In this document: piece after piece, positions 1-64,000 of the stretch
How the letters are laid out: the number at the start of each line of letters is the position of its first letter
Position numbering within the stretch: the stretch's first letter is position 1
Origin: Thiomicrorhabdus indica
GTDB taxonomy: Bacteria; Pseudomonadota; Gammaproteobacteria; Thiomicrospirales; Thiomicrospiraceae
Assembly (NCBI RefSeq): GCF_004293625.1
Contig: NZ_CP033040.1
Span: forward strand, 1,612,001-1,676,000
Length of the DNA stretch: 64,000 nt
Reading direction: 5' to 3'
The notes under the pieces: model-generated
Database searches by the model: none
What the model saw: only the letters and a program-made list of their open reading frames with translations
Told to the model about the DNA's origin: nothing
Position numbers and translations under genes: made by a program

Positions 1-99
1 TTCGGTGTGAAACGCCATCAAAATTTTACAACCCTAAAATCAGAAGAGATAATAGCACTCACATTCTATTCCTTGAACAGACTCTTTTTATTATTTGAA

Positions 100-327
100 A
101 TGAAAAAAACTGATTTTATTGATTGTTTTGCCTGCAAGCATTTTTACGTCACCTGGGATCAAAACAACCCAAAAGGTTGTCGCGCATTCGGCTTTAAAAC
201 AAAGAAAATGCCCAGTGTGGTTGTGTTTGAAAACTCTGGGGAAAAATGCCTGAAGTTTGAATTAAAAGACGAGCACAAAAAACAACAGGAAAAGAAAGCG
301 CCAAAAAAAAGAGGTTGGACGGCTTAA
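100..327 (+). CDS. small cysteine-containing protein, probably zinc-binding
   Basis: A 75-residue protein read from the ATG at 100; a longer frame opens at 7, but its first 31 residues look like non-coding upstream DNA. Four cysteines are arranged as CFAC at residues 9-12, then single cysteines near 26 and 50, which suggests a small metal-binding fold. The C-terminus is lysine-rich and charged. I do not recognise a function. It is followed by an ACCGGCCGGT palindrome at 339-348 and faces ampD convergently. The start is uncertain because no strong ribosome binding site is visible. Confidence 0.55.
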   Translation: MKKTDFIDCFACKHFYVTWDQNNPKGCRAFGFKTKKMPSVVVFENSGEKCLKFELKDEHKKQQEKKAPKKRGWTA

Positions 328-338
328 ATCAAAACTCA

Positions 339-348
339 ACCGGCCGGT
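339..348. repeat. ACCGGCCGGT palindrome
   Basis: First exact copy of the window-wide 10-bp palindrome. It lies in the short convergent gap between the small cysteine protein and ampD. Confidence 0.85.
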
Positions 349-397
349 AAACTTTTACAAAAATAGAGTAGAAGATAAAAAACCTTAAACAAACACC

Positions 398-955
398 TTA
401 ATTCGTTAAGTTTATTAGTCGCCATAACGCTGGCCAGTTGAAATAACGACCTGGATCAGTTTTTCGGCCAGGTGCAATGTCACTGTGACCGACAACTGCA
501 GCTTTTGGAATGTTTGGATAGCTTTTTTGCAAAGCTAAAATGATTTGCGCTAATTGCTGGTATTGAATCGCGGTGTAAGGCGTATCATCAGTTCCCTCAA
601 GTTCAATTCCAATCGAGAAGTCGTTACAACGCTCCTGCCCTTGATATGAAGAAATCCCAGCATGCCAAGCTCTCTTTTTAGGGGAAACAAATTGCGTTAC
701 CTCACCACCACGTTGAACAAAAAAATGTGCCGATACCCTTAGCCCTTCAATTTTTTTAAAGTATGGGTCTTCATCTGGGTCTAATTGATTCAAAAACAGC
801 TGATGTACATAGCCACCTCCAAATTGATTTGGCGGCAATGAAATACCATGCACCACGATCAGGTTTGGCTGAACACCGTCTGGACGGTCATCACAGTTTG
901 AACTTAAACAAACTTCAACCCCTTGAAGATAGTCACCCGACTCATCAAACCACAT
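398..955 (-). CDS. ampD: 1,6-anhydro-N-acetylmuramyl-L-alanine amidase AmpD
   Basis: This 185-residue cytosolic zinc amidase removes the peptide from anhydro-muropeptides during cell-wall recycling. The amidase_2 fold is recognisable. His36 (in VVHGISLPP), His157 (in VGHSDIAPGR) and Asp167 (in KTDPG) fit the three zinc ligands, and Lys165 the conserved catalytic-site lysine. GIELEGTDDTPY is the family's central signature. There is no signal peptide, as expected for AmpD rather than the periplasmic AmiD. It is divergent from nadC, a common gammaproteobacterial arrangement (ampD next to nadC). Length matches the family. Confidence 0.93.
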   Translation of the reverse strand: MWFDESGDYLQGVEVCLSSNCDDRPDGVQPNLIVVHGISLPPNQFGGGYVHQLFLNQLDPDEDPYFKKIEGLRVSAHFFVQRGGEVTQFVSPKKRAWHAGISSYQGQERCNDFSIGIELEGTDDTPYTAIQYQQLAQIILALQKSYPNIPKAAVVGHSDIAPGRKTDPGRYFNWPALWRLINLTN

Positions 956-1116
956 TTTCGATTCCTTTAAATTAAACGACCTATATTGTACCGCTTCCCT
1001 TTATAATTAAAATTTATTCAGTAAGTTTCATACCTGTCACTTATTGGCAGTCAGTCGTAGGCTTGCACCATCGTAAACAATACTTAATTTAACTTTTAGA
1101 AGTTCATCCTATCCCT

Positions 1117-1959
1117 ATGAAAAAAATCAACTATTTTGAGAATCTAAACCTAAACGTACGCCACGCACTTGAAGAAGATATTAAAACCGGTGACTTGACG
1201 GCAAGTTTAATCCCAAAGACAACCCAAGCAGAAGCAACGGTTATTAGCCGTGAAAAAGCCATTGTTTGTGGCCGTCCTTGGGTGGATGAAGTCTTCAAGC
1301 AAGTGGATTCATCGATTGAAATCAAATGGTTTAAGGCTGAGGGGGAACCTGTCGAAGCAGATGAAACTCTTTTCACTTTACAAGGCCCTGCACGCTCAAT
1401 CTTGACTGCCGAACGGAGCGCTCTCAATTTTTTACAGACATTAATGGCTACCGCAACCGTTGCCAATGATTATGCAAAACATCTAGAGGGTACACACACC
1501 AAACTTCTGGATACTCGGAAAACACTGCCAGGTTTGCGCTTAGCTCAGAAATATGCCGTGGCATGTGGAGGCGCACAAAACCATCGCATTGGACTTTATG
1601 ACGCGATTCTTATTAAAGAAAATCATATTTTTTCAGCTGGTTCGATTGCTAATGCTGTGTCTCAGGCAAAATCACTTTACCCTGAAATTACAGTCGAAGT
1701 TGAAACTGAAAACCTTGAGGAAGTTCAACTAGCATTAGACGCTGGAGCTGACATTATTATGTTGGATAATTTCACGCTTGAAATGATGGAAAAAGCCGTT
1801 AATCTAAGTCACGGCAAAGCCAAACTTGAAGTCTCTGGTAACGTCGAAATTCAGCATTTACCAGAGTTGGCAAAAACCGGTGTCGATTTTATTTCAACGG
1901 GTGCGATAACAAAACACTGCCGAGCCATTGATCTTTCGATGCGATTTAAAAGCAAGTAA
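1117..1959 (+). CDS. nadC: nicotinate-nucleotide diphosphorylase (quinolinate phosphoribosyltransferase)
   Basis: This 280-residue enzyme condenses quinolinate with PRPP, releasing CO2, to give nicotinate mononucleotide in de novo NAD synthesis. Signatures visible: EEDIKTGDLT near the N-terminus, DTRKTLPGLR with the substrate-binding arginines, the CGGAQNHRIGLYDAILIKENH active-site segment, and the ISTGAITKH phosphate-binding end. Length is normal. It is divergent from ampD with about 160 bp between them holding both promoters. The same window carries nadE, the last step of the pathway. Confidence 0.95.
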   Translation: MKKINYFENLNLNVRHALEEDIKTGDLTASLIPKTTQAEATVISREKAIVCGRPWVDEVFKQVDSSIEIKWFKAEGEPVEADETLFTLQGPARSILTAERSALNFLQTLMATATVANDYAKHLEGTHTKLLDTRKTLPGLRLAQKYAVACGGAQNHRIGLYDAILIKENHIFSAGSIANAVSQAKSLYPEITVEVETENLEEVQLALDAGADIIMLDNFTLEMMEKAVNLSHGKAKLEVSGNVEIQHLPELAKTGVDFISTGAITKHCRAIDLSMRFKSK

Positions 1960-2023
1960 CCCTTTTAAATTCAATTGATTAAATACATATTTAAACTAAA
2001 CCTTAAAAAATAAAGGACTTCCA

Positions 2024-4036
2024 GTGCCAGAGCATCAAGAACATTTATTAATGAATATCGTTCTGCTTCTCAGCGTTGCCGTTGCAACCGTTGCCCTTTT
2101 TCGCCGCATTCATTTCCCTCCTATTTTGGGTTATATCATTGTCGGAATTATTGTGGGGCCTAGTGGCATGGCCTTCATTGAAACGGAAGAAACCATATCT
2201 CTGTTGGCGGAATTCGGAATAGTCTTTTTATTGTTTGCCATCGGCTTAGAATTTTCTATCAAACAAATGATCTCCATGCGCCGTTTGGTGTTTGGAATGG
2301 GAAGTGTTCAGGTTCTTACCACTGGTGGTGTCGTTTATCTGATCGGGTATCTTGCAGGTCTCGACACCAACACTAATATTGTCATTGCTTGTGCTTTCGC
2401 CCTATCTTCAACCGCAATCGTCATTAAACAATTAACCGAACAGTCCGAAATTCAGTCACGCCATGGTCGCTCAACCGTTGGCATTCTGATTTTTCAAGAC
2501 ATTATGGCCATCCCATTCTTGATTTTAATCCCGACCTTAGCGATGACGAGCAGCGGCGGAGAAAGTAATTTAACACTTGCAATGGGCATCGCTTTCTTAA
2601 AAGGGATTGCTGTAGTCTTTGCAATCCATCTCATCGCTCGCTACTTATTACGCCCACTATTCCATGAAGTGGCTAGCGCTAAATCACAAGAACTGTTTAC
2701 TTTGACTGTTCTCACGGTTGCCCTTGGTTCTGCTGCATTCACCGAGGAACTTGGATTATCAATGACACTCGGGGCTTTTCTAGCCGGAATGATGCTTTCT
2801 GAGACCGAATATCGTCATCAAATTGAGTCCGACATCCGCCCTTTCCAAGATGTTTTGCTTGGTCTTTTCTTTGTGACCGTCGGCATGTTGATTTCACTGG
2901 AAATCCTATTTGAAAACTTCTGGTTAGTGGTTGCATTGAGTATTGCGATTATTGCATTGAAAGGCTTCATTCTTTATTTCATTGCTCGAGTTTTTGGCAG
3001 TGAACCCGGAGTCGCGGCAAGAATTTCTCTCTCGCTAGCACAAGTCGGTGAGTTTGGTCTAGTGTTAATGACACTGGCTTTTACTTTCAATTTACTACCA
3101 GAATATGAAGGTAAAATTCTTCTGACAGCTGCCGTTGTCAGTATGCTCGCAGCCCCTTTTATGGTGAAATTCAATGGCCGTATTGCGATGAAGCTTCACA
3201 AATCAACTTACCAACAAGCCCAAGAACAACGTGAAGAGGATATTGCCGTTCATAACCCACATCTTGCAAATCATGTGGTACTTTGTGGGTTTGGTCGTGT
3301 GGGGCAAACCGTTGGCCGAATGTTGCATAATGCTAACGAAAACTTTATTGCACTCGACATGGATATTAAACGTGTCAATGAAGCCAGAAATGCCGGTGAA
3401 AACGTGTTTTATGGTGACGCAGCAAAACAAAGCATTCTGCATGCAGCAGCTATTGATAAAGCTAAGATTGTCATTATTACCTTCAGTGATTATCACGCTT
3501 CAATCAAAATTCTAAAAACCATTCGTCAAATCCATAGTGAAATACCGATTTTGGTAAGAACCATTGATGATACGCATATCACTGAATTACAAGAAGCTGG
3601 TGCAACGGAGATTGTCCCCGATACATTTGAATCCAGTATTATGCTGGCTTCTCACCTATTGTTAATGATTGGTCAGCCACCAAGTAAAGTGTTACGTGAG
3701 ACACGTTTGGTACGAAAAGATCGTTATCGACTGTTAGAAAGTTTCTACCCAGGTGAAGAAGAGAATCCAGCCAACCCGCTGCAACCGCATCAGTTAATGA
3801 AGGGAATTATTCATACTGTCGCACTTGAAGAAAATGATTTTGCAATTGGAACCGAATTAAAAAACATTCCATTTGAACAACATCAAGTTGGCATTGAAGC
3901 TATCAAACGCGGTCATATTCGTGGTGACAATCCTTCACCTGATACTCGCTTGCGAGTGGAAGATAACGTGGTCATTAGTGGTTTACCAGAAGATGTACAA
4001 ACCATTGAAAAATATCTAAAAACAGGTGGTCTTTAA
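2024..4036 (+). CDS. CPA2-family monovalent cation:proton antiporter with RCK domains
   Basis: A 670-residue inner-membrane antiporter related to KefB/KefC and YbaL. Residues 1-390 form about twelve hydrophobic segments (Na+/H+ exchanger domain). Around 413-530 is a TrkA-N/RCK nucleotide-binding domain opening with VVLCGFGRVGQTVG, and the last 90 residues look like TrkA-C. Start is a GTG at 2024 after the purine-rich stretch AAAGGA. It follows nadC by 64 bp and converges on the purine nucleoside phosphorylase gene. Likely role: K+ or Na+ efflux gated by the cytosolic RCK domain; the exact ion cannot be read from sequence. Confidence 0.85.
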   Translation: MPEHQEHLLMNIVLLLSVAVATVALFRRIHFPPILGYIIVGIIVGPSGMAFIETEETISLLAEFGIVFLLFAIGLEFSIKQMISMRRLVFGMGSVQVLTTGGVVYLIGYLAGLDTNTNIVIACAFALSSTAIVIKQLTEQSEIQSRHGRSTVGILIFQDIMAIPFLILIPTLAMTSSGGESNLTLAMGIAFLKGIAVVFAIHLIARYLLRPLFHEVASAKSQELFTLTVLTVALGSAAFTEELGLSMTLGAFLAGMMLSETEYRHQIESDIRPFQDVLLGLFFVTVGMLISLEILFENFWLVVALSIAIIALKGFILYFIARVFGSEPGVAARISLSLAQVGEFGLVLMTLAFTFNLLPEYEGKILLTAAVVSMLAAPFMVKFNGRIAMKLHKSTYQQAQEQREEDIAVHNPHLANHVVLCGFGRVGQTVGRMLHNANENFIALDMDIKRVNEARNAGENVFYGDAAKQSILHAAAIDKAKIVIITFSDYHASIKILKTIRQIHSEIPILVRTIDDTHITELQEAGATEIVPDTFESSIMLASHLLLMIGQPPSKVLRETRLVRKDRYRLLESFYPGEEENPANPLQPHQLMKGIIHTVALEENDFAIGTELKNIPFEQHQVGIEAIKRGHIRGDNPSPDTRLRVEDNVVISGLPEDVQTIEKYLKTGGL

Positions 4037-4055
4037 ACCCACCAAGCTGAATTTT

Positions 4056-4931
4056 CTATGATTCAATCCAAATCAAACTGGCCATACGGCCAGTTTTTCC
4101 ATCACCTTGATGACAGGCTTTACGATATGAATAAAACCGTTCATCGTCGTAGCTACACAAACCCGACAAGTAAACAGACTGAACACCACAGGCCTCTAGT
4201 TGCATTTGAGCAATCATAGGTAAATCTGCTAAATACTTACCTTCTTCAGAAAGACTTGGCTTAAATAGCGATTCATAATCTCTACACTCAGGGGCATCAA
4301 AACCCTTTCGGGTACAAGCACCCTCCTGGGCATCAACCCCCTTTCGGGTACAAGCACCGGCCGGTAAATGTTGAAACCTATCAAATACCTCCTGCCCAAC
4401 TTCAAAACGTTTTTGGCTGATAGCTGGTCCAATCCATGCCAAATAATCACCGGCCGGTAGGCTTTTAAGTGTTTTGGCTATAATTTGATTTTCCAGACCT
4501 TGCCAGCCTGCATGAATAGCACAGACTGTTTGCCCATGCGAATCACATAACAAGATTGGAATGCAATCCGCAGTCATCACCACACAAACAATACCTGATT
4601 TTTGTGTCCAACTGGCATCGGCAATCGGTGGTAAAACCGTATTTGTCGGCTGAGCGTCAATAGGCAAGCAAATGGATTTATCTGTGTGTTGTTGACTGAG
4701 CCAGAAAGGTTGAGAAGGCAACTGCAATACTTTTTGCAGCGCTTGTCTATTTTGTTCAACAGAATCAGAATGATCCCCAACATGAATCGCTAAATTAAAA
4801 AAATCATAATCTGAAGAAAATGAGTTTTGCGACTGGGAGTTTGGCGCAAAGCGTGTCGTCACACACGCTCTGATATTGGCAGGCATTGGCCAGTCTGGAA
4901 GGATTAAATTAGAAATATCTGAAATTTCCAT
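4056..4931 (-). CDS. purine nucleoside phosphorylase, YfiH/LACC1 family, with inserted repeat
   Basis: Multicopper-polyphenol-oxidase-fold protein (YfiH/PgeF type), known in the family for purine nucleoside cleavage and, in E. coli, peptidoglycan editing. Visible signatures: LSQQHTDK, VMTADCIPILLCDSHG, AIHAGWQGLE, and the C-terminal CSYDDERFYSYRK. Starts at the ATG at 4931; a TTG two codons earlier is possible. It follows rluD closely on the same strand, the same order as E. coli rluD-yfiH. Unusual: between HLPAG and the conserved YESLF region sits an insertion of two 12-residue repeats (GACTRKG...), beginning at an ACCGGCCGGT palindrome. Two other palindrome copies lie at 4449-4458 (in gene) and 4950-4959 (just upstream). 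Confidence 0.88.
   Translation of the reverse strand: MEISDISNLILPDWPMPANIRACVTTRFAPNSQSQNSFSSDYDFFNLAIHVGDHSDSVEQNRQALQKVLQLPSQPFWLSQQHTDKSICLPIDAQPTNTVLPPIADASWTQKSGIVCVVMTADCIPILLCDSHGQTVCAIHAGWQGLENQIIAKTLKSLPAGDYLAWIGPAISQKRFEVGQEVFDRFQHLPAGACTRKGVDAQEGACTRKGFDAPECRDYESLFKPSLSEEGKYLADLPMIAQMQLEACGVQSVYLSGLCSYDDERFYSYRKACHQGDGKTGRMASLIWIES
4292..4358 (-). repeat. 36-nt in-frame tandem repeat inside the yfiH-like gene
   Basis: Two copies (second incomplete) of a 36-nt unit starting at 4292 and 4328, differing at a few bases. Each encodes 12 residues of the form GACTRKG-V/F-DA-Q/P-E. The block abuts the ACCGGCCGGT palindrome at 4356-4365 and contains CCC-TTTC-GGG mini-hairpins. It reads as an in-frame insertion into the conserved enzyme. 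Confidence 0.75.
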
Positions 4932-4974
4932 AAGCAACTCTTAAACGCTACCGGCCGGTATCTTTGGTTGAGGT

Positions 4975-6033
4975 CTAATCAGGAATATCCTCATCCGTGA
5001 CATACTCAACCTGAATATCATTAGCGTATTCATAGTCATAATCGCTGTAGCCATTGAAAGAGGATTGGTACATCTCGAGGTCTTCTCTAAGAATATCGAC
5101 TAACTCCAACATATCGTCCGGCATTGGAGCGCGCCATTTCATGGTTTTTCCAGTTGATGGATGCGTAAAACTCAAAGCACCGGCATGCAATGCCTGACGA
5201 TTAAATTGACGTAAAAAATCGACAAATTCAGGATCCATTTTTTCAGGAATACGAAATTTCTTGCCATACACCGGATCACCTACCAACGGAAACCCTTGGT
5301 AAGTCATATGTACACGAATCTGATGTGTTCGCCCTGTTTCCAATTTCACGCGAATGCGACTGTGAGTTCGGAAGTGCTCCAATACGCGAAAATGACTGAC
5401 CGCAGGTTTGCCACCCATCGCACGCACTGCCATTTTCTTACGATCTTTCGGGTCACGTCCAATCGGTTTATCAACGGTTCCACCCTGTTTCACAATACCG
5501 ACTACCACCGCATCATAAATTCGTTCTACGGCATGACGTTGAAGTTGTTCCACCAAATGGGTTTGCGCTGGAACGGTTTTCGCCACAACCATTAAGCCAG
5601 AGGTATCTTTATCCAAACGATGAACAATCCCGGCTCTTGGCACTGCTCGTAAATTAGGGTAGTGAAACAAAAGCCCGTTGAGTAGTGTGCCATCTGGATT
5701 GCCAGCCCCTGGATGCACAACTAAACCGGCCGGTTTATTAATGACTAAAATCGAATCATCTTCATAAACAATGTTTAAATCAATATCCTGCGCTTCAGCA
5801 CGCTGGTCATCTTGCAACTCAATTTTTAACTCAACCGTTTCTCCACCTAAAACCGTATAGCGAGGTTTCTTCTGAATCTCTCCATCCAAAGTCAACATCC
5901 CGTCTTTTATTGCCTGCTGGATTCGATTACGCGAATAGTCTGGAAATGCATTCGACAGGACAACATCCAACCGTTGATTCATCGCACCGAGAGGAATAAT
6001 GGCTTGCAGAGTTTCAATATGGCTTGACGACAA
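4975..6033 (-). CDS. rluD: 23S rRNA pseudouridine synthase, RluD type
   Basis: A 352-residue RluA/RluD-family enzyme. It has an N-terminal S4 RNA-binding domain (residues 20-80, RLDVVLSNAFPDYSRNRIQQ) and a catalytic domain with the hallmark HRLDKDTSGLMVVAK containing the catalytic aspartate, then LETGRTHQIRVH. RluD modifies helix 69 of 23S rRNA. The start appears to be a TTG at 6033 preceded at good spacing by AAGGA. The C-terminal tail is longer and more acidic than usual. It is divergent from bamD and upstream of yfiH on the same strand, the same gene set as in E. coli. An ACCGGCCGGT copy at 5725-5734 encodes part of NKPAGLVV. Confidence 0.92.
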   Translation of the reverse strand: MSSSHIETLQAIIPLGAMNQRLDVVLSNAFPDYSRNRIQQAIKDGMLTLDGEIQKKPRYTVLGGETVELKIELQDDQRAEAQDIDLNIVYEDDSILVINKPAGLVVHPGAGNPDGTLLNGLLFHYPNLRAVPRAGIVHRLDKDTSGLMVVAKTVPAQTHLVEQLQRHAVERIYDAVVVGIVKQGGTVDKPIGRDPKDRKKMAVRAMGGKPAVSHFRVLEHFRTHSRIRVKLETGRTHQIRVHMTYQGFPLVGDPVYGKKFRIPEKMDPEFVDFLRQFNRQALHAGALSFTHPSTGKTMKWRAPMPDDMLELVDILREDLEMYQSSFNGYSDYDYEYANDIQVEYVTDEDIPD

Positions 6034-6196
6034 AATAGAGTCCTTATATTTATTAGTAGAGCTAATTTATTTGAACGTGAACGATACAAAACCAATGTTA
6101 AAAAAACCTGTTCGACAAACTGTCGAGCAACGCTATCCATTGACTTCTTTGTGATATACTCGTTGACAATTTTTAATTTGGCTATTGTACCGAAGA

Positions 6197-7039
6197 ATGA
6201 TGAAAAAAACGCTGTTATCCGCTTTACTGATTGGCTCAATAAGTTTGACTGGTTGCTCAACTCTATCCAACTTAATTGAAAAACCTGATGACCAAAAAAC
6301 GGTTGAAGACTTTTATGGCTCAGCTATGGAAGCTTTTGAAGAGAAACAATGGGATGTTGCCATTGAGAACTATGAAAAGCTAAAAGCGTATTTCCCTTAT
6401 GGCTCTTATGCAGAGCAAACATACCTTGAATTGGCATATGCTTACTACAAATACGATGAATCAGAGTCTGCGATTCGAGAATTGGATGAGTTTATTCGAC
6501 TCTATCCTAACCATCCTGAAATCGCGTATGCCTATTACCTAAGAGCCGTCTCTGCAGACTCTATCACTCGAAGCTGGTTGGATAAATTCATCACAGACCC
6601 AGCTACCCGTGACATCAAGTCTGCCATTCGGGCCTATGATTACTATACACAGCTCATTCAGCGCTTCCCAAGCAGCAAATACGCCGTTGCTGCCGCAGAA
6701 CGCCTGATTGTTTTGCGAAATCAACAAGCTCGTCATGAAATTCAAGTCGCTGAATTTTATATGAATAAAATGGCCTATTTAGCGGCTGCCAATCGAGCAA
6801 AAGTTGTTTTAACAGACTTTCCTCGTTCAGCCTCAACCGCTCAAGCATTGAAAATCTTAGTAACTGCCTATGACAAACTCGGGATGCAAGAAAACAAAAC
6901 GAGTGTAGAAGAAGTTTACAAACTTAACCAAGATAAGATTGAATTTAGCGAAAAAACGCTCGAAGATATGAAAGAATTAGCTGATAAAGATGGTGGCTGG
7001 TGGAATGGTTTAATGGAAGGCTTACAAGGCATTTTCTAG
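6197..7039 (+). CDS. bamD: outer membrane assembly lipoprotein BamD
   Basis: BamD is an essential component of the outer-membrane beta-barrel assembly machine. The N-terminus is a lipoprotein signal with lipobox SLTGC (Cys20). About five tetratricopeptide-like repeats follow, including YELAYAYYKYDESESAIRELDEFIRLYP-type helices. Length near 280 fits the family. I place the start at the ATG at 6197; the next codon is also ATG. It is divergent from rluD as in many gammaproteobacteria and ends at a palindromic terminator. Confidence 0.93.
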   Translation: MMKKTLLSALLIGSISLTGCSTLSNLIEKPDDQKTVEDFYGSAMEAFEEKQWDVAIENYEKLKAYFPYGSYAEQTYLELAYAYYKYDESESAIRELDEFIRLYPNHPEIAYAYYLRAVSADSITRSWLDKFITDPATRDIKSAIRAYDYYTQLIQRFPSSKYAVAAAERLIVLRNQQARHEIQVAEFYMNKMAYLAAANRAKVVLTDFPRSASTAQALKILVTAYDKLGMQENKTSVEEVYKLNQDKIEFSEKTLEDMKELADKDGGWWNGLMEGLQGIF

Positions 7040-7070
7040 AACCTTTACGACATTTTTCCATATCTTAATA

Positions 7071-7108
7071 AAAAAGGATTGTAACCGGCCGGTTACAATC
7101 CTTTTTTT
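7071..7108. terminator. bidirectional terminator built on the ACCGGCCGGT palindrome
   Basis: A perfect 26-nt palindrome (7076-7101) has ACCGGCCGGT at its centre and is flanked by A runs on the left and seven Ts on the right. It can form an intrinsic terminator stem for both bamD (plus) and nadE (minus). Confidence 0.85.
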
Positions 7109-7140
7109 GTTTTTATAACCTTACAAACAGATGAATTTAG

Positions 7141-8769
7141 TTATGATTCAGAATAGCCATTCGTCACTGGGTAACGCCGGTCGCGACCAAAGGCTCGATG
7201 TGAAATTTTCACCCCTAGTGCAGCTTGACGACGTTTATATTCACTTCGATCAATCAAACGAATCACTCGTTTGACTTCATCGATTTCATAGCCTAATTGA
7301 GCAATTTGACTCGGAGATAAATCTTCATTTACATAAGCATTAATAATCGCATCCAATTGATCATAGTCCGGTAACGAATCCTGATCTGTTTGATCAGGTC
7401 GCAATTCTGCGGATGGTGCACGCGTAATTACTCGCTCAGGAATAACCTCTGACAAGGTGTTACGGTAAATAGCCAATCGATAAACCCAAGTTTTTGGCAC
7501 ATCTTTAAGAGGCGAAAAACCGCCCACCATATCACCGTATAAAGTTGAATACCCAACAGCCACCTCAGATTTATTGCTGGTTGCCACAACCATATAACCC
7601 GTTTTATTGGAAATCGCCATTAGCAAGGTACCGCGAATTCTGGCTTGTAAATTTTCTTCCGTAATTCCCACTTCATCATCCAACGTCTGACTCAAAGCAT
7701 TTTCAAATGCTTGATACATGGGTGCGATGGGAATGGATTCAAATTCAACCCCCAAGGCTTGAGCCTGAGCTTGAGCATCTTCTTTTGAAATTTCTGCAGT
7801 ATATTCAAACGGCATCATCACTGCTTTTACTTTATCTGCGCCTAAAGCATCTACGGCAATGGCCAATGTCAACGCTGAATCAATACCGCCCGACAACCCT
7901 AGCACAACCCCTTGAAATCCATTTTTACGAACATAATCTCGTAAACCAAGCTTTAGCGCTTCATAAACCCTTGGTTCATCATCATGCAAAGGTGCCAACA
8001 AACTTGGCATGAGTACAATCGAGTCAGCCTGTTTAAAAATTTCAACGGGTGTTAAAGCAGGAACAAACTCTGGGCTTTGCGCACAAACTTCTCCGTCAGC
8101 ACTCATCGCAAATGAACCACCGTCAAACACCAATTCATCTTGACCACCAACTTGGTTGACATAAATAATCGGCTTGTTGATTTCATCCACTCGTCTTTGT
8201 AGAGTTTGCAGCCGATCTTGATGTTTTTCAGCTGAAAATGGCGAAGCATTTAAATTCAGAATCACATCTGCACCTGCTTCGACCGATTGAATAGCTGGAG
8301 TGACTTTCCAAATATCTTCACAAATGAGCAACCCAAACTTAACGCCTTTATACTCAACAACACATGGTTGGTTACCGGCATTAAAATATCGTTGCTCATC
8401 AAATACACTGTAATTAGGTAAATTTTGTTTAATGTAACTCGCCTGATAAGCCCCATCAGCAATCCAAGCGGCCATATTAAAGCGCTCTCCTAACTCATCC
8501 ATCATTGGATAACCGACCACACACGCAATGTTTTCACAAGCGTTAGAGATCTCCTCCAAAGCTGAATTCACTTGCAAATAGAGCTCATCACGAAGCAATA
8601 AATCTTCCGGTGGGTAACCAGTAATCGTCATTTCAGGAAAAACAACAATGTCGGCCTTATGTTCTGACTTGGCTGTCTGCAATGTTTGCAGAATCAACTT
8701 CACATTACCCGCAATATCCCCAACTTTTGGGTCTATTTGAGCCATTACAATACGGACGGTTTGGGACAT
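7141..8769 (-). CDS. nadE: glutamine-dependent NAD+ synthase
   Basis: A two-domain 542-residue enzyme making NAD+ from deamido-NAD, glutamine and ATP. The N-terminal nitrilase-like glutaminase shows the Glu-Lys-Cys triad in FPEMTITGYPPEDLL, KQNLPNYSVFDE and LICEDIW. The C-terminal ATP-pyrophosphatase domain begins at LGLSGGIDSALTLAI (around residue 290). The start is placed at the ATG at 8769 (MSQTVRIVMAQ), which matches the family; a frame extension of six residues upstream is unlikely. It converges on bamD across the shared terminator. Confidence 0.95.
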   Translation of the reverse strand: MSQTVRIVMAQIDPKVGDIAGNVKLILQTLQTAKSEHKADIVVFPEMTITGYPPEDLLLRDELYLQVNSALEEISNACENIACVVGYPMMDELGERFNMAAWIADGAYQASYIKQNLPNYSVFDEQRYFNAGNQPCVVEYKGVKFGLLICEDIWKVTPAIQSVEAGADVILNLNASPFSAEKHQDRLQTLQRRVDEINKPIIYVNQVGGQDELVFDGGSFAMSADGEVCAQSPEFVPALTPVEIFKQADSIVLMPSLLAPLHDDEPRVYEALKLGLRDYVRKNGFQGVVLGLSGGIDSALTLAIAVDALGADKVKAVMMPFEYTAEISKEDAQAQAQALGVEFESIPIAPMYQAFENALSQTLDDEVGITEENLQARIRGTLLMAISNKTGYMVVATSNKSEVAVGYSTLYGDMVGGFSPLKDVPKTWVYRLAIYRNTLSEVIPERVITRAPSAELRPDQTDQDSLPDYDQLDAIINAYVNEDLSPSQIAQLGYEIDEVKRVIRLIDRSEYKRRQAALGVKISHRAFGRDRRYPVTNGYSES

Positions 8770-8930
8770 ACAGAACACCTTAAACAAGAGATTGAGAATG
8801 AATTATAAGCATAGGAATGCTTGATAATGATTTTAAAAGCTTTAAAGCCCAAGATTTCCTGAGCAAAGCAGCGCATGGATTTCATTTTGCGCCTTTTAAA
8901 AAAATTAACAAGCCATTAACTTTCTTGAAA

Positions 8931-9812
8931 TTAAGAAAAATGTCCCATCATTGCTTCACCTAGTTTTGCAGGTGAATCAACAACCGTCACATTTGCGGCA
9001 CGTAAAGCGGCAAATTTCGCTTCAGCAGTTCCTTTACCACCCGACACAATCGCACCAGCATGCCCCATACGTTTTCCAGGAGGCGCTGTCACACCAGCGA
9101 TGTAAGCCACCACCGGTTTAGTGACATTGGCGGCAATAAATTCTGCGGCATCTTCTTCCGCTTGACCACCAATTTCACCGACCATAATAATTCCTTCAGT
9201 TTGAGGATCATCTTGGAATAACTTTAAACAATCGATAAAATTCATTCCTTGAATTGGGTCACCACCAATTCCCACACACGTCGATTGACCTAGACCATTC
9301 ATCGTCGTTTGATGAACAGCTTCATAGGTTAAGGTCCCTGAACGAGACACAATACCGATTTTTCCAGACTGATGAATATGACCCGGCATAATCCCGATTT
9401 TACAACCATCTTGATTGTCTCCGGGAGTAATCAAACCTGGGCAGTTTGGACCAATAAGGCAGGCATCCGATTTTTCCAATACCGCACGGACTTTTAACAT
9501 ATCTGCGACAGGAATACCTTCAGTAATACAAGTAATCACTTTAATCCCTGCGGCAATTGCTTCAATAATAGAATCCGCTGCAAACGCTGGCGGCACATAA
9601 ATCATTGAGGCCTCGGCTCCTGTTTGGGCAACCGCTTCTTTAACCGTATTGAAAACAGGCAAATCAAGATGTGTCTGTCCTCCTTTACCTGGTGTTACTC
9701 CACCAACCATTTTTGTTCCATAAGCTATGGCTTGCTCTGAGTGAAAAGTCCCTTGTTTACCAGTAAAGCCTTGGCAAATTACTTTCGTTTCTTTATTGAT
9801 TAAAATACTCAT
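8931..9812 (-). CDS. sucD: succinate-CoA ligase, alpha subunit
   Basis: A 293-residue subunit with an N-terminal CoA-binding Rossmann domain ([13 protein letters not shown]) and the ligase-CoA domain. [11 protein letters not shown] is typical of the family, and His251 in [12 protein letters not shown] is the phosphorylated histidine. It lies 14 bp downstream of sucC in an operon. In the TCA cycle it interconverts succinyl-CoA and succinate with substrate-level phosphorylation. Here sucCD stands apart from the sucAB/sdh genes. Confidence 0.96.
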
Positions 9813-9826
9813 CTTTTTTCACTCTC

Positions 9827-10987
9827 TTACTTGGCCACTTCGACAACTTTCTTGGCAGCATCTGCCAAACCATCCGCACTGATAATGCTCAAGCCACTTT
9901 GTGCCAGTTTTTCTTTTCCAAGATCGACATTCGTCCCTTCTAAACGCACAACAACAGGAATTTCTAAGCCGACTTCTTTCACTGCCTGAATAATGCCATC
10001 GGCAATTAAATCACAGCGAACAATTCCACCGAAAATATTTACTAAAATCGATTTTACTTCTTTTGATGACAAAATAAGTTTGAAGGCTTCAGCAACACGT
10101 TCAGGTGTTGCGCCGCCTCCAACATCTAAAAAGTTAGCCGGAGAACCTCCGTTTAATTTGATTAAATCCATGGTTGCCATCGCGAGACCCGCACCATTAA
10201 CCATGCAACCGATATCACCATCTAAAGCAATGTAATTAAGCTGGTGTTCAGACGCTTTTGCTTCCCGAACATCTTCTTGACTCATATCACGCATTACAAC
10301 CAGGTCTTTCTGGCGGTAAAGAGCATTTGAATCGATATTTACTTTCGCATCTAAAGCAAATAATTGATTTTCAGCCGTTCGAATTAAGGGATTAATTTCA
10401 ATTTGGGAAACATCTTTATCTAATGCCAACTGATAAAACGCCTGCATCATCTGACCGAGTTCCTTAAAGGCTTCAGCTTTTAAACCCAAAGCAAACGCCA
10501 CTTCTCGACACTGATAAGGCATCAAACCAACAGTTGGGTCAATATGTACGGAAAAAATCTTCTCCGGAGAAGTCTCTGCGACTTCTTCGATATCCATTCC
10601 TCCAGCGGCTGATACGACAAATGTATGCGTACGAGTCACTCGATCAACCAATAAACTTAGATACAGCTCGTCTTCAATATTCAGAGTTTCTTCAATCAAC
10701 AGACTGTTGATAGGTAACGCCTTGCCTGCCGTTTGTATCGTTGCCAATTCTGAGCCCAATAAACTCGCCGCAACGGTATTGGCTTCGTCTAAGGTTTTCA
10801 CCAATTTCACACCGCCGGCTTTACCTCGCGCGCCTGCATGAATCTGAGCCTTAACTACCCAACCATCAGAATCAATGGATTGCATAGCGGGCTCAAGCTG
10901 ACTAAGTTCAGTAATTAATTGCCCTTTAGGCACTGCAATTCCATATTCAGTAAACAACTGCTTGGCTTGATATTCATGTAGATTCAT
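9827..10987 (-). CDS. sucC: succinate-CoA ligase (ADP-forming), beta subunit
   Basis: The ATP-grasp subunit of succinyl-CoA synthetase. It is read from the ATG at 10987 ([12 protein letters not shown]), the conserved family start; the open frame extends 16 codons further upstream without similarity. Seen: GRGKAGGVK nucleotide-binding loop, [18 protein letters not shown], and [11 protein letters not shown]. It is first gene of the sucCD pair. Confidence 0.96.
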
Positions 10988-11214
10988 TAAAACAAAATCT
11001 CCGCAGGTCAAAAGTTGGGATGCGATGACCTTCACACAAAGGACTTCTCGAATTCATGCAAATCCATCGCAAAAAAAATTGCCAAATATTGTATTATCTT
11101 TTCATACCTAATGCACGAAACATCGGGGGTATGGGTTCGTTCAGCAACAAGCAAACAAAAACCTAAACTATAAAACCCCAATTTCATGATTAAAAAATTA
11201 TATAGAAGTTAATT

Positions 11215-11499
11215 ATGCGTTCACTATTGTTCTTTTTTGCCGTTATTGCTGTCTTTATCGTCGTCATGATTGCAGCTACCCGGATACAAACTTTGCGTTC
11301 TTCGATGAAAAAAAAGAACCCAAAGAAACCGTCAAAGGAAAAACCAATGGTGAAATGTGCCCATTGCGGAGTCTATCTACCGAAAAATGAGGCAATTACT
11401 GATAAGAATCAAACAGACTCAGTAGAACCACTGCCAGAAGAGTATTTTTGTTGCCAAGAACACCATGAAGCTTTCATAAAAGATAAATCAAATCATTAG
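11215..11499 (+). CDS. PP0621-family small membrane protein
   Basis: A 94-residue protein with one N-terminal transmembrane helix (residues 3-22), a lysine-rich linker, and a C-terminal motif VKCAHCGVYLPKNEA followed by YFCCQEHHEAF. The CxxC plus Cys/His pattern suggests a zinc ribbon facing the cytoplasm. This architecture matches the conserved PP0621 family, whose function is unknown. It is a single gene divergent from sucC and convergent with the alkD-like gene. Confidence 0.75.
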   Translation: MRSLLFFFAVIAVFIVVMIAATRIQTLRSSMKKKNPKKPSKEKPMVKCAHCGVYLPKNEAITDKNQTDSVEPLPEEYFCCQEHHEAFIKDKSNH

Positions 11500-11519
11500 T
11501 ATCGTTGAGATACTCAAGC

Positions 11520-12290
11520 CTAAGAAGAAGATTGAAACATACCTTTCAAAGCCAACTGGCGCTCTTCTTCAGGAAATTTTTCAATGGCATATCGAAGTGT
11601 TGTTCTGGACAGTTGTGAATAGTGCGCTTCTAGAAAACGTTTCAAGCGTTCCAGATTTTGTTTTCCCAGTTCTCGCAACATCCACCCAACCGCTTTTTGG
11701 ATTAAATCCTCTTTATCGTCCAACAACCTTTCAGCAACATTCAAAGGTACGTCTAAACTATCTCGTCCAATAAAATACCAGCACGCTACCATTGCAATCC
11801 TTCTCTGCCAAAGCAGGTTTGAATTCGCCAACTCAAACAATATTTTTTCTGATCTTTTCTCGAAATGAAAAAGATACGCACCAACAATCTTATGGGCAGA
11901 AGCATCCACTAAATCCCAATTATTGACCTGTGAACTTTTTTCCAGATAAAGCATGTAAATACATTTTTGAGATTCGAAATCAAGCCGTGAAAACGCCTGT
12001 TCAAAATTAGAGACGAGTGCCAACAAAGCAAAATGCCTAACTTCATGAAAATTGGAATCGAGCAATTTTGAAAGAATAGGCAAAGGAATTGCAGAGTATT
12101 TTTTTAGTTGTGCGCGTATTTGAGGAAGAGTAACACCAAGAAATTGGTCAAATTCGGAATATTGACCCTGCCCAGTTTTAAAGAAACGCTTGGAAAGCTC
12201 AGCACGAACTGGGTCAGAAAGCTGAATGAGTGACGCTTCAATTTGATCAGCATAAACTTCTTCATCAACCGTCACATCACTACTTTGCAT
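11520..12290 (-). CDS. DNA alkylation repair protein, AlkD-like HEAT-repeat family
   Basis: A 256-residue all-helical protein resembling AlkD-type DNA glycosylases, which excise N3- and N7-alkylpurines. Recognisable pieces are EVRHFALLALV, the VNNWDLVDASAHKIVG segment typical of the family, FIGRDSLDVPLNVAERLLDDKEDLIQKAVGWMLRE-type helices, and the near-C-terminal SRTTLRYAIEKFP. There is no signal sequence. It lies 20 bp downstream of the FKBP gene on the same strand. Confidence 0.8.
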   Translation of the reverse strand: MQSSDVTVDEEVYADQIEASLIQLSDPVRAELSKRFFKTGQGQYSEFDQFLGVTLPQIRAQLKKYSAIPLPILSKLLDSNFHEVRHFALLALVSNFEQAFSRLDFESQKCIYMLYLEKSSQVNNWDLVDASAHKIVGAYLFHFEKRSEKILFELANSNLLWQRRIAMVACWYFIGRDSLDVPLNVAERLLDDKEDLIQKAVGWMLRELGKQNLERLKRFLEAHYSQLSRTTLRYAIEKFPEEERQLALKGMFQSSS

Positions 12291-12309
12291 AAAATTATGA
12301 TGCGTTCAA

Positions 12310-12762
12310 TTAATCCAAAATATCTTCAATCTTGGCGGTAAACAACAAGGTAGCACCGGCCAAAGGGTGGTTAAAGTCCACCTCAACCTTATCATCATTT
12401 ATAGTGAGAACCGTTCCAGGAATTTCATCGCCCGTTGGCGTCTGAAAACCAATGACCAACCCTTCTTGAAGCTCGATCGAACTTGGAAAATCCGACACAT
12501 TCATGGTTTGCACATTTTCAGATTGCTTTAATCCAAAGGCTCTCTCTGGGCTTAGGGTAAATTTACCTTGAGTACCAAGCTCCAAACCAATTAATAGTTC
12601 TTCGATATTCGGTAATAAATTCCCATCACCAATGGTAAAAATCATTGGATCTTTCGAATCAGCCGTTTCAATGATTTCACCATCCATTAAAGCAAGCTCA
12701 AAACTTATGGCAATTCGGCTAGTTTCAGTCACACGAGGTAAAGGAGTTGTTTCAGAAGTCAT
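12310..12762 (-). CDS. fkpB: FKBP-type peptidyl-prolyl isomerase, FkpB/SlpA-like
   Basis: A 150-residue cytosolic FKBP of the SlyD/SlpA class. It has the FKBP strand pattern (ISFELALMDGEIIETAD), the inserted flap domain, and the ending DFNHPLAGATLLFTAKIEDI that marks this subfamily. It lacks a metal-binding histidine tail. In E. coli fkpB lies by ispH; here it stands with an AlkD-like gene. The window also has a second FKBP, slyD, at 20.2 kb. Confidence 0.85.
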   Translation of the reverse strand: MTSETTPLPRVTETSRIAISFELALMDGEIIETADSKDPMIFTIGDGNLLPNIEELLIGLELGTQGKFTLSPERAFGLKQSENVQTMNVSDFPSSIELQEGLVIGFQTPTGDEIPGTVLTINDDKVEVDFNHPLAGATLLFTAKIEDILD

Positions 12763-12811
12763 AATTACACTGCATTTGTTATGAATTTTGTGTGTTTAGA
12801 AGCTTAAATAA

Positions 12812-13315
12812 TTAAGTTTTACCAAAAAAGGTAAATGGTTGCTCAGGGATGTCTTGACAACGAATATGCCAGTTCAATTGATATTTGCAATTCCCCGAAA
12901 CACAATCCAAAGAATTCTCTTTCAAAGTCCCTTGGGTAATTGCCTGTTCAGAAAGCTTGACATAACCTTGTTCACAAAGCGTGCGTGATTTGGCATGCAA
13001 TGCGCGATTATCCAAATCTTGAATCGTATCGTTAATACTTCGGCTCAATCGGTATTCTTTTCCGTACTTCTTGTCGGCAATTGCTTCCAAAGAGCCTCCA
13101 AAACCACCTTTCTGAACTTCTTGGTCCGACAATTCCGTAACCTCAATCTCAACAAATGCTGACTGCAGCGACTCTTCAACCGAGTCAGAAAAATCCGCCA
13201 TTTTTTCAATCCCAGAATCCAAGGTTGAGCAACCTTGCAATAACAAGCCTGAGGCAAAAATGGATGAAAGTAAGAGACTTTGTCGCTTTGGAATAGAGTT
13301 TGAAACCTTAAACAT
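12812..13315 (-). CDS. putative lipoprotein of unknown function
   Basis: Read from the ATG at 13315 (MFKVSNS...), giving 167 residues; an upstream TTG would add 15. The N-terminus is a lipoprotein signal ending LLLQGC. The mature part is hydrophilic with four further cysteines, two in DCVSGNC, that may form periplasmic disulfides. No family recognised. It lies with two more exported proteins and a lipid-anchored cytochrome on the same strand. Confidence 0.65.
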   Translation of the reverse strand: MFKVSNSIPKRQSLLLSSIFASGLLLQGCSTLDSGIEKMADFSDSVEESLQSAFVEIEVTELSDQEVQKGGFGGSLEAIADKKYGKEYRLSRSINDTIQDLDNRALHAKSRTLCEQGYVKLSEQAITQGTLKENSLDCVSGNCKYQLNWHIRCQDIPEQPFTFFGKT

Positions 13316-13435
13316 TGAAAATATATGCCTATGCGTAGGAGGCGCTTGAACTGGTTTCAAGCACCATGGATCACTAATGAATCACTAATCAATTATTAAA
13401 TAATGAAATTTGGGAACTAGTCTAACAAAAAATTA

Positions 13436-13445
13436 ACCGGCCGGT
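13436..13445. repeat. ACCGGCCGGT palindrome
   Basis: Exact copy in the gap between two lipoprotein genes. No flanking T run is present, so it is probably not a terminator. Confidence 0.85.
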
Positions 13446-13473
13446 AAAAACTGCAACCGTTAAATTTCAGCTA

Positions 13474-13782
13474 CTAACGCTTTGGAAACTCTTTAATGCC
13501 CTTTTCTTCGATAATATAACAAAGGTTAGTGTGTAACTTCTTACCATCCACTAAAAGAGAGGTTCCTTGAATATCCTCAGGATTTAATCGAACATCACCT
13601 TCGTAGACTTTGAGCAACTCTCCCGACATACAGCTATACAATTCAACGCGACGATCCAACCCCATCCAATCCGATTGAATGTTCTTGGCGCTGTTAGCGA
13701 CCTTTTCACAGCCGGTTAACCCTATAACAGAACTGGCGAGCACAGTAGCAACGATTGAAACACTCCAAATAGATTTTTTCAT
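13474..13782 (-). CDS. putative small lipoprotein
   Basis: A 102-residue protein with lipobox GLTGC at about residues 21-25, so probably lipid-anchored. The mature portion contains YSCMSGELLKVYEGDV and two further cysteines. Its start codon overlaps the stop of the preceding gene (ATGA overlap at 13779-13782), so the two are translationally coupled. Function unknown. Confidence 0.7.
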   Translation of the reverse strand: MKKSIWSVSIVATVLASSVIGLTGCEKVANSAKNIQSDWMGLDRRVELYSCMSGELLKVYEGDVRLNPEDIQGTSLLVDGKKLHTNLCYIIEEKGIKEFPKR

Positions 13783-14237
13783 TCTGGTTCTCCTGAAACC
13801 GTCTCTTCAACCGTTTGCTTAACTGACGAAGCCGCACGCTTGGTCGCATCCCATGCGTTTTCATAAGTCTGTTTGTCGCTCAAAGTATCGGCAACCTCTC
13901 CTGCACCTTCCTTAACAGAATGATACGTTTCAGACTCTTGAACGGTTGTGGCCACATCACTGACCGTTTCTTTCGTGCCTTCCCAAGCTTTTTGATACGT
14001 TTCTTTTTCAGTCAGGCTGTCAGCAACTTCACCGGCGCCCTGCTTAAGTTCTTGGTAGGTTTCAGATTCTTCGGTTTGTTGCGTCCAGCTTTTAACGGTT
14101 TCAGTCGTAGATTGCCAAATCGAAGAAGCTGTTTCTTTGGTATCTTCCCAAAGCCCAGCCTGAGCACCGCTTGAAAAGACAATCATTAAGCCAAACGTAG
14201 CTCGTTTAAGGTTGATGATTTTCCTTTTTTTTAACAT
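13779..14237 (-). CDS. exported protein with an internal 37-residue duplication
   Basis: About 152 residues starting at the ATG at 14237, which has GAGGA at 9-nt spacing; an ATG nine bases earlier abuts that site. The signal peptide ends near SGAQAGLW. The mature protein is acidic and rich in Thr, Glu and Ser. It carries two copies of a unit beginning SETY and containing GAGEVADSLTEKETYQKAWEGTK (second copy GAGEVADTLSDKQTYENAW), spaced 37 residues. The pattern suggests amphipathic helices, as in small surface or stress proteins. No function assigned. Confidence 0.65.
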   Translation of the reverse strand: MLKKRKIINLKRATFGLMIVFSSGAQAGLWEDTKETASSIWQSTTETVKSWTQQTEESETYQELKQGAGEVADSLTEKETYQKAWEGTKETVSDVATTVQESETYHSVKEGAGEVADTLSDKQTYENAWDATKRAASSVKQTVEETVSGEPE

Positions 14238-14257
14238 GCAGTTCATTCCTCAATTGC

Positions 14258-14914
14258 TTATAACGATGCAGTATATTCCGCAACGGCTTGCATTTCTTCA
14301 TCGGAAAGAGGTGCTGCCATTGGTGCCATCATGCCCGTAAGCGGACCAATTTGCTCACCGGCTTTATAACGTTTCAATTTATCGACAATATCAGCCACAG
14401 CCTGACCCGCTAGCTTAGGTCCAATTCCACCTTCTGCTTGAGCACCGTGGCAGCCTGCACAGGTTGCATAAACTTGTTGACCATTTACGGATGCCACAAC
14501 TTCTTTGGCCGCTTCAACTTTTTCTACAACCTTTTCTTCAACTGCCTCTACCTTATCTTCCACAACAACTTCGCTTTCAGCTTCCTTTTTAACAACAGGT
14601 GTTTTTGGAGCGATTTCAGGCAAAGCTGATGCTTTTGCGGTTGATTCTTCAGCAACAGCTTCTGATTTTGGCAATGCTACTGGTTCAACCAGATTTTGCT
14701 TGGTTTGCTCAACTGGTTCAGGCTGCTTTACATCCATTGTGTTTTGTTGAGCGGTTTGATTCATTTCTGCCGAAGAACCAGCATTCGAGGTTTCATTGTC
14801 ATTACTACAAGCTGACAGAGCAAATACTGAACTTAGGGCAACACTTAAAAGTAAGCCTTTTTTTGGAATATTCAGTTCAAAAGTTTTATTAAGGGGTTTC
14901 GTAAAAGTTGTCAT
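14258..14914 (-). CDS. lipid-anchored c-type cytochrome (cytochrome c5-like)
   Basis: Read from the ATG at 14914, preceded by GGAGG. A lipoprotein signal ends ALSAC. A long linker rich in Glu, Val, Ala and Lys (residues 35-145) is followed by one haem-c domain at the C-terminus with CAGCH, the GIGPKLAGQ segment, and MMAPMAAPLSDEEMQAVAEYTASL carrying the axial methionine. This suggests a periplasmic electron carrier on a flexible tether. It starts a minus-strand run of exported proteins. Confidence 0.85.
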   Translation of the reverse strand: MTTFTKPLNKTFELNIPKKGLLLSVALSSVFALSACSNDNETSNAGSSAEMNQTAQQNTMDVKQPEPVEQTKQNLVEPVALPKSEAVAEESTAKASALPEIAPKTPVVKKEAESEVVVEDKVEAVEEKVVEKVEAAKEVVASVNGQQVYATCAGCHGAQAEGGIGPKLAGQAVADIVDKLKRYKAGEQIGPLTGMMAPMAAPLSDEEMQAVAEYTASL

Positions 14915-15171
14915 TTTCCCTCCTCTGGAAATTATGACCAAGCATTAAAGGTTTGATATTTAATCGATTCTAAATAACTCGTTTAATTTATGGCAAAGCC
15001 AGTTATTCAGAGTCGACTATTTAGGACACCTGAACTTGATAGTGCTAATACTTTATATTAGTTCGAAGTTTATCCCAAAATTTTATGCAAATAATTTGCT
15101 TTCCAATAAAGTCATCCATTTTAGACTAGCGCTTTTTTGCAAGTTTATTCAGTCCTAACAGTCAACGGCAA

Positions 15172-18100
15172 CTATAAGGTTTTAAGCCGTTTTTCCAAAC
15201 GCTGAATTGAAACCGGTTGAATGGTTTTCATTGGCTGAGAAAACAGTGACACACGTAACTCTTCCAGTAACCAACGAATTTCTATGACCTCTTCGTTTTC
15301 TTGATAAACCGGATCTTCGGCTAACGACCTAAACTTATCCAAAATAGGCATGATTTGACGAATAGCCACCTGATCTTTATTTGGGTCTTGGTCAATTTTT
15401 TCAAGGCGTTTTTGTAATGCACTCAAATATCTAGGAATTTGTAAAAACCATTTTTCGGGCGTTTTTCGGACAAAATCCTTAGAAATTAAGCCATCTAACT
15501 GAGCGCGAATATCAGCAATTGAGGCTAAACACCTTGGATTTACCCGGCCGGTTATTTGTTTTGCGACCTGCTGATGTGCTGTAAACAACTCTTTGAGATG
15601 TTTTGCAATCTCTTGCGCTTTCTCAATCCATTGCAGGCGCAAATTTTCTAGTGCCGTTTCAAATTCACCCTGCTTGCGTATTAACTCAGGATGCTCGACA
15701 ATTTTCAATAAAGCTCGATCAATCACCTGTTGAGTCAGTTCTTTACAAGTACCATAAGGTGCATAGCACAAACAGGCTTTTTGCATCGGAAGTTTCGCCT
15801 GTAGATATTTTTCCTTATCCTGCAACATTTGACGCAGCAATAAAATCACCGCTTCCCCATGCGCTTTGTTTGCTTGGCTTTCATCAGGAAAGACATCCAG
15901 CACAAATTTTAGATCTGAAATTTTAATATCTTTAACAGAATCTTTACCCTCAGGGGTACATGTACCGGCCGGTTGTTGAACGTTTAACGCTGGATAAACC
16001 ACCATTTGGGCACCATTATGTTTAATGGTTTTTTCCCGAGGTAGCTCTCCAAAATCCCACGTTTGAATCACTTGCATGTTTTTGGAAGATTGCGACTGAT
16101 GCTTTTGAATCTGCTTTTCAACTAAGTGCTGATAATCCACCTTCAGCTTCTCTAAATCAGTACTTTGTGCCAGTCGTTTTCCTTTGGCATCTTGTAATTC
16201 AAAAAATGGCTGTAAATACATTGGCAACTCGACTTGTGCAAAATCCTCCAAACGAACTCGAGTTGTCGCATTGGAAGGCGCACGTCGATTCAATGCCCAA
16301 ACCAGTTGATTCAAAAAAGGTACCGGCCGGTTATTTTCAGATTTATCCGCTGACATTTCCTGCAATACCAAATTAGCATAATGCGGTGCAGGAACAAATT
16401 GTTTACGCACCGATTTAGGCAACGATTTAATCAAATGCGCAATTTTTTCCGGTAGCAGTCCTGGAGTCAGCCACTCGAAAGACTGCGCATCTAACTGGTT
16501 CAATTGCGCTAATGAAATTTTAAATACAACGCCATCATTAACCTTTCCGGGTTCAAAGTGGTACTCCACTGGAATCGGGATTTGATTTTTAATTTGAACA
16601 GCATCTGGAAATTGCGCCAAACTGCCCGAATCCACCTCTTGTTTGAGAAGCTTCGACTTATCTAAAAATAACGATTTCCAGAGCGTCTCATTTTGCTTGG
16701 CTTTCTTCGCCCATTTTTCAAACGCTGGCTTAGAATAAATATGCGAGGGTATGCGTTCAGCATAAAACTGATAAATTTCTTCATCCTCTACCAAAAAGTC
16801 AGGGCGACGGAATTTAGCCTCTAAAGCTTCAATTTCTTGTACTAACTTCTGGTTGTGAACGAAAAATTCAACCTTTGAGAACAACTCTCCTTCGACTAAA
16901 GCGTGGCGCAGAAAAATCTTATGCGAATCCACTGGATTGATTGGGCCATAGTTACAATGGCGCCGGTTGACAATGGGTAAACCATAAAGAGTAATTGATT
17001 CAAATGCTCCAACTTGTCCGGTTTTTTTCTGCCAATGCGGATCGGTATAACTGTGCTTAATCAAATGCTTTGCGATTTTTTCAACCCAGCGAACATCAAT
17101 CACCGCATTGGTTCGTGCAAACAGCTTTGAGGTTTCAACCAATTCAGCAGACAACAGCCACTTCGGACGTTTTTTGAAAAGCACCGAACTCGGATGAATG
17201 AACAATTTTGTGTTCCGAGAACCCAAGTAGGATTTTTCATCCTCACGCATGGCAATATTTCCTAGAAGGCCACTCATTAAAGCGCGATGTAATGCCATGG
17301 AGTGCACATCGCTCAGACGTTCAGTGACTTCATTACCTTTTTTCACCTCTTCATATAAATGCAGTTCTCCAACCTTCATACCAATACGTTTTAAACTTTG
17401 GGTAAGCTGCATGGTCAAATCATGCCATTCGCGCATTCTTAAATAAGATAAAAAATTTGTCTTACATAATTTACGTAATTTGTTTTGTGAAAGATGACGT
17501 CGTTGATGCTCATAAAAACGCCACAAATTCAGATAAAAAATAAAATCCGAACGTTCATCTTCAAACTTTTTATGGGCTTGCCTTGCCGCTTGCATATTCG
17601 ATTCATTCAAATCACGAGGGTCTTGAATACTGAGCACACTAGCGACAATAATAACTTCTGCCAAAACACCATTTTCTTCACCCGACAACACCATTTTGGC
17701 AACACTCGGATCAATTGGCAGCTTGGCAATTTTTCGTCCTTCCGGTGTTAAACGACGCTGTTCATCCAAAGCACCAATTTCTTGCAGTGTTCGATAACCA
17801 TCGTTAACTGCTTTATCATTCGGCGGCTCGATAAATGGAAAACTTTTAACCTTACCTAATCGCAACTGCGCCATCGTTAACACGACATTCGCTAAAGAGG
17901 TTCGATGAATTTCCGGCGAGGTAAATTCTGGTCGGGATTTAAAGTCTTCTTCATCATAAAGTCGAATACAAATCCCTTCTGAAACACGACCACAGCGTCC
18001 TTTTCTCTGATTTGCCGAAGCTTGAGATATTTTTTCAATTGGCAGACGTTGAACTTTGGAGCGAACCGAATAGCGACTGATGCGAACCTGACCGGGATCG

Positions 18101-19233
18101 ATGACATACTTTATTCCCGGAACGGTCAAAGAGGTTTCAGCCACGTTGGTACTTAAAATAATTCGACGTTTTTGTGAAAGCTCGAACACTTTATTTTGCT
18201 CGGCCATCGACAAACGCGCATAAAGCGGAACAATTTCAGTATTTTTCAGATTCCGTTTGCGAAGCGCTTCAGCGGTTTCTTTGATGTCGCGCTCACCTAC
18301 TTGGAAAACCAAAATATCGCCAAATGAATCCTCTGAACCTAATTCATCGACTGCATCCACAATGGCGGTAGTCATATCCTGTTCAATTTGATTTCCGGCA
18401 TCATCTTCATAGCTTGCCAAAGGTCGATAACGGACTTCAACAGGATAGGTTCTTCCAGATACTTCAACAACTGGTGGGCGCTTCCCATTAATCGTAAAAT
18501 GCTCGGCAAAACGCTCAGTATCAATTGTTGCAGACGTCACAATGACTTTTAAATCCGGTCTTTTGGGCAAAAGTTGCTTTAAAATCCCCAACAGAAAATC
18601 GATATTAAGGCTGCGTTCATGCGCCTCATCGATAATAATTGTGTCGTATTGATTCAGGAATTTATCGTTTTGGATTTCAGCCAACAAAATCCCATCAGTC
18701 ATCACTTTAATCAGAGAATGCTCTTTAGACTGCTCTATAAAACGCACTTGGTAACCGACTAGGTCACCGATTTTACTGCCGAGTTCTTCAGAAATTCGCT
18801 CCGCAACAGAACGTGCGGCTAATCTTCTTGGCTGTGTACAACCAATCCTTCCGAAGACACCTAAACCAGCCTCCAAACATATTTTTGGGATTTGCGTAGT
18901 TTTCCCAGAACCAGTTTCACCGGCAATCACAACCACTTGATTTTCTTGAATTAAGCGAAGTAAATCGTCTTTTTTGGCTGCTACCGGCAGTTTTTCATCG
19001 TATCCAATCACAGGAACACGATTTTTTCGCAATTGCGCAATTTCAATAGATTTCTTTAATCTTTGATTCCAGCTTACCCAATGCTCACTGGTCTGTTTTG
19101 CATTTTGCAATTTCTTATCTTTATAAAATTTTGATAGAAAAAATCTATCAGAAATCATTGCATCATTAATATTTTGCACTGAATTTACTGCAGATTGGGT
19201 GTTTTCATCGATTGACATAATTTGACTGGTCAC
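15172..19233 (-). CDS. hrpA: ATP-dependent RNA helicase HrpA
   Basis: A 1353-residue DEAH-box helicase of the HrpA family, which in E. coli acts on mRNA and stalled ribosomes. Motifs seen: AGETGSGKTTQIPK (Walker A), DEAHERS, VTSATIDT, STNVAETSLTVPG, and QRKGRCGRVSEG. HA2 and OB-like regions and the long HrpA-specific C-terminal extension follow. Start is a GTG at 19233; an ATG at 19218 is an alternative. Unusual: three palindrome-related sites lie in the C-terminal half (15543-15552 near-match, 15964-15973, 16322-16331), one adding PAGTCTPEGKDS in a variable region. Confidence 0.94.
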   Translation of the reverse strand: MTSQIMSIDENTQSAVNSVQNINDAMISDRFFLSKFYKDKKLQNAKQTSEHWVSWNQRLKKSIEIAQLRKNRVPVIGYDEKLPVAAKKDDLLRLIQENQVVVIAGETGSGKTTQIPKICLEAGLGVFGRIGCTQPRRLAARSVAERISEELGSKIGDLVGYQVRFIEQSKEHSLIKVMTDGILLAEIQNDKFLNQYDTIIIDEAHERSLNIDFLLGILKQLLPKRPDLKVIVTSATIDTERFAEHFTINGKRPPVVEVSGRTYPVEVRYRPLASYEDDAGNQIEQDMTTAIVDAVDELGSEDSFGDILVFQVGERDIKETAEALRKRNLKNTEIVPLYARLSMAEQNKVFELSQKRRIILSTNVAETSLTVPGIKYVIDPGQVRISRYSVRSKVQRLPIEKISQASANQRKGRCGRVSEGICIRLYDEEDFKSRPEFTSPEIHRTSLANVVLTMAQLRLGKVKSFPFIEPPNDKAVNDGYRTLQEIGALDEQRRLTPEGRKIAKLPIDPSVAKMVLSGEENGVLAEVIIVASVLSIQDPRDLNESNMQAARQAHKKFEDERSDFIFYLNLWRFYEHQRRHLSQNKLRKLCKTNFLSYLRMREWHDLTMQLTQSLKRIGMKVGELHLYEEVKKGNEVTERLSDVHSMALHRALMSGLLGNIAMREDEKSYLGSRNTKLFIHPSSVLFKKRPKWLLSAELVETSKLFARTNAVIDVRWVEKIAKHLIKHSYTDPHWQKKTGQVGAFESITLYGLPIVNRRHCNYGPINPVDSHKIFLRHALVEGELFSKVEFFVHNQKLVQEIEALEAKFRRPDFLVEDEEIYQFYAERIPSHIYSKPAFEKWAKKAKQNETLWKSLFLDKSKLLKQEVDSGSLAQFPDAVQIKNQIPIPVEYHFEPGKVNDGVVFKISLAQLNQLDAQSFEWLTPGLLPEKIAHLIKSLPKSVRKQFVPAPHYANLVLQEMSADKSENNRPVPFLNQLVWALNRRAPSNATTRVRLEDFAQVELPMYLQPFFELQDAKGKRLAQSTDLEKLKVDYQHLVEKQIQKHQSQSSKNMQVIQTWDFGELPREKTIKHNGAQMVVYPALNVQQPAGTCTPEGKDSVKDIKISDLKFVLDVFPDESQANKAHGEAVILLLRQMLQDKEKYLQAKLPMQKACLCYAPYGTCKELTQQVIDRALLKIVEHPELIRKQGEFETALENLRLQWIEKAQEIAKHLKELFTAHQQVAKQITGRVNPRCLASIADIRAQLDGLISKDFVRKTPEKWFLQIPRYLSALQKRLEKIDQDPNKDQVAIRQIMPILDKFRSLAEDPVYQENEEVIEIRWLLEELRVSLFSQPMKTIQPVSIQRLEKRLKTL

Positions 19234-19359
19234 TTTTATTAGGCATAATAATAAGCAAACTCTAATACAGGTATAAGTTTAACTTATCCTAGATAAAATT
19301 ATTATGGTGGCTGAAAAATTTCGGCCAATTATAACAAACTAATACTCGAGGCTTTTGCT

Positions 19360-20052
19360 ATGAAGATTCGTCAACTTTTTGATTACGACACTTGGACGTA
19401 CACATACCTACTTTGGGATGAAGAAACCATGGAAGCAGCGGTCATTGATTCAGTGATTGAGCAAGTTGATCGTGACATGCAACACATTGAAGAGCTCGGT
19501 TTAAAAGTGAAATATCTCCTTGAAACACATATCCACGCTGACCACATCACAGGCGCTGGGCCTTTACGTAAGAAGACAGCAGCTGAAATCGTAGTTCACA
19601 AAAACTCTGGTTCGGAATGTGCCGATATTCTTGCGGAAGAAGGCGATACTTTCAAAATTGGCTCGCAAACCATTACGGTCATGCACACACCGGGACACAC
19701 AAATAACGACATCACTTACCGTATTGACGGTGCAGTATTCACAGGCGATACACTTTTAGTTCGTGACTGTGGTCGAACAGACTTCCAATTAGGAAGCAAC
19801 GAAGACATGTATCACTCATTGACTCAACGCCTGTTTACACTTCCAGAAGACACAATGGTCTTCCCAGCTCACGATTACAAAGGTTTCACGCAATCGACGA
19901 TTGGCGAAGAGAAAAGTTTCAATGTCCGAGCAGGTTCTGGCAAATCATTTGAAGACTTTTCAACGATTATGGACAATCTAAACCTCCCAAATCCGAAGCG
20001 AATTGACATTTCAGTTCCTGGAAACCTGAAATGCGGAAATCTTGACGACTAA
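19360..20052 (+). CDS. ETHE1-like persulfide dioxygenase (MBL-fold sulfur dioxygenase)
   Basis: A 230-residue metallo-beta-lactamase-fold protein. THIHADHITGAGPL is the metal-binding motif, GHTNNDITYRI and GDTLLVRDCGRTDFQLGS follow, and FPAHDYKG closes the site. The RDCGRTDFQ stretch is characteristic of ETHE1/sulfur dioxygenases, which oxidise glutathione persulfide to sulfite, rather than glyoxalase II. It fits a sulfur-oxidising host. Monocistronic, ending at a palindrome-containing terminator. Confidence 0.88.
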   Translation: MKIRQLFDYDTWTYTYLLWDEETMEAAVIDSVIEQVDRDMQHIEELGLKVKYLLETHIHADHITGAGPLRKKTAAEIVVHKNSGSECADILAEEGDTFKIGSQTITVMHTPGHTNNDITYRIDGAVFTGDTLLVRDCGRTDFQLGSNEDMYHSLTQRLFTLPEDTMVFPAHDYKGFTQSTIGEEKSFNVRAGSGKSFEDFSTIMDNLNLPNPKRIDISVPGNLKCGNLDD

Positions 20053-20110
20053 CCGACGACCAACCTAAGGGTTTTCGTTTATTTTTAAAATTCTGTTTTT
20101 ACAGAGCAAA

Positions 20111-20148
20111 AAGCCCAAGTTTACCGGCCGGTAAACCTGGGCTTTTTT
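20111..20148. terminator. terminator with ACCGGCCGGT at the stem centre
   Basis: An inverted repeat at 20113-20142 (GCCCA arms around GTTTACCGGCCGGTAAAC) with A run before and T run after. It can terminate the persulfide dioxygenase gene on plus and slyD on minus. Confidence 0.82.
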
Positions 20149-20211
20149 ATGGTTTTCTCTAACCTAGCAAAACTAGATGAATTTACTAAGATAAGAAATA
20201 CTTCAATATAT

Positions 20212-20637
20212 TTAGTGAACTTCTAACACTTCAACTTTATATTCCAAGTTTTGTCCAGCTAATGGGTGATTGCCATCCAAATAAACTTTGTCTTCTTTGA
20301 TGTCTGTAATTCGGAACAAAACAGGATTGCCATCTGGATCTTCCGTTTCCACGGCTGATCCAATTTCAATTTCCACAGAATCATCAAAATTATCTGGCCC
20401 AGCATACACAAGCAAATCGTCCAATACATCGCCATAGGCTTTTTCCGCAGGGATGGTGACTTTTGCCTCAAACCCAGGTTCTTCACCTTCCAAAAATTCT
20501 TCAAGGCCTGGAATAATCTCACCTTCACCTTGAATGTATACCACTGGCTCCCCACCAAAAGTTGAATCAAAAATTTCACCGGATTCATTACGTAATTCAT
20601 AATGAAAAGTCACGCGCGCGCCTTTTGTAATCTTCAT
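20212..20637 (-). CDS. slyD: FKBP-type peptidyl-prolyl isomerase SlyD
   Basis: A 141-residue FKBP with the SlyD layout: YELRNESGEIFDSTFGGEP, the inserted flap domain (residues 65-120), and the DGNHPLAGQNLEYKVEVLEV ending. The His/Cys-rich metal-binding tail of E. coli SlyD is absent, as in many other bacteria. It is a cytosolic folding helper. It is divergent from dnaQ. Confidence 0.88.
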   Translation of the reverse strand: MKITKGARVTFHYELRNESGEIFDSTFGGEPVVYIQGEGEIIPGLEEFLEGEEPGFEAKVTIPAEKAYGDVLDDLLVYAGPDNFDDSVEIEIGSAVETEDPDGNPVLFRITDIKEDKVYLDGNHPLAGQNLEYKVEVLEVH

Positions 20638-20688
20638 ACAGCTTATTCCTCAAATGCTTTAAAATAACGCGCAATATTTTAACCTGAA

Positions 20689-21399
20689 ATGGAAAACCGC
20701 ATGCGCCAAATATTTCTGGATACTGAGACAACCGGCTTCAACCCTCTTGAAGGGGATAGAATCATTGAAATTGGTGCAGTGGAGTTAATCAAACGTAAAC
20801 TGACGCAAAAAAATTACCATCAATATATAAACCCAGAAAGACCCATTCCAGCAGAAGCGACCGAAGTTCATGGTATTACCGATGAACGTGTTGCCAATGA
20901 GCCCAAGTTTGCAGAAATTGTTGACGCCTTTATGGAATATGTAGCGGGAGCTGAACTAATCATTCACAACGCTCCTTTTGATGTTGGCTTTATCAACCAT
21001 GAACTCTCTATGCTGCAACACAACCGGTGGGGGAAAATCGAAGATCACTGCACAATTACAGACTCGTTAAAACTGGCTCAAAAGCAGTACCCTGGGCAAC
21101 GGAATTCTTTGGATGCTCTTTGTAAGCGTCTATACATCGACAACACCGCACGTGTTTTTCACGGAGCTTTGCTTGACTCGGAAATCTTAGCTGATGTTTA
21201 TTTAGGAATGACAGGTGGTCAAGTTGATTTAGGCCTGAGTTTGGAATCCGGTCAATCCAATGAACCTAATATTGAATTGGGACAAATCCAAGCCCAGAGA
21301 AAACTCATTGTTCTGCCTGCCACAGATGATGAACTCGCATTACACCAGAAAAAACTTGAAGAGATTTCAAAGAAAAGTGGTAAAGAACTGCATTGGTAA
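20689..21399 (+). CDS. dnaQ: DNA polymerase III epsilon subunit (3'-5' proofreading exonuclease)
   Basis: A 236-residue DEDDh exonuclease: Exo I FLDTETTGFNP, Exo II IIHNAPFDVGF, and Exo III HGALLDSEILADVY. The C-terminal tail binds the polymerase alpha subunit. Either of two ATGs (20689 or 20701) may start translation. It faces rnhA tail-to-tail (convergent), whereas dnaQ and rnhA are head-to-head in E. coli. Confidence 0.95.
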   Translation: MENRMRQIFLDTETTGFNPLEGDRIIEIGAVELIKRKLTQKNYHQYINPERPIPAEATEVHGITDERVANEPKFAEIVDAFMEYVAGAELIIHNAPFDVGFINHELSMLQHNRWGKIEDHCTITDSLKLAQKQYPGQRNSLDALCKRLYIDNTARVFHGALLDSEILADVYLGMTGGQVDLGLSLESGQSNEPNIELGQIQAQRKLIVLPATDDELALHQKKLEEISKKSGKELHW

Positions 21400-21439
21400 A
21401 ACGCGATGGCAATCTTAAATCGGCATTCTTCCATTCAAT

Positions 21440-21910
21440 TCAATTTAATTGATCCATCGCTTGATTAGCGAGTTCATCAACACGTTCATTTTCTGGATGG
21501 CCGGAATGCCCTTTTACCCAACGCCACTCAACCTCATGCGGTGCAATCGCAGCATCCAACGCCTGCCATAGCTCTTTATTTTTCACAGGTTTATTCGCTG
21601 CCGTTTTCCAACCTTTTCGCTTCCAACCGTCAATCCAATGGGTAATCCCATTTTTCACATATTGCGAATCGGTAGTAATAATGACATAGCAGGGTTTTTT
21701 CAACGCTTCAAACGCCTTAATAGCCGCCGTCAATTCCATCTGGTTATTGGTGGTATCTTGCCTGCCACCATTCAATTCTTTGGTATGCTCACCAAAACGA
21801 AGCAACACACCCCAACCACCTGGCCCCGGATTCCCGCGACAGCCTCCATCAGTAAAAGCCTCTACTTGTGGTAATTCGGAGGAAACGGAATGTTGATTTG
21901 CAGATGCCAT
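21440..21910 (-). CDS. rnhA: ribonuclease HI
   Basis: A 156-residue RNase HI that degrades the RNA strand of RNA-DNA hybrids. Active-site acidic residues are seen in [38 protein letters not shown] and [18 protein letters not shown]. It lies 22 bp after the methyltransferase-like gene, as in the E. coli yafS-rnhA neighbourhood. Confidence 0.96.
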
Positions 21911-21932
21911 AGCTTACCTTTGACTTAAAATT

Positions 21933-22742
21933 TTAGTGGCGTGAATCCCGATTGGAGACGGATGAACGTGATGCCAGTTTGCCGGTTACCGCTTTCCAAC
22001 GCGGCATTTGCCATTTCAGACCAACTAGCGTCGGGGAGTCTACGCGTTTTTTAGCGACCAAACAATAACTGTTGCCGATGGAAACCCCAAAAATCTTCAA
22101 TAATTTTTGAAACAGTCTAAACCCCGTTGAAATCCACTTAGCGGAAAAGGAAAGTTGGGAGTAATTGGCTTGCTGTCGGCTCACACCAATACTGGTGAAA
22201 TGCACAGATTGAATGTCATAACCCAAAACTTTCAGCCACTCTTTTATTTTCTTAGGGCTTTCCAAATTGACATGAACTCGTGAATCATTCTTGGAAATCC
22301 AAGGGGTTCGCCATCCTTGTGACCAACTTATATAACCGGCCGGTACAAAACCTGTAATCACTAAATGACCCTCTGGAATCAACATGGCATCTGCTTGTCG
22401 CAGCAGATAATGAGGATCTGCAGCAACTTCCAAAGTATGCGGTAAAACTAATACATCCACGCAGTCTTTTCCAATCGGCAGATAATCCAAGTCGGCTTGC
22501 ACCTTTTGAACTTCCAGAAAACTCACATCGGCCGGTGGCAATTTATAATCAACCAAAACTTTGTGATTCACGCGACTCGCACTACAAATATTTTCGTTGG
22601 AAATTCGTCCTAATTGCACCAAAAAAAAACCAAAAAGATTTGGTAAACAACGATTTAAAAGTTGAACCTCTTCTTGATAAAAACAACGGTTTTTTTCTTT
22701 CTGGAACCACTCAATTAAATATTCTTGAAAGCCAGAGCTCAT
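21933..22742 (-). CDS. YafS-like class I methyltransferase domain protein
   Basis: A 269-residue protein read from the ATG at 22742 with GGAGG upstream. It resembles the methyltransferase type 11 proteins (YafS) that sit between rnhA and gloB. The post-motif LPIGKDCVDVLVLPHTLEVAADPHYLLRQADAMLIPEG is typical. The classical glycine-rich SAM loop near the N-terminus (LVQLGRIS) is degenerate, so activity is uncertain. It carries the palindrome at 22335-22344 (encoding PAG) and a near-match at 22527. Confidence 0.78.
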   Translation of the reverse strand: MSSGFQEYLIEWFQKEKNRCFYQEEVQLLNRCLPNLFGFFLVQLGRISNENICSASRVNHKVLVDYKLPPADVSFLEVQKVQADLDYLPIGKDCVDVLVLPHTLEVAADPHYLLRQADAMLIPEGHLVITGFVPAGYISWSQGWRTPWISKNDSRVHVNLESPKKIKEWLKVLGYDIQSVHFTSIGVSRQQANYSQLSFSAKWISTGFRLFQKLLKIFGVSIGNSYCLVAKKRVDSPTLVGLKWQMPRWKAVTGKLASRSSVSNRDSRH

Positions 22743-22907
22743 AGTTCTCCTCCGTCGCAAAAGGCATTTGCGTATTTAATCGATTATTTATAGGTTTTGC
22801 CTGTGAAGCGAACAGTGCAGTTTGATAGTATAACCAACCAAATTGATTCGTGTAGGTTCGTGTCTAAACGCGACAAACTCACAATAATTTCAAAGAAGGT
22901 AAACTCT

Positions 22908-23729
22908 ATGGACACCATTCAAACATTTGGCATCCCAGCATTAATCAGCACCTATGAAAACTATATCTGGGCTCTCGTAAAACACGATAAATGTTGGATT
23001 ATCGACCCAGGTGAAGCCGAGCCAGTTTTGAAATTTTTAACAGATCGTGGTCTCTCTCTGCAAGGCATTTTAATTACTCATCGTCATGGAGATCACATTA
23101 ACGGTGTTGCTGAACTCAAGCAAGCGTTTACGAATATCATTATTTATGGACCTGAAAAAACGCCTTTTCCATTAATAGAAAATCGCCTAAAAGAAGGTGA
23201 TAAGGTGACAATTTTTGAGAACTACCCGCTACATGTTCTTGAAACGCCTGGACATACCGAAGATCACATTAGCTTCTACAATAACCAACATCTGTTTTGT
23301 GGTGATACCTTATTCAATGCTGGTTGCGGAAGAATTTTAGGTGGCACACCCGAAGAATATGCCAACTCGATTATGAAAATTAACCATTTGCCAGACCAAC
23401 TTGATTTTTTTTGCGCGCATGAATATACGTCGGATAATCTCAAATTCGCTCGTTTATTTGATCCAGAAAACAACGAGTTAAAAAAACGGGCTCAACAATT
23501 TAATACGGATTACCCAAACCGTATTATTGACGCTGCCCCTTCAACACTTCAAGAAGAAAAACAAACCAATCCTTTTATGCGTTTTCACCAAGGCGCAGTT
23601 CGTGCCAAACTCGAAGCTCATCTGAAAAAAACGGACACTGGCACGTCCTCTCTCGCGGAATTATTCAACACATTGAGAGGGTTAAAAGATGAATTTGACC
23701 AAACAGGTGAATTTACATTACTTTCTTAA
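22908..23729 (+). CDS. gloB: hydroxyacylglutathione hydrolase (glyoxalase II)
   Basis: A 273-residue MBL-fold enzyme that hydrolyses S-lactoylglutathione. It is read from the ATG at 22908 (MDTIQTFGIPAL); the frame is open 37 codons further upstream without similarity. Metal ligands are in THRHGDHINGV, TPGHTEDHISF, CGDTLFNAGCGR and CAHEYTSDNLKFA. The C-terminal HAGH domain is present. It is divergent from the YafS-like gene and followed by mltD, matching the gammaproteobacterial cluster. Confidence 0.93.
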   Translation: MDTIQTFGIPALISTYENYIWALVKHDKCWIIDPGEAEPVLKFLTDRGLSLQGILITHRHGDHINGVAELKQAFTNIIIYGPEKTPFPLIENRLKEGDKVTIFENYPLHVLETPGHTEDHISFYNNQHLFCGDTLFNAGCGRILGGTPEEYANSIMKINHLPDQLDFFCAHEYTSDNLKFARLFDPENNELKKRAQQFNTDYPNRIIDAAPSTLQEEKQTNPFMRFHQGAVRAKLEAHLKKTDTGTSSLAELFNTLRGLKDEFDQTGEFTLLS

Positions 23730-23967
23730 CCAAGCTAACAGATAGAATCAATAGATGGGTATTGCATGGAAAATCATTGCGTTTACCTATTTTACCGGCC
23801 GGTATCGTTCAAAATTTCCCACAAAGCCTGACAGAATCATTAGAATGGATGCTAATTTAAACTTCAACGCATCTGAAGTCATCAACGTCCCAGATGTTTT
23901 ATGGATTAATTTGAGTTTATCAATCATTACGTCTCGATTTATAAACTCGACGGTCTTTTAAAATCTT
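23730..23967. other. gap between gloB and mltD
   Basis: 238 bp with no convincing gene. It contains an exact ACCGGCCGGT palindrome at 23794-23803 flanked by TTT and ATC. A 68-codon open frame here shows no protein-like features. Confidence 0.6.
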
Positions 23968-25881
23968 ATGCACAATTCATTTCCAGCTTTAACGATACCA
24001 CGTCATTCAAATCCGCTGAAACGCGCCATTTTAATGACTGGATTATTCAGCTCTTTAATCTTGACGCAAGGGTGTAGTTCTCTAACCTCTACGGCACCGG
24101 AGACGGGCAAAGCCCAATACAGCACAGCAATCAATTCTGCTCAAACACAACTCATTGCTCAAAAGCCCCTTAATCCTCCTCGCGTGACTGAAACGACAAT
24201 CAGCAAACAAGAAATTGTGCAGGAACATTACGATATCGTTTGGCCTGAAATCACACCTCACTTCAATCTTGCCAAACAACACATGGGAAAATATGATCGC
24301 TTAATTGAGTTTTATCAAAAACGTAAAAAACATTTAGAAGCAAGTTTTTCTCGCTCAGAACCGTATTTTTTCTACATCAAAAACCAAGTCGCCAGTCGAA
24401 ATATGCCAATGGAAATTGCCTTGCTTCCAGTAGTGGAAAGTGGCTTTATCCCCCGAGCACGCTCGCATAAAAAAGCAGTAGGACTTTGGCAATTCATACC
24501 CAGTACTGGCAAAATGTATGGATTAGAACAGAACTGGTGGTTTGATGGCCGAAGTGATCTTGTCAAAAGCACCAAAGCTGCACTCGATTTCTTACAAGAC
24601 CTTTACAAGCAAAATGATGGTGACTGGCTGTTAGCACTGGCATCTTATAATGCTGGTTACGGTGCCGTTTTAAGAGCTCAAAAACGCTATCGCAAAAAAC
24701 ATCCTCAAACGTCTAAAGATGCACACTTGGATTTCTGGCAACTACAGCCCTTTTTGCCGAAAGAAACTGCACGCTATGTTCCAAAACTTCTAGCCACTGC
24801 ACATCTTCTAGAATACGCAGATACCTATGGCATCGAAGTCTATCCGGTCGACAATAATGCCCATTTTGAAATTGTCCATTTAAATAAACAAGTTTCACTG
24901 AATGCGATCGCTAGTGTTTTGGAAATTTCTAAAGACACCTTACTGGATTTAAACCCAGGATATAGACGAGCAGCTACGCCACCGTTGCAGAACCAAGACA
25001 AGCACCATCTGTTACTGCCTATTGATCAAGCGCAAACTTTCAAACAACTGTTTGCAGAAAACCCAGAAAAATTCACCGTTCAATGGCAACGTCACAAGGT
25101 TAAATCAGGGGATTACCTCGGAAAAATTGCCAATCAATACGGCACGCGAGTTGCGGCAATCAAACAATTAAATCATCTACGAAATTCCAATATTCGGGTG
25201 AATCAGACGTTGCTGATTCCCATTGCAAGTTCGACCTCAAATAAAAAAGATGACACGAAAACTCATAATAAAAACACCAAGCCGACAACAACCGTTGTAA
25301 AAGCCTCCGAAATCAACAGCAAGAAAACATCCCTAATGCTTGCCTCTGCGGATGCTTCAAGCCACGCTGGAGAATTTATCAATTACACTGTTAAAAACGG
25401 TGATTCACTCTGGAAAATTGCCAACAATTTTTCTGTTTCAGTCAAGGACTTAAAGACTTGGAATAACTTATCCAAAGAGACTCTTCGCCAAAATCAAACA
25501 TTGAAAATTGCTCAAATAAAAACTTTACCGGCCGGTAAGTCTTCAAAAAAACAAAACACTTTCCGTGTAAAGAAGAGCTATAAAATTCAAAATGGCGACG
25601 TGTTATCGGTAATAGCTGAAGATTTTGGGGTGAGTGTTTCTCAAATTAAGAAATGGAATTCACTCACTTCAAACACGATTCGTCCCGGCCAAACGCTGAG
25701 CATTTGGCAAGGCCCAGATATGAGCAAGCATAAAGAGTATAAAGTGAAAAATGGCGACAACCTCTGGCTAATTGCCAAAAATCACAAGCTGAGCACCCGA
25801 ATTCTAGCAAGGTATAATTCGATTTCAATAAACACCACTCTTCGTCCTGGACAAGTTTTAAAAATCCCTTTTAAAATCTAG
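23968..25881 (+). CDS. mltD: membrane-bound lytic murein transglycosylase D with LysM repeats
   Basis: A 637-residue lipoprotein (lipobox LTQGC, Cys36). The SLT domain at about residues 140-260 has the catalytic Glu in LLPVVESGFIPRARS followed by GLWQFIPSTGKMYGL and LASYNAGYG. Four LysM-type repeats follow (around 370, 470, 530 and 585), each built on NGDxLWxIAxxxxxS and a closing LRPGQ-L-KI. It cleaves peptidoglycan glycan strands to anhydro ends. A low-complexity linker separates the first and second LysM. The palindrome at 25527-25536 encodes LPAG in the linker between the second and third LysM. Confidence 0.93.
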   Translation: MHNSFPALTIPRHSNPLKRAILMTGLFSSLILTQGCSSLTSTAPETGKAQYSTAINSAQTQLIAQKPLNPPRVTETTISKQEIVQEHYDIVWPEITPHFNLAKQHMGKYDRLIEFYQKRKKHLEASFSRSEPYFFYIKNQVASRNMPMEIALLPVVESGFIPRARSHKKAVGLWQFIPSTGKMYGLEQNWWFDGRSDLVKSTKAALDFLQDLYKQNDGDWLLALASYNAGYGAVLRAQKRYRKKHPQTSKDAHLDFWQLQPFLPKETARYVPKLLATAHLLEYADTYGIEVYPVDNNAHFEIVHLNKQVSLNAIASVLEISKDTLLDLNPGYRRAATPPLQNQDKHHLLLPIDQAQTFKQLFAENPEKFTVQWQRHKVKSGDYLGKIANQYGTRVAAIKQLNHLRNSNIRVNQTLLIPIASSTSNKKDDTKTHNKNTKPTTTVVKASEINSKKTSLMLASADASSHAGEFINYTVKNGDSLWKIANNFSVSVKDLKTWNNLSKETLRQNQTLKIAQIKTLPAGKSSKKQNTFRVKKSYKIQNGDVLSVIAEDFGVSVSQIKKWNSLTSNTIRPGQTLSIWQGPDMSKHKEYKVKNGDNLWLIAKNHKLSTRILARYNSISINTTLRPGQVLKIPFKI

Positions 25882-25956
25882 CACTAGCGGATAACAGCCT
25901 CATTCAAATTATTGGGGCTTCCATACGAAGAGGCAAAGCAAAAGAATCTAGACTCT

Positions 25957-27939
25957 ATGAATAGACACTCTATTACCTCTCCAATTCCAACTCGAACGCC
26001 TCACTTTCAGGTTACTTTTCTTGGATTGCTGCTTTCGCTATTCATTCTTATCAGCTTTATCCCAAGTCAAGCACATGCAAAGCTCACAAATCAGCAACAA
26101 GATTTCCTTGATGCTTGGGAAGCAATCAAAAAAAATGACCGCCCTGCAATCGCCAAATATAAAAAACGCTTAAAAGGTTATCCATTACTCAGTTACATTC
26201 AATATCACGACTATCGAAGAAACATAAATAAAACACCTGACACACTTATTCTAGAATTCTTAAACGAAAATCCGAATTATCTCGGCACTTACCTGCGAAA
26301 TCGTTGGCTAAAAAAATTAGCAAGCCAAAAAAAGTGGAAAACTTTTTTAACCCACTACCAACCTGCAAAATCCATTGACCTTCAATGCCACCACACCAAT
26401 GCACTTATCGAACGCAACCAAGGTTCAGATCGAAAAACTGCCTTGAGCCAAGCAAAAACGCTTTGGAAATCTCACGCAAAACTTCCAAAAGCGTGTTACC
26501 CGATTGATAATTGGTTGAGAAATAATAAATATCTAACCGCAGAAATTGTTTGGCAACGAATCGATTTAGCCATACAAAAACGTCAATTTTCACGGGCGAG
26601 AACCTTGATGAAAGACTTGTCTAAAAAAGACCAGTCCATGGTAAAACAATGGATTCGCATTGTCCGAAAACCTTCTCTGATTAAAAAACCATTAGACAAA
26701 AAATTAAGTCCTTATGTCGCAAGCCGTGCTTTTGTTCAAGCTGCTAAAAAGCTGGCATCCAAAGACCCTGTTTTAGCCAAAAAACTTTTAGATCAATACC
26801 AAAAAAATTACCATTTAAGTAAAACGCAAATTCTAGATTTAGAGCGTCGTATTGCGTTACGTGCTGCCTACAAATATAAACCGGCTTCCGAAGAGCTTTT
26901 AAATCTTGTTAATACCCAAGGCGATAAAACTGAAGAAACGCTACGCTGGCAAGCTCAAATTGCATTAAAAAAATCGAATTGGCTAGACTTAATGGACGCA
27001 ATTAATCTTATGCCAAAAGAAATGCAGCAGAAAACGAAATGGCAATATTGGAAAGCGCGCGCATTTGAACAAACCAAACAAAACGATCAGGCACAGAAAA
27101 TCTATCGTCAACTTGCCAAAAAACGAGACTACTATGGTTTCTTGTCCGCAGATAAAGCGAAATTACCTTACCGCTTCAACCCTAAACCCGTTAGTAAGCT
27201 AAACCATGCACAGCTAATAAAAAAATATCCTGCATTGCAGCGTATCAAGGAATTGCTAGCAGTGGACTGGCCTAAAAGCAGTCGTTCCGAGTGGCACCAT
27301 CTTCTTAAAGAAGCGGATGAAAACGATTTAACAGCCATTGCAGTCATGGCAAGCGAATGGCGCCAACACCCTCAGGCCATTCGCTCACTTGCCGTTGCGA
27401 AACAGTGGGATCAATTGGACCTACGTTTTCCAACCCCTCATAAAGAGCCAGTAATGCTGAATGCGGAAAAGAATAAAATCGACCCAGCATGGATTTATGG
27501 AATTATTCGCCGTGAAAGTGCTTTTAACCCAGAAACACGCTCTTCTGCCGGTGCCGTCGGATTAATGCAACTTATGCCTAAAACAGCTAAATACATTGGC
27601 CAACAAATTGGCGTCAAACAAACAAGCTGGAAACACCTGACCTCAGCAAAAAACAATATCGAACTAGGTAGCGCCTATATGGCTTATCTATCAGAAAGGT
27701 ATCAAGGAAATATAGTGTTAGCGACTGCGGCATATAATGCAGGTTCTCATCGAGTTAAACGATGGACAAAGGGACAGAAAAACTTTCCGGCAGACCAATG
27801 GGTCGATACCATTACATTTAGTGAAACACGTGCCTACGTTAAAGCCGTATTGGAATATACAACTATTTTCAAATCGCGTTTAAATGGCAACTACGACCGT
27901 TTGCGCGATATTATGCCAACAATTAGCGAATCAAAATAA
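25957..27939 (+). CDS. soluble lytic murein transglycosylase (Slt70-like)
   Basis: A 660-residue periplasmic enzyme. It starts at the ATG at 25957; the signal peptide ends SQAHA. A long superhelical alpha-helical domain is followed by an SLT domain near the C-terminus with IRRESAFNPETRSSAGAVGLMQLMP (catalytic Glu) and ATAAYNAGSHRVKRW. It releases anhydromuropeptides, the substrates that AmpD recycles. It lies 75 bp after mltD on the same strand, so it is probably co-transcribed. Confidence 0.9.
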   Translation: MNRHSITSPIPTRTPHFQVTFLGLLLSLFILISFIPSQAHAKLTNQQQDFLDAWEAIKKNDRPAIAKYKKRLKGYPLLSYIQYHDYRRNINKTPDTLILEFLNENPNYLGTYLRNRWLKKLASQKKWKTFLTHYQPAKSIDLQCHHTNALIERNQGSDRKTALSQAKTLWKSHAKLPKACYPIDNWLRNNKYLTAEIVWQRIDLAIQKRQFSRARTLMKDLSKKDQSMVKQWIRIVRKPSLIKKPLDKKLSPYVASRAFVQAAKKLASKDPVLAKKLLDQYQKNYHLSKTQILDLERRIALRAAYKYKPASEELLNLVNTQGDKTEETLRWQAQIALKKSNWLDLMDAINLMPKEMQQKTKWQYWKARAFEQTKQNDQAQKIYRQLAKKRDYYGFLSADKAKLPYRFNPKPVSKLNHAQLIKKYPALQRIKELLAVDWPKSSRSEWHHLLKEADENDLTAIAVMASEWRQHPQAIRSLAVAKQWDQLDLRFPTPHKEPVMLNAEKNKIDPAWIYGIIRRESAFNPETRSSAGAVGLMQLMPKTAKYIGQQIGVKQTSWKHLTSAKNNIELGSAYMAYLSERYQGNIVLATAAYNAGSHRVKRWTKGQKNFPADQWVDTITFSETRAYVKAVLEYTTIFKSRLNGNYDRLRDIMPTISESK

Positions 27940-28414
27940 CCCACAAAAGAGCAAGCCTTTATTTGTAACGACCAATCACTCTCCTCTCCCGCCACTATAA
28001 TTAAGTTAAAATACGTACTGAATACGTAATCCAAACTTTTAAGACAAAAAAAACCCCAGCACTTCGGCTAGGGTTCAAATCATTATCTCATTAGAAATAA
28101 TCAGAGGAGGATACTCATGAAGAAACATGAATAAATTTATTTTATATAATCAAAAAACGGAATGCAAGTATAAAATTAAATTTTTATGACACTATAAGCT
28201 GAAAACCAAGTGCGCAATCCTTTTTAACTCCCCTCTAACCCTTTGAAATATCATTTAATTCACAGAATCTCAATACTTAAAGATAAAATATATTGCATAA
28301 ACAGATGCATTTCCAGCGCTTAGATTCAGGAAAAACTATTGCCTTAATAGACTTTAACTATAAATTAATCTTATCAAAGAAGACCTGTAAAACTTTACCG
28401 GCCGGTAACATTCA
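27940..28414. other. gap with a hairpin, strong SD and five-codon mini-ORF
   Basis: 475 bp without a normal gene between slt and cysS. At 28045-28075 there is an A run followed by a CCCCAGC/GCTAGGG hairpin that on the minus strand reads as an intrinsic terminator (T run). On plus, an ATTAT/AATAAT inverted repeat, the strong SD GAGGAGG, and the tiny ORF MKKHE (28117-28134) follow. A TACGTA inverted repeat lies at 28011-28027. The rest is A+T-rich, with the palindrome at 28397-28406. Confidence 0.5.
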
Positions 28415-29782
28415 TTAAATTTGTCGCCAAGTCGTGCCGTCTGCCGAATCTAATAATTCAATACCTTGCTCTTTTAAATGATCACGAATTTCATCAGAAC
28501 GAGCAAAATCTTTATTCGCACGCGCTTGTTTACGTTCTTCAATGAATGCTTCGATTTGAGCCTCGTCTAATTCTGAATTAGACGGTTGTGACTGAAAGAA
28601 TGTTTCAATGTCTTGCTCCAACAGACCGATTTGATTCGACAGCTTGACCAACAATCCGGCAAGCCCTGTATCTCGGGTTTTATTCACCTCTTTGGCCAAT
28701 TCAAATAATACGGCAAAGGCTTTGGGCGTATTGAAATCATCATTCATGACTTCAACAAATTCTTTTTCAAATTTTGTCCCAGTGGCTGCTTGACCAATCT
28801 CAACCCCCTGTAAAGCTGAATACAAGCGAGCGACACTTGCTTTGGCGACTTCCAAATTCTCTTCAGTGTAGTTCACAGGGCTTCGGTAGTGTGATGCAAG
28901 CAAGAAATAACGAATCACTTCTGGATGATAAATTTTTAACACTTCGCGGATCGTAAAGAAGTTATTTAAAGACTTCGACATCTTTTCATCATCAATTCGA
29001 ACAAACCCACAATGCATCCATGTATTCACATAATGTTCACCAGTGGCACACTCTGATTGCGCAATTTCATTGTCATGATGCGGAAAGGTCAAATCCATAC
29101 CACCGCCATGAATATCAAAATGATTCCCTAAACATTTAGTCGACATAGCAGAACATTCAATATGCCATCCAGGACGACCATTCCCCCAACTTGAATCCCA
29201 TGCTGGCTCATCAGCTTTGGACGCTTTCCATAAAACAAAATCCATGGGATCTTGTTTAACAGTATTCACTTCAACACGTGAACCGGCCTCAAGTTCATCT
29301 AAATGTTTGCCAGAGAGGCGACCATAGTTTTCAAACGCTTTAACTTTGAAATACACATCTCCATTGCTCGCCGGATAAGCAAACCCCTTATCAATCAAAC
29401 TACCAATCATGCCTTTGATTTCATCCATATGCTCGGTCGCTTTGGGTTCCATATCTGGACGCAACACATTCATTGCCGTTTCATCAGCATGCATCTCTTT
29501 AATCATTCGTTCTGTCAGAGACTGGATCGATTCATTATTTTCCAAGGCTCTTTTAATGATTTTGTCGTCAATATCAGTAATATTTCGAACATACTTAACT
29601 TCATAACCGAGCGCACGAAGATGCCTAACCACCGTGTCAAAAACTACCATGACACGTGCATGACCAATGTGGCATAAGTCATACACTGTGACCCCACAGA
29701 CATAAATCCCCACTTGGTTTTCATGAATAGGTTTAAAGACTTCTTTTTGGCGACTTTCGGTATTAAAGATTTGTAAGCTCAT
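28415..29782 (-). CDS. cysS: cysteinyl-tRNA synthetase
   Basis: A 455-residue class I aminoacyl-tRNA synthetase. A zinc-binding cysteine lies in [11 protein letters not shown], the HIGH motif in CHIGHARV, further zinc ligands in WHIECSAMS and [11 protein letters not shown], and KMSKS in [12 protein letters not shown]. Length matches the family. It is divergent from ppiA, as in many gammaproteobacteria. Confidence 0.97.
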
Positions 29783-29952
29783 TGCTTGCCCTACATTTAA
29801 TGACGGTTAAAATTCAATGACTCAATGACAGCCAAAAGACTTTTCAAAAGAAAATTTTTGGTGTGAATTCGCTGAAACTATGGCTCATTAGAGTCTAGAT
29901 GTTAGAATGCCCGATATTGTATAACAACTCCCATTTTAGTTCGGAGGGAATC

Positions 29953-30540
29953 ATGAAAAGACGCCACTTTTTAAAACTGAAACTTGGACTCGCAGCAGGT
30001 CTATTATCTATTGCTACATTTGCCCAAGCTGCTGAAAACCCAAAAGTTCTAATAAACACCTCTGAAGGTGCAATTATGCTGGAACTTTACCCTGAAAAAG
30101 CGCCGAAAACGGTTGAAAACTTTCTTGGCTATGTCAATGATCGTTTTTACGACGGCACAATTTTTCACCGTGTGATTGGTAACTTTATGATTCAAGGCGG
30201 TGGCTTTGATGAAAAAATGAATAAAAAACTGACGAAGGCACCCATTTTAAATGAAGCTGACAATGGCCTTCGTAATCGCATTGGAACCATCGCAATGGCT
30301 CGTACTAATGATCCGCATTCAGCCACCGCACAATTTTTTATTAACGTGTCTCAAAATACTTTCCTTGACCATAAAGAAAAATCTTCATCACAAGCTTGGG
30401 GATATACCGTATTTGGAAAAGTCATTAAAGGCATGAGTGTGGTAAATAAAATTCGCCAGACCCGTACTGGATTCAAAAATGGTATGGCAGATGTACCGAC
30501 CCAAACAATTAAAATTTTAAAAGTTCGTCAAGTTAATTAA
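29953..30540 (+). CDS. ppiA: periplasmic cyclophilin-type peptidyl-prolyl isomerase
   Basis: 195 residues from the ATG at 29953, which has GGAGGG upstream. The signal peptide ends TFAQA. Cyclophilin core: TIFHRVIGNFMIQGGGF, ARTNDPHSATAQFFINV and WGYTVFGKVIKGM. It accelerates proline isomerisation of exported proteins. It lies 10 bp before ppiB. Confidence 0.9.
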   Translation: MKRRHFLKLKLGLAAGLLSIATFAQAAENPKVLINTSEGAIMLELYPEKAPKTVENFLGYVNDRFYDGTIFHRVIGNFMIQGGGFDEKMNKKLTKAPILNEADNGLRNRIGTIAMARTNDPHSATAQFFINVSQNTFLDHKEKSSSQAWGYTVFGKVIKGMSVVNKIRQTRTGFKNGMADVPTQTIKILKVRQVN

Positions 30541-30550
30541 GGAAAGCTCC

Positions 30551-31054
30551 ATGACAAAAGTTGTTATTGGCACCACAATGGGTGACATCACTGTAGAACT
30601 CGATCAAGAAAAAGCACCAATTGGTGCAGAAAACTTTATTCATTATGTAATGGAAGGTTTTTACAACGGCACTCTGTTTCACCGCATTATCCCTAACTTT
30701 ATGGTTCAAGGTGGCGGAATGCTTCCAGGTATGGAAGATAAAGACGCTGGTGACCCAATTGAAAACGAAGCGGATAATGGCTTGAAAAACGTCCGCGGAT
30801 CACTTGCTTATGCTCGCACAATGGATCCACACTCTGCAACCACACAGTTCTTTATTAACTTAAAAGATAATTCATTCCTTGATCACACCGGAAAAAACTC
30901 TCAAGGTTGGGGATACGCAGTATTCGGTCAAGTCGTAGAAGGAATGGATATTGTTGATGCAATGGCAGGTGTTGACACCACTTCACGTCGCGGCCATCAA
31001 GACGTGCCGGTGGAAGACATTTTGATTACTAAAACAACGTTACTTGAAGATTAA
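30551..31054 (+). CDS. ppiB: cytosolic cyclophilin-type peptidyl-prolyl isomerase
   Basis: 167 residues without a signal peptide. Cyclophilin motifs are FHRIIPNFMVQGGGM, ARTMDPHSATTQFFINL and WGYAVFGQVVEGMD. It is a close paralogue of the preceding periplasmic gene and in the same operon, ending at a strong terminator and followed by lpxH. Confidence 0.93.
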   Translation: MTKVVIGTTMGDITVELDQEKAPIGAENFIHYVMEGFYNGTLFHRIIPNFMVQGGGMLPGMEDKDAGDPIENEADNGLKNVRGSLAYARTMDPHSATTQFFINLKDNSFLDHTGKNSQGWGYAVFGQVVEGMDIVDAMAGVDTTSRRGHQDVPVEDILITKTTLLED

Positions 31055-31072
31055 TTCAATCGTCATTACGTC

Positions 31073-31109
31073 AAAAAACAGAAAGTATTGTCAGATACTT
31101 TCTGTTTTT
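31073..31109 (+). terminator. intrinsic terminator after ppiB
   Basis: An 11-bp perfect stem (ACAGAAAGTAT at 31078-31088 with its complement at 31095-31105), a six-base loop, and flanking A and T runs. Confidence 0.85.
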
Positions 31110-31151
31110 CGCATTTTCACTACCAAACAATGATTCATTGAGGTTCAAATC

Positions 31152-31907
31152 TTGACAGCCTCTCACTCTCAACCCAAAACCCTTGCCTTGGTGATTGCAG
31201 ATATTCACCTGCAACCAAACAACCCAAAACATCCAATCAACCAACATTTTTTGTCTTTTATTCAAAAAGTTGCTCCGAGTAGCTCAAAACTTTATATCTT
31301 AGGTGACCTATTCGAAGTCTGGTTGGGCGACGACATTGGCCTGCAAGATTATGCAACGGAACTAAATGCACTCAAATATCTGATTGATTCAGGAACCCAA
31401 GTTTTCGTACAGTATGGCAATCGTGACTTTCTAATGAAACAGCGTTTTAGCCAAACAACCGGCATCCAACTATTACCCGATGAGTATCCGGCTGAAATCG
31501 GACCGCACAAGCTGTTAATGGTTCACGGTGACCAACTATGCACCTTGGATGAAAATTACCAGAAAATGCGACGCTGGTTTCGTAAGAATTGGGTTCAGTG
31601 GCTGTTTCTAAAACTCCCTCAAACACAACGTAAAAAAATTGGCAGTAAAATGCGACAGACTTCGAATTCTACCGGCCGGTCAAAAAGCTCGGAAATGATG
31701 GATGCACAAGAATCTGCAATTGTTGCGCTATTAAACCGTTATCCTGATTATCACACACTCATTCACGGTCACACTCATCAACCGAACCACTATGAATTTA
31801 CGATGAACCAACACTCCTATCATCGCTATGTATTGAGTGATTGGCGACCGCAAACAAATTATCTATCGATTGATTCGCAAAAGATTCAAATCATAAATTT
31901 TGAATAA
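31152..31907 (+). CDS. lpxH: UDP-2,3-diacylglucosamine diphosphatase
   Basis: A 251-residue calcineurin-like phosphoesterase that makes lipid X in lipid A synthesis. Metal-binding motifs: ADIHLQPNN, LGDLFEVWLGDD, GNRDFLM, MVHGDQLC and IHGHTHQPNHY. The start appears to be TTG at 31152 with GAGG nine bases before. The ppiB-lpxH order is the E. coli order. The palindrome at 31671-31680 encodes STGRS in a variable region. Confidence 0.92.
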   Translation: MTASHSQPKTLALVIADIHLQPNNPKHPINQHFLSFIQKVAPSSSKLYILGDLFEVWLGDDIGLQDYATELNALKYLIDSGTQVFVQYGNRDFLMKQRFSQTTGIQLLPDEYPAEIGPHKLLMVHGDQLCTLDENYQKMRRWFRKNWVQWLFLKLPQTQRKKIGSKMRQTSNSTGRSKSSEMMDAQESAIVALLNRYPDYHTLIHGHTHQPNHYEFTMNQHSYHRYVLSDWRPQTNYLSIDSQKIQIINFE

Positions 31908-31954
31908 CGCATGTATTTTCAATACCTAGAAGCAAAGAAGCCGGTTCAAAATAA

Positions 31955-31964
31955 ACCGGCCGGT
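31955..31964. repeat. ACCGGCCGGT palindrome downstream of lpxH
   Basis: Exact copy. The GCCGGTT at 31940 can also pair with AACCGGC at 31954, giving a possible weak hairpin downstream of lpxH. Confidence 0.75.
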
Positions 31965-32009
31965 AATGTTTTAACAATTTTTAAGCTTTTATAAGTGATT
32001 CTTTTTGCC

Positions 32010-33272
32010 TTAAAAAGTTTTGGTTGTTAAAACATGTTTCTCCCCTTCTGAACGTGCAATCACTGCAGCACCGACTGAATCACTGAACACATTCACAGCC
32101 GTTCGCATCATATCCAAAATTCTATCAACGACAAGTAATAACCCAATGGCTTCTGCCGGCAATCCAACCGCCACCAAGATAATTGAAATAGCCACTAGAC
32201 TTGCAGATGGAATGCCAGCAACCCCGATGGAAGTGGTTAAAGCAATTAACACAATGAGCAATTGTGTACCTAAATCTAAAGGCACACCGAATAATTGCGC
32301 AATAAAAATCGCCGCCACACATTCGTAAAGCGCAGTTCCATCCATATTGACTGTTGCACCCAACGGCAAAACAAAACTCGAAACCCGGTTGGAAACGCCT
32401 GCGCGATGCTCTAAAGCATTAATCGTAACCGGCAAAGTTGAGGATGAGGAACTGGTAGAAAACGCAGTGAGTAAAGCCGGAGTCATGGCTTGATAATGTA
32501 ACCAAGGGTTTTTCACGCCTCCTAAAAAACGCAGAATTAGCGGCATGGCAACGGCAAAGTGAATCAACAACGCACCTGTCACTGTGATGAAGAAAAGCGC
32601 AAGATTATCAAATTGTTCAAATCCAGTTTTGGCGACCGAAGCCGCAACCAAACCAAACACTCCAATCGGGGCAAACTTCATAATCAAAGTCGTCATCAAC
32701 ATCATGACATCAAAGACACCCTGCCAGAAGTTTTTAAGCGTTTCCGCTCCCCCACCTTTAATTTGCGTCATAAAAAAACCAAACAGCAAACTAAAGAAAA
32801 TCAGACCGAGCATTTGCCCCTCTGCGGCAGCGTCAACGATATTGGTTGGAATCATACGCAGAAAGACTTCAACCACATCACCGGCCGATTTACCTTCAAC
32901 CGCAGACATCACGCTTTCTTCAGCAACTATTTCAGGAGGAGGCTCCTCACTTACTCCTGGCTGAATCATATTCACCATTGTTAAACCGATAATAATCGCA
33001 ATAAAACTGGTAAACAGATAGTAGGATAAAGTTTTAAGCCCTAATCGACCAAAACCACCATTTTCGCCAATGTTTGAAATCCCGGTAATAATTGCAGAAA
33101 CCACTAGAGGCACGACAATCATTTTCAGAGCATTCAAAAAAAGTGTCCCAATAAAGGTGTAGATGGCTAACCAGTGGATTCCACCAATAGTACCTTCAGT
33201 CCCAGTCCAAGTACCCATGATTACCGCCAGAAGTAGCGCAATCAGAATTTGCCAATGCAGAGCAAGTCTCAT
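32010..33272 (-). CDS. dicarboxylate/amino acid:cation symporter (DAACS family)
   Basis: A 420-residue membrane transporter. It has eight-helix DAACS topology with the serine-rich re-entrant loop TAFSTSSSSSTLPVT, the ion/substrate motif NMDGTALYE, and TTSIGVAGIPSASL. It imports C4-dicarboxylates or glutamate/aspartate with Na+ or H+; the substrate cannot be resolved. Single gene. Confidence 0.88.
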   Translation of the reverse strand: MRLALHWQILIALLLAVIMGTWTGTEGTIGGIHWLAIYTFIGTLFLNALKMIVVPLVVSAIITGISNIGENGGFGRLGLKTLSYYLFTSFIAIIIGLTMVNMIQPGVSEEPPPEIVAEESVMSAVEGKSAGDVVEVFLRMIPTNIVDAAAEGQMLGLIFFSLLFGFFMTQIKGGGAETLKNFWQGVFDVMMLMTTLIMKFAPIGVFGLVAASVAKTGFEQFDNLALFFITVTGALLIHFAVAMPLILRFLGGVKNPWLHYQAMTPALLTAFSTSSSSSTLPVTINALEHRAGVSNRVSSFVLPLGATVNMDGTALYECVAAIFIAQLFGVPLDLGTQLLIVLIALTTSIGVAGIPSASLVAISIILVAVGLPAEAIGLLLVVDRILDMMRTAVNVFSDSVGAAVIARSEGEKHVLTTKTF

Positions 33273-33308
33273 AGTATCTTCCTTACAAGCTAAATCTAAA
33301 TTTTAGCT

Positions 33309-33340
33309 AAAAAAAAAGCGCTTGGAATAAGCGCTTTTTT
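33309..33340 (-). terminator. terminator after the rhodanese gene
   Basis: AAGCGCTT inverted repeat with a five-base loop, flanked by A9 and T6. It lies just downstream of the minus-strand rhodanese gene and upstream of the symporter. Confidence 0.75.
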
Positions 33341-33356
33341 AAATTCATGTCAATGA

Positions 33357-33653
33357 TTAAACATCAGGACACTGTCCCCAGGCCATATATGAACCTAGGT
33401 TATGCACATCAGAAAAGCCTTGTGAAACTAAAATCTGTAGTGCCATTTGTGAACGCTGACCTGAACGGCAATAAACAACGATCGGCAGAGATTTATCTAA
33501 ACTTGTGTTTGCAGTACGATCAATATCTTGAAGGGGAAGATTCTTCGCTCCAGGAATACCGCTTTCTGCAAACTCTTCTGGCGTACGAACATCAACCAGT
33601 TGAGCATTTTGCTCTTTAATTAACTTTTTTGCATCTTCGCAAGGAATAAACAC
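33357..33653 (-). CDS. single-domain rhodanese-like sulfurtransferase
   Basis: 98 residues with the rhodanese core: QLVDVRTPEEFAESGIPGAKNLPL and the active-site loop VVYCRSGQRS carrying the catalytic cysteine. The start is a GTG at 33653 preceded by GGGAG. It is cytosolic. It probably carries persulfide sulfur, possibly linked to the sulfur metabolism suggested by the ETHE1-like gene. Confidence 0.88.
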   Translation of the reverse strand: MFIPCEDAKKLIKEQNAQLVDVRTPEEFAESGIPGAKNLPLQDIDRTANTSLDKSLPIVVYCRSGQRSQMALQILVSQGFSDVHNLGSYMAWGQCPDV

Positions 33654-33763
33654 TTGTTATGACTCCCTATACACTATTTTCAAACTGTGGCTAATATACA
33701 GCAATTTCACAAAAAGACAAATATTAGAAACTACTTAAGTGTTACGTGACTTACGCAAAAGCA

Positions 33764-34264
33764 CTAAATAAGCAATGCATAAATCGTCCAAATCGAAAGC
33801 GCAGCAAATAAAGCGGCCACAACATCATCTGCCATAATGCCAAAACCACCTTCCAACTCTTCATCCAACCACTTGATTGGCCAAGGCTTTACGATATCAA
33901 AAACTCGAAATGCGATAAATGCCACTATCCACCATTGCCACGTCTGTTCGGGCAATAAAATCAGTACAATCCAAATACCAATAAATTCATCCCAAACAAT
34001 TCCACCGTGATCATGAACCCCAATAGCATCCGCCGATTTTTGGCAAATCCAGCTTCCAACTAACAGCCCAAAAATCAAAAGAACCCAAGCTGCCCATTCG
34101 GATAGAAGTAATATAGGCAAAAATAAAATCAAACCTGCTAGCGTTCCCCACGTTCCAGGAGCAGGATTCAGTAAACCAGAGCCGAAACCATACCCTAAAA
34201 ATTGCGCAGGGTCTTTTACAATTTGTGAAAACAACGGAGGGGGGACTTTTTCTTTATGACTCAT
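33764..34264 (-). CDS. pgpA: phosphatidylglycerophosphatase A
   Basis: 166 residues from the ATG at 34264. It is an inner-membrane protein with the PgpA signature GSGLLNPAPGTWGTLAG near residue 27, DEFIGIWIVL, and the FRVFDIVKPWPIKWLDEELEGGFGIMADDVVAAL segment. It dephosphorylates phosphatidylglycerol phosphate. In many genomes it follows thiL; here thiL is not adjacent. Confidence 0.92.
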   Translation of the reverse strand: MSHKEKVPPPLFSQIVKDPAQFLGYGFGSGLLNPAPGTWGTLAGLILFLPILLLSEWAAWVLLIFGLLVGSWICQKSADAIGVHDHGGIVWDEFIGIWIVLILLPEQTWQWWIVAFIAFRVFDIVKPWPIKWLDEELEGGFGIMADDVVAALFAALSIWTIYALLI

Positions 34265-34461
34265 CTTTTTACAGGAACCCATCAAATTAAAGGTGCACAC
34301 TATACCAAAGATTCACCTATAGATTAGGTCACCCATTAAACAATAGGTTAAAGAAACTCTAGCAATGGTATTACATCCAGAATAAACACTTTGAATCTAT
34401 TAATCCCAATGAAAAGTCCATTTAATCTATTTATTTATCGCGGACACAACACGGAGTTACC

Positions 34462-35631
34462 TTACCCAAAACAAATACAATCTCTACCTTGTGATTTAGC
34501 TTTATATAATTGAATATCGGCTCTATGGACCGCAGAAGAAAGTTCTTCATTTTGATTTAAGGCAACCAAGCCAGCGCTAAAGGTTAGTTTTTGAGATTGA
34601 GGATCAAAAAGATTTAAGTTTTGGCTAAAATTCTCCAACAGATTCAATGAATCGTTGACTGGTTTTTTTAACAAAAGCAAAAACTCTTCGCCACCATAAC
34701 GAGCTGTCATCCCTTCACTAGCGTCACTTGTAGACTCCAACTCCTTTGCAAATTCCACTAGAATCTCATCGCCGACTTGATGCCCAAATCGATCATTAAG
34801 ACGTTTAAAAAAGTCCAAATCTAGGATAGCTAAACTATAGTCAGTTTTTTTATCAATATTCTCATACAATCGAGTAAATGCATTGCGATTATAAAGTCGA
34901 GTTAGAGGATCCGTTTCTGCTAGGACTTTCAATTGCTGAGCTAACCGGTCTGATTTTTCTCGCTGAAGTCGATAGCGTTTTCCATAGGTTTTCATAATAA
35001 AAACCGACATAGCAACAGTAATCACATAACTAAACATTAAATCTAACTGTTTCGCTTGTTCGCTTGGATATCGATAGATTAAATGATCCAGTCTTGTTTC
35101 ACTAAAGACTAAAAAAGCAGGGACAACTAAAACCAGAGACATAAAAAAGTAGCGAGATTTTGGGTAGTCAGTTAACAGGTAACTTAAATAAAATGCTGCA
35201 ATTAAAAAAAGTAACAAAGTTGGACCTTCAGAACCCCCATTAAAAATCCAATTGGCTGGCAATAGGACAATAATCACAATCGCCAGAAATAACAGCGACA
35301 TGGTCAGAAACTGGCCTCTAAAACGTGAGAAGTAAAAAAGAAGAATATGTGCAAAACCGACAGCAACCAAAGCGATATTAAATTCAAAGGGTGCGGTTAA
35401 AAAAACAGTATTGAAAACCGCGGCGCTTAGATACATGAGAATACCGGCTAAAAGCAATATGTGATGAGTATATTCTTGGGGACGTTCTGGATCACCCAAT
35501 AACCACTTAAGTTTATTCAAAATAAAGCCTTCACGAAAACAAGGGTCACAACAGCGACTATTTACAAAGCCACATCCTATATTGGCACAATCGAAACAAA
35601 CAGCCGAACGAAAACTTGATTTAGTACACAT
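34462..35631 (-). CDS. membrane diguanylate cyclase with a cysteine-rich N-terminus
   Basis: 389 residues. The first 35 hold seven cysteines (C2, C12, C15, C20, C27, C28, C31). About six transmembrane segments follow (residues 55-205), then a GGDEF domain (225-389) with ETDPLTRLYNRNAF, LDLDFFKRLND and the active-site loop ARYGGEEF. No RxxD inhibitory site is visible five residues before GGEEF. It is predicted to make cyclic-di-GMP. The N-terminal cysteine cluster may bind zinc or an Fe-S cluster and act as a sensor; that is inference. Confidence 0.85.
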   Translation of the reverse strand: MCTKSSFRSAVCFDCANIGCGFVNSRCCDPCFREGFILNKLKWLLGDPERPQEYTHHILLLAGILMYLSAAVFNTVFLTAPFEFNIALVAVGFAHILLFYFSRFRGQFLTMSLLFLAIVIIVLLPANWIFNGGSEGPTLLLFLIAAFYLSYLLTDYPKSRYFFMSLVLVVPAFLVFSETRLDHLIYRYPSEQAKQLDLMFSYVITVAMSVFIMKTYGKRYRLQREKSDRLAQQLKVLAETDPLTRLYNRNAFTRLYENIDKKTDYSLAILDLDFFKRLNDRFGHQVGDEILVEFAKELESTSDASEGMTARYGGEEFLLLLKKPVNDSLNLLENFSQNLNLFDPQSQKLTFSAGLVALNQNEELSSAVHRADIQLYKAKSQGRDCICFG

Positions 35632-35832
35632 CTCTAAACTGGTAAATTCAAGCCAACGTATTCTGCTTCAACTTAAGATACATAACAAGGCATTGACCAC
35701 AAAAAATAAAAGGAATTATTGGAATGTAAATTTAGTACGTTTGACTTAGCCACGTATCAAACTAAAATCCATACTGAGTAACAGTACATTTCTACATGGG
35801 AAGAACAGCTCTTCAGCTTGACTAAATTGCCT

Positions 35833-36546
35833 TTAATCTGACAAATAGTATTCGACAGTAGTGACCACACGAACTTTCTTAATATGCGGATTGTTTTTAT
35901 CACGATCCGAGATACTAAATTGCCCTTGAGAAGCTCTTTTGATTTTTCCAAGCTTACTTTGAGAGTCTAGTGCAAACTTTTCTGCGACCTCTCTCGCTTT
36001 TCGAGTCGCCTCTTCAATCATCTCAGGCTTTACTTCGTTTAATCGAAGAAAGTTATAATCGGTTTTGGTTTGGTAGTTTCCACCTGTAAACACAATCCCT
36101 TGCTTTCCTAACTCGGAGAGTCTGCTCATGACATTCCGAACTGTCGTAATATTCTCAGAATAAACCGTTACGGTCTGAGAAGCGGTATAACGAAATTCTG
36201 CATTCGCATTATTGCCATATTGCTGGGCGGATTTGTCTGTAATTGAAGGAGACGAAAAGCTAACCTCATCGGATTTAATGCCATTTTCAACAAGAAACGA
36301 CTGAATTTTTGACGTATTCCTATCCATTTCATCGTAAATCGATTCAATATCGTTACTTGCAACCGTATATTGGATTGGCCATATAACGATGTCGGCGCTA
36401 AACTCTCGCTCCGACAATCCTTTTACAACGACACTTCTCTCATACTGTTTAAACTCTATCGCCGCAAGGCCTAAAAGATAACCAAGTGTTGATAGCCCAA
36501 AGAATATAAATATTCCTAATATTAAAGCACCAGCATTCTTATTCAC
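35833..36546 (-). CDS. SIMPL-domain (DUF541) protein
   Basis: A 237-residue protein with an N-terminal membrane anchor or signal (residues 8-28) and a SIMPL/DUF541 domain: VVVKGLSEREFSADIVIWPIQYTV, QSFLVENGIKSDEVSFSSPSITD and ATRKAREVAEKFALDSQSKLGKI. These are periplasmic or membrane-anchored proteins of uncertain role. It is the last non-cassette gene before the integron. Confidence 0.82.
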   Translation of the reverse strand: MNKNAGALILGIFIFFGLSTLGYLLGLAAIEFKQYERSVVVKGLSEREFSADIVIWPIQYTVASNDIESIYDEMDRNTSKIQSFLVENGIKSDEVSFSSPSITDKSAQQYGNNANAEFRYTASQTVTVYSENITTVRNVMSRLSELGKQGIVFTGGNYQTKTDYNFLRLNEVKPEMIEEATRKAREVAEKFALDSQSKLGKIKRASQGQFSISDRDKNNPHIKKVRVVTTVEYYLSD

Positions 36547-36597
36547 AACACTCTCCTTTTAGGTATTGTTCTTAACAAGAACCTTCATATTACCATG

Positions 36598-36653
36598 ACC
36601 CAACGATTTTAATTTTTTGTGGATGCCTCTCAAGTTAATTGCAATGATTACAC
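36598..36653 (-). repeat. degenerate attC remnant at the distal end of the array
   Basis: The stretch ATTTTAATTTTTTGTGG followed by AAGTTAATTGCAATGATTA aligns with the right half of intact attC sites in this array (for example 37978-38041). The simple core site is damaged. I take this as the old end of the cassette array. Confidence 0.5.
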
Positions 36654-36809
36654 TGCATCAGGCAGCTAACAAACACCATATTCCACTCAAGGAATCTAGT
36701 GCGACAGGGAAGATACCCAAGTATATGGTCGCTGCAATAAGAAGACCAACATGCCTTAAATGCTTGTTTCCATAGGCTTCACGGAATAAATGAGCTTTGC
36801 TATATAGTT

Positions 36810-37217
36810 TTATGCTTGCGGCAAAGCCTTAATCATGGGAATTTTATGAAGGTCTTTATCCCAATTTGCTTTGCTCGAAATAAAAATGTGAGCGGTAGGT
36901 ATGATGGGAATAGCACAATCAAGGCTTCCTGCAGGAACCACAAGAAGTTCATTTTCCAATTGAATATTTGGAAGTGCCGATCCACAAATTGAGCAAAATG
37001 ATTTGCTGTGTTGAGTTGAAGGTAATGTAAAGTTTGTTACTTTATCGACTCCTGACAACCATTTCAATTTGGCAGAAGAAGAAAAAAGATTGGCTCCATG
37101 CGCTGAGCCTGTATCTTTTCGACACCGACTACAATGGCAAAGGTAAAAATTATCAAAATCACCTTCTATTTCGAAAGTGACCTCACCACAAAGACATGAC
37201 CCTGACTTTTTACTCAT
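36810..37217 (-). CDS. GFA-family (glutathione-dependent formaldehyde-activating-like) protein
   Basis: 135 residues from the ATG at 37217 (MSKKSGSCLCGEV); a longer frame passes through a palindrome and is not used. Zinc ligands are seen in CLCGEVTF, CHCSRCRKDTGSAHG and FCSICGSALPN. These enzymes bind zinc and are linked to glutathione adducts, but most lack proven activity. It is probably the last gene cassette of the array. Confidence 0.82.
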   Translation of the reverse strand: MSKKSGSCLCGEVTFEIEGDFDNFYLCHCSRCRKDTGSAHGANLFSSSAKLKWLSGVDKVTNFTLPSTQHSKSFCSICGSALPNIQLENELLVVPAGSLDCAIPIIPTAHIFISSKANWDKDLHKIPMIKALPQA

Positions 37218-37246
37218 AGATAAAACTCCCAATGATTGTGATTTAT

Positions 37247-37256
37247 ACCGGCCGGT
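37247..37256. repeat. ACCGGCCGGT palindrome (last before the 11-kb gap)
   Basis: Exact copy just upstream of the GFA gene start. The next exact copy is at 48450, inside argG. Confidence 0.85.
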
Positions 37257-37440
37257 ATGCAAAGAATGCTTTATTCAGAGGCTTGTCCGCTGTAACGGTT
37301 TATTAACGGCCTTAGACTTAATCCATTATTTTACGGGGATACCCCACTCTTCCAATGGAGTAAAAATTCACCAGCCACGGAGTATTCGGTTAAAAGCAAT
37401 AAAAAACAACAAGGTACTTATTCAAGTTCCTATCCTTATG

Positions 37441-37500
37441 AAGTTAGTCGCTGTGATAACAGCAGCGCATTCACACGCCCGACTGCATAAATTGTTAAGC
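37441..37500 (-). repeat. attC-like site
   Basis: An imperfect inverted repeat (AGTCGCTGTG at the left, CACGCCCGACT at the right) ends in GTTAAGC at 37494-37500, which overlaps the stop of the adjacent minus-strand gene as usual for attC. The left core is unclear. Confidence 0.45.
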
Positions 37501-37941
37501 ATTTTTACCACTCAAAACTGACCATTGCTGCCAAGTGCCTACAGCAAAAAGGCCACTAATCAACAAACAGATAGCAGAACTAATTAACCAAAATGTCAGA
37601 CTGTTTTCTGGAAAAATTGGCATTAACCCTACAAAGAAAACGCCACGAATTAGAAATATACCGGTAATAAGGATGAGCGCTAATTTTGTAAGAGGTAAAC
37701 GTTTAATGACACCAGCACCTGACAAACCATAAATGGCCCAAACCAAAAGTATCAAGGCAATAAAAGAAGTAACCACTGTAGGAAACCAAAGCCCCTGCTC
37801 TGCCATCCGCGCCATTTGTTCACCTGCACCAAAGAAACGATACCAATCGCCTCCGAAAACAATACAGCCAAGATGAGCAAGTACAGCAGCAAAGCAACAT
37901 ATGGCCGCTGCTATTAGATATTTATTACTGGAAGTGTGCAT
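37495..37941 (-). CDS. cassette-encoded four-helix membrane protein
   Basis: 148 residues with four hydrophobic segments (about 8-30, 52-74, 86-106, 115-136) and short loops. No family recognised. It lies between attC-like sites, on the same strand as all other cassettes. The stop codon overlaps the following attC end. Likely an integral inner-membrane protein. Confidence 0.68.
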   Translation of the reverse strand: MHTSSNKYLIAAAICCFAAVLAHLGCIVFGGDWYRFFGAGEQMARMAEQGLWFPTVVTSFIALILLVWAIYGLSGAGVIKRLPLTKLALILITGIFLIRGVFFVGLMPIFPENSLTFWLISSAICLLISGLFAVGTWQQWSVLSGKNA

Positions 37942-37956
37942 TTTTCCTCTCCAAAT

Positions 37957-38041
37957 GCCTAACGTGGTGGAAATAACCTCGCGTACGGAAAATTTTAATT
38001 TTTCGGGTGTGAAACTCGTCAGGTTGATTGCATTGTTATGA
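37957..38041 (-). repeat. attC site
   Basis: 85 bp bounded by GCCTAAC (37957-37963) and GTTATGA (38035-38041), with inner arms AACCTCGCGT-like and ACTCGTCAGGTTGAT. It is one of a subfamily of similar attCs here, with the central AAATTTTAATTTTTCGGGTG. Confidence 0.75.
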
Positions 38042-38072
38042 GGAGCGCAAGCGATTCATGGCATTGCAATCT

Positions 38073-38118
38073 ATTAGCGCCACCCCGTTATGAGTGACCG
38101 CTTGCGGTCGCTCGTAAC
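38073..38118. repeat. 46-bp direct repeat, copy 1 (attC end plus hairpin)
   Basis: 45 of 46 bases match 38834-38879. It contains GCCACCCCGTTATGA (an attC right core) followed by the GACCGC/GCGGTC hairpin and the next attC left core TCGTAAC. Confidence 0.8.
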
Positions 38119-38183
38119 ACCTGTATAAACGGCGTCCGGTGGAGGCCCATCGGGCCGGAACGAATTTGATGCACTTGTTAGGC
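38112..38183 (-). repeat. attC site
   Basis: 72 bp from TCGTAAC (38112-38118) to GTTAGGC (38177-38183), with inner complementary arms GGCGTCCGG and related bases. The stop codon of the GNAT gene overlaps its right core. Confidence 0.65.
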
Positions 38184-38735
38184 TTTTATATCCCACTGTT
38201 CTCGTCGTAACCGGTAAAGTACATGAGGCCGCAAGTGGCTATTTTCAGGCAAGCTGGGATGCTCAAACTGGCCACTGTAATTCATGCCTATGCGCTCCAT
38301 GACCCGACGCGATCGCTGATTGCCAACTGTGGTAAATGAGACAATCTCTGGAAGCTCTAACTGTTGAAACGCAACGTTTAGCGCACCACGAGCAGCCTCT
38401 GATGCATAGCCTTTCCCCCAGTGGACTGACGATAACCGCCAACCTATCTCGACACAAGGAGAAAAAGGCAACGTTGCAGTGGGTACGTGTAGTCCACAAA
38501 AGCCAATAAACGGCTCGGCACCCTTGACTTCGACTGCCCAAAACCCCCAACCTCGCTGCTTTATGAGTGAGCGAATTTTCTCCGCCATCTCAGTACTTGC
38601 TTGGCCGCTCAGCGGTTCGGGAAAGTACTCCATGACCTTTGGATCGGCGTTCAGCAAGGCGAACGGCTTGAAATCACTTTCTTGCCATTGCCGCAAACAC
38701 AGCCGTTCGGTCTCAAATTCTATTAACTCTGCCAT
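38178..38735 (-). CDS. GNAT N-acetyltransferase (RimJ/RimL-like), cassette
   Basis: 185 residues from the ATG at 38735 (MAELIEFETERLCLRQWQ); the frame extends upstream into the attC and is not used. GNAT features are ERLCLRQWQESDF, the acetyl-CoA loop HWGKGYASEAARGAL, and VGNQRSRRVMERIGM. It probably acetylates an N-terminal or small-molecule amine; the substrate is unknown. Confidence 0.82.
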   Translation of the reverse strand: MAELIEFETERLCLRQWQESDFKPFALLNADPKVMEYFPEPLSGQASTEMAEKIRSLIKQRGWGFWAVEVKGAEPFIGFCGLHVPTATLPFSPCVEIGWRLSSVHWGKGYASEAARGALNVAFQQLELPEIVSFTTVGNQRSRRVMERIGMNYSGQFEHPSLPENSHLRPHVLYRLRREQWDIKA

Positions 38736-38759
38736 AACAGGGTGTGCCTTGTTTTTGAA

Positions 38760-38854
38760 GCCTAACGGGGTGGCGAAACACGCCAGGTTGATTGCTTTGT
38801 TAGACTGCCGCAGGCGGTCTGACAAGGGAATCGATTAGCGCCACCCCGTTATGA
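38760..38854 (-). repeat. compound attC site
   Basis: The left end GCCTAACGGGGTGGCG is complementary to the right end CGCCACCCCGTTATGA (ending 38854). A shorter attC-like unit ends inside at GTTAGAC (38799-38805). It looks like one attC nested in or fused to another. Confidence 0.6.
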
Positions 38855-38879
38855 GTGACCGCTTGCGGTCGCTCATAAC
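38834..38879. repeat. 46-bp direct repeat, copy 2 (attC end plus hairpin)
   Basis: One mismatch to 38073-38118. It places two attC cores (GTTATGA and TCATAAC) only about 18 bp apart. Confidence 0.8.
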
Positions 38880-38950
38880 GCTTTATTTAGGGGCCGTAGC
38901 TGCGAAGTAGCGCTGGTCCCAGCCTTTTTGCAATCGACTACAATTATTTG

Positions 38951-39352
38951 TTATTTGTTAAAATGTAACTTGAATTGGCCACAATAAGTTAATGATGAAT
39001 TGGAAACTGGTGTTTCTTTTAAAGGGAAGCCTCCTAAAGCCTGCCCATAAATCAGCACAAACACATTCGCCCCACCAACATTCTCTTTTATATGAGCTAT
39101 ATCGGAGGCCGCAACTCCTATATTGGAGAGATATTGAAAATCTAAATCAACCGTTTCGATGAAGTCTTCATCTAAATATGAGTCAATATTCTTTAGCAGT
39201 TCATGGGATGGATTCCGATCTTCCCAAGCTGCGTACTCTTCATCAGAAACTGATTCATCTGGTTCTGGCTCCCATTGAGGCTGAGAGTAGAGGCAGGCTG
39301 CTTCAATATTTTCAAATTCCCCAGAAAATACGTAAACAAACATTTCTTGCAT
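38951..39352 (-). CDS. Imm22-like immunity protein, cassette
   Basis: 133 acidic residues starting MQEMFVYVFSGEF. The YLDEDFIETVDLDF stretch and the overall small acidic fold resemble immunity protein 22 of polymorphic toxin systems. No toxin gene is adjacent, so it may act as an orphan immunity gene against neighbours' toxins. Family call is from memory of the motif and is tentative. Confidence 0.55.
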   Translation of the reverse strand: MQEMFVYVFSGEFENIEAACLYSQPQWEPEPDESVSDEEYAAWEDRNPSHELLKNIDSYLDEDFIETVDLDFQYLSNIGVAASDIAHIKENVGGANVFVLIYGQALGGFPLKETPVSNSSLTYCGQFKLHFNK

Positions 39353-39373
39353 AGCTTGACGCCTCCCATACTA

Positions 39374-39462
39374 CATAACGGGGTGGTGATAAACTGCGTG
39401 GTTTCGCGCAAAGAAATTTTTAATTTTTCGGGTGTGGAACACGTCTGGTTGCCTGATAAATC
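39374..39462 (-). repeat. attC site with degenerate right core
   Basis: Left core ACATAAC, then GGGGTGGTGATAAACTGCGT, a TTTTTAATTTTTCGGGTG centre and ACACGTCTGGTTG; the right core (GATAAAT) no longer matches GTTRRRY. Confidence 0.6.
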
Positions 39463-39495
39463 ATCTTAGATTAAATTGTCTGCAAGGCTTCTTTT

Positions 39496-39611
39496 TTACT
39501 TTGAAAAATCATCAAATGTCTTAACAGGGGTATCACTGACTTCTTCAAACGTATATATTGCTTTCGTAATGCCTTTAATCTTTGATAAATTAATTGGCTG
39601 AACTAGCTCAA
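39496..39611 (-). pseudogene. 3' remnant of a coding sequence in a cassette
   Basis: On the minus strand one frame reads VQPINLSKIKGITKAIY then TFEEVSDTPVKTFDDFSK and a stop, protein-like in composition. An in-frame TAA lies just upstream (after EDVSWVG) and there is no start. It occupies most of the 307-bp gap between the Imm22-like gene and the next ORF. Confidence 0.4.
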
Positions 39612-39659
39612 GTTATCCAACCCAACTTACATCTTCAGCCAGTTACTTTTTTATCTATC

Positions 39660-40223
39660 TCATTTTAACTTTGCTGGATCATAGTCAAGAAAAAAGTCTT
39701 CCATAGAATAAAATTTGCGTTTTGGAAAAATCTCACCATCTTCCAGTTTAGTTTCAAAAAGGCTACTATCAATGCAACCATCTGTTGTTCCATCTATCAT
39801 CATAAATAAACTCCCTAATATGTTTTTTTGGGATTCTCGTATAACTCTCAAGAGGTCATTTTCATTAATACCTTTATCATAAAGGTTTTTTAGTGATTTC
39901 AAGGTACCATCCAGATCAGACTCGTCATAAAAATCCAGAACTCCTTGATAACGTTCTTCCAAATCAAGATTTGGTTTTACAGTTCGCTCCAGCCAACCAC
40001 TTTTCATAGTTGGGCTGATAACATCAGTCCAGCTAAATCTCATAAACTGCGACATTTCAAAAAACGGAACGTCAGACTGACTCTGACCAGTAATATCATT
40101 CTTTATCTCTTCGAGATTTCTTTTATCCAAATTTAATCTTTCCAGATATTGAATATGATCTATTACCCATTCAGGTAAATTATCCAGTTCAGGTAAATTA
40201 TCCAGTTCAGGTAGATTATCCAT
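39660..40223 (-). CDS. cassette protein with N-terminal DNLPEL repeats
   Basis: 187 acidic residues, no known family. The N-terminus is M followed by three tandem copies of DNLPEL/DNLPEW, encoded by 18-bp repeats at 40167-40220. The rest is helical and charged (YLERLNLDKRNLEEIKNDI). It could be an immunity-type or cytosolic regulatory protein; unknown. Confidence 0.6.
   Translation of the reverse strand: MDNLPELDNLPELDNLPEWVIDHIQYLERLNLDKRNLEEIKNDITGQSQSDVPFFEMSQFMRFSWTDVISPTMKSGWLERTVKPNLDLEERYQGVLDFYDESDLDGTLKSLKNLYDKGINENDLLRVIRESQKNILGSLFMMIDGTTDGCIDSSLFETKLEDGEIFPKRKFYSMEDFFLDYDPAKLK
40167..40220 (-). repeat. 18-bp tandem repeat at a gene start
   Basis: Three units of 18 bp at 40167, 40185 and 40203, nearly identical, directly after the ATG (40221-40223). 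Copy-number change would keep frame. Confidence 0.85.
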
Positions 40224-40255
40224 TTAAACCTCCATGTTAAATTTAATTTTTTGAA

Positions 40256-40355
40256 TCACAGGGTGGCCATAACTAGCTCGGTTACGGGCACGCAAATTTT
40301 AATTTTCCTAGGTGAAAATATGGCCAGAATTCACCATCATTATCGCAGTCAACAA
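40256..40355 (-). repeat. degenerate attC
   Basis: AGGGTGGCCATAACTAGCTCGG, a CAAATTTTAATTTTCC centre and GGTGAAAATATGG resemble the array's main attC subfamily, but both terminal cores are eroded. Confidence 0.45.
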
Positions 40356-40368
40356 TTTTCTATACGTC

Positions 40369-40782
40369 TTAATTGTCATGCAGCCAAGGTGCGTAACTAA
40401 AACCGATCAATACGTTCTCTGGACTCATAAATCTAGCGACGGTTTGCCCCCAAGGTTCTTGTTTAACCTCATGAACAAATACCTGTCCTGCAGACTTTAA
40501 TTCTTCCACCGCTTGTTTGACTTCTTCTGGGCTATCAAACTCAAATTCGATTGTTGATGTGGGTTCTGGGAAATTCTCCGGCCATTCATTACTGCCAAAA
40601 CATGTTTGTGCAGCCATAGAAAGAGGCCAAACACCAAAATGATTGCTACCCGGGAATTTGTCCGTAAATAGATAATCATCTTGAGCCTGTAAGGGAAGCC
40701 CTAAAGTCTCTTTATAAAGAGAGCTGCTAGCTTGGGAGTCTTTCGTAATCACTGCATAACCGGCAATTGACTGTATTTTCAT
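40369..40782 (-). CDS. VOC-superfamily (glyoxalase/bleomycin resistance) protein, cassette
   Basis: 137 residues with the two-beta-alpha-beta-beta-beta VOC pattern: IAGYAVITKDSQASSSLYKETLGLPL, NHFGVWPLSMAAQ, FEFDSPEEVKQAVEELKSAG and VARFMSPENVLIGFSYAPWLHDN. These proteins are metal-dependent lyases or drug-binding proteins; the substrate is unknown. Confidence 0.8.
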   Translation of the reverse strand: MKIQSIAGYAVITKDSQASSSLYKETLGLPLQAQDDYLFTDKFPGSNHFGVWPLSMAAQTCFGSNEWPENFPEPTSTIEFEFDSPEEVKQAVEELKSAGQVFVHEVKQEPWGQTVARFMSPENVLIGFSYAPWLHDN

Positions 40783-40908
40783 TCTTCATCTCTGCAATAT
40801 TAGGGTTGTATCGTCTGCAAGGGAAATACCATATAAAACTGTAGTTTTGCAATATTAACGAATACTTTATAACAAATTTCCCTCTAATAATAAAATTAAA
40901 AAACAAAA

Positions 40909-40945
40909 AAAGGCGCTGGAGAAACTCTCTGCGCCTTTTGATTTA
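40909..40945 (-). terminator. terminator of the argG-tail copy A
   Basis: AGGCGC/GCGCCT inverted repeat after an A run. It resembles in position and sequence the terminator following native argG at 47.99 kb. Confidence 0.6.
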
Positions 40946-40978
40946 TCCCAAATTTTTGGTTGATGCTGGCTTTCACCA

Positions 40979-41106
40979 GAATGACACAATCAATGGGTTA
41001 TTTTCCGCGTTTTTTCGCTGCCGTGCGTAAACGTAGTGAGTTCAGTTTAATGAATCCTTCTGCGTCTTTATGATTGTATGCACCACCATCATCTTCAAAG
41101 GTTGCA
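40979..41106 (-). pseudogene. duplicated 3' end of argG (copy A)
   Basis: All 128 bases are identical to 48062-48189 (end of argG plus stop and a few bases downstream). Translation gives the C-terminal residues through AAKKRGK. It begins, in cassette orientation, immediately after the attC core at 41107-41113, inside the cassette array. Not a functional gene. Confidence 0.93.
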
Positions 41107-41173
41107 GCCTAGAGTGAAGGCCTGTTTTTTAGGTCGTAGCTCGAGGCTGTCAATGTTGATTTTATTGTTAGGC
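41107..41173 (-). repeat. attC site with damaged core at the argG-tail junction
   Basis: GTTAGGC (41167-41173) is intact; the opposite core is GCCTAGA instead of GCCTAAC. Inner arms AGCTCGAGGCTG surround a short spacer. The damaged end abuts argG copy A exactly. Confidence 0.6.
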
Positions 41174-41657
41174 ATTTTCTAAAGCATTGATAATAGGTGA
41201 CCAATTGTTTTTTCTTGAATGGTCATCGTCAGTGAATAGCTTTAAATCATGCCACCTAAAACCCACTTCTTTTTTTCTTGATCCGTCTCTTTTAGGAGTT
41301 TTCAATATAGCTTGTATAATTATTTTGTACTCTTTCAGCTAGAGTGTCGTATTCATATATGAATATTTCTGGCATTCCTTGTTCTTCTAAGTTTACTAAA
41401 GCAACAAACAGATCAGGATTGTTCTGTTTGATGGTTATGTCTTTCCCCAGCTTCCAACCCTGTGTGTTTCTTATTGAGCGGGTTTTTACTTGGATGACGA
41501 TTGATTTGCTTCCATTTTGCTTCGATGCAACTACGTCAAACAACGGATTGTTTTTTGGTGTGAGTAATGCCAAATAACCTATGCGGCATAATTCAGCGCA
41601 TACAAAATATTCGCCTGCGGTTCCTACTAAGTTGTTTGAGTTGAATTCCGTTGTCAT
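41168..41657 (-). pseudogene. frameshifted PD-(D/E)XK endonuclease-like cassette gene
   Basis: The intact frame (41292-41657, 121 residues) begins MTTEFNSNNLVGTAGEYFVCAELC-like and has the nuclease-fold pattern FDVVASKQNG then SIVIQVKTRS. It stops after NYTSYIENS. In another frame the family's usual tail continues (TPKRDGSRKKEVGFRWHDLK then LFTDDDHSRKNNW), ending at a stop inside the attC core at 41168. A one-base change near 41292-41310 therefore splits the gene. The tail match to relatives is from memory. Confidence 0.7.
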
Positions 41658-41664
41658 TATTATT

Positions 41665-41734
41665 GCCTAACGACCAAGTTCACCGGCGGCAATGGAGCGT
41701 AGCGGTTGCCGTCCGGTGTAGTGCCTTGTTATGT
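41665..41734 (-). repeat. attC site
   Basis: 70 bp bounded by GCCTAAC (41665-41671) and GTTATGT (41728-41734), with arms CACCGGCGGCAA and GGTTGCCGTCCGGTG forming a GC-rich stem. Confidence 0.8.
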
Positions 41735-42305
41735 TTTTAATTTGTATACTTTAAAGTCTGCGGAGAAGGTTCCAGCTGCTGTGATGACTACTTGATAACC
41801 CCCTATCTTAAAAGCACTTCCTGGATCTACATCCTCGATTTTAAAAGGATCACTTCCAGGAATAATGACACTAGCTGATACTTTGTGTCTAAGGGGGAAT
41901 ACCTGTGTAGTTTGTAGCAATAACCGTAACTTCTATTTCACCATTGAAAAAGCTGCCAGTATTCTGAGTTGATATAGATATTTCTTGGCTTTCATGGGCT
42001 CCAGATATCTGTGAATTAGTAGCATTGTCTAATTTTGATTGAATAGTTTCAGTAGTTGATGTTGGTGAGTCCGTATTAGCAGATATTGTAGGCTTTTCAC
42101 GAGAGGAGAGCAGCTGAAATTTTAAAGACTCAGCCTCTTCTGATATTTTATTGACCTCAATTCTTAACGAGTCTCTCTCCTCTTTGATGACACCTGTAAG
42201 AGCTTCACTTTTCCCTTCCCCTACAGAATAATCCCACATCCAAATAGCCGCAGCTGTTGCAAATGTGACTAAGCCAGATAGGCCCGATTTAATTACTTGC
42301 TTCAT
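41729..42305 (-). pseudogene. frameshifted membrane-anchored cassette gene
   Basis: The first part (41889-42305) encodes one N-terminal membrane helix (VTFATAAAIWMWDYSVG), a coiled-coil-like segment (residues 40-70) and the start of a beta-rich domain ending TVIATNYTGIPP. The last part in a second frame reads PLRHKVSASVIIPGSD, then GGYQVVITAAGTFSADFKVY. The frames meet at five Gs (41893-41897; C5 on the coding strand). Removing one base restores a protein of about 191 residues. Function unknown. Confidence 0.65.
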
Positions 42306-42317
42306 ACTTTCCTTAAA

Positions 42318-42395
42318 GCATAACGCCGTGCTAAGGGGCCGTAGCTGCGGAGGTCCCTGTGAGCGAAGCGAACGAACTTGAGCACCTTGTTATAG
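42318..42395 (-). repeat. attC site
   Basis: GCATAAC (42318-42324) to GTTATAG (42389-42395) with arms GTGCTAAGGGG and AACTTGAGCACC, and GAGCGAAGCGAACGA between. Confidence 0.7.
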
Positions 42396-42710
42396 AAATC
42401 AAATTCCACACAAGGCCCGATAAATAGAGGAAAAATGCTGGAAACCATACCGCCTGCACTTTCCCTGTTTCAAACCGCCCCATACCAACCGGCACGCTAC
42501 CGCCAGGCCCGGCGCGCCAACCGATGGCACCAGGATTGATGTGACCCAGCGGACGCAACCACTGGACCACAACCGAAGCACTCAAGACCGAAACCTCCCA
42601 AAGCCTCTGCCACTACCCAAGCCTTCAACCGCACCGAGAACACTGGCACTATTTCGCAGCTGCCACATCACCTCGCTATGGCAACCATAAAACCACAGGC
42701 TGCCCGATTT
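42396..42710 (-). other. GC-rich cassette without a clear gene
   Basis: A cassette between two attC sites with much higher GC than its neighbours. One minus-strand frame (TTG start near 42585) gives GHINPGAIGWRAGPGG and ends in a hydrophobic VWFPAFFLYLSGLVWNLI helix, but runs through the attC. I cannot support it as a gene. It may be non-coding or a decayed cassette. Confidence 0.5.
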
Positions 42711-42809
42711 ACATAACGCCTTAATTAACAGGCAAAATTTGGTTGGCTAAAATACGAGCGAAGCGAGATAGCCAGCCGTATTTTGTCCTTGTTGATTAAC
42801 TTGTTATAT
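42711..42809 (-). repeat. attC site
   Basis: ACATAAC (42711-42717) to GTTATAT (42803-42809). Inner arms GTTGGCTAAAATACG and CGTATTTTGTCCTTG flank a GAGCGAAGCGAGATAGCCAG centre. Confidence 0.75.
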
Positions 42810-42813
42810 GCCC

Positions 42814-43032
42814 CTACAACCCAGCTAGAATCATTTCTTTAATTTTATGAGCTTTTACGAAATGATCTAATTTATGAGTTTGAATCCACCAAATGGCGGC
42901 TTCCATGAGCAACTCAGGATTATCATTTTTATTTGCGAAAAATGCGTAAAATGACAAGCCAACATTATCACCTTTAGCGGATATTTTTTGATCACAAACC
43001 TCTATGATTTTAGCTCTTAACTCTTCTTTCAT
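42814..43032 (-). CDS. small conserved cassette protein (possibly DUF6500)
   Basis: 72 residues, starting MKEELRAKIIEVCDQKI and containing NVGLSFYAFFANKNDNPELL and AAIWWIQTHKLDHFVKAHKI. It looks like a compact helical protein seen in cassettes of marine bacteria; the family name is a recollection. Function unknown. Confidence 0.68.
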   Translation of the reverse strand: MKEELRAKIIEVCDQKISAKGDNVGLSFYAFFANKNDNPELLMEAAIWWIQTHKLDHFVKAHKIKEMILAGL

Positions 43033-43072
43033 TATTTACTCGTTCTATTAATATTCACAAAACTCTAAAGGC

Positions 43073-43169
43073 ATATAACGCCCGGCTAACCGAGCAAATT
43101 TTGTTGGCGGCTTTTTTTGGTACAAAAAAGGTGACAATAAAATTTGTCCGGTGGAGCCGCTTGTTAACA
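43073..43169 (-). repeat. attC site
   Basis: ATATAAC (43073-43079) to GTTAACA (43163-43169), with CGGCTAACCGAGCAAATTTTG and AATTTGTCCGGTGGAGCCGC-type arms. Confidence 0.7.
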
Positions 43170-43703
43170 GTTTTTTGATGCACAAACATACCAATTTGTT
43201 GTATACCAGTCTGTTGTTTCTTCGCCATCGTAATCTCGGTTCATAAAATTAACCAGCTGTACATCAATGCTTTTTGGTACGTCGAATGGAATACCTTCTA
43301 GGCCTATAGTTTGAGGAATACGTTTTTGCCATTCATTATCTTTTTCGTAAAAACCTTCACGATAGGATTCATCGAAAAATATAATGATGCTTGAACCGTG
43401 AAGATCAGGCCAAGTAAGTATTAGGTCAATATTAACCGCTAAGAACTCCGAAGGTTTTGCGGAATGTAGATTTTCATACGCCTTAAACATTGCAGCAATA
43501 GCCCTGTTTTGCCACTCTTTCGTAGTTGTCGGTGGATCAACTAAACGGTCAAGAACAGGAATCTTATAATCAATATATCTTTCATCGCTGTATTCTAAAG
43601 GAAAGTACCCTTCAAACTGACCCGCCCATGCATCAAGTGCTTTTAAGCGCCTATGTGAACCTCGAACCTTTTGTTTTGGCCGGTTAAAACTAATTTGTCG
43701 CAT
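43164..43703 (-). CDS. hypothetical cassette protein (possibly DUF3916)
   Basis: 179 residues. N-terminal KVRGSHRRLKALDAWAGQFEGYFP, then KIPVLDRLVDPPTT, LILTWPDLHGSSIIIFFDESY and a beta-rich C-terminus. This layout reminds me of DUF3916 proteins. No active site is evident. Cytosolic. Confidence 0.62.
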   Translation of the reverse strand: MRQISFNRPKQKVRGSHRRLKALDAWAGQFEGYFPLEYSDERYIDYKIPVLDRLVDPPTTTKEWQNRAIAAMFKAYENLHSAKPSEFLAVNIDLILTWPDLHGSSIIIFFDESYREGFYEKDNEWQKRIPQTIGLEGIPFDVPKSIDVQLVNFMNRDYDGEETTDWYTTNWYVCASKNC

Positions 43704-43713
43704 AATTTTCTAC

Positions 43714-43781
43714 TGTTAACGCCCGGCTCAGCGGGCAGTTTTTGCGCAGCAAAACTGATCCGCTGCAGCTGTTTGTTAAAT
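43714..43781 (-). repeat. attC site
   Basis: TGTTAAC (43714-43720) to GTTAAAT (43775-43781) with arms CCCGGCTCAGCGGGCAG and CTGATCCGCTGCAGC around a TTTTGCGCAGCAAAA hairpin. Confidence 0.7.
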
Positions 43782-43783
43782 TG

Positions 43784-44500
43784 CTAACTCAGTTCTTCAA
43801 TATCACCAGATAAGAACTGATCAAACTGGATATCTTTTATGCTCTGTAGTTTTTCTTGATATTTCTTTGCGTCGAGAAACCAGAAGCTTCTTCCACAAGG
43901 AGTGCCTGAACGGCTTGGTTTTGTGTTGAACTTTGTCTCTAAGAAATATTTTTCACCGAGTCGATAGCCTGTAGCACTAACTACTCGCTTGTCATTTTCC
44001 TTAGCAATTTCGTCCAATGTTTCCTGAGTTGCTACCTTTTGTAGTCTTGAGCTTGTTTCCCAATTAACAGGCCAAGCCTTACCGGCCTGATCTACTACTT
44101 CAACTTTATATATCTCAGTGATGGCTATACCATTTGGAAGTGAAATACCAATTTCCGTTTTTTCACCTTCACCAAGTTTTATTTTTTGTTTCGGCTCTTG
44201 ATGCCAAAGCCAGCGTCCTTTCTTGTGGTGCCAAGACTTGATAAGCCTTTGCTTCCAATCTCTTGGCGTAATGAAGTATTTAATATTATCAATTGAAACT
44301 GGTCTTCTACCGATGGAGCGTACAGTTAATTTGTGCAACGTCCGACTTGGCGAGTCAAAACCAAAAGATGACTCACACAGCAGTTTGGCCTTATCCAAAC
44401 CGTGTTGCCTAAATCTCAGCCAAAGCCCTAATAGGCCAGCAACGGTGCCTATTGTCCCGGTCACCGCACCCCATATTGCGAGCACTTCGGTTTGACTCAT
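43784..44500 (-). CDS. single-span membrane cassette protein of unknown function
   Basis: 238 residues: one membrane helix near the N-terminus (IWGAVTGTIGTVAGLLGLWL) followed by a cytosolic basic domain with beta-strands (LHKLTVRSIGRRPVSIDNIK, FITPRDWK, EKTEIGISLPNGIAITEIYK). The overall form resembles small integron-cassette proteins with an N-terminal anchor. Function unknown. Confidence 0.62.
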   Translation of the reverse strand: MSQTEVLAIWGAVTGTIGTVAGLLGLWLRFRQHGLDKAKLLCESSFGFDSPSRTLHKLTVRSIGRRPVSIDNIKYFITPRDWKQRLIKSWHHKKGRWLWHQEPKQKIKLGEGEKTEIGISLPNGIAITEIYKVEVVDQAGKAWPVNWETSSRLQKVATQETLDEIAKENDKRVVSATGYRLGEKYFLETKFNTKPSRSGTPCGRSFWFLDAKKYQEKLQSIKDIQFDQFLSGDIEELS

Positions 44501-44513
44501 AACTTTCCTTGCA

Positions 44514-44608
44514 ATTTAACGGAGTGGCGATAACCTGCGTGGCTTCGCTGAAAAAAAATTGAAAATTTTTTGTAGGTGAAATACGTCAGGTTGATTGTTT
44601 TGTTATGT
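44514..44608 (-). repeat. attC site
   Basis: ATTTAAC (44514-44520) to GTTATGT (44602-44608); inner arms GATAACCTGCGTGG and ACGTCAGGTTGATTG. It belongs to the same subfamily as 37957-38041 and 39374-39462. Confidence 0.78.
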
Positions 44609-44610
44609 GC

Positions 44611-45534
44611 TTATGGCAGCAAATTTTCATATTTTTTTGGTAATAAAGCAAACTCACCCCAACCTAAGTCCTTAAAACACAAACCTGTGCCATTTTCACT
44701 GACTGTTCCGTATGCAACTAGGATACGCCCAACAGAGTTATCAGTAATGCCGTGACTTTTTTGATGCCTATCTTTTAATTTTAGACAAAAATCTTGGACG
44801 CCATTTTGGTTATTTTCTAAATACGTCATCCTGATGTTATCCGGCCTCTTATGCTCACCTAGATGCGTTGTAGTAACAATTTTTCCGTAATATAGTTTGG
44901 GGGAGTCATCTTCCTCACTGATGTCTTTAACATTGTGGAGTAAATCTAATAATCGAATTGCATGCTTTTGATTTGAGAAGAAGAAGTATTTATATAGATT
45001 TTCATCAAATTTTCGGCATATTCCAGCAACAGTGGTTATTTTACTTGGAAGCTTAAATGACTCACCATTATGGCAAGATATCGGGGTGTTTGAAATTGGG
45101 CCAGCGACATCTTCTACTGGAGTTTCATCATACTCTCCAGCCGGTTCTTCAGGAAGCTCCGGTTTCTCCGTGATAAAGCTGTTTACAATTACTAAATTTT
45201 CATCATCGATTGCTTTTTGGGCTTCTTCATATGAGTTGTATCGCTTTCCTTCTGGCTTCTCTGACCTCAAGTCACAATCAACTTCTTTATAAGCAGGGAG
45301 GTGGCCAAAATAAGCCTCTCTACCATTTGAAAAGTGGTCTTTGTCTTTTGGGACTCGATTTAGGTTCGTGAAGCAAACGGGGCAAAATATATTGCCCTCC
45401 ATTTCTTTCTGATACTCGGAAGGTTCTTTTTTGAGAGCGTCAGCCTTTAATTTCTTTGGGTTGCCTTTTTCGAAGCTCCAGCCCTTAAGGTACAGAGCAT
45501 ACCTAATTCTTCTCTTTGATTCGTTCGCACTCAC
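44611..45534 (-). CDS. large cassette protein with an N-terminal zinc-finger-like motif
   Basis: 307 residues. The N-terminal part has IFCPVCFTNLNRVPKDKDHF and FGHLPAYKEVDCD, a CPxC...H...C pattern that may bind zinc. An acidic linker follows (residues 100-150), then a domain with TVAGICRKFDENLYKYFFFS, HAIRLLDLLHNVKDI and CLKLKDRHQKSHGI. Similar proteins exist in other bacteria without known function, as far as I recall. The longest cassette gene here. Confidence 0.6.
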   Translation of the reverse strand: MSANESKRRIRYALYLKGWSFEKGNPKKLKADALKKEPSEYQKEMEGNIFCPVCFTNLNRVPKDKDHFSNGREAYFGHLPAYKEVDCDLRSEKPEGKRYNSYEEAQKAIDDENLVIVNSFITEKPELPEEPAGEYDETPVEDVAGPISNTPISCHNGESFKLPSKITTVAGICRKFDENLYKYFFFSNQKHAIRLLDLLHNVKDISEEDDSPKLYYGKIVTTTHLGEHKRPDNIRMTYLENNQNGVQDFCLKLKDRHQKSHGITDNSVGRILVAYGTVSENGTGLCFKDLGWGEFALLPKKYENLLP

Positions 45535-45558
45535 TTTGAATATGCCTCCATTTTTGGC

Positions 45559-45642
45559 ACATAACGTTTGGGTTCAGCCGACGCTATTTAGCGTAGCCGA
45601 AGGCGGAGCGAAATAGCGGTCGGCTGGAACCCATTGTTATGC
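45559..45642 (-). repeat. attC site
   Basis: ACATAAC (45559-45565) to GTTATGC (45636-45642); long arms TTTGGGTTCAGCCGACGCTA and GCGGTCGGCTGGAACCC make a strong stem. The stop codon of the next gene lies in its right core. Confidence 0.85.
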
Positions 45643-46083
45643 TGTAATTTGTTCAATGGTCACCTTGCCAGCATTTGAATAAACACCAAACTCTATAAAA
45701 TAGGCGTACTGATATTCTAGTTCTCTCATGTAGCCTCGCAATTTTCTCCGATCGATGTTTCGATCTACACTGCTACTTTCTTTCTTGATTTCAATGACTA
45801 AGAAATTATTATTCGTCGATCTTTTGTGTGCAATGATGTCTGGAAAGACAGTTTTGGCATCTTCATCTTCTTGATCAGGATAGAGCTCCATGTGCGCCAA
45901 TCTCTTGGGTTCTATTCCATCTCGATTGTATTCCACATCCACTTCATACTCTGGCAATTCCGCTTGAAGATGAAATGCGAGCTTTGCAGAGATAGATCTT
46001 TCGTTAGCATTAACCTCCATAAGATAGATGTCTTTCTCTATCAATGTAGCAATCGCGTTATCTAATGCTGTGATGGTACTCAT
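45637..46083 (-). CDS. PD-(D/E)XK nuclease-like protein, first cassette
   Basis: 148 residues. FPDIIAHKRSTNNNFLVIEIKKES gives the D-(X)n-E-X-K spacing of the PD-(D/E)XK nuclease superfamily. RDGIEPKRLAHMELYPDQ lies before it and a helical C-terminus follows. It is the cassette closest to the integrase, normally the most recently inserted and best expressed. Whether it cleaves DNA is unknown. Confidence 0.6.
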   Translation of the reverse strand: MSTITALDNAIATLIEKDIYLMEVNANERSISAKLAFHLQAELPEYEVDVEYNRDGIEPKRLAHMELYPDQEDEDAKTVFPDIIAHKRSTNNNFLVIEIKKESSSVDRNIDRRKLRGYMRELEYQYAYFIEFGVYSNAGKVTIEQITA

Positions 46084-46235
46084 AGTGCGGATTTTTCATT
46101 TTCAGGCATATTTGCCTGATTATTTAATATTACTATTGTTTTCAGGCAGATTTGCTCTGGTATTAATACAAACCTGTTAAATAGACGTTTATCTTGTATT
46201 ATGAAGCTAATCATGCTCTAAAAACAAGTAGTTTT
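46084..46235. promoter_or_regulatory. integron platform region between the first cassette and intI
   Basis: 152 bp that should hold attI and the divergent promoters. Two similar dyads, CAGGCATATTTGCCTG (46103-46118) and CAGGCAGATTTGCTCTG (46143-46159), lie 40 bp apart. I see no clear attI core (RYYYAAC) and no LexA box. Confidence 0.5.
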
Positions 46236-47153
46236 ATGAATACTACCGCAAGTAAAAGTCTATTACTAGATGAAATGCGTATTACTTTACGTCGTGAGGC
46301 CATGTTGCAAGATTCGTCAGGAAAGGTAGAACAATTTTTAACTTATTTGGCGGTGGATCAGAATGTTGCTCCATCTACACAAAATCAAGCTTTAAATGCG
46401 TTGAGTTTTTGTTATACAAAGGTATTAAACGCACCTTTTATCAATGTGAAGGCCAGTCGTTCTCGCAAAGAACCTAGAATTCCTGTGGTGTTGACCAAAG
46501 AGGAAGTTGCTGAAATTTTAACTGTAATGGAAGGTTCGGCTGGATTGATTGCAAAGTTACTTTATGCAGGCGGTTTGCGAATTAGCGAAGCGATTCGCTT
46601 ACGGGTGCAGGATATTGATTTTGGGTTTAAGCAAATCACCGTGCGTGATGGCAAAGGTAAAAAGGATCGTGTGACTCCCTTAGCCAACAACCTTATTCCA
46701 CTTTTAGAAACTCAGTTACAAAAGGTGAAAACCCTTCATCAACAGGATTTAAACCAAGGGTATGGCTCCGTTTATTTGCCTTATGCATTGGCTAAAAAGT
46801 ACCCGAATGCCGAGTTTGAATTGGGTTGGCAATATGTCTTTCCAAGTAATCGTTTAGCCGAAGATCCAAGATCTGGAAAAATCCGCCGACAGCACAGCGA
46901 TCAATCCGTTATCAATAAAGCGATCAAAAAAGCCGTTAAACAATGCCGTATTAACAAAAAAGTAAGTGCACACACGTTTCGTCATTCTTTTATGAAATAC
47001 ATCCATGTATTTCACCCTTTGGGTCAGACTTTGTCTGTTCAAATTTGATCCAATCAAATTTGTGCCACCCACCTGCTACAAACAGGTACGGATATCCGCA
47101 CGATTCAAGCACTACTCGGGCAAGGCGTTATCAGTCCGTTAGATCTTTTATAA
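46236..47153 (+). pseudogene. intI: inactivated integron integrase
   Basis: A tyrosine recombinase with the integron-specific insert (YLPYALAKKYPNAEFELGWQ). The catalytic Arg lies in GLRISEAIRLRVQD and HTFRHSF is present. Three lesions: the N-terminal core-binding region is short by roughly 25 residues (the usual HYSxxTExxYxxWIRxFIxFHxxRHP region is missing); a 72-bp insertion at 46992-47063 brings an in-frame TGA; and after the resumed match ATHLLQTGTDIRTIQALLG (from 47064) the sequence diverges, so the last His/Trp and the nucleophilic Tyr are lost. Probable original start is ATG 46236. It is oriented away from the cassettes, as in normal integrons. Confidence 0.88.
46992..47063 (+). repeat. 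72-bp three-hairpin insertion in intI
   Basis: In-frame length (24 codons) inserted between HSF and ATHLL of the integrase. It has three consecutive dyads: TGAAATACAT/ATGTATTTCA, CAGAC/GTCTG, and CAAATTTGAT/ATCAAATTTG. No clear target duplication is visible. Confidence 0.82.
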
Positions 47154-47184
47154 AGACCGGCAATTTATTTCCAGAAACAAAAAA

Positions 47185-47215
47185 GGCGCTGAAGTTTTCT
47201 CTCCAGTGCCTTATT
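47185..47215 (-). terminator. terminator-like hairpin of argG-tail copy C
   Basis: GGCGCTGAAG/CTCCAGTGCC imperfect stem after an A run, parallel to the terminators of copies A and native argG. A CCGGCTTTCGCCGG dyad follows at about 47235. Confidence 0.55.
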
Positions 47216-47261
47216 GATAACGATTCAGAGATTCCGGCTTTCGCCGGAATGACACAGTATT

Positions 47262-47352
47262 TCGATTATTTGCGGCATTTTTTGGGTGTTATGCGTCCTG
47301 ATAAAGCCTTCGGCGTCTTTGTGGTCGTAAGCGCCGCTGTTGTCTCCAAAAA
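47262..47352 (-). pseudogene. diverged argG 3' fragment (copy C)
   Basis: The minus strand reads [16 protein letters not shown] then RTHNTQKMPQ, matching native Arg[17 protein letters not shown], then lacking the seven residues KLNSLRL before RT. Flanked downstream by a terminator and the GCCGGAATGACAC block also present by native argG. It comes from a different argG allele or is decayed. Confidence 0.82.
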
Positions 47353-47385
47353 TTTAGCGGTTTTATGCAGATTATTCGTCTATTC

Positions 47386-47655
47386 CTACTTCAAATCGCG
47401 ATAAAAGTTTTCATGACTGCCCTGCGATAACATCAGTAAACATGGGATGTCATCCATTATTCGATAGGCTAACAGGGTTAATTGATTTTGCATTTTGAAC
47501 TTATAAACACGAACACCCACCAAGTCTCCTTTCTTTAACTCACCCAATTCTGGCTGCTTAATCAGTGCTTTGATGGCCTTGTCTAACTCGCGTTTTTGGT
47601 TTGGGTGAAGCTTTTTGACAGCTTTTTCAAAACGCCTGGTTTGCTGTATTTTCAT
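47386..47655 (-). CDS. RelE/ParE-superfamily toxin
   Basis: 89 residues with the RelE/ParE fold pattern: RRFEKAVKKLHPNQKRELDKAI, LKKGDLVGVRVYKFKMQNQ, LLAYRIMDD and the closing GSHENFYRDLK. Such toxins cleave mRNA on the ribosome or poison gyrase; which cannot be told. It is 12 bp downstream of its antitoxin gene. Located between the argG copies. Confidence 0.83.
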   Translation of the reverse strand: MKIQQTRRFEKAVKKLHPNQKRELDKAIKALIKQPELGELKKGDLVGVRVYKFKMQNQLTLLAYRIMDDIPCLLMLSQGSHENFYRDLK

Positions 47656-47667
47656 CGTTCGTGCACT

Positions 47668-47892
47668 TTACGAATCAAAGGTGTATTCGGTCAGTTGTTC
47701 AGGATCTTTACTTTCCTCTATTGCCAAGAGGGTTTCCTGAATAAAACTAAACGGCAAATCCGGGTTTTCTTCCACTAATTTTCCAATACGGCTCCAATAC
47801 TCAATTTGCTTTGGAACAGAACGATGTGTCACCGCAGCATATAGCTTCGCTTCTTTGGCAAGGCTGTCGGATAATTTTATTGCAACAGACAT
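47668..47892 (-). CDS. ParD-like antitoxin
   Basis: 74 residues, starting MSVAIKLSDSLAKEAKLYAAVTHRSVPKQIEYWSRIG, the ribbon-helix-helix-like ParD-like antitoxin pattern. The C-terminal acidic tail would wrap the toxin. First gene of the TA operon, which it probably autoregulates. Confidence 0.8.
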   Translation of the reverse strand: MSVAIKLSDSLAKEAKLYAAVTHRSVPKQIEYWSRIGKLVEENPDLPFSFIQETLLAIEESKDPEQLTEYTFDS

Positions 47893-47989
47893 ATTTTCAT
47901 ACCTCGAAAAAATCTAAGATACCATTATCAAACCAAAAGAAACCTTTTGCAACCTTTGAAAAGTTATTGAATAAAATGACGCAAACAAA

Positions 47990-48027
47990 AAAAGCGCTGG
48001 AGATTTACATCTTCAGCGCTTTTTTAT
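47990..48027 (-). terminator. argG terminator
   Basis: AGCGCTGGAG/CTTCAGCGCT stem with flanking A and T runs. It is followed by a CCGGCTTGCGCCGG dyad at 48050-48063. Confidence 0.8.
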
Positions 48028-48080
48028 TTCCCAGGTTTGTGAGAGATTCCGGCTTGCGCCGGAATGACACAATCAATGGG

Positions 48081-49292
48081 TTATTTTCCGCGTTTTTTCG
48101 CTGCCGTGCGTAAACGTAGTGAGTTCAGTTTAATGAATCCTTCTGCGTCTTTATGATTGTATGCACCACCATCATCTTCAAAGGTTGCAATCGCTTCATC
48201 AAACAAGCTGTTTTCTGAAGTACGACCCACACAAACCACATTACCTTTATAAAGCTTAATGCGAACATTTCCTGAAACATTTTCTTGCGACTTGTCGATC
48301 ATTGCTTGCAGCATTTCACGCTCAGGAGCGAACCAGAAACCGTTGTAAACCATTTCGGCATATTTTGGCATTAGCTCATCTTTCAAGTGCGCAGCATTAC
48401 GGTCAAGCGTAATGGATTCAATCGCTCGGTGTGCTTTTAGCATAATGGTACCGGCCGGTGTTTCATAACAACCACGCGCTTTCATACCGACAAAACGGTT
48501 TTCAACCAAATCATCACGCCCGATTCCGTTTTCACCACCAACTTTGTTCAAATATTCCATTACAGTTGCTGGGCTCATTGCTTCGCCATTGATTGCAACA
48601 ATGTCACCTTTTTCAAAACCAATATCCAGATAAGTTGGTTCATCTGGAGCGTTTTCTGGTGAAACCGTCCATAACCACATGTCTTCTTCCGGCTCATTTG
48701 CTGGATCCTCAATAATGCCGCCTTCATAAGAGATATGAAGCAGGTTGGCATCCATTGAGTAAGGTGACTTTTTACCTTTTTTCTTCTCAATCGAAATATT
48801 GTGCTCTTCCGCATACGCCATTAGTTTTTCACGAGACATTAAATCCCACTCACGCCATGGTGCAATAACCTTCACGTCCGGCATTAGCGCGTAAGCGTTC
48901 ATTTCAAAACGCACTTGGTCATTCCCTTTACCAGTGGCACCGTGAGAAATTGCATCGGCGCCCGTTTCTTGCGCAATCTCAACCAAACGCTTTGAAATCA
49001 ACGGACGAGCGATTGACGTTCCTAGACGATATTCACCTTCATAGATGGCATTGGCACGCATCATTGGGAAAACAAAATCACGAGCAAACTCTTCACGCAA
49101 ATCTTCAATGTAAATTTCTTTAATGCCCATTGCTTTTGCTTTTGCACGCGCTGGTTCAATCTCTTCACCTTGACCGATATCGGCCGTAAAGGTTACGACT
49201 TCGCAGTTGTACTCTTCCTGCAACCACTTAGCGATAATTGAAGTATCTAAACCACCTGAATAGGCTAAAACGACTTTTTTCACATCTGACAT
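48081..49292 (-). CDS. argG: argininosuccinate synthase
   Basis: A 403-residue enzyme that joins citrulline and aspartate using ATP. Seen: the N-terminal pyrophosphatase loop [30 protein letters not shown], and the full C-terminus ending [10 protein letters not shown] palindrome copy at 48450-48459 encodes TPAGT. Its 3' end is the parent of two partial copies in the integron. It is divergent from psd. Confidence 0.97.
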
Positions 49293-49411
49293 TTGCGCTT
49301 CCTTATAAGTGAAAATCTGTTAAATCTTTAAAATTGCGCGGATTATACCGTAAAATCCATTTTCAATATAGTGATGCGCACGTCGAATCAACCGTGAATA
49401 AAGGATAGTCC

Positions 49412-50296
49412 ATGACAAAATTTCTCGACTTTTTTAAGGTGACACCACAATACCTTATTCCAAAGCATTTTCTGTCAGAGTTGATGCATCGGTTTATGCA
49501 AATTCGTGTGAAATGGATTAAAAACGCTACCATAAAAGCCTTAACGAAAATTTATGGCATTAATATTTCCGAGGCGGCAGACGAGAATATTGAGAATTAC
49601 GAGCACTTTAATGCATTTTTTACTCGTGCTCTGAAAGAAGATGCGCGTCCGATTGATGCAAACCCCAATGCATGGTGTTCGCCGGTAGATGGTTTAATCA
49701 GCCAATCCCACCACATTCATCAAAATACGCTAACACAGGCAAAAGGTCACGAGTACACACTTGAAGCGCTTGTGGGCGGTGATATTGAGTATGCAAAAAC
49801 CTTTCAGAATGGTGATGCAATGGTTATTTATCTTTCTCCAAAAGATTATCACCGCATCCACATGCCAAGCGACGGAAAGTTGTTGTCCATGACCTATGTG
49901 CCGGGTGATTTGTTTGCAGTCAATCCAGCAACGGTTCGCAATGTGGAAGGATTGTTTGCACGTAACGAACGGTTGGTTTTACGCTTTGAAAACGAACATG
50001 GGCCATTTTGTTTGATTATGGTCGGTGCTATTTTCGTGGGTTCTATGGAAACAGTTTTCGCTGGAAAAATCACACCAGACTATCAACCGACTCTTTCTCA
50101 TTGGGATTACTCAGAACAAAACTTGAACTTTGCCAAAGGCGATGAGATTGGTCGTTTTAACATGGGTTCAACCGTAGTTTTACTTACTCCGGAAAATCAC
50201 TTACCAGAATTAGGTAAAATCACGCCAAATACCCCTATTCAAATGGGTCAACATCTGGCAGACTATCCAAATACGCAATCCAATGAGATGAATTGA
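49412..50296 (+). CDS. psd: phosphatidylserine decarboxylase proenzyme
   Basis: A 294-residue membrane-associated enzyme making phosphatidylethanolamine. Conserved [28 protein letters not shown] and the self-cleavage site [10 protein letters not shown] (serine becomes the pyruvoyl group). It lies 9 bp upstream of glnB. Confidence 0.94.
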
Positions 50297-50644
<348 letters not shown>

Positions 50645-50668
50645 GCTTCAGTTTATTTTGTCCTTTCT

Positions 50669-50712
50669 ACCGGCCGGTATCTTTTCTTTTGTACCATTTG
50701 TTACCGGCCGGT
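50669..50712. repeat. paired ACCGGCCGGT palindromes
   Basis: Exact copies at 50669-50678 and 50703-50712, 34 bp apart, in the 85-bp gap between glnB and the yqaA-like gene. Confidence 0.85.
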
Positions 50713-50729
50713 AAACATCTTCTCTCTAC

Positions 50730-51185
50730 ATGATTATTGAATTCCTGACGCTCTTTGCATTGGCGTTCGCCTCTGCAACCTTGCTACCAGGCGGTTCTGA
50801 AATCTATCTCAGCCAGTTAGTTTTACAAACGCTTGATGAGAACTACTCTCCTACATCTCTACTGACAATCATTTGGTTGGTTGCAACAGTTGGCAACACT
50901 TTAGGGAGTGCTTTAAATTACGCCTTAGGGCGATACTTCCTGCACTTTCAAAAACGCAAATGGTTTCCCGTTTCAGACAAGCAGTTACTGAAATCACAAC
51001 ATTGGTTTCAAAAATATGGCCGCTGGAGCTTGTTAATGTCATGGGCACCGATTATTGGCGACGCACTTACACTCCTAGCAGGCATCATGAAAATTCCATT
51101 TTGGACATTTTTTAGCTTGGTGTTGATTGGTAAAGGATTTAGATATGCCTTTGTGATTGCATTGGTCGCAGGCTTTATTCAATAA
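50730..51185 (+). CDS. YqaA-type DedA/SNARE-associated membrane protein
   Basis: 151 residues with four to five hydrophobic segments. Signatures are ASATLLPGGSEIYL, TVGNTLGSALNYALGRYF, and the W(F)QKYGRWSLLMSWAPIIGDALTLLAGIM loop typical of the YqaA branch of the DedA family. Inner-membrane protein, perhaps a lipid transporter. Confidence 0.85.
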   Translation: MIIEFLTLFALAFASATLLPGGSEIYLSQLVLQTLDENYSPTSLLTIIWLVATVGNTLGSALNYALGRYFLHFQKRKWFPVSDKQLLKSQHWFQKYGRWSLLMSWAPIIGDALTLLAGIMKIPFWTFFSLVLIGKGFRYAFVIALVAGFIQ

Positions 51186-51258
51186 AGTGAAAATAATGGA
51201 AACTTGTGAAAGCACATCATTTAAGAGTTATGAAAGAGTGATTAGGATTTGATCGGTG

Positions 51259-52080
51259 TTAAAAATTCAAGTACGAAACGCCAACATGATTGGTTTGCGA
51301 GAATTTTTGGCTAATCTCTCCTTTAGGAATTAAATTCCAGTCCCAACTTTTTTTGACCGGCGGGTAGGAAACTCCCCACCAAGGATCAATTTTCTCGATT
51401 TCTCCAGTCTGTATATTCATTTCTCGATTTTCTCGATCAGCAATCAAACAAGCAACTGCCGAAAATTGAGACAAATAATTCAAATGATTTTGGATAATTT
51501 CATGTCCAATTGCTTGCGCCTGCACATCATCAATTTTTTGGTGTTTTATTAACCAACGAACCGGAATCAGGGGCAATTGCGTAATGAGGTTTAAGGAGAT
51601 AATTAAATCAACTTCAGAGTCATTTAGCCAAAAATTCGGCTCAGAGATACGAGTTTTTCCATGATAAACCTTAGATAAACTCTCGGTCACATCATGCTCA
51701 ATCAATTGAATATTGGAATAGAGTTTTATCTTGTTTCGAGCGGCCGGTAAAAATACCAAATCAACCAGTAAAACTTCTTGAAAGGCCTGACTCAACGCTT
51801 GCAAAGGAATGTCATTTAAACTGCCGGCACCTAAAACAATCACTTTTTTTAATTTTGGTTTTTGCTCAGAATCATGCTCTAACCCGCCGAAAACTTTATG
51901 TTGAGCTTTGCCAATCGCTTCATGAATGGATTGCTGACAATTCGCGTAATGCGATTGCCAAGTCGCTTGACAACGATTTGCTCGGGCAATCATTGCAATC
52001 CCTTCTTTCAGGTACCCCATTGGTTTAATAAATTCATACTTCACCGGAGTACGATAATATTGGATGATTTCCCAAATCAT
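51259..52080 (-). CDS. hypothetical protein with a Rossmann/methyltransferase-like core
   Basis: 273 residues from the ATG at 52080. The middle has KKVIVLGAGSLNDIPLQALSQAFQEVLLVDLVF and DLIISLNLITQLPLIPVRW, reminiscent of class I methyltransferase motif I and its neighbours. No catalytic motif identified. A near-match to the palindrome is at 51739-51748. It lies just downstream of ntrC on the same strand. Confidence 0.6.
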   Translation of the reverse strand: MIWEIIQYYRTPVKYEFIKPMGYLKEGIAMIARANRCQATWQSHYANCQQSIHEAIGKAQHKVFGGLEHDSEQKPKLKKVIVLGAGSLNDIPLQALSQAFQEVLLVDLVFLPAARNKIKLYSNIQLIEHDVTESLSKVYHGKTRISEPNFWLNDSEVDLIISLNLITQLPLIPVRWLIKHQKIDDVQAQAIGHEIIQNHLNYLSQFSAVACLIADRENREMNIQTGEIEKIDPWWGVSYPPVKKSWDWNLIPKGEISQKFSQTNHVGVSYLNF

Positions 52081-52155
52081 AATTTTGTTCAACCAGCTCC
52101 ATTCATTCTAAACAACGCTTAACATAGCTCGCTTGACAGTTTAATCGATACGAGT

Positions 52156-53589
52156 CTAATCGATACCTAGGGCTTGGGTTTTACGCGTCAAAGTGTTTCG
52201 CCCCCAGCCTAGCAATGCAGCAGCTTTTTGGCGATGATTGTGACTGGCATTCAGTGCAACTTCAATCAAAACCCGTTCAAACTCTTTTTCCGCTTCGGTA
52301 TGCAAACCTTCTCGACCTGTTGAAACAAAATTTTCTGACCAGACTCGCAGTTTTTCTTGCCATGTCTCAGCCTCATCAGATTCCTCTGCAAGACTTGGTG
52401 GTTGTTGTAATTCCAGCGGTAAATCTTCTAAATAAACGGTCTTATCAGGTGCCATAATTGTTAACCAAGTACACAAACTTCTTAATTGTCGAACATTCCC
52501 CGGCCAAGGCAAGGTCGATAAAAATTGCAAAACTTCTTTACTAAAGGTTTTCTCTTCCAAGTTCAAGCCTTTGGCCTCAAGTTCCATATAAAAACGTAAC
52601 AACAACGGAATGTCTTCACGTCGTTCTCGAAGCGCAGGAATTTTTATGCGAATGATGTTTAGACGATAAAGTAAATCCTCACGGAAATGCCCTTCTCGCA
52701 CCAGTTTTTCCATATTTTGGTGCGTTGCAGCCACAATACGGACATTAGTCGTAATTGGATTTTTGCCACCCACGCGAAAAAAAGTTCCATCATTTAAAAC
52801 TCGCAGTAAACGCGTTTGTAAATCCACCGGCATATCACCGATTTCATCTAAAAATAATGTTCCGCCATCAGCTTGCTCAAAACGTCCGATACGTTGGGTT
52901 TGCGCACCGGTGAACGCACCTTTTTCATGGCCGAATAATTCTGATTCCAGCAAATCTCTTGGAATCGCAGCGGTGTTCAAAGCAACAAACGGCCCTGAAG
53001 AGCGAGGGCTCAATTCATGTAAAGCTTGCGCAATCAGCTCTTTACCAGTTCCAGTTTCCCCATTAATTAATACCGTTACATCCAGCTGTGAAACACGCCC
53101 TAGAATACGGAAAACTTCCTGCATAGCAGGTGCTGCACCGATAATATTCAAGGGTTGTTTAGCAGATTTTTTAGGCTTTCTCGGACGAGAATTTCCACCA
53201 GAAAGATGGCGTTTAATCGCCCGTTCAATCAAAGCAATGGCTTCATCAATATCAAACGGTTTAGGCAGATACTCAAATGCTCGACTTTGATAGGATTTAA
53301 CCGCTGTATCCAAATCAGCATGGGCGGTCATAATAATGACTGGAATTTGTTTATCTCGATCATGAATGGCTTCCATGAAGGTTAACCCATCCATTTCCGG
53401 CATACGAACATCCGAGACGATAACGGTCGGCGGATAATCTTCAAACGCTTTTAATGCGTCTAATGGAGACTCAAAAACCTTAACATCATAAGGTTTTTCT
53501 TCTAACGCTGTTTCCAAAACCCAGCGAATCGAAGCATCATCATCAACCAACCACACCGTCGGCGTGATGTCATATTCTTGTTCAGCCAT
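52156..53589 (-). CDS. ntrC: nitrogen regulation response regulator NtrC (NR(I))
   Basis: 477 residues: a receiver domain with DVRMPEMDGL (phospho-Asp) and LPKPFDIDEA; a sigma54-AAA+ domain with GETGTGKELIAQALH, the GAFTGAQ loop and LFLDEIGDMP; and a C-terminal Fis-type helix-turn-helix (NHRQKAAALLGWGRNTLTRK). It activates sigma54 promoters under nitrogen limitation. It follows ntrB; glnA is not next to it. Confidence 0.95.
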   Translation of the reverse strand: MAEQEYDITPTVWLVDDDASIRWVLETALEEKPYDVKVFESPLDALKAFEDYPPTVIVSDVRMPEMDGLTFMEAIHDRDKQIPVIIMTAHADLDTAVKSYQSRAFEYLPKPFDIDEAIALIERAIKRHLSGGNSRPRKPKKSAKQPLNIIGAAPAMQEVFRILGRVSQLDVTVLINGETGTGKELIAQALHELSPRSSGPFVALNTAAIPRDLLESELFGHEKGAFTGAQTQRIGRFEQADGGTLFLDEIGDMPVDLQTRLLRVLNDGTFFRVGGKNPITTNVRIVAATHQNMEKLVREGHFREDLLYRLNIIRIKIPALRERREDIPLLLRFYMELEAKGLNLEEKTFSKEVLQFLSTLPWPGNVRQLRSLCTWLTIMAPDKTVYLEDLPLELQQPPSLAEESDEAETWQEKLRVWSENFVSTGREGLHTEAEKEFERVLIEVALNASHNHRQKAAALLGWGRNTLTRKTQALGID

Positions 53590-53646
53590 ATTTTTTTCCT
53601 TAGCTTTCTTTTGCTTAGCGATGAACTCTCAGAGAAATTATTGTCA

Positions 53647-54705
53647 TCAGTTCCCTTGCTTTAAGGGTAAATAGACATTGAATACTGTGTTGCCGGGCTC
53701 ACTCTCAGCAACGATTAATCCTTCATGCTGGCGCAACACATTTTGTGAAACCGGCAATCCTAATCCAGTCCCCTCTTTTTTGGAGGAAACCATTGGGAAG
53801 AAGATTGAATCGAAGACTTCTGGTGGGATACCTTTACCTTGGTCAATCACGCTGATGCAAGCAACTAATGGATAGGTCTGAGTGCCGAGAGTAAACTTGT
53901 GCTCAACTCGAGTTCGCAATGTCAAAACTCCACCGCGCTCTTCCATTGCTTGAATGGCATTAATCACCAGATTTAACAGCGCCTGAACCATGGCTTCAAA
54001 ATCCATTTTGACTTCAGGAATACTTGGGTCATAGTCAAGTTTGACATACACATTAGGCGGTTTATCTCCCTCGATAATCTGCAAAACATAGCGAATTAAT
54101 TCATGTACGTTATGCATGGACTTCTCGCTGCTGCCTTTAGGTCCCAACATACGATCGACTAGGTTTCGTAATCGCAAAGCTTCTTTTGAAATAATTTCCA
54201 AAAACTGCACAGACTTGTCTTCTTGTTGAGTTTCAAGACGCTTTTGCAAAAGTTGCGCCGCACCCATAATACCGGCCAGAGGATTTTTGACTTCATGTGC
54301 AAGCGTACTGACAAGAAGGTTTCCGGCCTCATATTGATGCCAACGCTCATCTTCCTCTACAATTCGATGATGCCGCTCTGTGTTATAAAGCTCAAACAAC
54401 CAACCAGCTTGGCCATCTAATTCATAAGGTGAAATTGTGCAACTCACGCGGATTTTAAAAAGATCAACCGGTTCGATCACATATTCATGAATGGTGATTT
54501 TTTTCTCTGACGCGATCTGAATATCTTCTAGCAAATTGGGGAGTAATTTTTGCCAATGCTGACCAACAACACGATTGGGGCTTAATTGAAAAATTTCACT
54601 CGCCGAGACATTCATGAACTGAACGATCTGATTGGAGTCAATCCAAATAACTGCGGTGGTCAAACCTTCTAAAACTTCTTTAAAAAACAGTTCCGACTTA
54701 GCCAT
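53647..54705 (-). CDS. glnL: nitrogen regulation sensor kinase NtrB (NR(II))
   Basis: 352 residues, cytosolic. An N-terminal PAS domain, then HisKA with STLAHEVKNPLAGIMGAAQLL (phospho-His) and HATPase motifs NLVINAIQAME, SVIDQGKGIPPE and GTGLGLPVSQNVL. It phosphorylates NtrC unless bound by PII. Upstream lies a small membrane protein gene on the same strand (10 bp). Confidence 0.94.
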   Translation of the reverse strand: MAKSELFFKEVLEGLTTAVIWIDSNQIVQFMNVSASEIFQLSPNRVVGQHWQKLLPNLLEDIQIASEKKITIHEYVIEPVDLFKIRVSCTISPYELDGQAGWLFELYNTERHHRIVEEDERWHQYEAGNLLVSTLAHEVKNPLAGIMGAAQLLQKRLETQQEDKSVQFLEIISKEALRLRNLVDRMLGPKGSSEKSMHNVHELIRYVLQIIEGDKPPNVYVKLDYDPSIPEVKMDFEAMVQALLNLVINAIQAMEERGGVLTLRTRVEHKFTLGTQTYPLVACISVIDQGKGIPPEVFDSIFFPMVSSKKEGTGLGLPVSQNVLRQHEGLIVAESEPGNTVFNVYLPLKQGN

Positions 54706-54715
54706 AAAGCCACCT

Positions 54716-54985
54716 CTACGAATTTTCAGTTGGGCTTGGCTGTGCCATCATTTCACGAATAACATCTGGATCAGGAAAAGACACGATATAAATCAGCATG
54801 AACAAAACAACAAACACCCATCGGGCTAAACCTTGAAATTGCAATTTTGGAAGGCTAATCACAGCAATCGCCAAACCAGATACGATGCCACCCACTGCGT
54901 TTAAAGTGGCTGCCAGCATCGCAAGTAAAGCGCCAAATGCCATCAAATAATAATGCCAAGTAAATTTAGGTCTTGGTTTTTCCAT
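54716..54985 (-). CDS. small two-helix membrane protein
   Basis: 89 residues from the ATG at 54985, with GAGGTG just before. Two hydrophobic segments (YLMAFGALLAMLAATLNAVG and WVFVVLFMLIYIVSF). No family recognised. It is first in the ntrBC operon here, but its link to nitrogen control is only positional. Confidence 0.62.
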   Translation of the reverse strand: MEKPRPKFTWHYYLMAFGALLAMLAATLNAVGGIVSGLAIAVISLPKLQFQGLARWVFVVLFMLIYIVSFPDPDVIREMMAQPSPTENS

Positions 54986-55153
54986 AACCACCTCGTGTAA
55001 AACGACTCTTGTTGAAATAAATTATCTGTTCAAAATATCTGATTATTGTACTTTAGAAATCGGCTAATTATGGCGGCTTTTACTCAGATTCTCCTCTCTT
55101 TTTCTTAATTATGGTTCATGTTGCACAAGTTAAGTGCAATACAAAAAGTTTCT

Positions 55154-55163
55154 ACCGGCCGGT
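55154..55163. repeat. ACCGGCCGGT palindrome
   Basis: Exact copy about 45 bp upstream of the Rossmann oxidoreductase gene, in its promoter region. Confidence 0.85.
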
Positions 55164-55208
55164 AATTTTTATACAATCGTCAAACTTTTCATTTAAAAGG
55201 GAAATACT

Positions 55209-55976
55209 ATGAAAAACACCGTCGTTGTGATTGGAATGGGTGAGCTTGGCAGCGTGTTTGCACGTGGTTTTTTACGCTTGGGGCATCCAGTCCAAGCAAT
55301 TACTCGAGCGATGGATATCAACTCCATGGCAAGTGAAATTCCAAACCCTGAAGCCATTCTTGTATCAGTAGGAGAAGCAGATATTGCACAAACTTTGCAA
55401 TCCATTCCAGCTAATTGGCAAGACAACTTAATTCTCTTGCAGAATGAATTGTTACCTCGTGATTGGCAAGCAGCAAATTTGCCCACACCAACCGTTATTT
55501 CGGTCTGGTTTGAAAAGAAAAAAGGCATGGATTCAAAAGTGGTCATGCCATCACCAATTTTCGGTAAACATGCAAAACTGGTGTTTAATGCCCTAGCACA
55601 AGTCGATTTACCCAGCTTTATTGTTGACTCCGAAGAAGAGCTGCTTTTTGAATTGGTTAGAAAAAACTTATACATTCTGACAACGAATATCGCAGGACTT
55701 GAAACAGGTGGAACCGTTTCACAATTAGCCGAAAACCATGCAGATGTAATGAAAGCCGTTGCCGACGATGTGTTAGATATTCAAGACTTTTTAACCGGCC
55801 GGTCAAATAATCGTGAAGAGTTAATGCAAGGTTTGTTGGAAGCGTTTAATGGTGATCCAGAACATGGCTGTATGGGGCGCTCTGCTCCAGCTAGACTCAA
55901 GCGTGCGCTTGCTATTGCCGACAAAGCAAATCTTCAAGTGTCCAAGCTAAGACAAATTGCTCAAGACAAACTTTAA
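55209..55976 (+). CDS. NAD(P)-binding Rossmann-fold protein
   Basis: 255 residues starting KNTVVVIGMGELGSVFARGF, a dinucleotide-binding GxGxxG with basic context. The middle is ketopantoate-reductase-like in feel, and a helical C-terminus follows. Exact substrate unknown. The palindrome at 55794-55803 encodes LTGRS in a loop. Ribosome binding site AAGGGAA lies before the ATG. Confidence 0.65.
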   Translation: MKNTVVVIGMGELGSVFARGFLRLGHPVQAITRAMDINSMASEIPNPEAILVSVGEADIAQTLQSIPANWQDNLILLQNELLPRDWQAANLPTPTVISVWFEKKKGMDSKVVMPSPIFGKHAKLVFNALAQVDLPSFIVDSEEELLFELVRKNLYILTTNIAGLETGGTVSQLAENHADVMKAVADDVLDIQDFLTGRSNNREELMQGLLEAFNGDPEHGCMGRSAPARLKRALAIADKANLQVSKLRQIAQDKL

Positions 55977-56026
55977 ACTTATTACTCAAGCGTAATTCAT
56001 GTAATGAATTACGCTCTATCAAACTT

Positions 56027-56037
56027 ACCGGCCGGGT
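56027..56037. repeat. near-match to the palindrome (ACCGGCCGGGT)
   Basis: One extra G relative to ACCGGCCGGT, flanked by TT and AAC. Probably a mutated copy, in the gap after the Rossmann gene. Confidence 0.7.
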
Positions 56038-56066
56038 AACGTTATGGTAGTGGTTATTTTAGACAA

Positions 56067-56102
56067 TAAAAAACCCCGTTAAGATTTCTCTTAACGGGGT
56101 TT
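56067..56102 (-). terminator. terminator of the tRNA-Lys operon
   Basis: 13-bp perfect stem (AACCCCGTTAAGA and its complement) with a TTTC loop and a T run on the minus strand. Confidence 0.88.
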
Positions 56103-56109
56103 AAATATA

Positions 56110-56185
56110 TGGTGGGTCGTGAGCGATTCGAACGCTCGACCAATTGGTTAAAAGCCAACTGCTCTACCAGCTGAGCTAACGACCC
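56110..56185 (-). tRNA. tRNA-Lys (anticodon TTT)
   Basis: 76 nt including encoded CCA. Acceptor GGGTCGT pairs with ACGACCC, the D-loop is AGCTCAGCTGGTAGAGC, anticodon loop CTTTTAA (TTT), T-loop GTTCGAATC. Confidence 0.97.
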
Positions 56186-56260
56186 ATATTGTAATGAAAA
56201 CGCATTTGCTCAAAATTTGTTTTCGCAAGCCTCAATGATTAGAAACTTGTTTATTCCAAA

Positions 56261-56336
56261 TGGTGGGTCGTGAGCGATTCGAACGCTCGACCAATTGGTT
56301 AAAAGCCAACTGCTCTACCAGCTGAGCTAACGACCC
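56261..56336 (-). tRNA. tRNA-Lys (anticodon TTT), second copy
   Basis: Identical to 56110-56185, with encoded CCA. The two are 75 bp apart and are probably one transcript starting from a promoter just upstream. Confidence 0.97.
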
Positions 56337-56352
56337 GTTTGGAATGGGGCGT

Positions 56353-56380
56353 ATTATACAAGTAACGCTTATGCCTGCAA
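56353..56380 (-). promoter_or_regulatory. sigma70 promoter of the tRNA-Lys operon
   Basis: -35 TTGCAG (56375-56380), 16-bp spacer, -10 TATAAT (56353-56358), then a GC-rich discriminator ACGCCCC just before the tRNA, as in stringently controlled stable-RNA promoters. Confidence 0.82.
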
Positions 56381-56549
56381 GGTTTTTTTTACATTTTTTT
56401 GAAAAAAATAAGTGTTTAATTTACAGGCTTTTTAAAGCTTTTCAAAAATCAATAAGTTACAAAATATTACAAAGGTTTGCGCTATTCAGGAGAGAGCGCT
56501 GGAGTGTGATTCATAAGCTTTGCAAGCATCACTGAATCTAAAACAATAC

Positions 56550-57251
56550 TTAGTTAGTTTGATAAATTGTTGGATCAGACACACCAGCGTCTGCAAATCC
56601 TTGCTTACGGAGACGACACGAATCACAAATACCGCACGCTCTGCCCTCTCCATCCGCCTGATAACAAGAAGTCGTCAGAGAATAATCCACGCCTAATGCA
56701 TTCCCTTGTTGAATTATCTGCCCTTTTGTCAAATGCATTAGCGGTGCTTTAACAGAAAGTTTATGACCTTCAACCCCTGCTTTCGTTGCCAAATTCGCCA
56801 TGGCTTCAAAAGATGATATAAATTCTGGTCGGCAATCTGGATAGCCAGAATAATCGACCGCATTCACACCTATAAAAATATCGTTGGCTTCAATCACCTC
56901 AGCAAGCGCAAGAGCATAAGATAAAAACACGGTGTTCCTAGCTGGCACATAAGTCACAGGAATAGCATTTTCTTCCACGCCACCAGTCGGGACATCAATA
57001 GAATCATCTGTCAAAGCAGAACCACCGATATTGCGCATATCAACCTGCATCACACGGTGCGTTTTTGCGCCAAATTGTTTAGCCACATTTTCAGCGGCCT
57101 TTAACTCTGAACGATGACGTTGACCATAATCAAAACTCATGGTGTGACATTCATACCCCTCTGATTGCGCTATTGCAAGCACGGTTGTTGAATCGAGCCC
57201 ACCAGATAGAAGGACTACAGCTTTTGGAAGAGTTTGAGAGTTATCAGCCAT
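56550..57251 (-). CDS. queC: 7-cyano-7-deazaguanine synthase
   Basis: 233 residues. ATP-pyrophosphatase loop [17 protein letters not shown]-terminal zinc-binding cysteines in [21 protein letters not shown]. It makes preQ0 for queuosine. It follows cpoB as in the Pseudomonas tol-pal-queC cluster; queE is not in between. Confidence 0.95.
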
Positions 57252-57301
57252 CTTAATATCGGTTGTTTTATTTTGAGTAATTTATAAGAAACGTTTAATA
57301 A

Positions 57302-58240
57302 TTATTGAAGCTTATCTAATCGTGATTGGGCATTTTCAGCTGCTCGGCTTCCCGCATAATTTTTAATAATATCGCGGTAGAGTTTTTTTGCCGCATCCAT
57401 TTGATTCAAGTTTGTTAATGCATCAGCCAAGCGCAATTTAGCATCACTGCCCTTACTGGCATCTGGATAGAATTTAACCACTTGTTCAAAAGACTGTTTA
57501 GCCATTTCATTATCTTTAAGGATATATTGCCCCTCTCCAGCCCAATACCACGCATTCGGTGCAAGCGAACTTTCAGGATGTTTTTGCGCAAAATCGATAA
57601 AAGCTGCAATGGATTCTTTGTATTTTGATTTTCGCATTAATTCAAAGGCCGACTGATACGCAGCATCTTCAGATTCTGTTGCCAATCGAGTTTTTACCGG
57701 TCCAGTTAAAGACGCGACAGTTTTAGTTGATCCAGTTGGAGCACTCTGTGTTTTTGTACCAACGCTAGCATTCTGTCCCACTGGCACAGATGTTTTTTGT
57801 TGCGCAACCAGATTCTGATCGTTATTTAAGCCATTTGAAAGGTTACCGGCCGGTAAAGATGCATTAGAACTTTGAGCTTGTACCAACAATTTCAACATAG
57901 ATTCCATCCGCTCAAGCTTTTCAGCTTGAGCACTTTGTTGTGCTTCAAGTTGATTCAAACGCTGTTCCAAATCGTTATTTGATACTGCACTACTTTGCTG
58001 AGGAAATTTGTGCTGAATTAAATCCAAGCGATTCTGAACCGATTGTAATTCCCGCTTTTGCTGATTTAACTGCTGGCTCAACTTGAGTGTAACCGGATTA
58101 TTCGCCATGCGCTCCAAACGTTCGAGTCTCTGTTCTACCGTTAAAGCAAATGCTGAACTTGAGAAAACACTTGTGATGACCGCTATCGTCATCGACTGCT
58201 TTAGTGTTTTATTAAAGATTGAATTGTGATTACTGCTCAT
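57302..58240 (-). CDS. cpoB: Tol-Pal accessory protein CpoB (YbgF)
   Basis: 312 residues. Signal peptide ending SSAFALTVEQ, an N-terminal trimeric coiled coil (RLERLERMANNP; EQRLNQLEAQQSAQAEKLERM), a Ser/Gly linker with a palindrome copy (57845-57854, LPAG), then three TPRs (YQSAFELMRKSKYKESIAAF...). It coordinates PBP1B and Tol action at division. It lies 10 bp after pal. Confidence 0.92.
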   Translation of the reverse strand: MSSNHNSIFNKTLKQSMTIAVITSVFSSSAFALTVEQRLERLERMANNPVTLKLSQQLNQQKRELQSVQNRLDLIQHKFPQQSSAVSNNDLEQRLNQLEAQQSAQAEKLERMESMLKLLVQAQSSNASLPAGNLSNGLNNDQNLVAQQKTSVPVGQNASVGTKTQSAPTGSTKTVASLTGPVKTRLATESEDAAYQSAFELMRKSKYKESIAAFIDFAQKHPESSLAPNAWYWAGEGQYILKDNEMAKQSFEQVVKFYPDASKGSDAKLRLADALTNLNQMDAAKKLYRDIIKNYAGSRAAENAQSRLDKLQ

Positions 58241-58250
58241 GAATCAATGC

Positions 58251-58844
58251 CTAACGTATTGTGATTTCAACTCGACGATTTAACTGCCAAGCCTCTTCGG
58301 TTTTTTCAAAAGCCACGGGATACTCTTCGCCATAACTATTCGCTTCAATTCGAGAAGCCTCAATACCAAGTGCCGTCATTGCATCTTGAACAGCCTTTGC
58401 ACGTCTTTCACCAAGCGCAAGATTATATTCCGGTGAACCACGCTCATCGGTATGCCCTTCCAAAATCACACGCTTGTTTGGATTTTGAACCAAAATATCC
58501 GAGAAGAATTGTACCTTCTCAAGACCTTCTGGAGTTAAATCAAATTGGTCATAACCAAAATAGATAACGGGTTCAAAGCCGTCTTTTGCATCCAGTGATA
58601 GTTGATCAGAGTCCATTCCCCCTGAACCAATTTCCATAGAGGCAATCCCATCTTGATTGACACCACCGATTTGCACCTGTGCGTCACCATTACCTAATTC
58701 AGATCCATTCAGGCCAGGAGCTGTATCAATGTCAGACATTTGAGAACCATTTGCCCCAGTGGCGTTAGGATTTTGAGGCGGAGTACTACAAGCAGTAAGA
58801 CCTGCAATAACAAATGCAATCGAACCTAATTTAAACAAAGACAT
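58251..58844 (-). CDS. pal: peptidoglycan-associated lipoprotein Pal
   Basis: 197 residues from the ATG at 58844. Lipobox GLTAC; an acidic low-complexity linker; OmpA-like domain with ILEGHTDERGSPEYNLALGERRAKAV, which binds diaminopimelate. It anchors the outer membrane and partners TolB. Confidence 0.95.
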   Translation of the reverse strand: MSLFKLGSIAFVIAGLTACSTPPQNPNATGANGSQMSDIDTAPGLNGSELGNGDAQVQIGGVNQDGIASMEIGSGGMDSDQLSLDAKDGFEPVIYFGYDQFDLTPEGLEKVQFFSDILVQNPNKRVILEGHTDERGSPEYNLALGERRAKAVQDAMTALGIEASRIEANSYGEEYPVAFEKTEEAWQLNRRVEITIR

Positions 58845-58937
58845 AAATTTATCCTTAGTTAACACGTTAATATACATGTATTAAATAATTAAAAACCTGA
58901 TGAAAGCAACCTGATAAATAGGGTGTCACTCATCTTG

Positions 58938-60233
58938 TTAATCTAAATAAGGCCCCCAAGCCGGCTCACGAACTTCTGCATTTTTAACTTGTAGTGTTTG
59001 CGAAGTTTTTCCCTCAACCGATACAACCGCTAACTGGCCTCTGCTTCCCTTATTCATTGCGTAAAGAATCATTTCACCATTTGGAGCAAAGCTAGGTGAT
59101 TCATCTAAAAAGGTATCCGTCACAACACGTGTCAGACCTGTTTCATTATCTTTTAGGGCTATGTGGAAACCTCCGCCTCCACGAACAACAGCCATGTAAC
59201 GTCCATCAGGAGAAATATCCGCATTGGAATTATAGCGGCCTTCAAAGGTCACACGCTTTTCCTGACCAGATGCTAAATCCACTTCAAATATTTGAGGTTG
59301 TCCACGACGATCTGAACTATAAAATAATGATTGTCCGTCTTTCGCCCAAACGGATTCTGTCTCAATTGCAGGGTTTCGTGTAATTTGGCGTAAAGACCCT
59401 GTTGTGAGGTCCTTAATATAAATGTCTGCATTACCTCCTTTGGAAAGCGTCATCGCTAATTTTTTTCCGTCAGGAGACCAAGCTGGTGCACTGTTGATTC
59501 CTTTAAACCCGGCAACTTTTTCACGGTAACGACCATCCAAGCTTTGCACAAAAATTTCCGAACGACCATTTTCAAAAGAGACATAGGCAATTTTCTTACC
59601 ATCAGGAGACCAACTAGGTGACATAATCGGTTGTGGTGACTTCAGAATAGACTGGGGATTTATTCCATCTGAGTCGGCTATTTCCAAAGTAAAGAAACGT
59701 CCATTCGTTTTGCGTTGAACCGTCACATATGCAATACGAGTGTTGAAGGCGCCACGAATCCCCGTTAATTCCTCATAAACCAAATCACTGATCATATGCG
59801 CCACTTTGCGAAGATGTCTTTCTGGCACATTTGTCCAGCGATGACCAAATACTTGAACACGTCTTAATACATCCATAAAGCGCATATCAACCTGGTATTT
59901 ACCATTTGGCAGCTTAGAAACATTACCAAGAATCAAATTATCAACACCTAAAGGACGCCATTCTTCATACACAACTTCTTTCGGTTCAGTTGGATTACTC
60001 GGTAAAGCATTTCGATCAGCCGGTTTAAATAGGCCACTTCGTCGTAAATTATCCGCAACAATTTGAGCTATATCTTGTGGAACCACCCCTCGAGCATCCG
60101 TACCGAAAGGAATTACAGCAATCGGAGTCGCATTATCAAAACCGTCGGAAATTTCAATCGTCAGAACGGCCTTTGCTTGAAACGATACCAGCAACAACCA
60201 AGCAAATACGCTTAACCCAAGAAATTTTCTCAT
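58938..60233 (-). CDS. tolB: Tol-Pal translocation protein TolB
   Basis: 431 residues. Signal peptide ending SFQAKA; N-terminal alpha/beta domain (AVIPFGTDARG), then a six-bladed beta-propeller with repeats of SWSPDGKKIAYVS, AWSPDGKKLAMTL, ISPDGRYMAVV. Periplasmic partner of Pal and TolA. Confidence 0.96.
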   Translation of the reverse strand: MRKFLGLSVFAWLLLVSFQAKAVLTIEISDGFDNATPIAVIPFGTDARGVVPQDIAQIVADNLRRSGLFKPADRNALPSNPTEPKEVVYEEWRPLGVDNLILGNVSKLPNGKYQVDMRFMDVLRRVQVFGHRWTNVPERHLRKVAHMISDLVYEELTGIRGAFNTRIAYVTVQRKTNGRFFTLEIADSDGINPQSILKSPQPIMSPSWSPDGKKIAYVSFENGRSEIFVQSLDGRYREKVAGFKGINSAPAWSPDGKKLAMTLSKGGNADIYIKDLTTGSLRQITRNPAIETESVWAKDGQSLFYSSDRRGQPQIFEVDLASGQEKRVTFEGRYNSNADISPDGRYMAVVRGGGGFHIALKDNETGLTRVVTDTFLDESPSFAPNGEMILYAMNKGSRGQLAVVSVEGKTSQTLQVKNAEVREPAWGPYLD

Positions 60234-60285
60234 AGCTTTTCCTTAAATTTAGTTGCGTTAATTTCTCGCTTAAAACCTGGTTAGA

Positions 60286-61473
60286 TTAGGGCTTGAATTT
60301 AAACGCGATTTCTTTTTCAAAAATTTCATTCACTGGCGCCAACGGCAAAGGCGCAGCTCGCCATACGGCTTGTTCAGCAGCCACCTTAAATTGACGATTA
60401 GCATGTTCATTACAGTTTAGAACTTTCACCGACTGAATTTCTCCAGCCATATTCTGAACGATATACAAGTCGCACTCCGCTTTATCAGAAATATTGGCAG
60501 GCGTTTTCCAGTGATTTTTTACATCCGACGCAATCGCTGAAACATATTGTTGTTGCATACTTTTTAATTGTTTTTGCCGTTCGGCTTCTCGCTGGCGGGC
60601 TGCTTCTTGAGCGAGCTGCTGTTGTAACGCAGCTTCTGCCATATCACGCTCTTTTTGCGCTTTCGCACGGGCCGCTTCTTCGGCAAGTCGTTGACGCTCT
60701 TTTTCTTTTTCAGCAAGCTCTTTAGCTAACGCTTGTTTGCGTTTCTCTTCGGCTAAACGTGCCGCCTCTGCCTCTTTGGCTTTTTTCTCTGCCGCTATTC
60801 TCTCTTGCTCTGCTTTCTCAGCCGCTTTTTTGGCCGCCAACACCTTTGCCTCTTCTTCTTGGCGTTTCTTTTCTTCTGCGAGTCGTTTTTCTTTGGCTAA
60901 ACGTTCTTCTTCTTGAGCTTTCTGACGCTGGGCTTCAGCTTTTTTCTTTGCTTCTTCTGCAATTTTGATTGCTTCCGCCGCTTTACGCTTTTCTTCCTCA
61001 GCTTGTTTTTTGGCCTCAGCAATGCGTTTCGCTTCTTGTTCAGCTTGACGTTTCTTTTCTTCTGCCAAACGTTTTTGTTTTTCCGCTTCCTTCTTTTCTA
61101 ATGCTTGCTGTTTCTTAAGCTCTTCTAAACGCTTTTGTTCTTGTTGTTTTTGTGCTTCAAGTTCTTTTAATCGCTTTTGTTCAGCCAGTGATTTTTCTTC
61201 TAACTGCTTTGCTTGCACAATCTTTTGATTTTCTTGCGCTTTAATGTTCGCAAGTTGTTGTTCAATAATTTTTGAATCAACTGTATAAGTATTCATTGGT
61301 TGAATAACTTCAACGGGTAATTCTGCTGGAAGTTTATTGTTTTGGGCATCGACATTGTGAACCATAATTTCTGACGAATGTTCCCACTGATTGACCACAA
61401 GCCAGCCTAGAACAACATGAAGGATAAAGGCAAGCGTGACAGACAAAGGATGTCTTTTAATGAAATCAATCAT
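60286..61473 (-). CDS. tolA: cell envelope integrity protein TolA
   Basis: 395 residues: an N-terminal membrane anchor (LAFILHVVLGWLVV), a very long Lys/Glu/Ala helix (residues 75-300), and a C-terminal domain with NHWKTPANISDKAECDLYI and the family's two cysteines. It links the inner membrane TolQR motor to TolB/Pal. Confidence 0.94.
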   Translation of the reverse strand: MIDFIKRHPLSVTLAFILHVVLGWLVVNQWEHSSEIMVHNVDAQNNKLPAELPVEVIQPMNTYTVDSKIIEQQLANIKAQENQKIVQAKQLEEKSLAEQKRLKELEAQKQQEQKRLEELKKQQALEKKEAEKQKRLAEEKKRQAEQEAKRIAEAKKQAEEEKRKAAEAIKIAEEAKKKAEAQRQKAQEEERLAKEKRLAEEKKRQEEEAKVLAAKKAAEKAEQERIAAEKKAKEAEAARLAEEKRKQALAKELAEKEKERQRLAEEAARAKAQKERDMAEAALQQQLAQEAARQREAERQKQLKSMQQQYVSAIASDVKNHWKTPANISDKAECDLYIVQNMAGEIQSVKVLNCNEHANRQFKVAAEQAVWRAAPLPLAPVNEIFEKEIAFKFKP

Positions 61474-61475
61474 TT

Positions 61476-61949
61476 TTAAGCTCCTGCCCCAATTAATGAA
61501 TCCATAGATACGGGCTCTGTCATTAGTGACACATTTTCAACCCCATTGCTTTTTAAAACTGTAAAAAGCTGTAAAACTTTTCCATATTTGGCAGCTTGGT
61601 CTGCTTGAATATAAAATACTTGCTCGGCATTCAACTGAGAACGAGCAATCACCTCCGCAACCAACAATTCCAACTCTTGGTCACTAATGAAAGTATCAGG
61701 CGATTTTGAAGTTTTATAGAGGCCATCAGCCGTAATACTTATCACAAAAGGTTCCACTGTAGGCATTGAATCTGAAGCGTCATCAACAACTGGAGTCTGA
61801 GGAAGTTCGACGGTTACGGCCTGTTGAACAATGGGAGCGGTAACCATGAATATAATGAGCAATACTAACGTCACATCAATATAGGGAACGACATTGATTT
61901 CTGCCATTAATCGACGTTTGCGACGTTGACTACGAAAATTGTTGGCCAT
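61476..61949 (-). CDS. tolR: TolR biopolymer transport protein
   Basis: 157 residues. An N-terminal helix with the proton-path aspartate in PYIDVTLVLLIIFMVTAP, and a periplasmic ExbD-like domain. The gap to tolA is 2 bp. Confidence 0.95.
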   Translation of the reverse strand: MANNFRSQRRKRRLMAEINVVPYIDVTLVLLIIFMVTAPIVQQAVTVELPQTPVVDDASDSMPTVEPFVISITADGLYKTSKSPDTFISDQELELLVAEVIARSQLNAEQVFYIQADQAAKYGKVLQLFTVLKSNGVENVSLMTEPVSMDSLIGAGA

Positions 61950-61981
61950 TTTTACAATCCTTATGATAATCCGTTTTCAAA

Positions 61982-62668
61982 CTAGGCTTTTTTATCGTAA
62001 AGATGTGCTTGACGCTGCAAAATAGTTAAAAAATTATCTGCAAAATTTTCATACTCATTCATCAACAAATCCACGCGATTACTCAAACGGTTATAGGCAA
62101 TCACCGCCGGAATTGCAGCAAAAAGACCGATTGCAGTAGCAATCAATGCCTCAGAAATCCCTGGAGCAACCGCGGCTAGAGTTGCGTGTTGTACGTTACC
62201 TAATGATTGAAAGGCATGCATTACTCCCCAAACTGTTCCAAACAAGCCAATGTAAGGTGCTGAAGAGCCAACTGTGGCCAAAAAATTCAAATGTTTTTCG
62301 AGACGATCATTTTCACGAGAAAAGGCGATTTTAATGGCGCGTTGTGAAGCAGAAACTAAATCAGTAGTATTGGTGACACCTTGATTTTGTAAACGTATAA
62401 ATTCTCGAAAACCATCTGCAAAAATTAAGGAAAGACCTTTATGGGTGTCACGATTAGACTCCACTTCTTTAAAAAGATTTGTTAGCTCTTGAGAACTCCA
62501 AAAATTGGCTTCAAATTGCTCAGCCTGCAAACGTGATTTTCTTAATTCGTTACTTTTGGCAAAGGCAATTGCCCATACAGCTACAGACATCAGTGCCAAA
62601 ATTAACATGACAGCTTGGACAACTGGACTTGCAGTTAAAACCAATGTCATTAAATCCATTTCTTGCAT
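61982..62668 (-). CDS. tolQ: TolQ proton channel subunit
   Basis: 228 residues with three membrane helices. The pore region is VGSSAPYIGLFGTVWGVMHAFQ and ISEALIATAIGLFAAIPAVIAYN. It forms the proton-driven motor with TolR. The ybgC thioesterase gene often upstream of tolQ is absent in the 107-bp gap to ruvB. Confidence 0.96.
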   Translation of the reverse strand: MQEMDLMTLVLTASPVVQAVMLILALMSVAVWAIAFAKSNELRKSRLQAEQFEANFWSSQELTNLFKEVESNRDTHKGLSLIFADGFREFIRLQNQGVTNTTDLVSASQRAIKIAFSRENDRLEKHLNFLATVGSSAPYIGLFGTVWGVMHAFQSLGNVQHATLAAVAPGISEALIATAIGLFAAIPAVIAYNRLSNRVDLLMNEYENFADNFLTILQRQAHLYDKKA

Positions 62669-62775
62669 TGAGCATTCCTCTTTTCTATGACGACATTCTG
62701 CTGAACAAAATCCCTACATTTCTATACTGGTTTTCTTATTAGAAATCATTTATACAAAATTAATTGACAAGAACT

Positions 62776-63789
62776 TTACTCATTCACATCTGATTTTTCA
62801 ACTTTCAAATGTGAATAAGCACTTGAGGTTGCGACTCGACCTCTTGGCGTTCGTATTAAAAACCCTTCTTGAACCAAAAATGGCTCAATTACATCTTCAA
62901 TCGTACCGCGTTCTTCGCCTAAGGCTGTAGCTATACTATCAATTCCTACTGGCCGGCCTTCAAATTTATGAATTAAAGTTTCTAAGAACTTCACATCCAT
63001 TTTATCCAACCCAAGATTATCGACCTCCAAAAGATTTAATGCCAAATTTGCCATTTCTTGGGTAATTATTCCTTCCCCTTTGACCTGGGCATAATCTCGT
63101 ACTCTGCGCAATAACCGATTGGCAATACGGGGTGTTCCTCTTGAACGCCGGGCAATTTCAAGTGCTCCGGCCTCATCCGCTTCCAATCCTAAAATATTGG
63201 CTGAACGCTGGACGATTAAAGAAAGTTCGGTGTGCGAATAAAACTCCAACCGTTGGACGAGACCGAAGCGATCTCGAAGCGGCGAAGTCAAAAGTCCTGC
63301 CCGGGTCGTCGCACCAACTAGTGTAAACGGAGGGATATCAATTTTGACACTTTGAGCTGCTGGCCCTTCACCAATGACAATATCAATTTGATAATCTTCC
63401 ATTGCAGGATAGAGAACTTCTTCAACAATTGGGCTAAGACGATGAATTTCATCAACAAACAGTACATCATGCGGTTCAAGACGAGTGAGAATTGCGGCTA
63501 AATCGCCCGGCTTTTCAATGACGGGTCCAGAAGTTTGGCGAAGAGTCACTCCCATCTCTTGCGCAATAATATTAGACAAAGTTGTTTTTCCAAGTCCAGG
63601 GGGGCCATAAAGCAAAACATGGTCTAAAGATTCGCCACGCATTTTCGCAGCTTGCATTGACAACATCAATTGATCCCGAACCGCTTCTTGACCGATATAT
63701 TCATGGATTTGTTTTGGACGAACAGAGGGAGCTTGATAAATATCGTCCTCAACCTCTTGGCTACCAACAATGCGATCTGTTTCAATCAT
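62776..63789 (-). CDS. ruvB: Holliday junction branch migration ATPase RuvB
   Basis: 337 residues. AAA+ motifs: [45 protein letters not shown]-terminal winged helix with [16 protein letters not shown]. It lies 31 bp after ruvA. Confidence 0.97.
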
Positions 63790-63820
63790 TCTTAATTCTC
63801 TCTACCCTGTAGATCTTTCC

Positions 63821-64000
63821 TTAAAGCTTAATGCTCTGCAAAGACTTTTTAATGAGCGTTTCAAGGTTATCATTCGGATCAAATACCGCCTCAACCATTT
63901 TCAGGGCTTGCGACTCTTTATAACCTAAGGAAACTAATGCGGATACTGCATTGTTTTTAATACCAATTTGCGGTGCAGGTTTTACAGACGAAGATTCACC
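63821..64000 (-). CDS. ruvA: Holliday junction DNA-binding protein RuvA, 3' end only
   Basis: The last 59 residues, in frame from the window edge: a Ser/Pro linker followed by domain III ([21 protein letters not shown], ending [11 protein letters not shown]), which contacts RuvB. The gene continues beyond 64000. Confidence 0.9.

Follow-up and report, generated by a model that had tools for sequence, protein, structure and literature searches.

The stretch of DNA analysed here, hereafter the window, comprises 64,000 nucleotides from the genome of Thiomicrorhabdus indica, a marine sulphur oxidiser, in which the palindromic 10-mer ACCGGCCGGT recurs both within open reading frames (ORFs) and in the gaps between them (Table 1). 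All 23 starts listed in an earlier note on this DNA are exact copies, and not one copy appeared in 100 dinucleotide-preserving shuffles of the window. The five near-matches that the note had given are also genuine, each with one mismatch, but a sixth at 51356 had been overlooked. Extension of the word to TACCGGCCGGTA, likewise noticed earlier, is seen in 10 of the 23 copies, and the GC content, put at ~43%, is in fact 40.8%.

Table 1. Copies of ACCGGCCGGT in the window, and the stretch that is free of them
Feature	Position	Context
ACCGGCCGGT	339..348	intergenic, between convergent ORFs
ACCGGCCGGT	4356..4365	within ORF 4056-4937 (PgeF family)
ACCGGCCGGT	4449..4458	within ORF 4056-4937 (PgeF family)
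ACCGGCCGGT	4950..4959	intergenic
ACCGGCCGGT	5725..5734	within ORF 4975-6033; aligned place in two relatives reads AACCCGTCGGTT and AACCGGTCGGTT
ACCGGCCGGT	7084..7093	centre of a 38-bp perfect dyad, convergent ORFs on either side, terminator-like
ACCGGCCGGT	13436..13445	intergenic
ACCGGCCGGT	15964..15973	within ORF 15172-19233
ACCGGCCGGT	16322..16331	within ORF 15172-19233
ACCGGCCGGT	20123..20132	in an 18-bp perfect dyad (longer if mismatches are allowed), between convergent ORFs
ACCGGCCGGT	22335..22344	within ORF 21933-22760
ACCGGCCGGT	23794..23803	intergenic
ACCGGCCGGT	25527..25536	within ORF 23968-25881
ACCGGCCGGT	28397..28406	intergenic, directly beyond the stop of minus-strand ORF 28415-29782 (cysS)
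ACCGGCCGGT	31671..31680	within ORF 31152-31907
ACCGGCCGGT	31955..31964	intergenic, between convergent ORFs
ACCGGCCGGT	37247..37256	start of ORF 36810-37262 (GFA family), also in overlapping ORF 37177-37521; last before the site-free stretch
ACCGGCCGGT	48450..48459	within ORF 48081-49292 (by eye argininosuccinate synthase-like); first after the site-free stretch
ACCGGCCGGT pair, arm 1	50669..50678	34 bp start to start; hairpin with arm 2, downstream of ORF 50306-50644
ACCGGCCGGT pair, arm 2	50703..50712	folds with arm 1 at 50669
ACCGGCCGGT	55154..55163	intergenic
ACCGGCCGGT	55794..55803	within ORF 55209-55976
ACCGGCCGGT	57845..57854	within ORF 57302-58240
Site-free stretch, 11.2 kb	37257..48449	much looks integron-like

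The over-representation of ACCGGCCGGT is confirmed beyond the window. The complete T. indica genome of 2,829,883 bp (2.83 Mb) holds 1025 copies, a density of ~0.36 per kb, and the other 31 Thiomicrorhabdus genomes hold only 0-15 each. In 464 kb of the genome, 174 copies were observed where an order-3 Markov model predicts 0.70, in keeping with the earlier claim that chance would give far fewer; the runner-up by observed/expected, among palindromic 10-mers with at least five copies, is enriched 3.3-fold. Nor are many unrelated palindromes enriched to the same degree. The 962 kb that were read (a sample with a 2 kb overlap read twice) contain 345 copies, 2 of them counted twice, while the second most frequent of all 1024 palindromic 10-mers has 23 copies and no other palindromic 10-mer with 8 G/C exceeds 2. 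One-base variants of the word are altered mostly at its outer ends, positions 1 and 10 accounting for 57 of the 93, and its counts per 20 kb are close to Poisson, with a mean of 7.4 and a variance of 7.0 over 40 stretches.

Where do the copies lie? The word occurs genome-wide in genes, gaps and terminators, and, as had been argued before, neither codon use nor a single regulon explains it. Intergenic density is four-fold that in ORFs (1.02 vs 0.25 per kb), and ORFs contain 180 of the 319 sites. Among the gaps, ACCGGCCGGT is densest in convergent ones (2.24 per kb) and scarcest in divergent ones (0.73 per kb); the convergent-gap excess is absent from some other dialects of the family (genome G020, and G046 with G051). 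Close pairs, 18-34 bp apart, number 16 vs 1.7 expected among 284 intervals of this genome, and all 16 are intergenic; in a slightly larger set from the same genome, the arms fold on one another in 19 of 19 pairs, giving predicted terminator-like hairpins. The species consensus, aaa.tttACCGGCCGGTaaa.ttt, spans ~24 bp with A/T tracts on both sides.

The site-free stretch carries an integrase gene (46194-47048, + strand), small ORFs and repeats from about 37979 to 45641, and a large part of it resembles an integron, that is, acquired DNA without the word. ACCGGCCGGT is also missing from an integrase-bearing island, the second acquired region examined. Could the word itself be phage-borne? Matches in IMG/VR to 16-mers of two dialects amount to 5 and 3 stretches, and those examined have one copy of the dialect word apiece; the search thus turned up no word-rich phage, and we reject this origin. 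A viral scan found no viral relatives of a window protein.

Related words occur across the family. Of 62 family genomes, 32 carry the sister word MCAGGCCTGK, at 129-927 copies each, and two non-palindromic relatives, AACAGGCCGG and CCAGGYTGGG, are abundant in 2 and 3 genomes, respectively. One of these four words reaches at least 100 copies in 38 of the 62 genomes, and no genome has two at that level; for ACCGGCCGGT, the tally covers the 32 members of Thiomicrorhabdus but none of the 30 genomes from elsewhere in the family. None of the four is abundant in the other 24 genomes, 10 of which lie outside the genus, where ACCGGCCGGT was not counted. All four words share A-rich flanks and a CCAGG/CCGG core, the non-palindromic ones having the A-rich flank on one side only (the comparison for CCAGGYTGG used 12, 18 and 11 copies from three genomes). 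CCAGGTTGGG is the dialect word assigned to a genome taken to be that of Hydrogenovibrio marinus. A tree of 9 genomes places the CCAGGCCTGG word on both sides of a deep split and groups the CCAGGYTGGG genomes in a single clade; the ancestral family word was probably ACCAGGCCTGGT, which does not exceed 5 copies in any of 365 genomes sampled from the class outside the family. De novo searches in 7 of the 24 genomes without known words (120 kb of G003; 100 kb of G027; 80 kb of G038; 60 kb each of G024 and G026; 20 kb each of G032 and G037) gave no convincing new dispersed word. Most top 10-mers of G027 are confined to one or two of its five stretches and are probably repetitive genes.

Sequence comparison also bears on how copies arise. 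In aligned genes, ACCGGCCGGT sites differ from the relatives by substitution, not insertion, and we therefore reject mobile insertion as their source; alignments at intergenic sites contain gaps and say nothing about insertion. Conserved positions, which the earlier note had raised, proved rare: of 18 sister sites, 2 coincide in position, each in an alignment that contains gaps.

The T. indica genome encodes a full-length ComEC (equivalog, 931 aa) and a PilT/PilU-family ATPase, and a PF07963 search listed prepilin-type genes. Short motifs for ComM, DprA, ComEA, PilQ and others, run over the third of the genome that was read, gave only a PilT-like match. ComEC is found in 36 of 38 genomes with a word and in 20 of 24 without and so does not discriminate between them, and the same is true of a conserved pilin cluster adjacent to miaB, which is present in G000, G043, G045 and G046 (with a word) and in G003 (without). 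The FimT/GspH family (PF12019) was detected in just 3 of 62 family genomes, none bearing a known word, and a cluster of small pilins resembles type II secretion pseudopilins (GspG-like, by eye). The PF12019 and PF07963 searches and the pilin clusters yielded no candidate receptor for the word. In the open-licence literature, we found no paper joining Thiomicrorhabdus with natural transformation and, among the matches listed from titles and abstracts, no description of these words in this family; the available text of a paper on Hydrogenovibrio genomes (PMC6501319) does not mention competence or transformation.

What is the function of such a word? We think it rather probable, by analogy with known systems, that ACCGGCCGGT represents a third uptake-sequence lineage, one with palindromic dialects. 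Together with its A/T-tract flanks, it would be the T. indica version of a DNA self-recognition word common to the family, and that word would most likely be an uptake sequence. A putative surface DNA receptor on the type IV pilus/ComEC route would favour word-bearing DNA, such that conspecific DNA would be taken up and recombined more often; point mutation would make the copies, and a biased-transformation drive would spread and maintain them. In some lineages, a shift in receptor specificity would leave old sites to decay while new ones built up elsewhere. An uptake role is consistent with the strong over-representation of one word, with the one dominant dialect per genome in those 38 genomes, and with both the excess of copies between genes and their pairing as terminator stems. 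To our knowledge, no palindromic uptake sequence has been reported, and palindromic dialects are unexpected, a symmetric word being identical on both strands.

It is slightly better than an even guess that these free-living sulphur-oxidising chemoautotrophs form a third family with self-DNA uptake, of independent origin, in which a palindromic ancestral word switched apparently three times. The apparent switches are to ACCGGCCGGT and to the two non-palindromic words. If this is true, the family offers a natural series for seeing receptor and word change together, and the dialects in 38 genomes, set against 24 relatives where none of the four is abundant, provide a direct means of seeking the receptor by co-variation. 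According to the available text of a 2025 paper (PMC12616744), discrimination of DNA by short words at the binding step of transformation is known from Neisseriaceae and Pasteurellaceae only; a further lineage living away from animal hosts would help to decide whether such words reflect selection for self-DNA or are a by-product of receptor bias.

The main rival to an uptake sequence is the site of an abundant chromosomal protein (a nucleoid organiser, a condensin loader or a recombination or repair factor) whose specificity has drifted and whose site spacing is selected, with no uptake involved. We consider this unlikely but worth serious attention. The ~24-bp footprint with its A/T tracts and the near-Poisson counts would suit such a protein, and absence from acquired DNA would suit any slowly accumulating site. 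Harder to accommodate, for a cytoplasmic protein that occupies its sites, are the switch to non-palindromic words and the replacement of roughly a thousand sites inside a single genus; we know of no cytoplasmic protein with such a history. Furthermore, the 24 of 62 family genomes without any of the four words, 7 of them sampled for others, argue against an essential architectural role. Might the word simply be a terminator stem that spread as a good hairpin? The convergent-gap density and the strong predicted hairpins of paired copies point that way, but the many copies in ORFs largely refute a pure terminator, close pairs make up just 16 of 284 intervals, the exact letters are kept rather than pairing alone, and other GC-rich palindromes are not enriched; we regard this account as very improbable.

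The earlier note saw the closest analogue in cyanobacterial HIP1; on that view, DNA methylation with a methyl-directed repair bias would create and maintain the word. The word is indeed palindromic, GC-rich and uniquely over-represented, its one-base variants are end-biased as are those of HIP1, and its relatives carry alternate words, as with the alternate HIPs (Elhai 2015, PMC4390886, available text). However, searches of the complete genome (E <= 0.001) for m5C methylases (PF00145) and N6/N4 methylases (PF01555), the families expected for the CCGGCCGG core, gave no match, although they were positive in 10 and 11 of the 14 genomes used as controls, and according to the same text every genome with HIP sequences has a matching predicted methylase. 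Sister words that are non-palindromic with an extended, one-sided A-rich flank are not predicted by a symmetric methylase site either. On the absence of these two families, the ones searched, we reject methylation as the main reading and judge it improbable. Recognition by a different kind of modification or defence machinery, such as phosphorothioation at the GGCC core, seems more doubtful still. Systems of the dnd type do prefer ccGGCCgg-like contexts, but over-representation and terminator pairing would be left unexplained, as would the CCAGGYTGGG dialects, from which GGCC has been lost. An oriented recombination or segregation signal of the Chi or KOPS type, to which a short, frequent, species-specific and GC-rich word might belong, is equally far-fetched: two dialects are perfect palindromes, for which orientation is impossible, and the asymmetric dialects agree with the GC-skew leading strand at only 70 of 123 sites in sampled stretches of four genomes, the most biased of which gives 12 of 17, with whole-genome strand counts that are similar (143 to 188 at the most uneven). 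Palindromy and this weak strand bias lead us to reject it.

Among known systems, Chi and KOPS resemble these words in being short, frequent, species-specific chromosomal words. They are oriented and asymmetric, whereas the words here are palindromic or show little strand bias. The uptake signal sequence (USS) of Pasteurellaceae shares gammaproteobacterial hosts with the words described here and, like them, has A/T-rich flanks around its core, although it is not palindromic. It numbers ~1300 copies in H. influenzae, where terminators often consist of two opposed copies (PMC5217627, in part), and its cores, AAGTGCGGT and ACAAGCGGT, are unrelated to those here (PMC12616744). For the DNA uptake sequence (DUS) of Neisseriaceae, the available text of Frye et al. 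2013 (PMC3630211) describes a 10-12 nt word in thousands of copies, with family-specific dialects that track the core phylogeny, a preference for permissive intergenic placement and terminator hairpins from inverted pairs, all of which recall the present family. Unlike the DUS, the words here have another sequence, with main dialects that are perfect palindromes, no counterpart of ComP was found, and the ~0.36 copies per kb are sparser than king3DUS, with 2787 and 3603 copies in two genomes (PMC3630211). Cyanobacterial HIP1 and the alternate HIPs are likewise highly iterated GC-rich palindromes with other words in some relatives, but they accompany a predicted cognate methylase (PMC4390886, in part), of which the two families tested are absent here, and the dialects of this family can be non-palindromic, as in 5 genomes. 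Taken as an analogy, a DNA uptake sequence appears closer to ACCGGCCGGT than HIP1 does.

The earlier note's 23 exact copies of the 10-bp palindrome ACCGGCCGGT, hereafter the own word, are all present in the window, and they fall, as it had said, in genes and gaps alike, with 12 inside ORFs of at least 100 aa and 11 between ORFs. The genome that holds the window (G000; one contig, 2,829,883 bp) carries 1025 copies. Under an order-3 Markov model, 464 kb of sequence contain 174 copies against 0.70 expected, whereas the runner-up among the other palindromic 10-mers with at least five copies reaches only 3.3-fold. Among all 1024 palindromic 10-mers in 962 kb, the own word has 345 copies (2 kb were read twice, so that 2 sites are counted twice) and the next has 23; among palindromes, the excess is confined to the own word. 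One-base variants are rare in this genome and lie mostly at outer positions: of 93, 38 differ at position 1 and 19 at position 10; positions 3, 4, 5 and 6 account for 1, 5, 0 and 0.

The sites are concentrated outside genes. A simple ORF caller applied to 864 kb of G000 places 180 of the 319 sites within ORFs, a density of 0.25 per kb, and the remaining 139 outside them, at 1.02 per kb (p = 7e-32); the five other dialect sets, i.e. different words in relatives, are likewise denser outside ORFs. By gap type, density is 2.24 per kb in convergent, 1.15 in tandem and 0.73 in divergent (promoter) gaps; no such convergent excess was found in the relatives G020 or G046 with G051. Within ORFs, one reading frame takes 123 of the 180 sites. 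Over 40 stretches of 20 kb, the number of sites per stretch is close to a Poisson distribution (mean 7.4, variance 7.0), and close pairs, 18–34 bp apart, make up 16 of 284 intervals versus 1.7 expected. All 16 are intergenic, and in a slightly larger pair set an arm-to-arm fold is predicted for 19 of 19, with TTTT within 12 nt in 12.

The acquired DNA examined, in site-poor regions chosen by their emptiness and not as a systematic island set, lacks the own word. The larger gap tabulated below contains an integrative element free of it (L114, G000:C1:2040001-2060000), with a phage integrase, an IS3-type transposase, a HipA-like protein and a 1684-aa HerA/TrwB-like protein; another interval, G000 1816338-1867695, has just 2 sites and a TraG-like gene. 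The cassette-like ORFs of the integron lie mostly on the minus strand and include a GNAT acetyltransferase, DUF3916 and unknowns. Elsewhere in G000, a partial 16S rRNA match (G000:C1:2185063-2185969, in L115; 822 bits over model positions 9-873, plus a short extension) is possibly a truncated rRNA gene; two full-length copies are also present.

Site-free gaps of the genome and the features in or beside them
Feature	Position	Strand	Remarks
Site-free gap, 11.2 kb	window 37257-48449		holds integron integrase, small ORFs, repeats
GFA-family ORF at gap edge	window 36810-37262		own-word site at its start
Chromosomal integron	window 37979-47048		integrase adjoining run of small cassette-like ORFs
attC-like repeats	window ~37979 to 45641		by eye
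Integron integrase	window 46194-47048	+	TIGR02249
Site-free gap, 26.7 kb	G000 2033670-2060404

A search with the NAD synthase of the window gave 17 loci; the top ten, at 71–72% identity, comprise nine from Thiomicrorhabdus and one from a 'Thiotrichales bacterium', and the remaining seven have 49–53%. Thiomicrorhabdus are sulphur-oxidising Gammaproteobacteria, and our family set comprises 62 genomes, 32 of them in this genus. The own word has 0–15 copies per genome in the 31 other genus members. Five congeners were sampled at 80 kb apiece: G020, G021 and G025 carry another palindrome, CCAGGCCTGG, within ACCAGGCCTGGT; G023 carries the shortened CAGGCCTG; and G003 yielded no word of this kind. 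The sister word MCAGGCCTGK reaches 129–927 copies in 32 of the 62 genomes, which belong to four genera, while the rest have no more than 36 each; its reversed control has at most 9 in any. Two more words, both non-palindromic, emerged from genomes poor in the sister word: CCAGGYTGGG (331 copies in G045, 371 in G046, 403 in G051; at most 15 in others) and AACAGGCCGG (659 in G022, 383 in G004; at most 29 in others). No genome has two of the four words at 100 or more, and 24 of the 62 have none at that level, 10 of these outside the genus, ACCGGCCGGT being counted for this tally in the 32 genus genomes and not in the 30 other family members. In a class sample of 370 genomes, 365 lie outside the family, and ACCAGGCCTGGT exceeds 5 copies in none of them. 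FimT/GspH (PF12019) matches occur in only three family genomes, G011, G032 and G038 (L121-L123), all without the four words. Five of the 15 own-word copies in the relative G026 lie within 21 kb (G026:C11:227951-249135; L173, L174), with four packed into 9.5 kb, and may mark DNA received from a lineage that uses the own dialect; in G020, a repeat containing GTTTCAATCCAC (stretches L021-L024; 38 counts) is probably a CRISPR array.

The dialects share a design in which an A-rich flank is retained outside the core, two-sided in palindromic dialects and one-sided in asymmetric ones. Aligning copies from sampled stretches gave, per dialect, the consensus aaa.tttACCGGCCGGTaaa.ttt in G000, a.tTgACCAGGCCTGGTcAa.t in G020, aaactcAaCAGGCCGGgt in G022 and AAAATCTrCCAGGyTGGGg in G045, G046 and G051 (only 12, 18 and 11 copies aligned); the flank is weak in G000, at 0.1–0.3 bits per position, whereas the last three have a strong one (1–2 bits). 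In 78 segments aligned with relatives, 68 kb in all, there are 18 sister sites and 27 own sites, some of the own sites being counted once for each of several relatives. Only 2 of the sister sites coincide with an own site, both in gapped alignments, and own sites within genes differ from relatives through substitutions (e.g. at window 5725, AACCCGTCGGTT against AACCGGCCGGTT); therefore, old sites appear to have decayed and new ones to have arisen mostly elsewhere. In a midpoint-rooted tree of MiaB plus PhoH from 9 genomes, in which G022 could not be placed, the CCAGGCCTGG word is on both sides of a deep split and the CCAGGYTGGG group forms a single clade, so that CCAGGCCTGG is likely the ancestral word. 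Adjoining miaB-phoH in L154, L155, L156, L158 and L162 is a cluster of several prepilin-type proteins (about 180–550 aa), their number varying among genomes.

What, then, reads these words? A sequence-specific reader whose preference shifts from species to species would account for them. The earlier note had pointed to HIP1, with a possible tie to DNA methylation; the end-biased variants in G000 are also compatible with a highly iterated palindrome (HIP), and a cognate methylase of the two families searched did not materialize, a profile search of the genome giving no match to PF00145 (m5C methylases) or PF01555 (N6/N4 methylases). An orientation signal is unlikely, given the palindromy and given that the asymmetric dialects favour one strand only slightly (70 of 123).

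We favour, with moderate confidence and by analogy, a DNA uptake sequence, and the own word may work like one, because its features match those of DUS and, for the terminators, USS (the uptake sequences of Neisseriaceae and Pasteurellaceae). G000 encodes ComEC (931 aa, TIGR00361) together with an ATPase of the PilT/PilU family, and 12 prepilin-type matches were obtained at E ≤ 0.5, not all of which clear the cut-off. Against uptake, ComEC is found in 20 of the 24 genomes without a word versus 36 of the 38 with one; no receptor was found among PF12019 matches, prepilin-type matches or miaB-adjacent pilins; and we know of no palindromic uptake word. The main rival is that a protein bound to the chromosome reads the word, and absence from acquired DNA would be expected of any slowly accumulating site.

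Among the matches listed from titles and abstracts of the open-licence literature, we found no report of these words in this family, nor one on competence, which also counts against uptake. For the favoured uptake reading, the comparison is with DUS, for which dialects of an iterated word, a permissive placement between genes and opposed pairs acting as terminators are described (PMC3630211), and with USS, where opposed pairs likewise serve as terminators (PMC5217627). Dialects of an iterated word, intergenic placement and terminator-like opposed pairs are all found here as well, the first two and the pairs recalling DUS and the pairs also USS.

Follow-up and report, generated by a model that had tools for sequence, protein, structure and literature searches.

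An iterated palindrome in Thiomicrorhabdus indica, the 18-bp arrays that adjoin it and an apparent second dialect in related genomes

The yfiH and hrpA loci

The window, the whole 64,000-nucleotide stretch of Thiomicrorhabdus indica DNA analysed here, contains a yfiH-like gene on the minus strand (positions 4056 to 4937), whose product is a Cu-oxidase_4/laccase-domain protein (PF02578, E 2.4e-59). The reading frame is intact, solved YfiH structures are near relatives of the product, and H84, C125 and H142 are invariant in an alignment of 26 YfiH sequences. The gene contains two palindromes. The first, ACCGGCCGGT (4356 to 4365; translated as PAG; recognised from window and genome counts), abuts without a gap a 72 bp array (4284 to 4355) of four in-register 18-nt units on the minus strand: unit 1, GCTTGTACCCGAAAGGGG (4338 to 4355), unit 2, GTTGATGCCCAGGAGGGT (4320 to 4337), unit 3, GCTTGTACCCGAAAGGGT (4302 to 4319), and unit 4, TTTGATGCCCCTGAGTGT (4284 to 4301). 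All four are delimited by unit alignment, supplemented by the composite pattern for unit 1 and by similarity for unit 3. The second palindrome (4449 to 4458) has no array and, in the protein alignment, no net insertion compared with congeners.

The original prediction placed a palindrome-linked repeat at exactly 4284 to 4365 and described it as two 36-nt units of 12 residues each. The extra 24 amino acids are present, but the true period is four units of 18 nt; unit 1 resembles unit 3 and unit 2 resembles unit 4, which produces the apparent 36-nt period. As was also anticipated, alignment of homologues reveals an insertion: the extra YfiH residues are absent from all 29 of the congeneric YfiH proteins aligned, and in a pairwise homologue alignment the gap is 25 residues for the 24 encoded by the array. 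In a structure model based on the 26-sequence alignment (mean pLDDT 85.5) the inserted segment is predicted to be a loop (pLDDT about 45-62), flanked by two helices that are themselves well predicted. In a folding test of the yfiH array a stable hairpin was unsupported (z 0.25) for such a diverged copy.

The similar arrangement proposed for hrpA (15175 to 19233, minus strand; a DEAH helicase with DUF3418 by family search) was also found, with the palindrome at 15964 to 15973, located by pattern counts, and one unit, ACATGTACCCCTGAGGGT, on the minus strand at 15946 to 15963, assigned by the composite pattern and unit alignment. Aligned hrpA homologues do not have the extra residues; 20 residues at the composite are absent from congeners, while the single unit encodes only 6 amino acids. 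The array of a HAD phosphatase is an insertion too, with a 15-aa gap in the homologue against an 18-aa array.

Anatomy and distribution of the composite

Genome-wide, the composite is ACCGGCCGGT followed by (ACTTGTGCCC-N4-GGGT)1-4, with the units head to tail as in a minisatellite, and occurs at ten loci (reversed-pattern control 0). Eight of these were recovered by searching for the palindrome and a unit with 3 mismatches at most (control 0) and two more, more diverged or with a 1-nt spacer, by similarity search. Besides yfiH (genome position 1,616.3 kb, 4 units) and hrpA (1,627.9 kb, 1 unit), the arrays lie in a HAD hydrolase (310.5 kb, 3 units), at the C-terminal end of a photolyase-like protein (578.3 kb, 3 units), in a glycosyltransferase of family 9 (2,199.5 kb, 1 unit), at 593.3 kb (2 units) and 1,809.5 kb (1 unit), and, where there is no long ORF, at 371.2 kb (1 unit), 2,087.4 kb (3 units) and 2,824.8 kb (1 unit). 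The larger unit originally envisaged, the palindrome with TGTACCC-N4-GGG, holds in outline only. The literal pattern is found 5 times in the genome against 3 in the control; the commoner form is TGTGCCC, so the literal pattern was too strict and stayed near background. With the consensus revised to GTRCCC-N4-GGG, the composite recurs at the ten loci in whole codons.

At all seven array loci inside ORFs the palindrome is translated as PAG, and the arrays have lengthened housekeeping enzymes by 6 to 24 residues, leaving the frame intact. The 18-bp unit is a multiple of three and stop-free in all six frames, so that genes tolerate it as a surface loop. Array length is n x 18 at intergenic loci as well.

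Arrays accompany only 10 of the 1,025 palindromes in the genome (about 1%) and are always on one side. The insertion point is identical to the base in nine loci, the tenth having a 1-nt spacer, and units distant from palindromes are lacking save for a single match at 433.6 kb that looks like chance. In the 20 units compared, positions 6, 8, 9 and 17 never vary and the N4 spacer does. At the five loci whose arms are perfect, pairwise differences are 0 in the arms and 0.45 per site in the spacer. The array reads as an alternation of GTRCCC-N4-GGGTAC-TT-GTRCCC, the palindrome matches the outline ACC-GGCC-GGT, and two tandem consensus units self-fold (z -3.7).

Plain copying would not predict identical arms around spacers that differ at 45% of sites; the pattern suggests that the arms are under selection or that a recombinase acts, and conserved arms with a variable spacer may leave room for a recombinase or binding protein. 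A site-specific mobile repeat is therefore one explanation of the composite: a recombinase or HUH-type transposase would read the palindrome hairpin and insert GTRCCC-N4-GGGTAC units, the arms being its binding sites and N4 the crossover spacer. The base-identical insertion point and the near confinement of units to palindromes fit this explanation, as do the conserved arms. We nevertheless consider it improbable, given that the tandem units are one-sided and lack target duplications, and that there are ten loci only. Neither terminal inverted repeats nor target-site duplications, as expected of a MITE or IS, were seen when the flanks of the ten loci were read by eye. No mobility gene came to light, and no outside source of the array was found in viral contigs, phages or plasmids. 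In five other genomes of the family there are scattered single matches to the array, none of them tandem or beside a palindrome, and the other tandem arrays adjoining palindromes in congeners amount to one unrelated pentamer-like run (genome G001).

The palindrome at array-free sites

The palindrome ACCGGCCGGT occurs 23 times in the window, against 0 expected, and its 1,025 genomic copies compare with 1 for the reversed-pattern control; the statistics are based on the window and twenty 20-kb stretches (464 kb), plus whole-genome pattern counts. These numbers, with those of the composite, exclude a chance origin. The 464 kb contain 173 palindromes; 98 lie within ORFs of 100 aa or more (longest-ORF model), and 65 of these 98 are in the PAG frame. 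In clear alignments, array-free palindromes replace residues without gaps (RluD at 5725, L157_1099, L164_690 and L165_8900), for example KPAG in place of KPPG or KPVG in RluD, and TGR in place of ISR; some palindrome-locus alignments are poor, and residue replacement is thus a tendency of the clear cases. One-off variants of the palindrome are biased to its outer bases, with 28 at each end base and 0 at the centre.

The palindrome had been proposed to be mobile and to insert in frame into coding DNA. Insertion of 10 bp would shift the frame and, in the clear alignments, the array-free copies align gaplessly, so the palindrome itself was rejected as the insert; only the 18-nt array is inserted. 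A related possibility, likewise put forward originally, is that palindrome and array together form a mobile palindromic element that enters genes in frame, in the manner of the Rickettsia palindromic elements (RPEs). The composite is indeed in frame in seven ORFs and appears as an insertion against homologues. This explanation is very unlikely, however, as array-free palindromes are about 100 times commoner and do not behave as insertions, the palindrome length is no multiple of three, and the intergenic arrays also measure n x 18.

Two palindromes in the window (7084 to 7093 and 20123 to 20132) are central in long terminator-like hairpins followed by T runs, with 14 and 15 extra paired bases, respectively. 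The 20-kb stretch at genome positions 1,820,001 to 1,840,000 has 1 palindrome, against an average of about seven, and is possibly a recently acquired region.

Displacement of the A/T flank

Array-free palindromes have AAAWTTT on both sides. At the array loci the AAAWTTT flank is found after the array, with a mean score of 3.0 compared with -2.0 at the palindrome edge and -1.6 at random positions; three of the array loci belong to the sample behind the flank profile. Ten positions were resampled 20,000 times and never scored as high, also when they were drawn only after GGGT. In yfiH the flank, AGAGATTA, has moved to the far end of the array (4276 to 4283, minus strand), scoring 3.2 there and -4.1 at the palindrome edge. 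The array therefore separates an ordinary palindrome site from its usual flank.

Palindromes in related genomes

The high copy number of ACCGGCCGGT is particular to this genome: the 31 other Thiomicrorhabdus genomes have 0-15 copies and the remaining genomes of the family no more than 14. A different palindrome, CCAGGCCTGG (full form ACCAGGCCTGGT with AAAWTTT), is present in 106-856 copies in 27 of the 63 family genomes (for example L204-L223, from G011, and L234-L271); its reversed control gives 0-2, and this genome has zero copies. The flank GGT-AAAWTTT is common to both. Many genomes of the family have neither palindrome at high number. In a YfiH tree, a single-gene phylogeny with weak deep support, the genomes with the CCAGG palindrome fall mostly in clades and this species stands alone on a long branch; on the 27 genomes with at least 100 copies and within the limits of that tree, the dialects follow phylogeny, as those of DNA uptake sequences (DUS/USS) do.

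The two palindromes look like dialects of one iterated palindrome. No description of either motif in these bacteria was found in a partial literature search, and the different version in many relatives suggests a previously unreported DNA tag. The family-wide palindrome and its dialects are of greater importance than the array composite.

Several further observations concern individual genomes. In G004 (L238-L239), G027 (L256-L257) and G026 (L260-L261) the core is CAGGCCTG, with outer bases as in AACAGGCCTG and AGCAGGCCTG, possibly a third dialect. In G011, CCGG occurs 17 times per 100 kb against about 157 expected, a strong depletion, and is more mildly depleted in G007 and G029; the depletion in G011 suggests avoidance of a restriction site. 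In G031 (L252-L253), 10-mers such as CCTCTTATAA and GAGGTTTATA reach 15 occurrences in 40 kb and may belong to a repeat array.

Proposed explanation

We propose a reading in two layers, to which we give about an even chance: a palindrome dialect of the family, with an uptake-type process as first choice, and arrays copied between palindrome sites by template switching. In the first layer, ACCGGCCGGT with its AAAWTTT flanks would be the dialect in which this species carries a highly iterated, family-wide palindrome; many relatives use ACCAGGCCTGGT. The palindrome would gain new positions largely by base substitution and be kept by some sequence-specific process, for which our first choice is DNA uptake bias in natural transformation and our second a methylation or repair bias as proposed for HIP1.

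In a rival explanation, a DNA methyltransferase coupled to mismatch repair makes and keeps the palindrome, as proposed for HIP1, the arrays being incidental tandem duplications driven by hairpins. Such an origin would suit a perfect GC-rich palindrome for which relatives have alternates, and one-off variants fall preferentially at the outer bases, as reported for HIP1. A profile search for PF00145, the C5 methyltransferase family, nevertheless gave no match in this genome, nor is there one in several CCAGG genomes (G002, G006, G028 and G029); the AAAWTTT flanks reach well past a methylation site, and one unit sequence at ten loci is left unexplained. We regard this rival, too, as unlikely. HIP1 being tied to methyltransferases and PF00145 being absent here, the uptake-type process is preferred with moderate confidence. 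A simple regular-expression search for prepilin-like and dprA-like ORFs found none in 464 kb, a result that carries no weight either way.

In the second layer of the preferred reading, one to four 18-bp units (ACTTGTGCCC-N4-GGGT) would have been added at about 1% of sites, exactly between palindrome and A/T flank. For one unit to be present at ten unrelated loci, it must have been copied from locus to locus. Since the arrays start after CCGGT|A and end with GGGT|A before the same flank, copying via shared ends is the likeliest route and would yield exact boundaries with no need of a dedicated enzyme. Template switching or short-homology conversion would move the units among palindrome sites, with entry via the shared palindrome and exit via the shared GGTA-AAWTTT, and tandem slippage or hairpin misalignment would then alter unit number. 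No copying intermediate was seen. More tentatively, these sulfur-oxidising gammaproteobacteria may mark self-DNA with palindromic tags in lineage-specific dialects (ACCAGGCCTGGT or ACCGGCCGGT, each flanked on either side by AAAWTTT); in one species the tag sites may be docking points where an 18-bp unit with conserved arms and a variable spacer is copied between loci and has grown in tandem within genes.

Should the palindrome serve as an uptake tag, it would to our knowledge have no precedent in this family and no palindromic counterpart elsewhere, and would illustrate how a dialect switches from one related species to the next. The arrays represent a rare case of short sequences that spread from locus to locus, at fixed docking points, with no transposase in evidence.

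Comparison with known systems

The closest parallels in copy number and dialect are the DUS/USS of the Neisseriaceae and Pasteurellaceae, which likewise have an exact, over-represented short core of around a thousand copies in each genome, dialects that exclude one another and broadly track clades, and some copies within the stems of terminators. In the extended Pasteurellaceae uptake signals, too, GGT is followed by an A/T tract (PMC12616744). By contrast, described DUS/USS cores are non-palindromic, whereas both dialects here are perfect palindromes, with the A/T tract on both sides; we therefore term them DUS-like and not DUS. The side arrays fall outside the DUS/USS descriptions compared.

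HIP1 and its alternates in cyanobacteria, for which maintenance by methyltransferase or repair bias has been proposed (PMC4390886), are also perfect GC-rich palindromes iterated hundreds to thousands of times, with alternates that swap between lineages and one-off variants at the ends. The present palindrome differs in having no C5 methyltransferase match, in its longer, A/T-flanked site, in its phylum and in its arrays.

The neisserial dRS3 element, from a genome where uptake sequences abound, has short inverted-repeat arms round a variable spacer. The arrays recall it in layout but have another sequence and spacer, and are always fused to the iterated palindrome. The RPEs, about 150 bp long and inserted whole (PMC10969869), share with the composite a palindromic repeat sequence in frame within unrelated genes; here, unlike in Rickettsia, only the 18-bp tandem unit is inserted, at a seemingly pre-existing palindrome.
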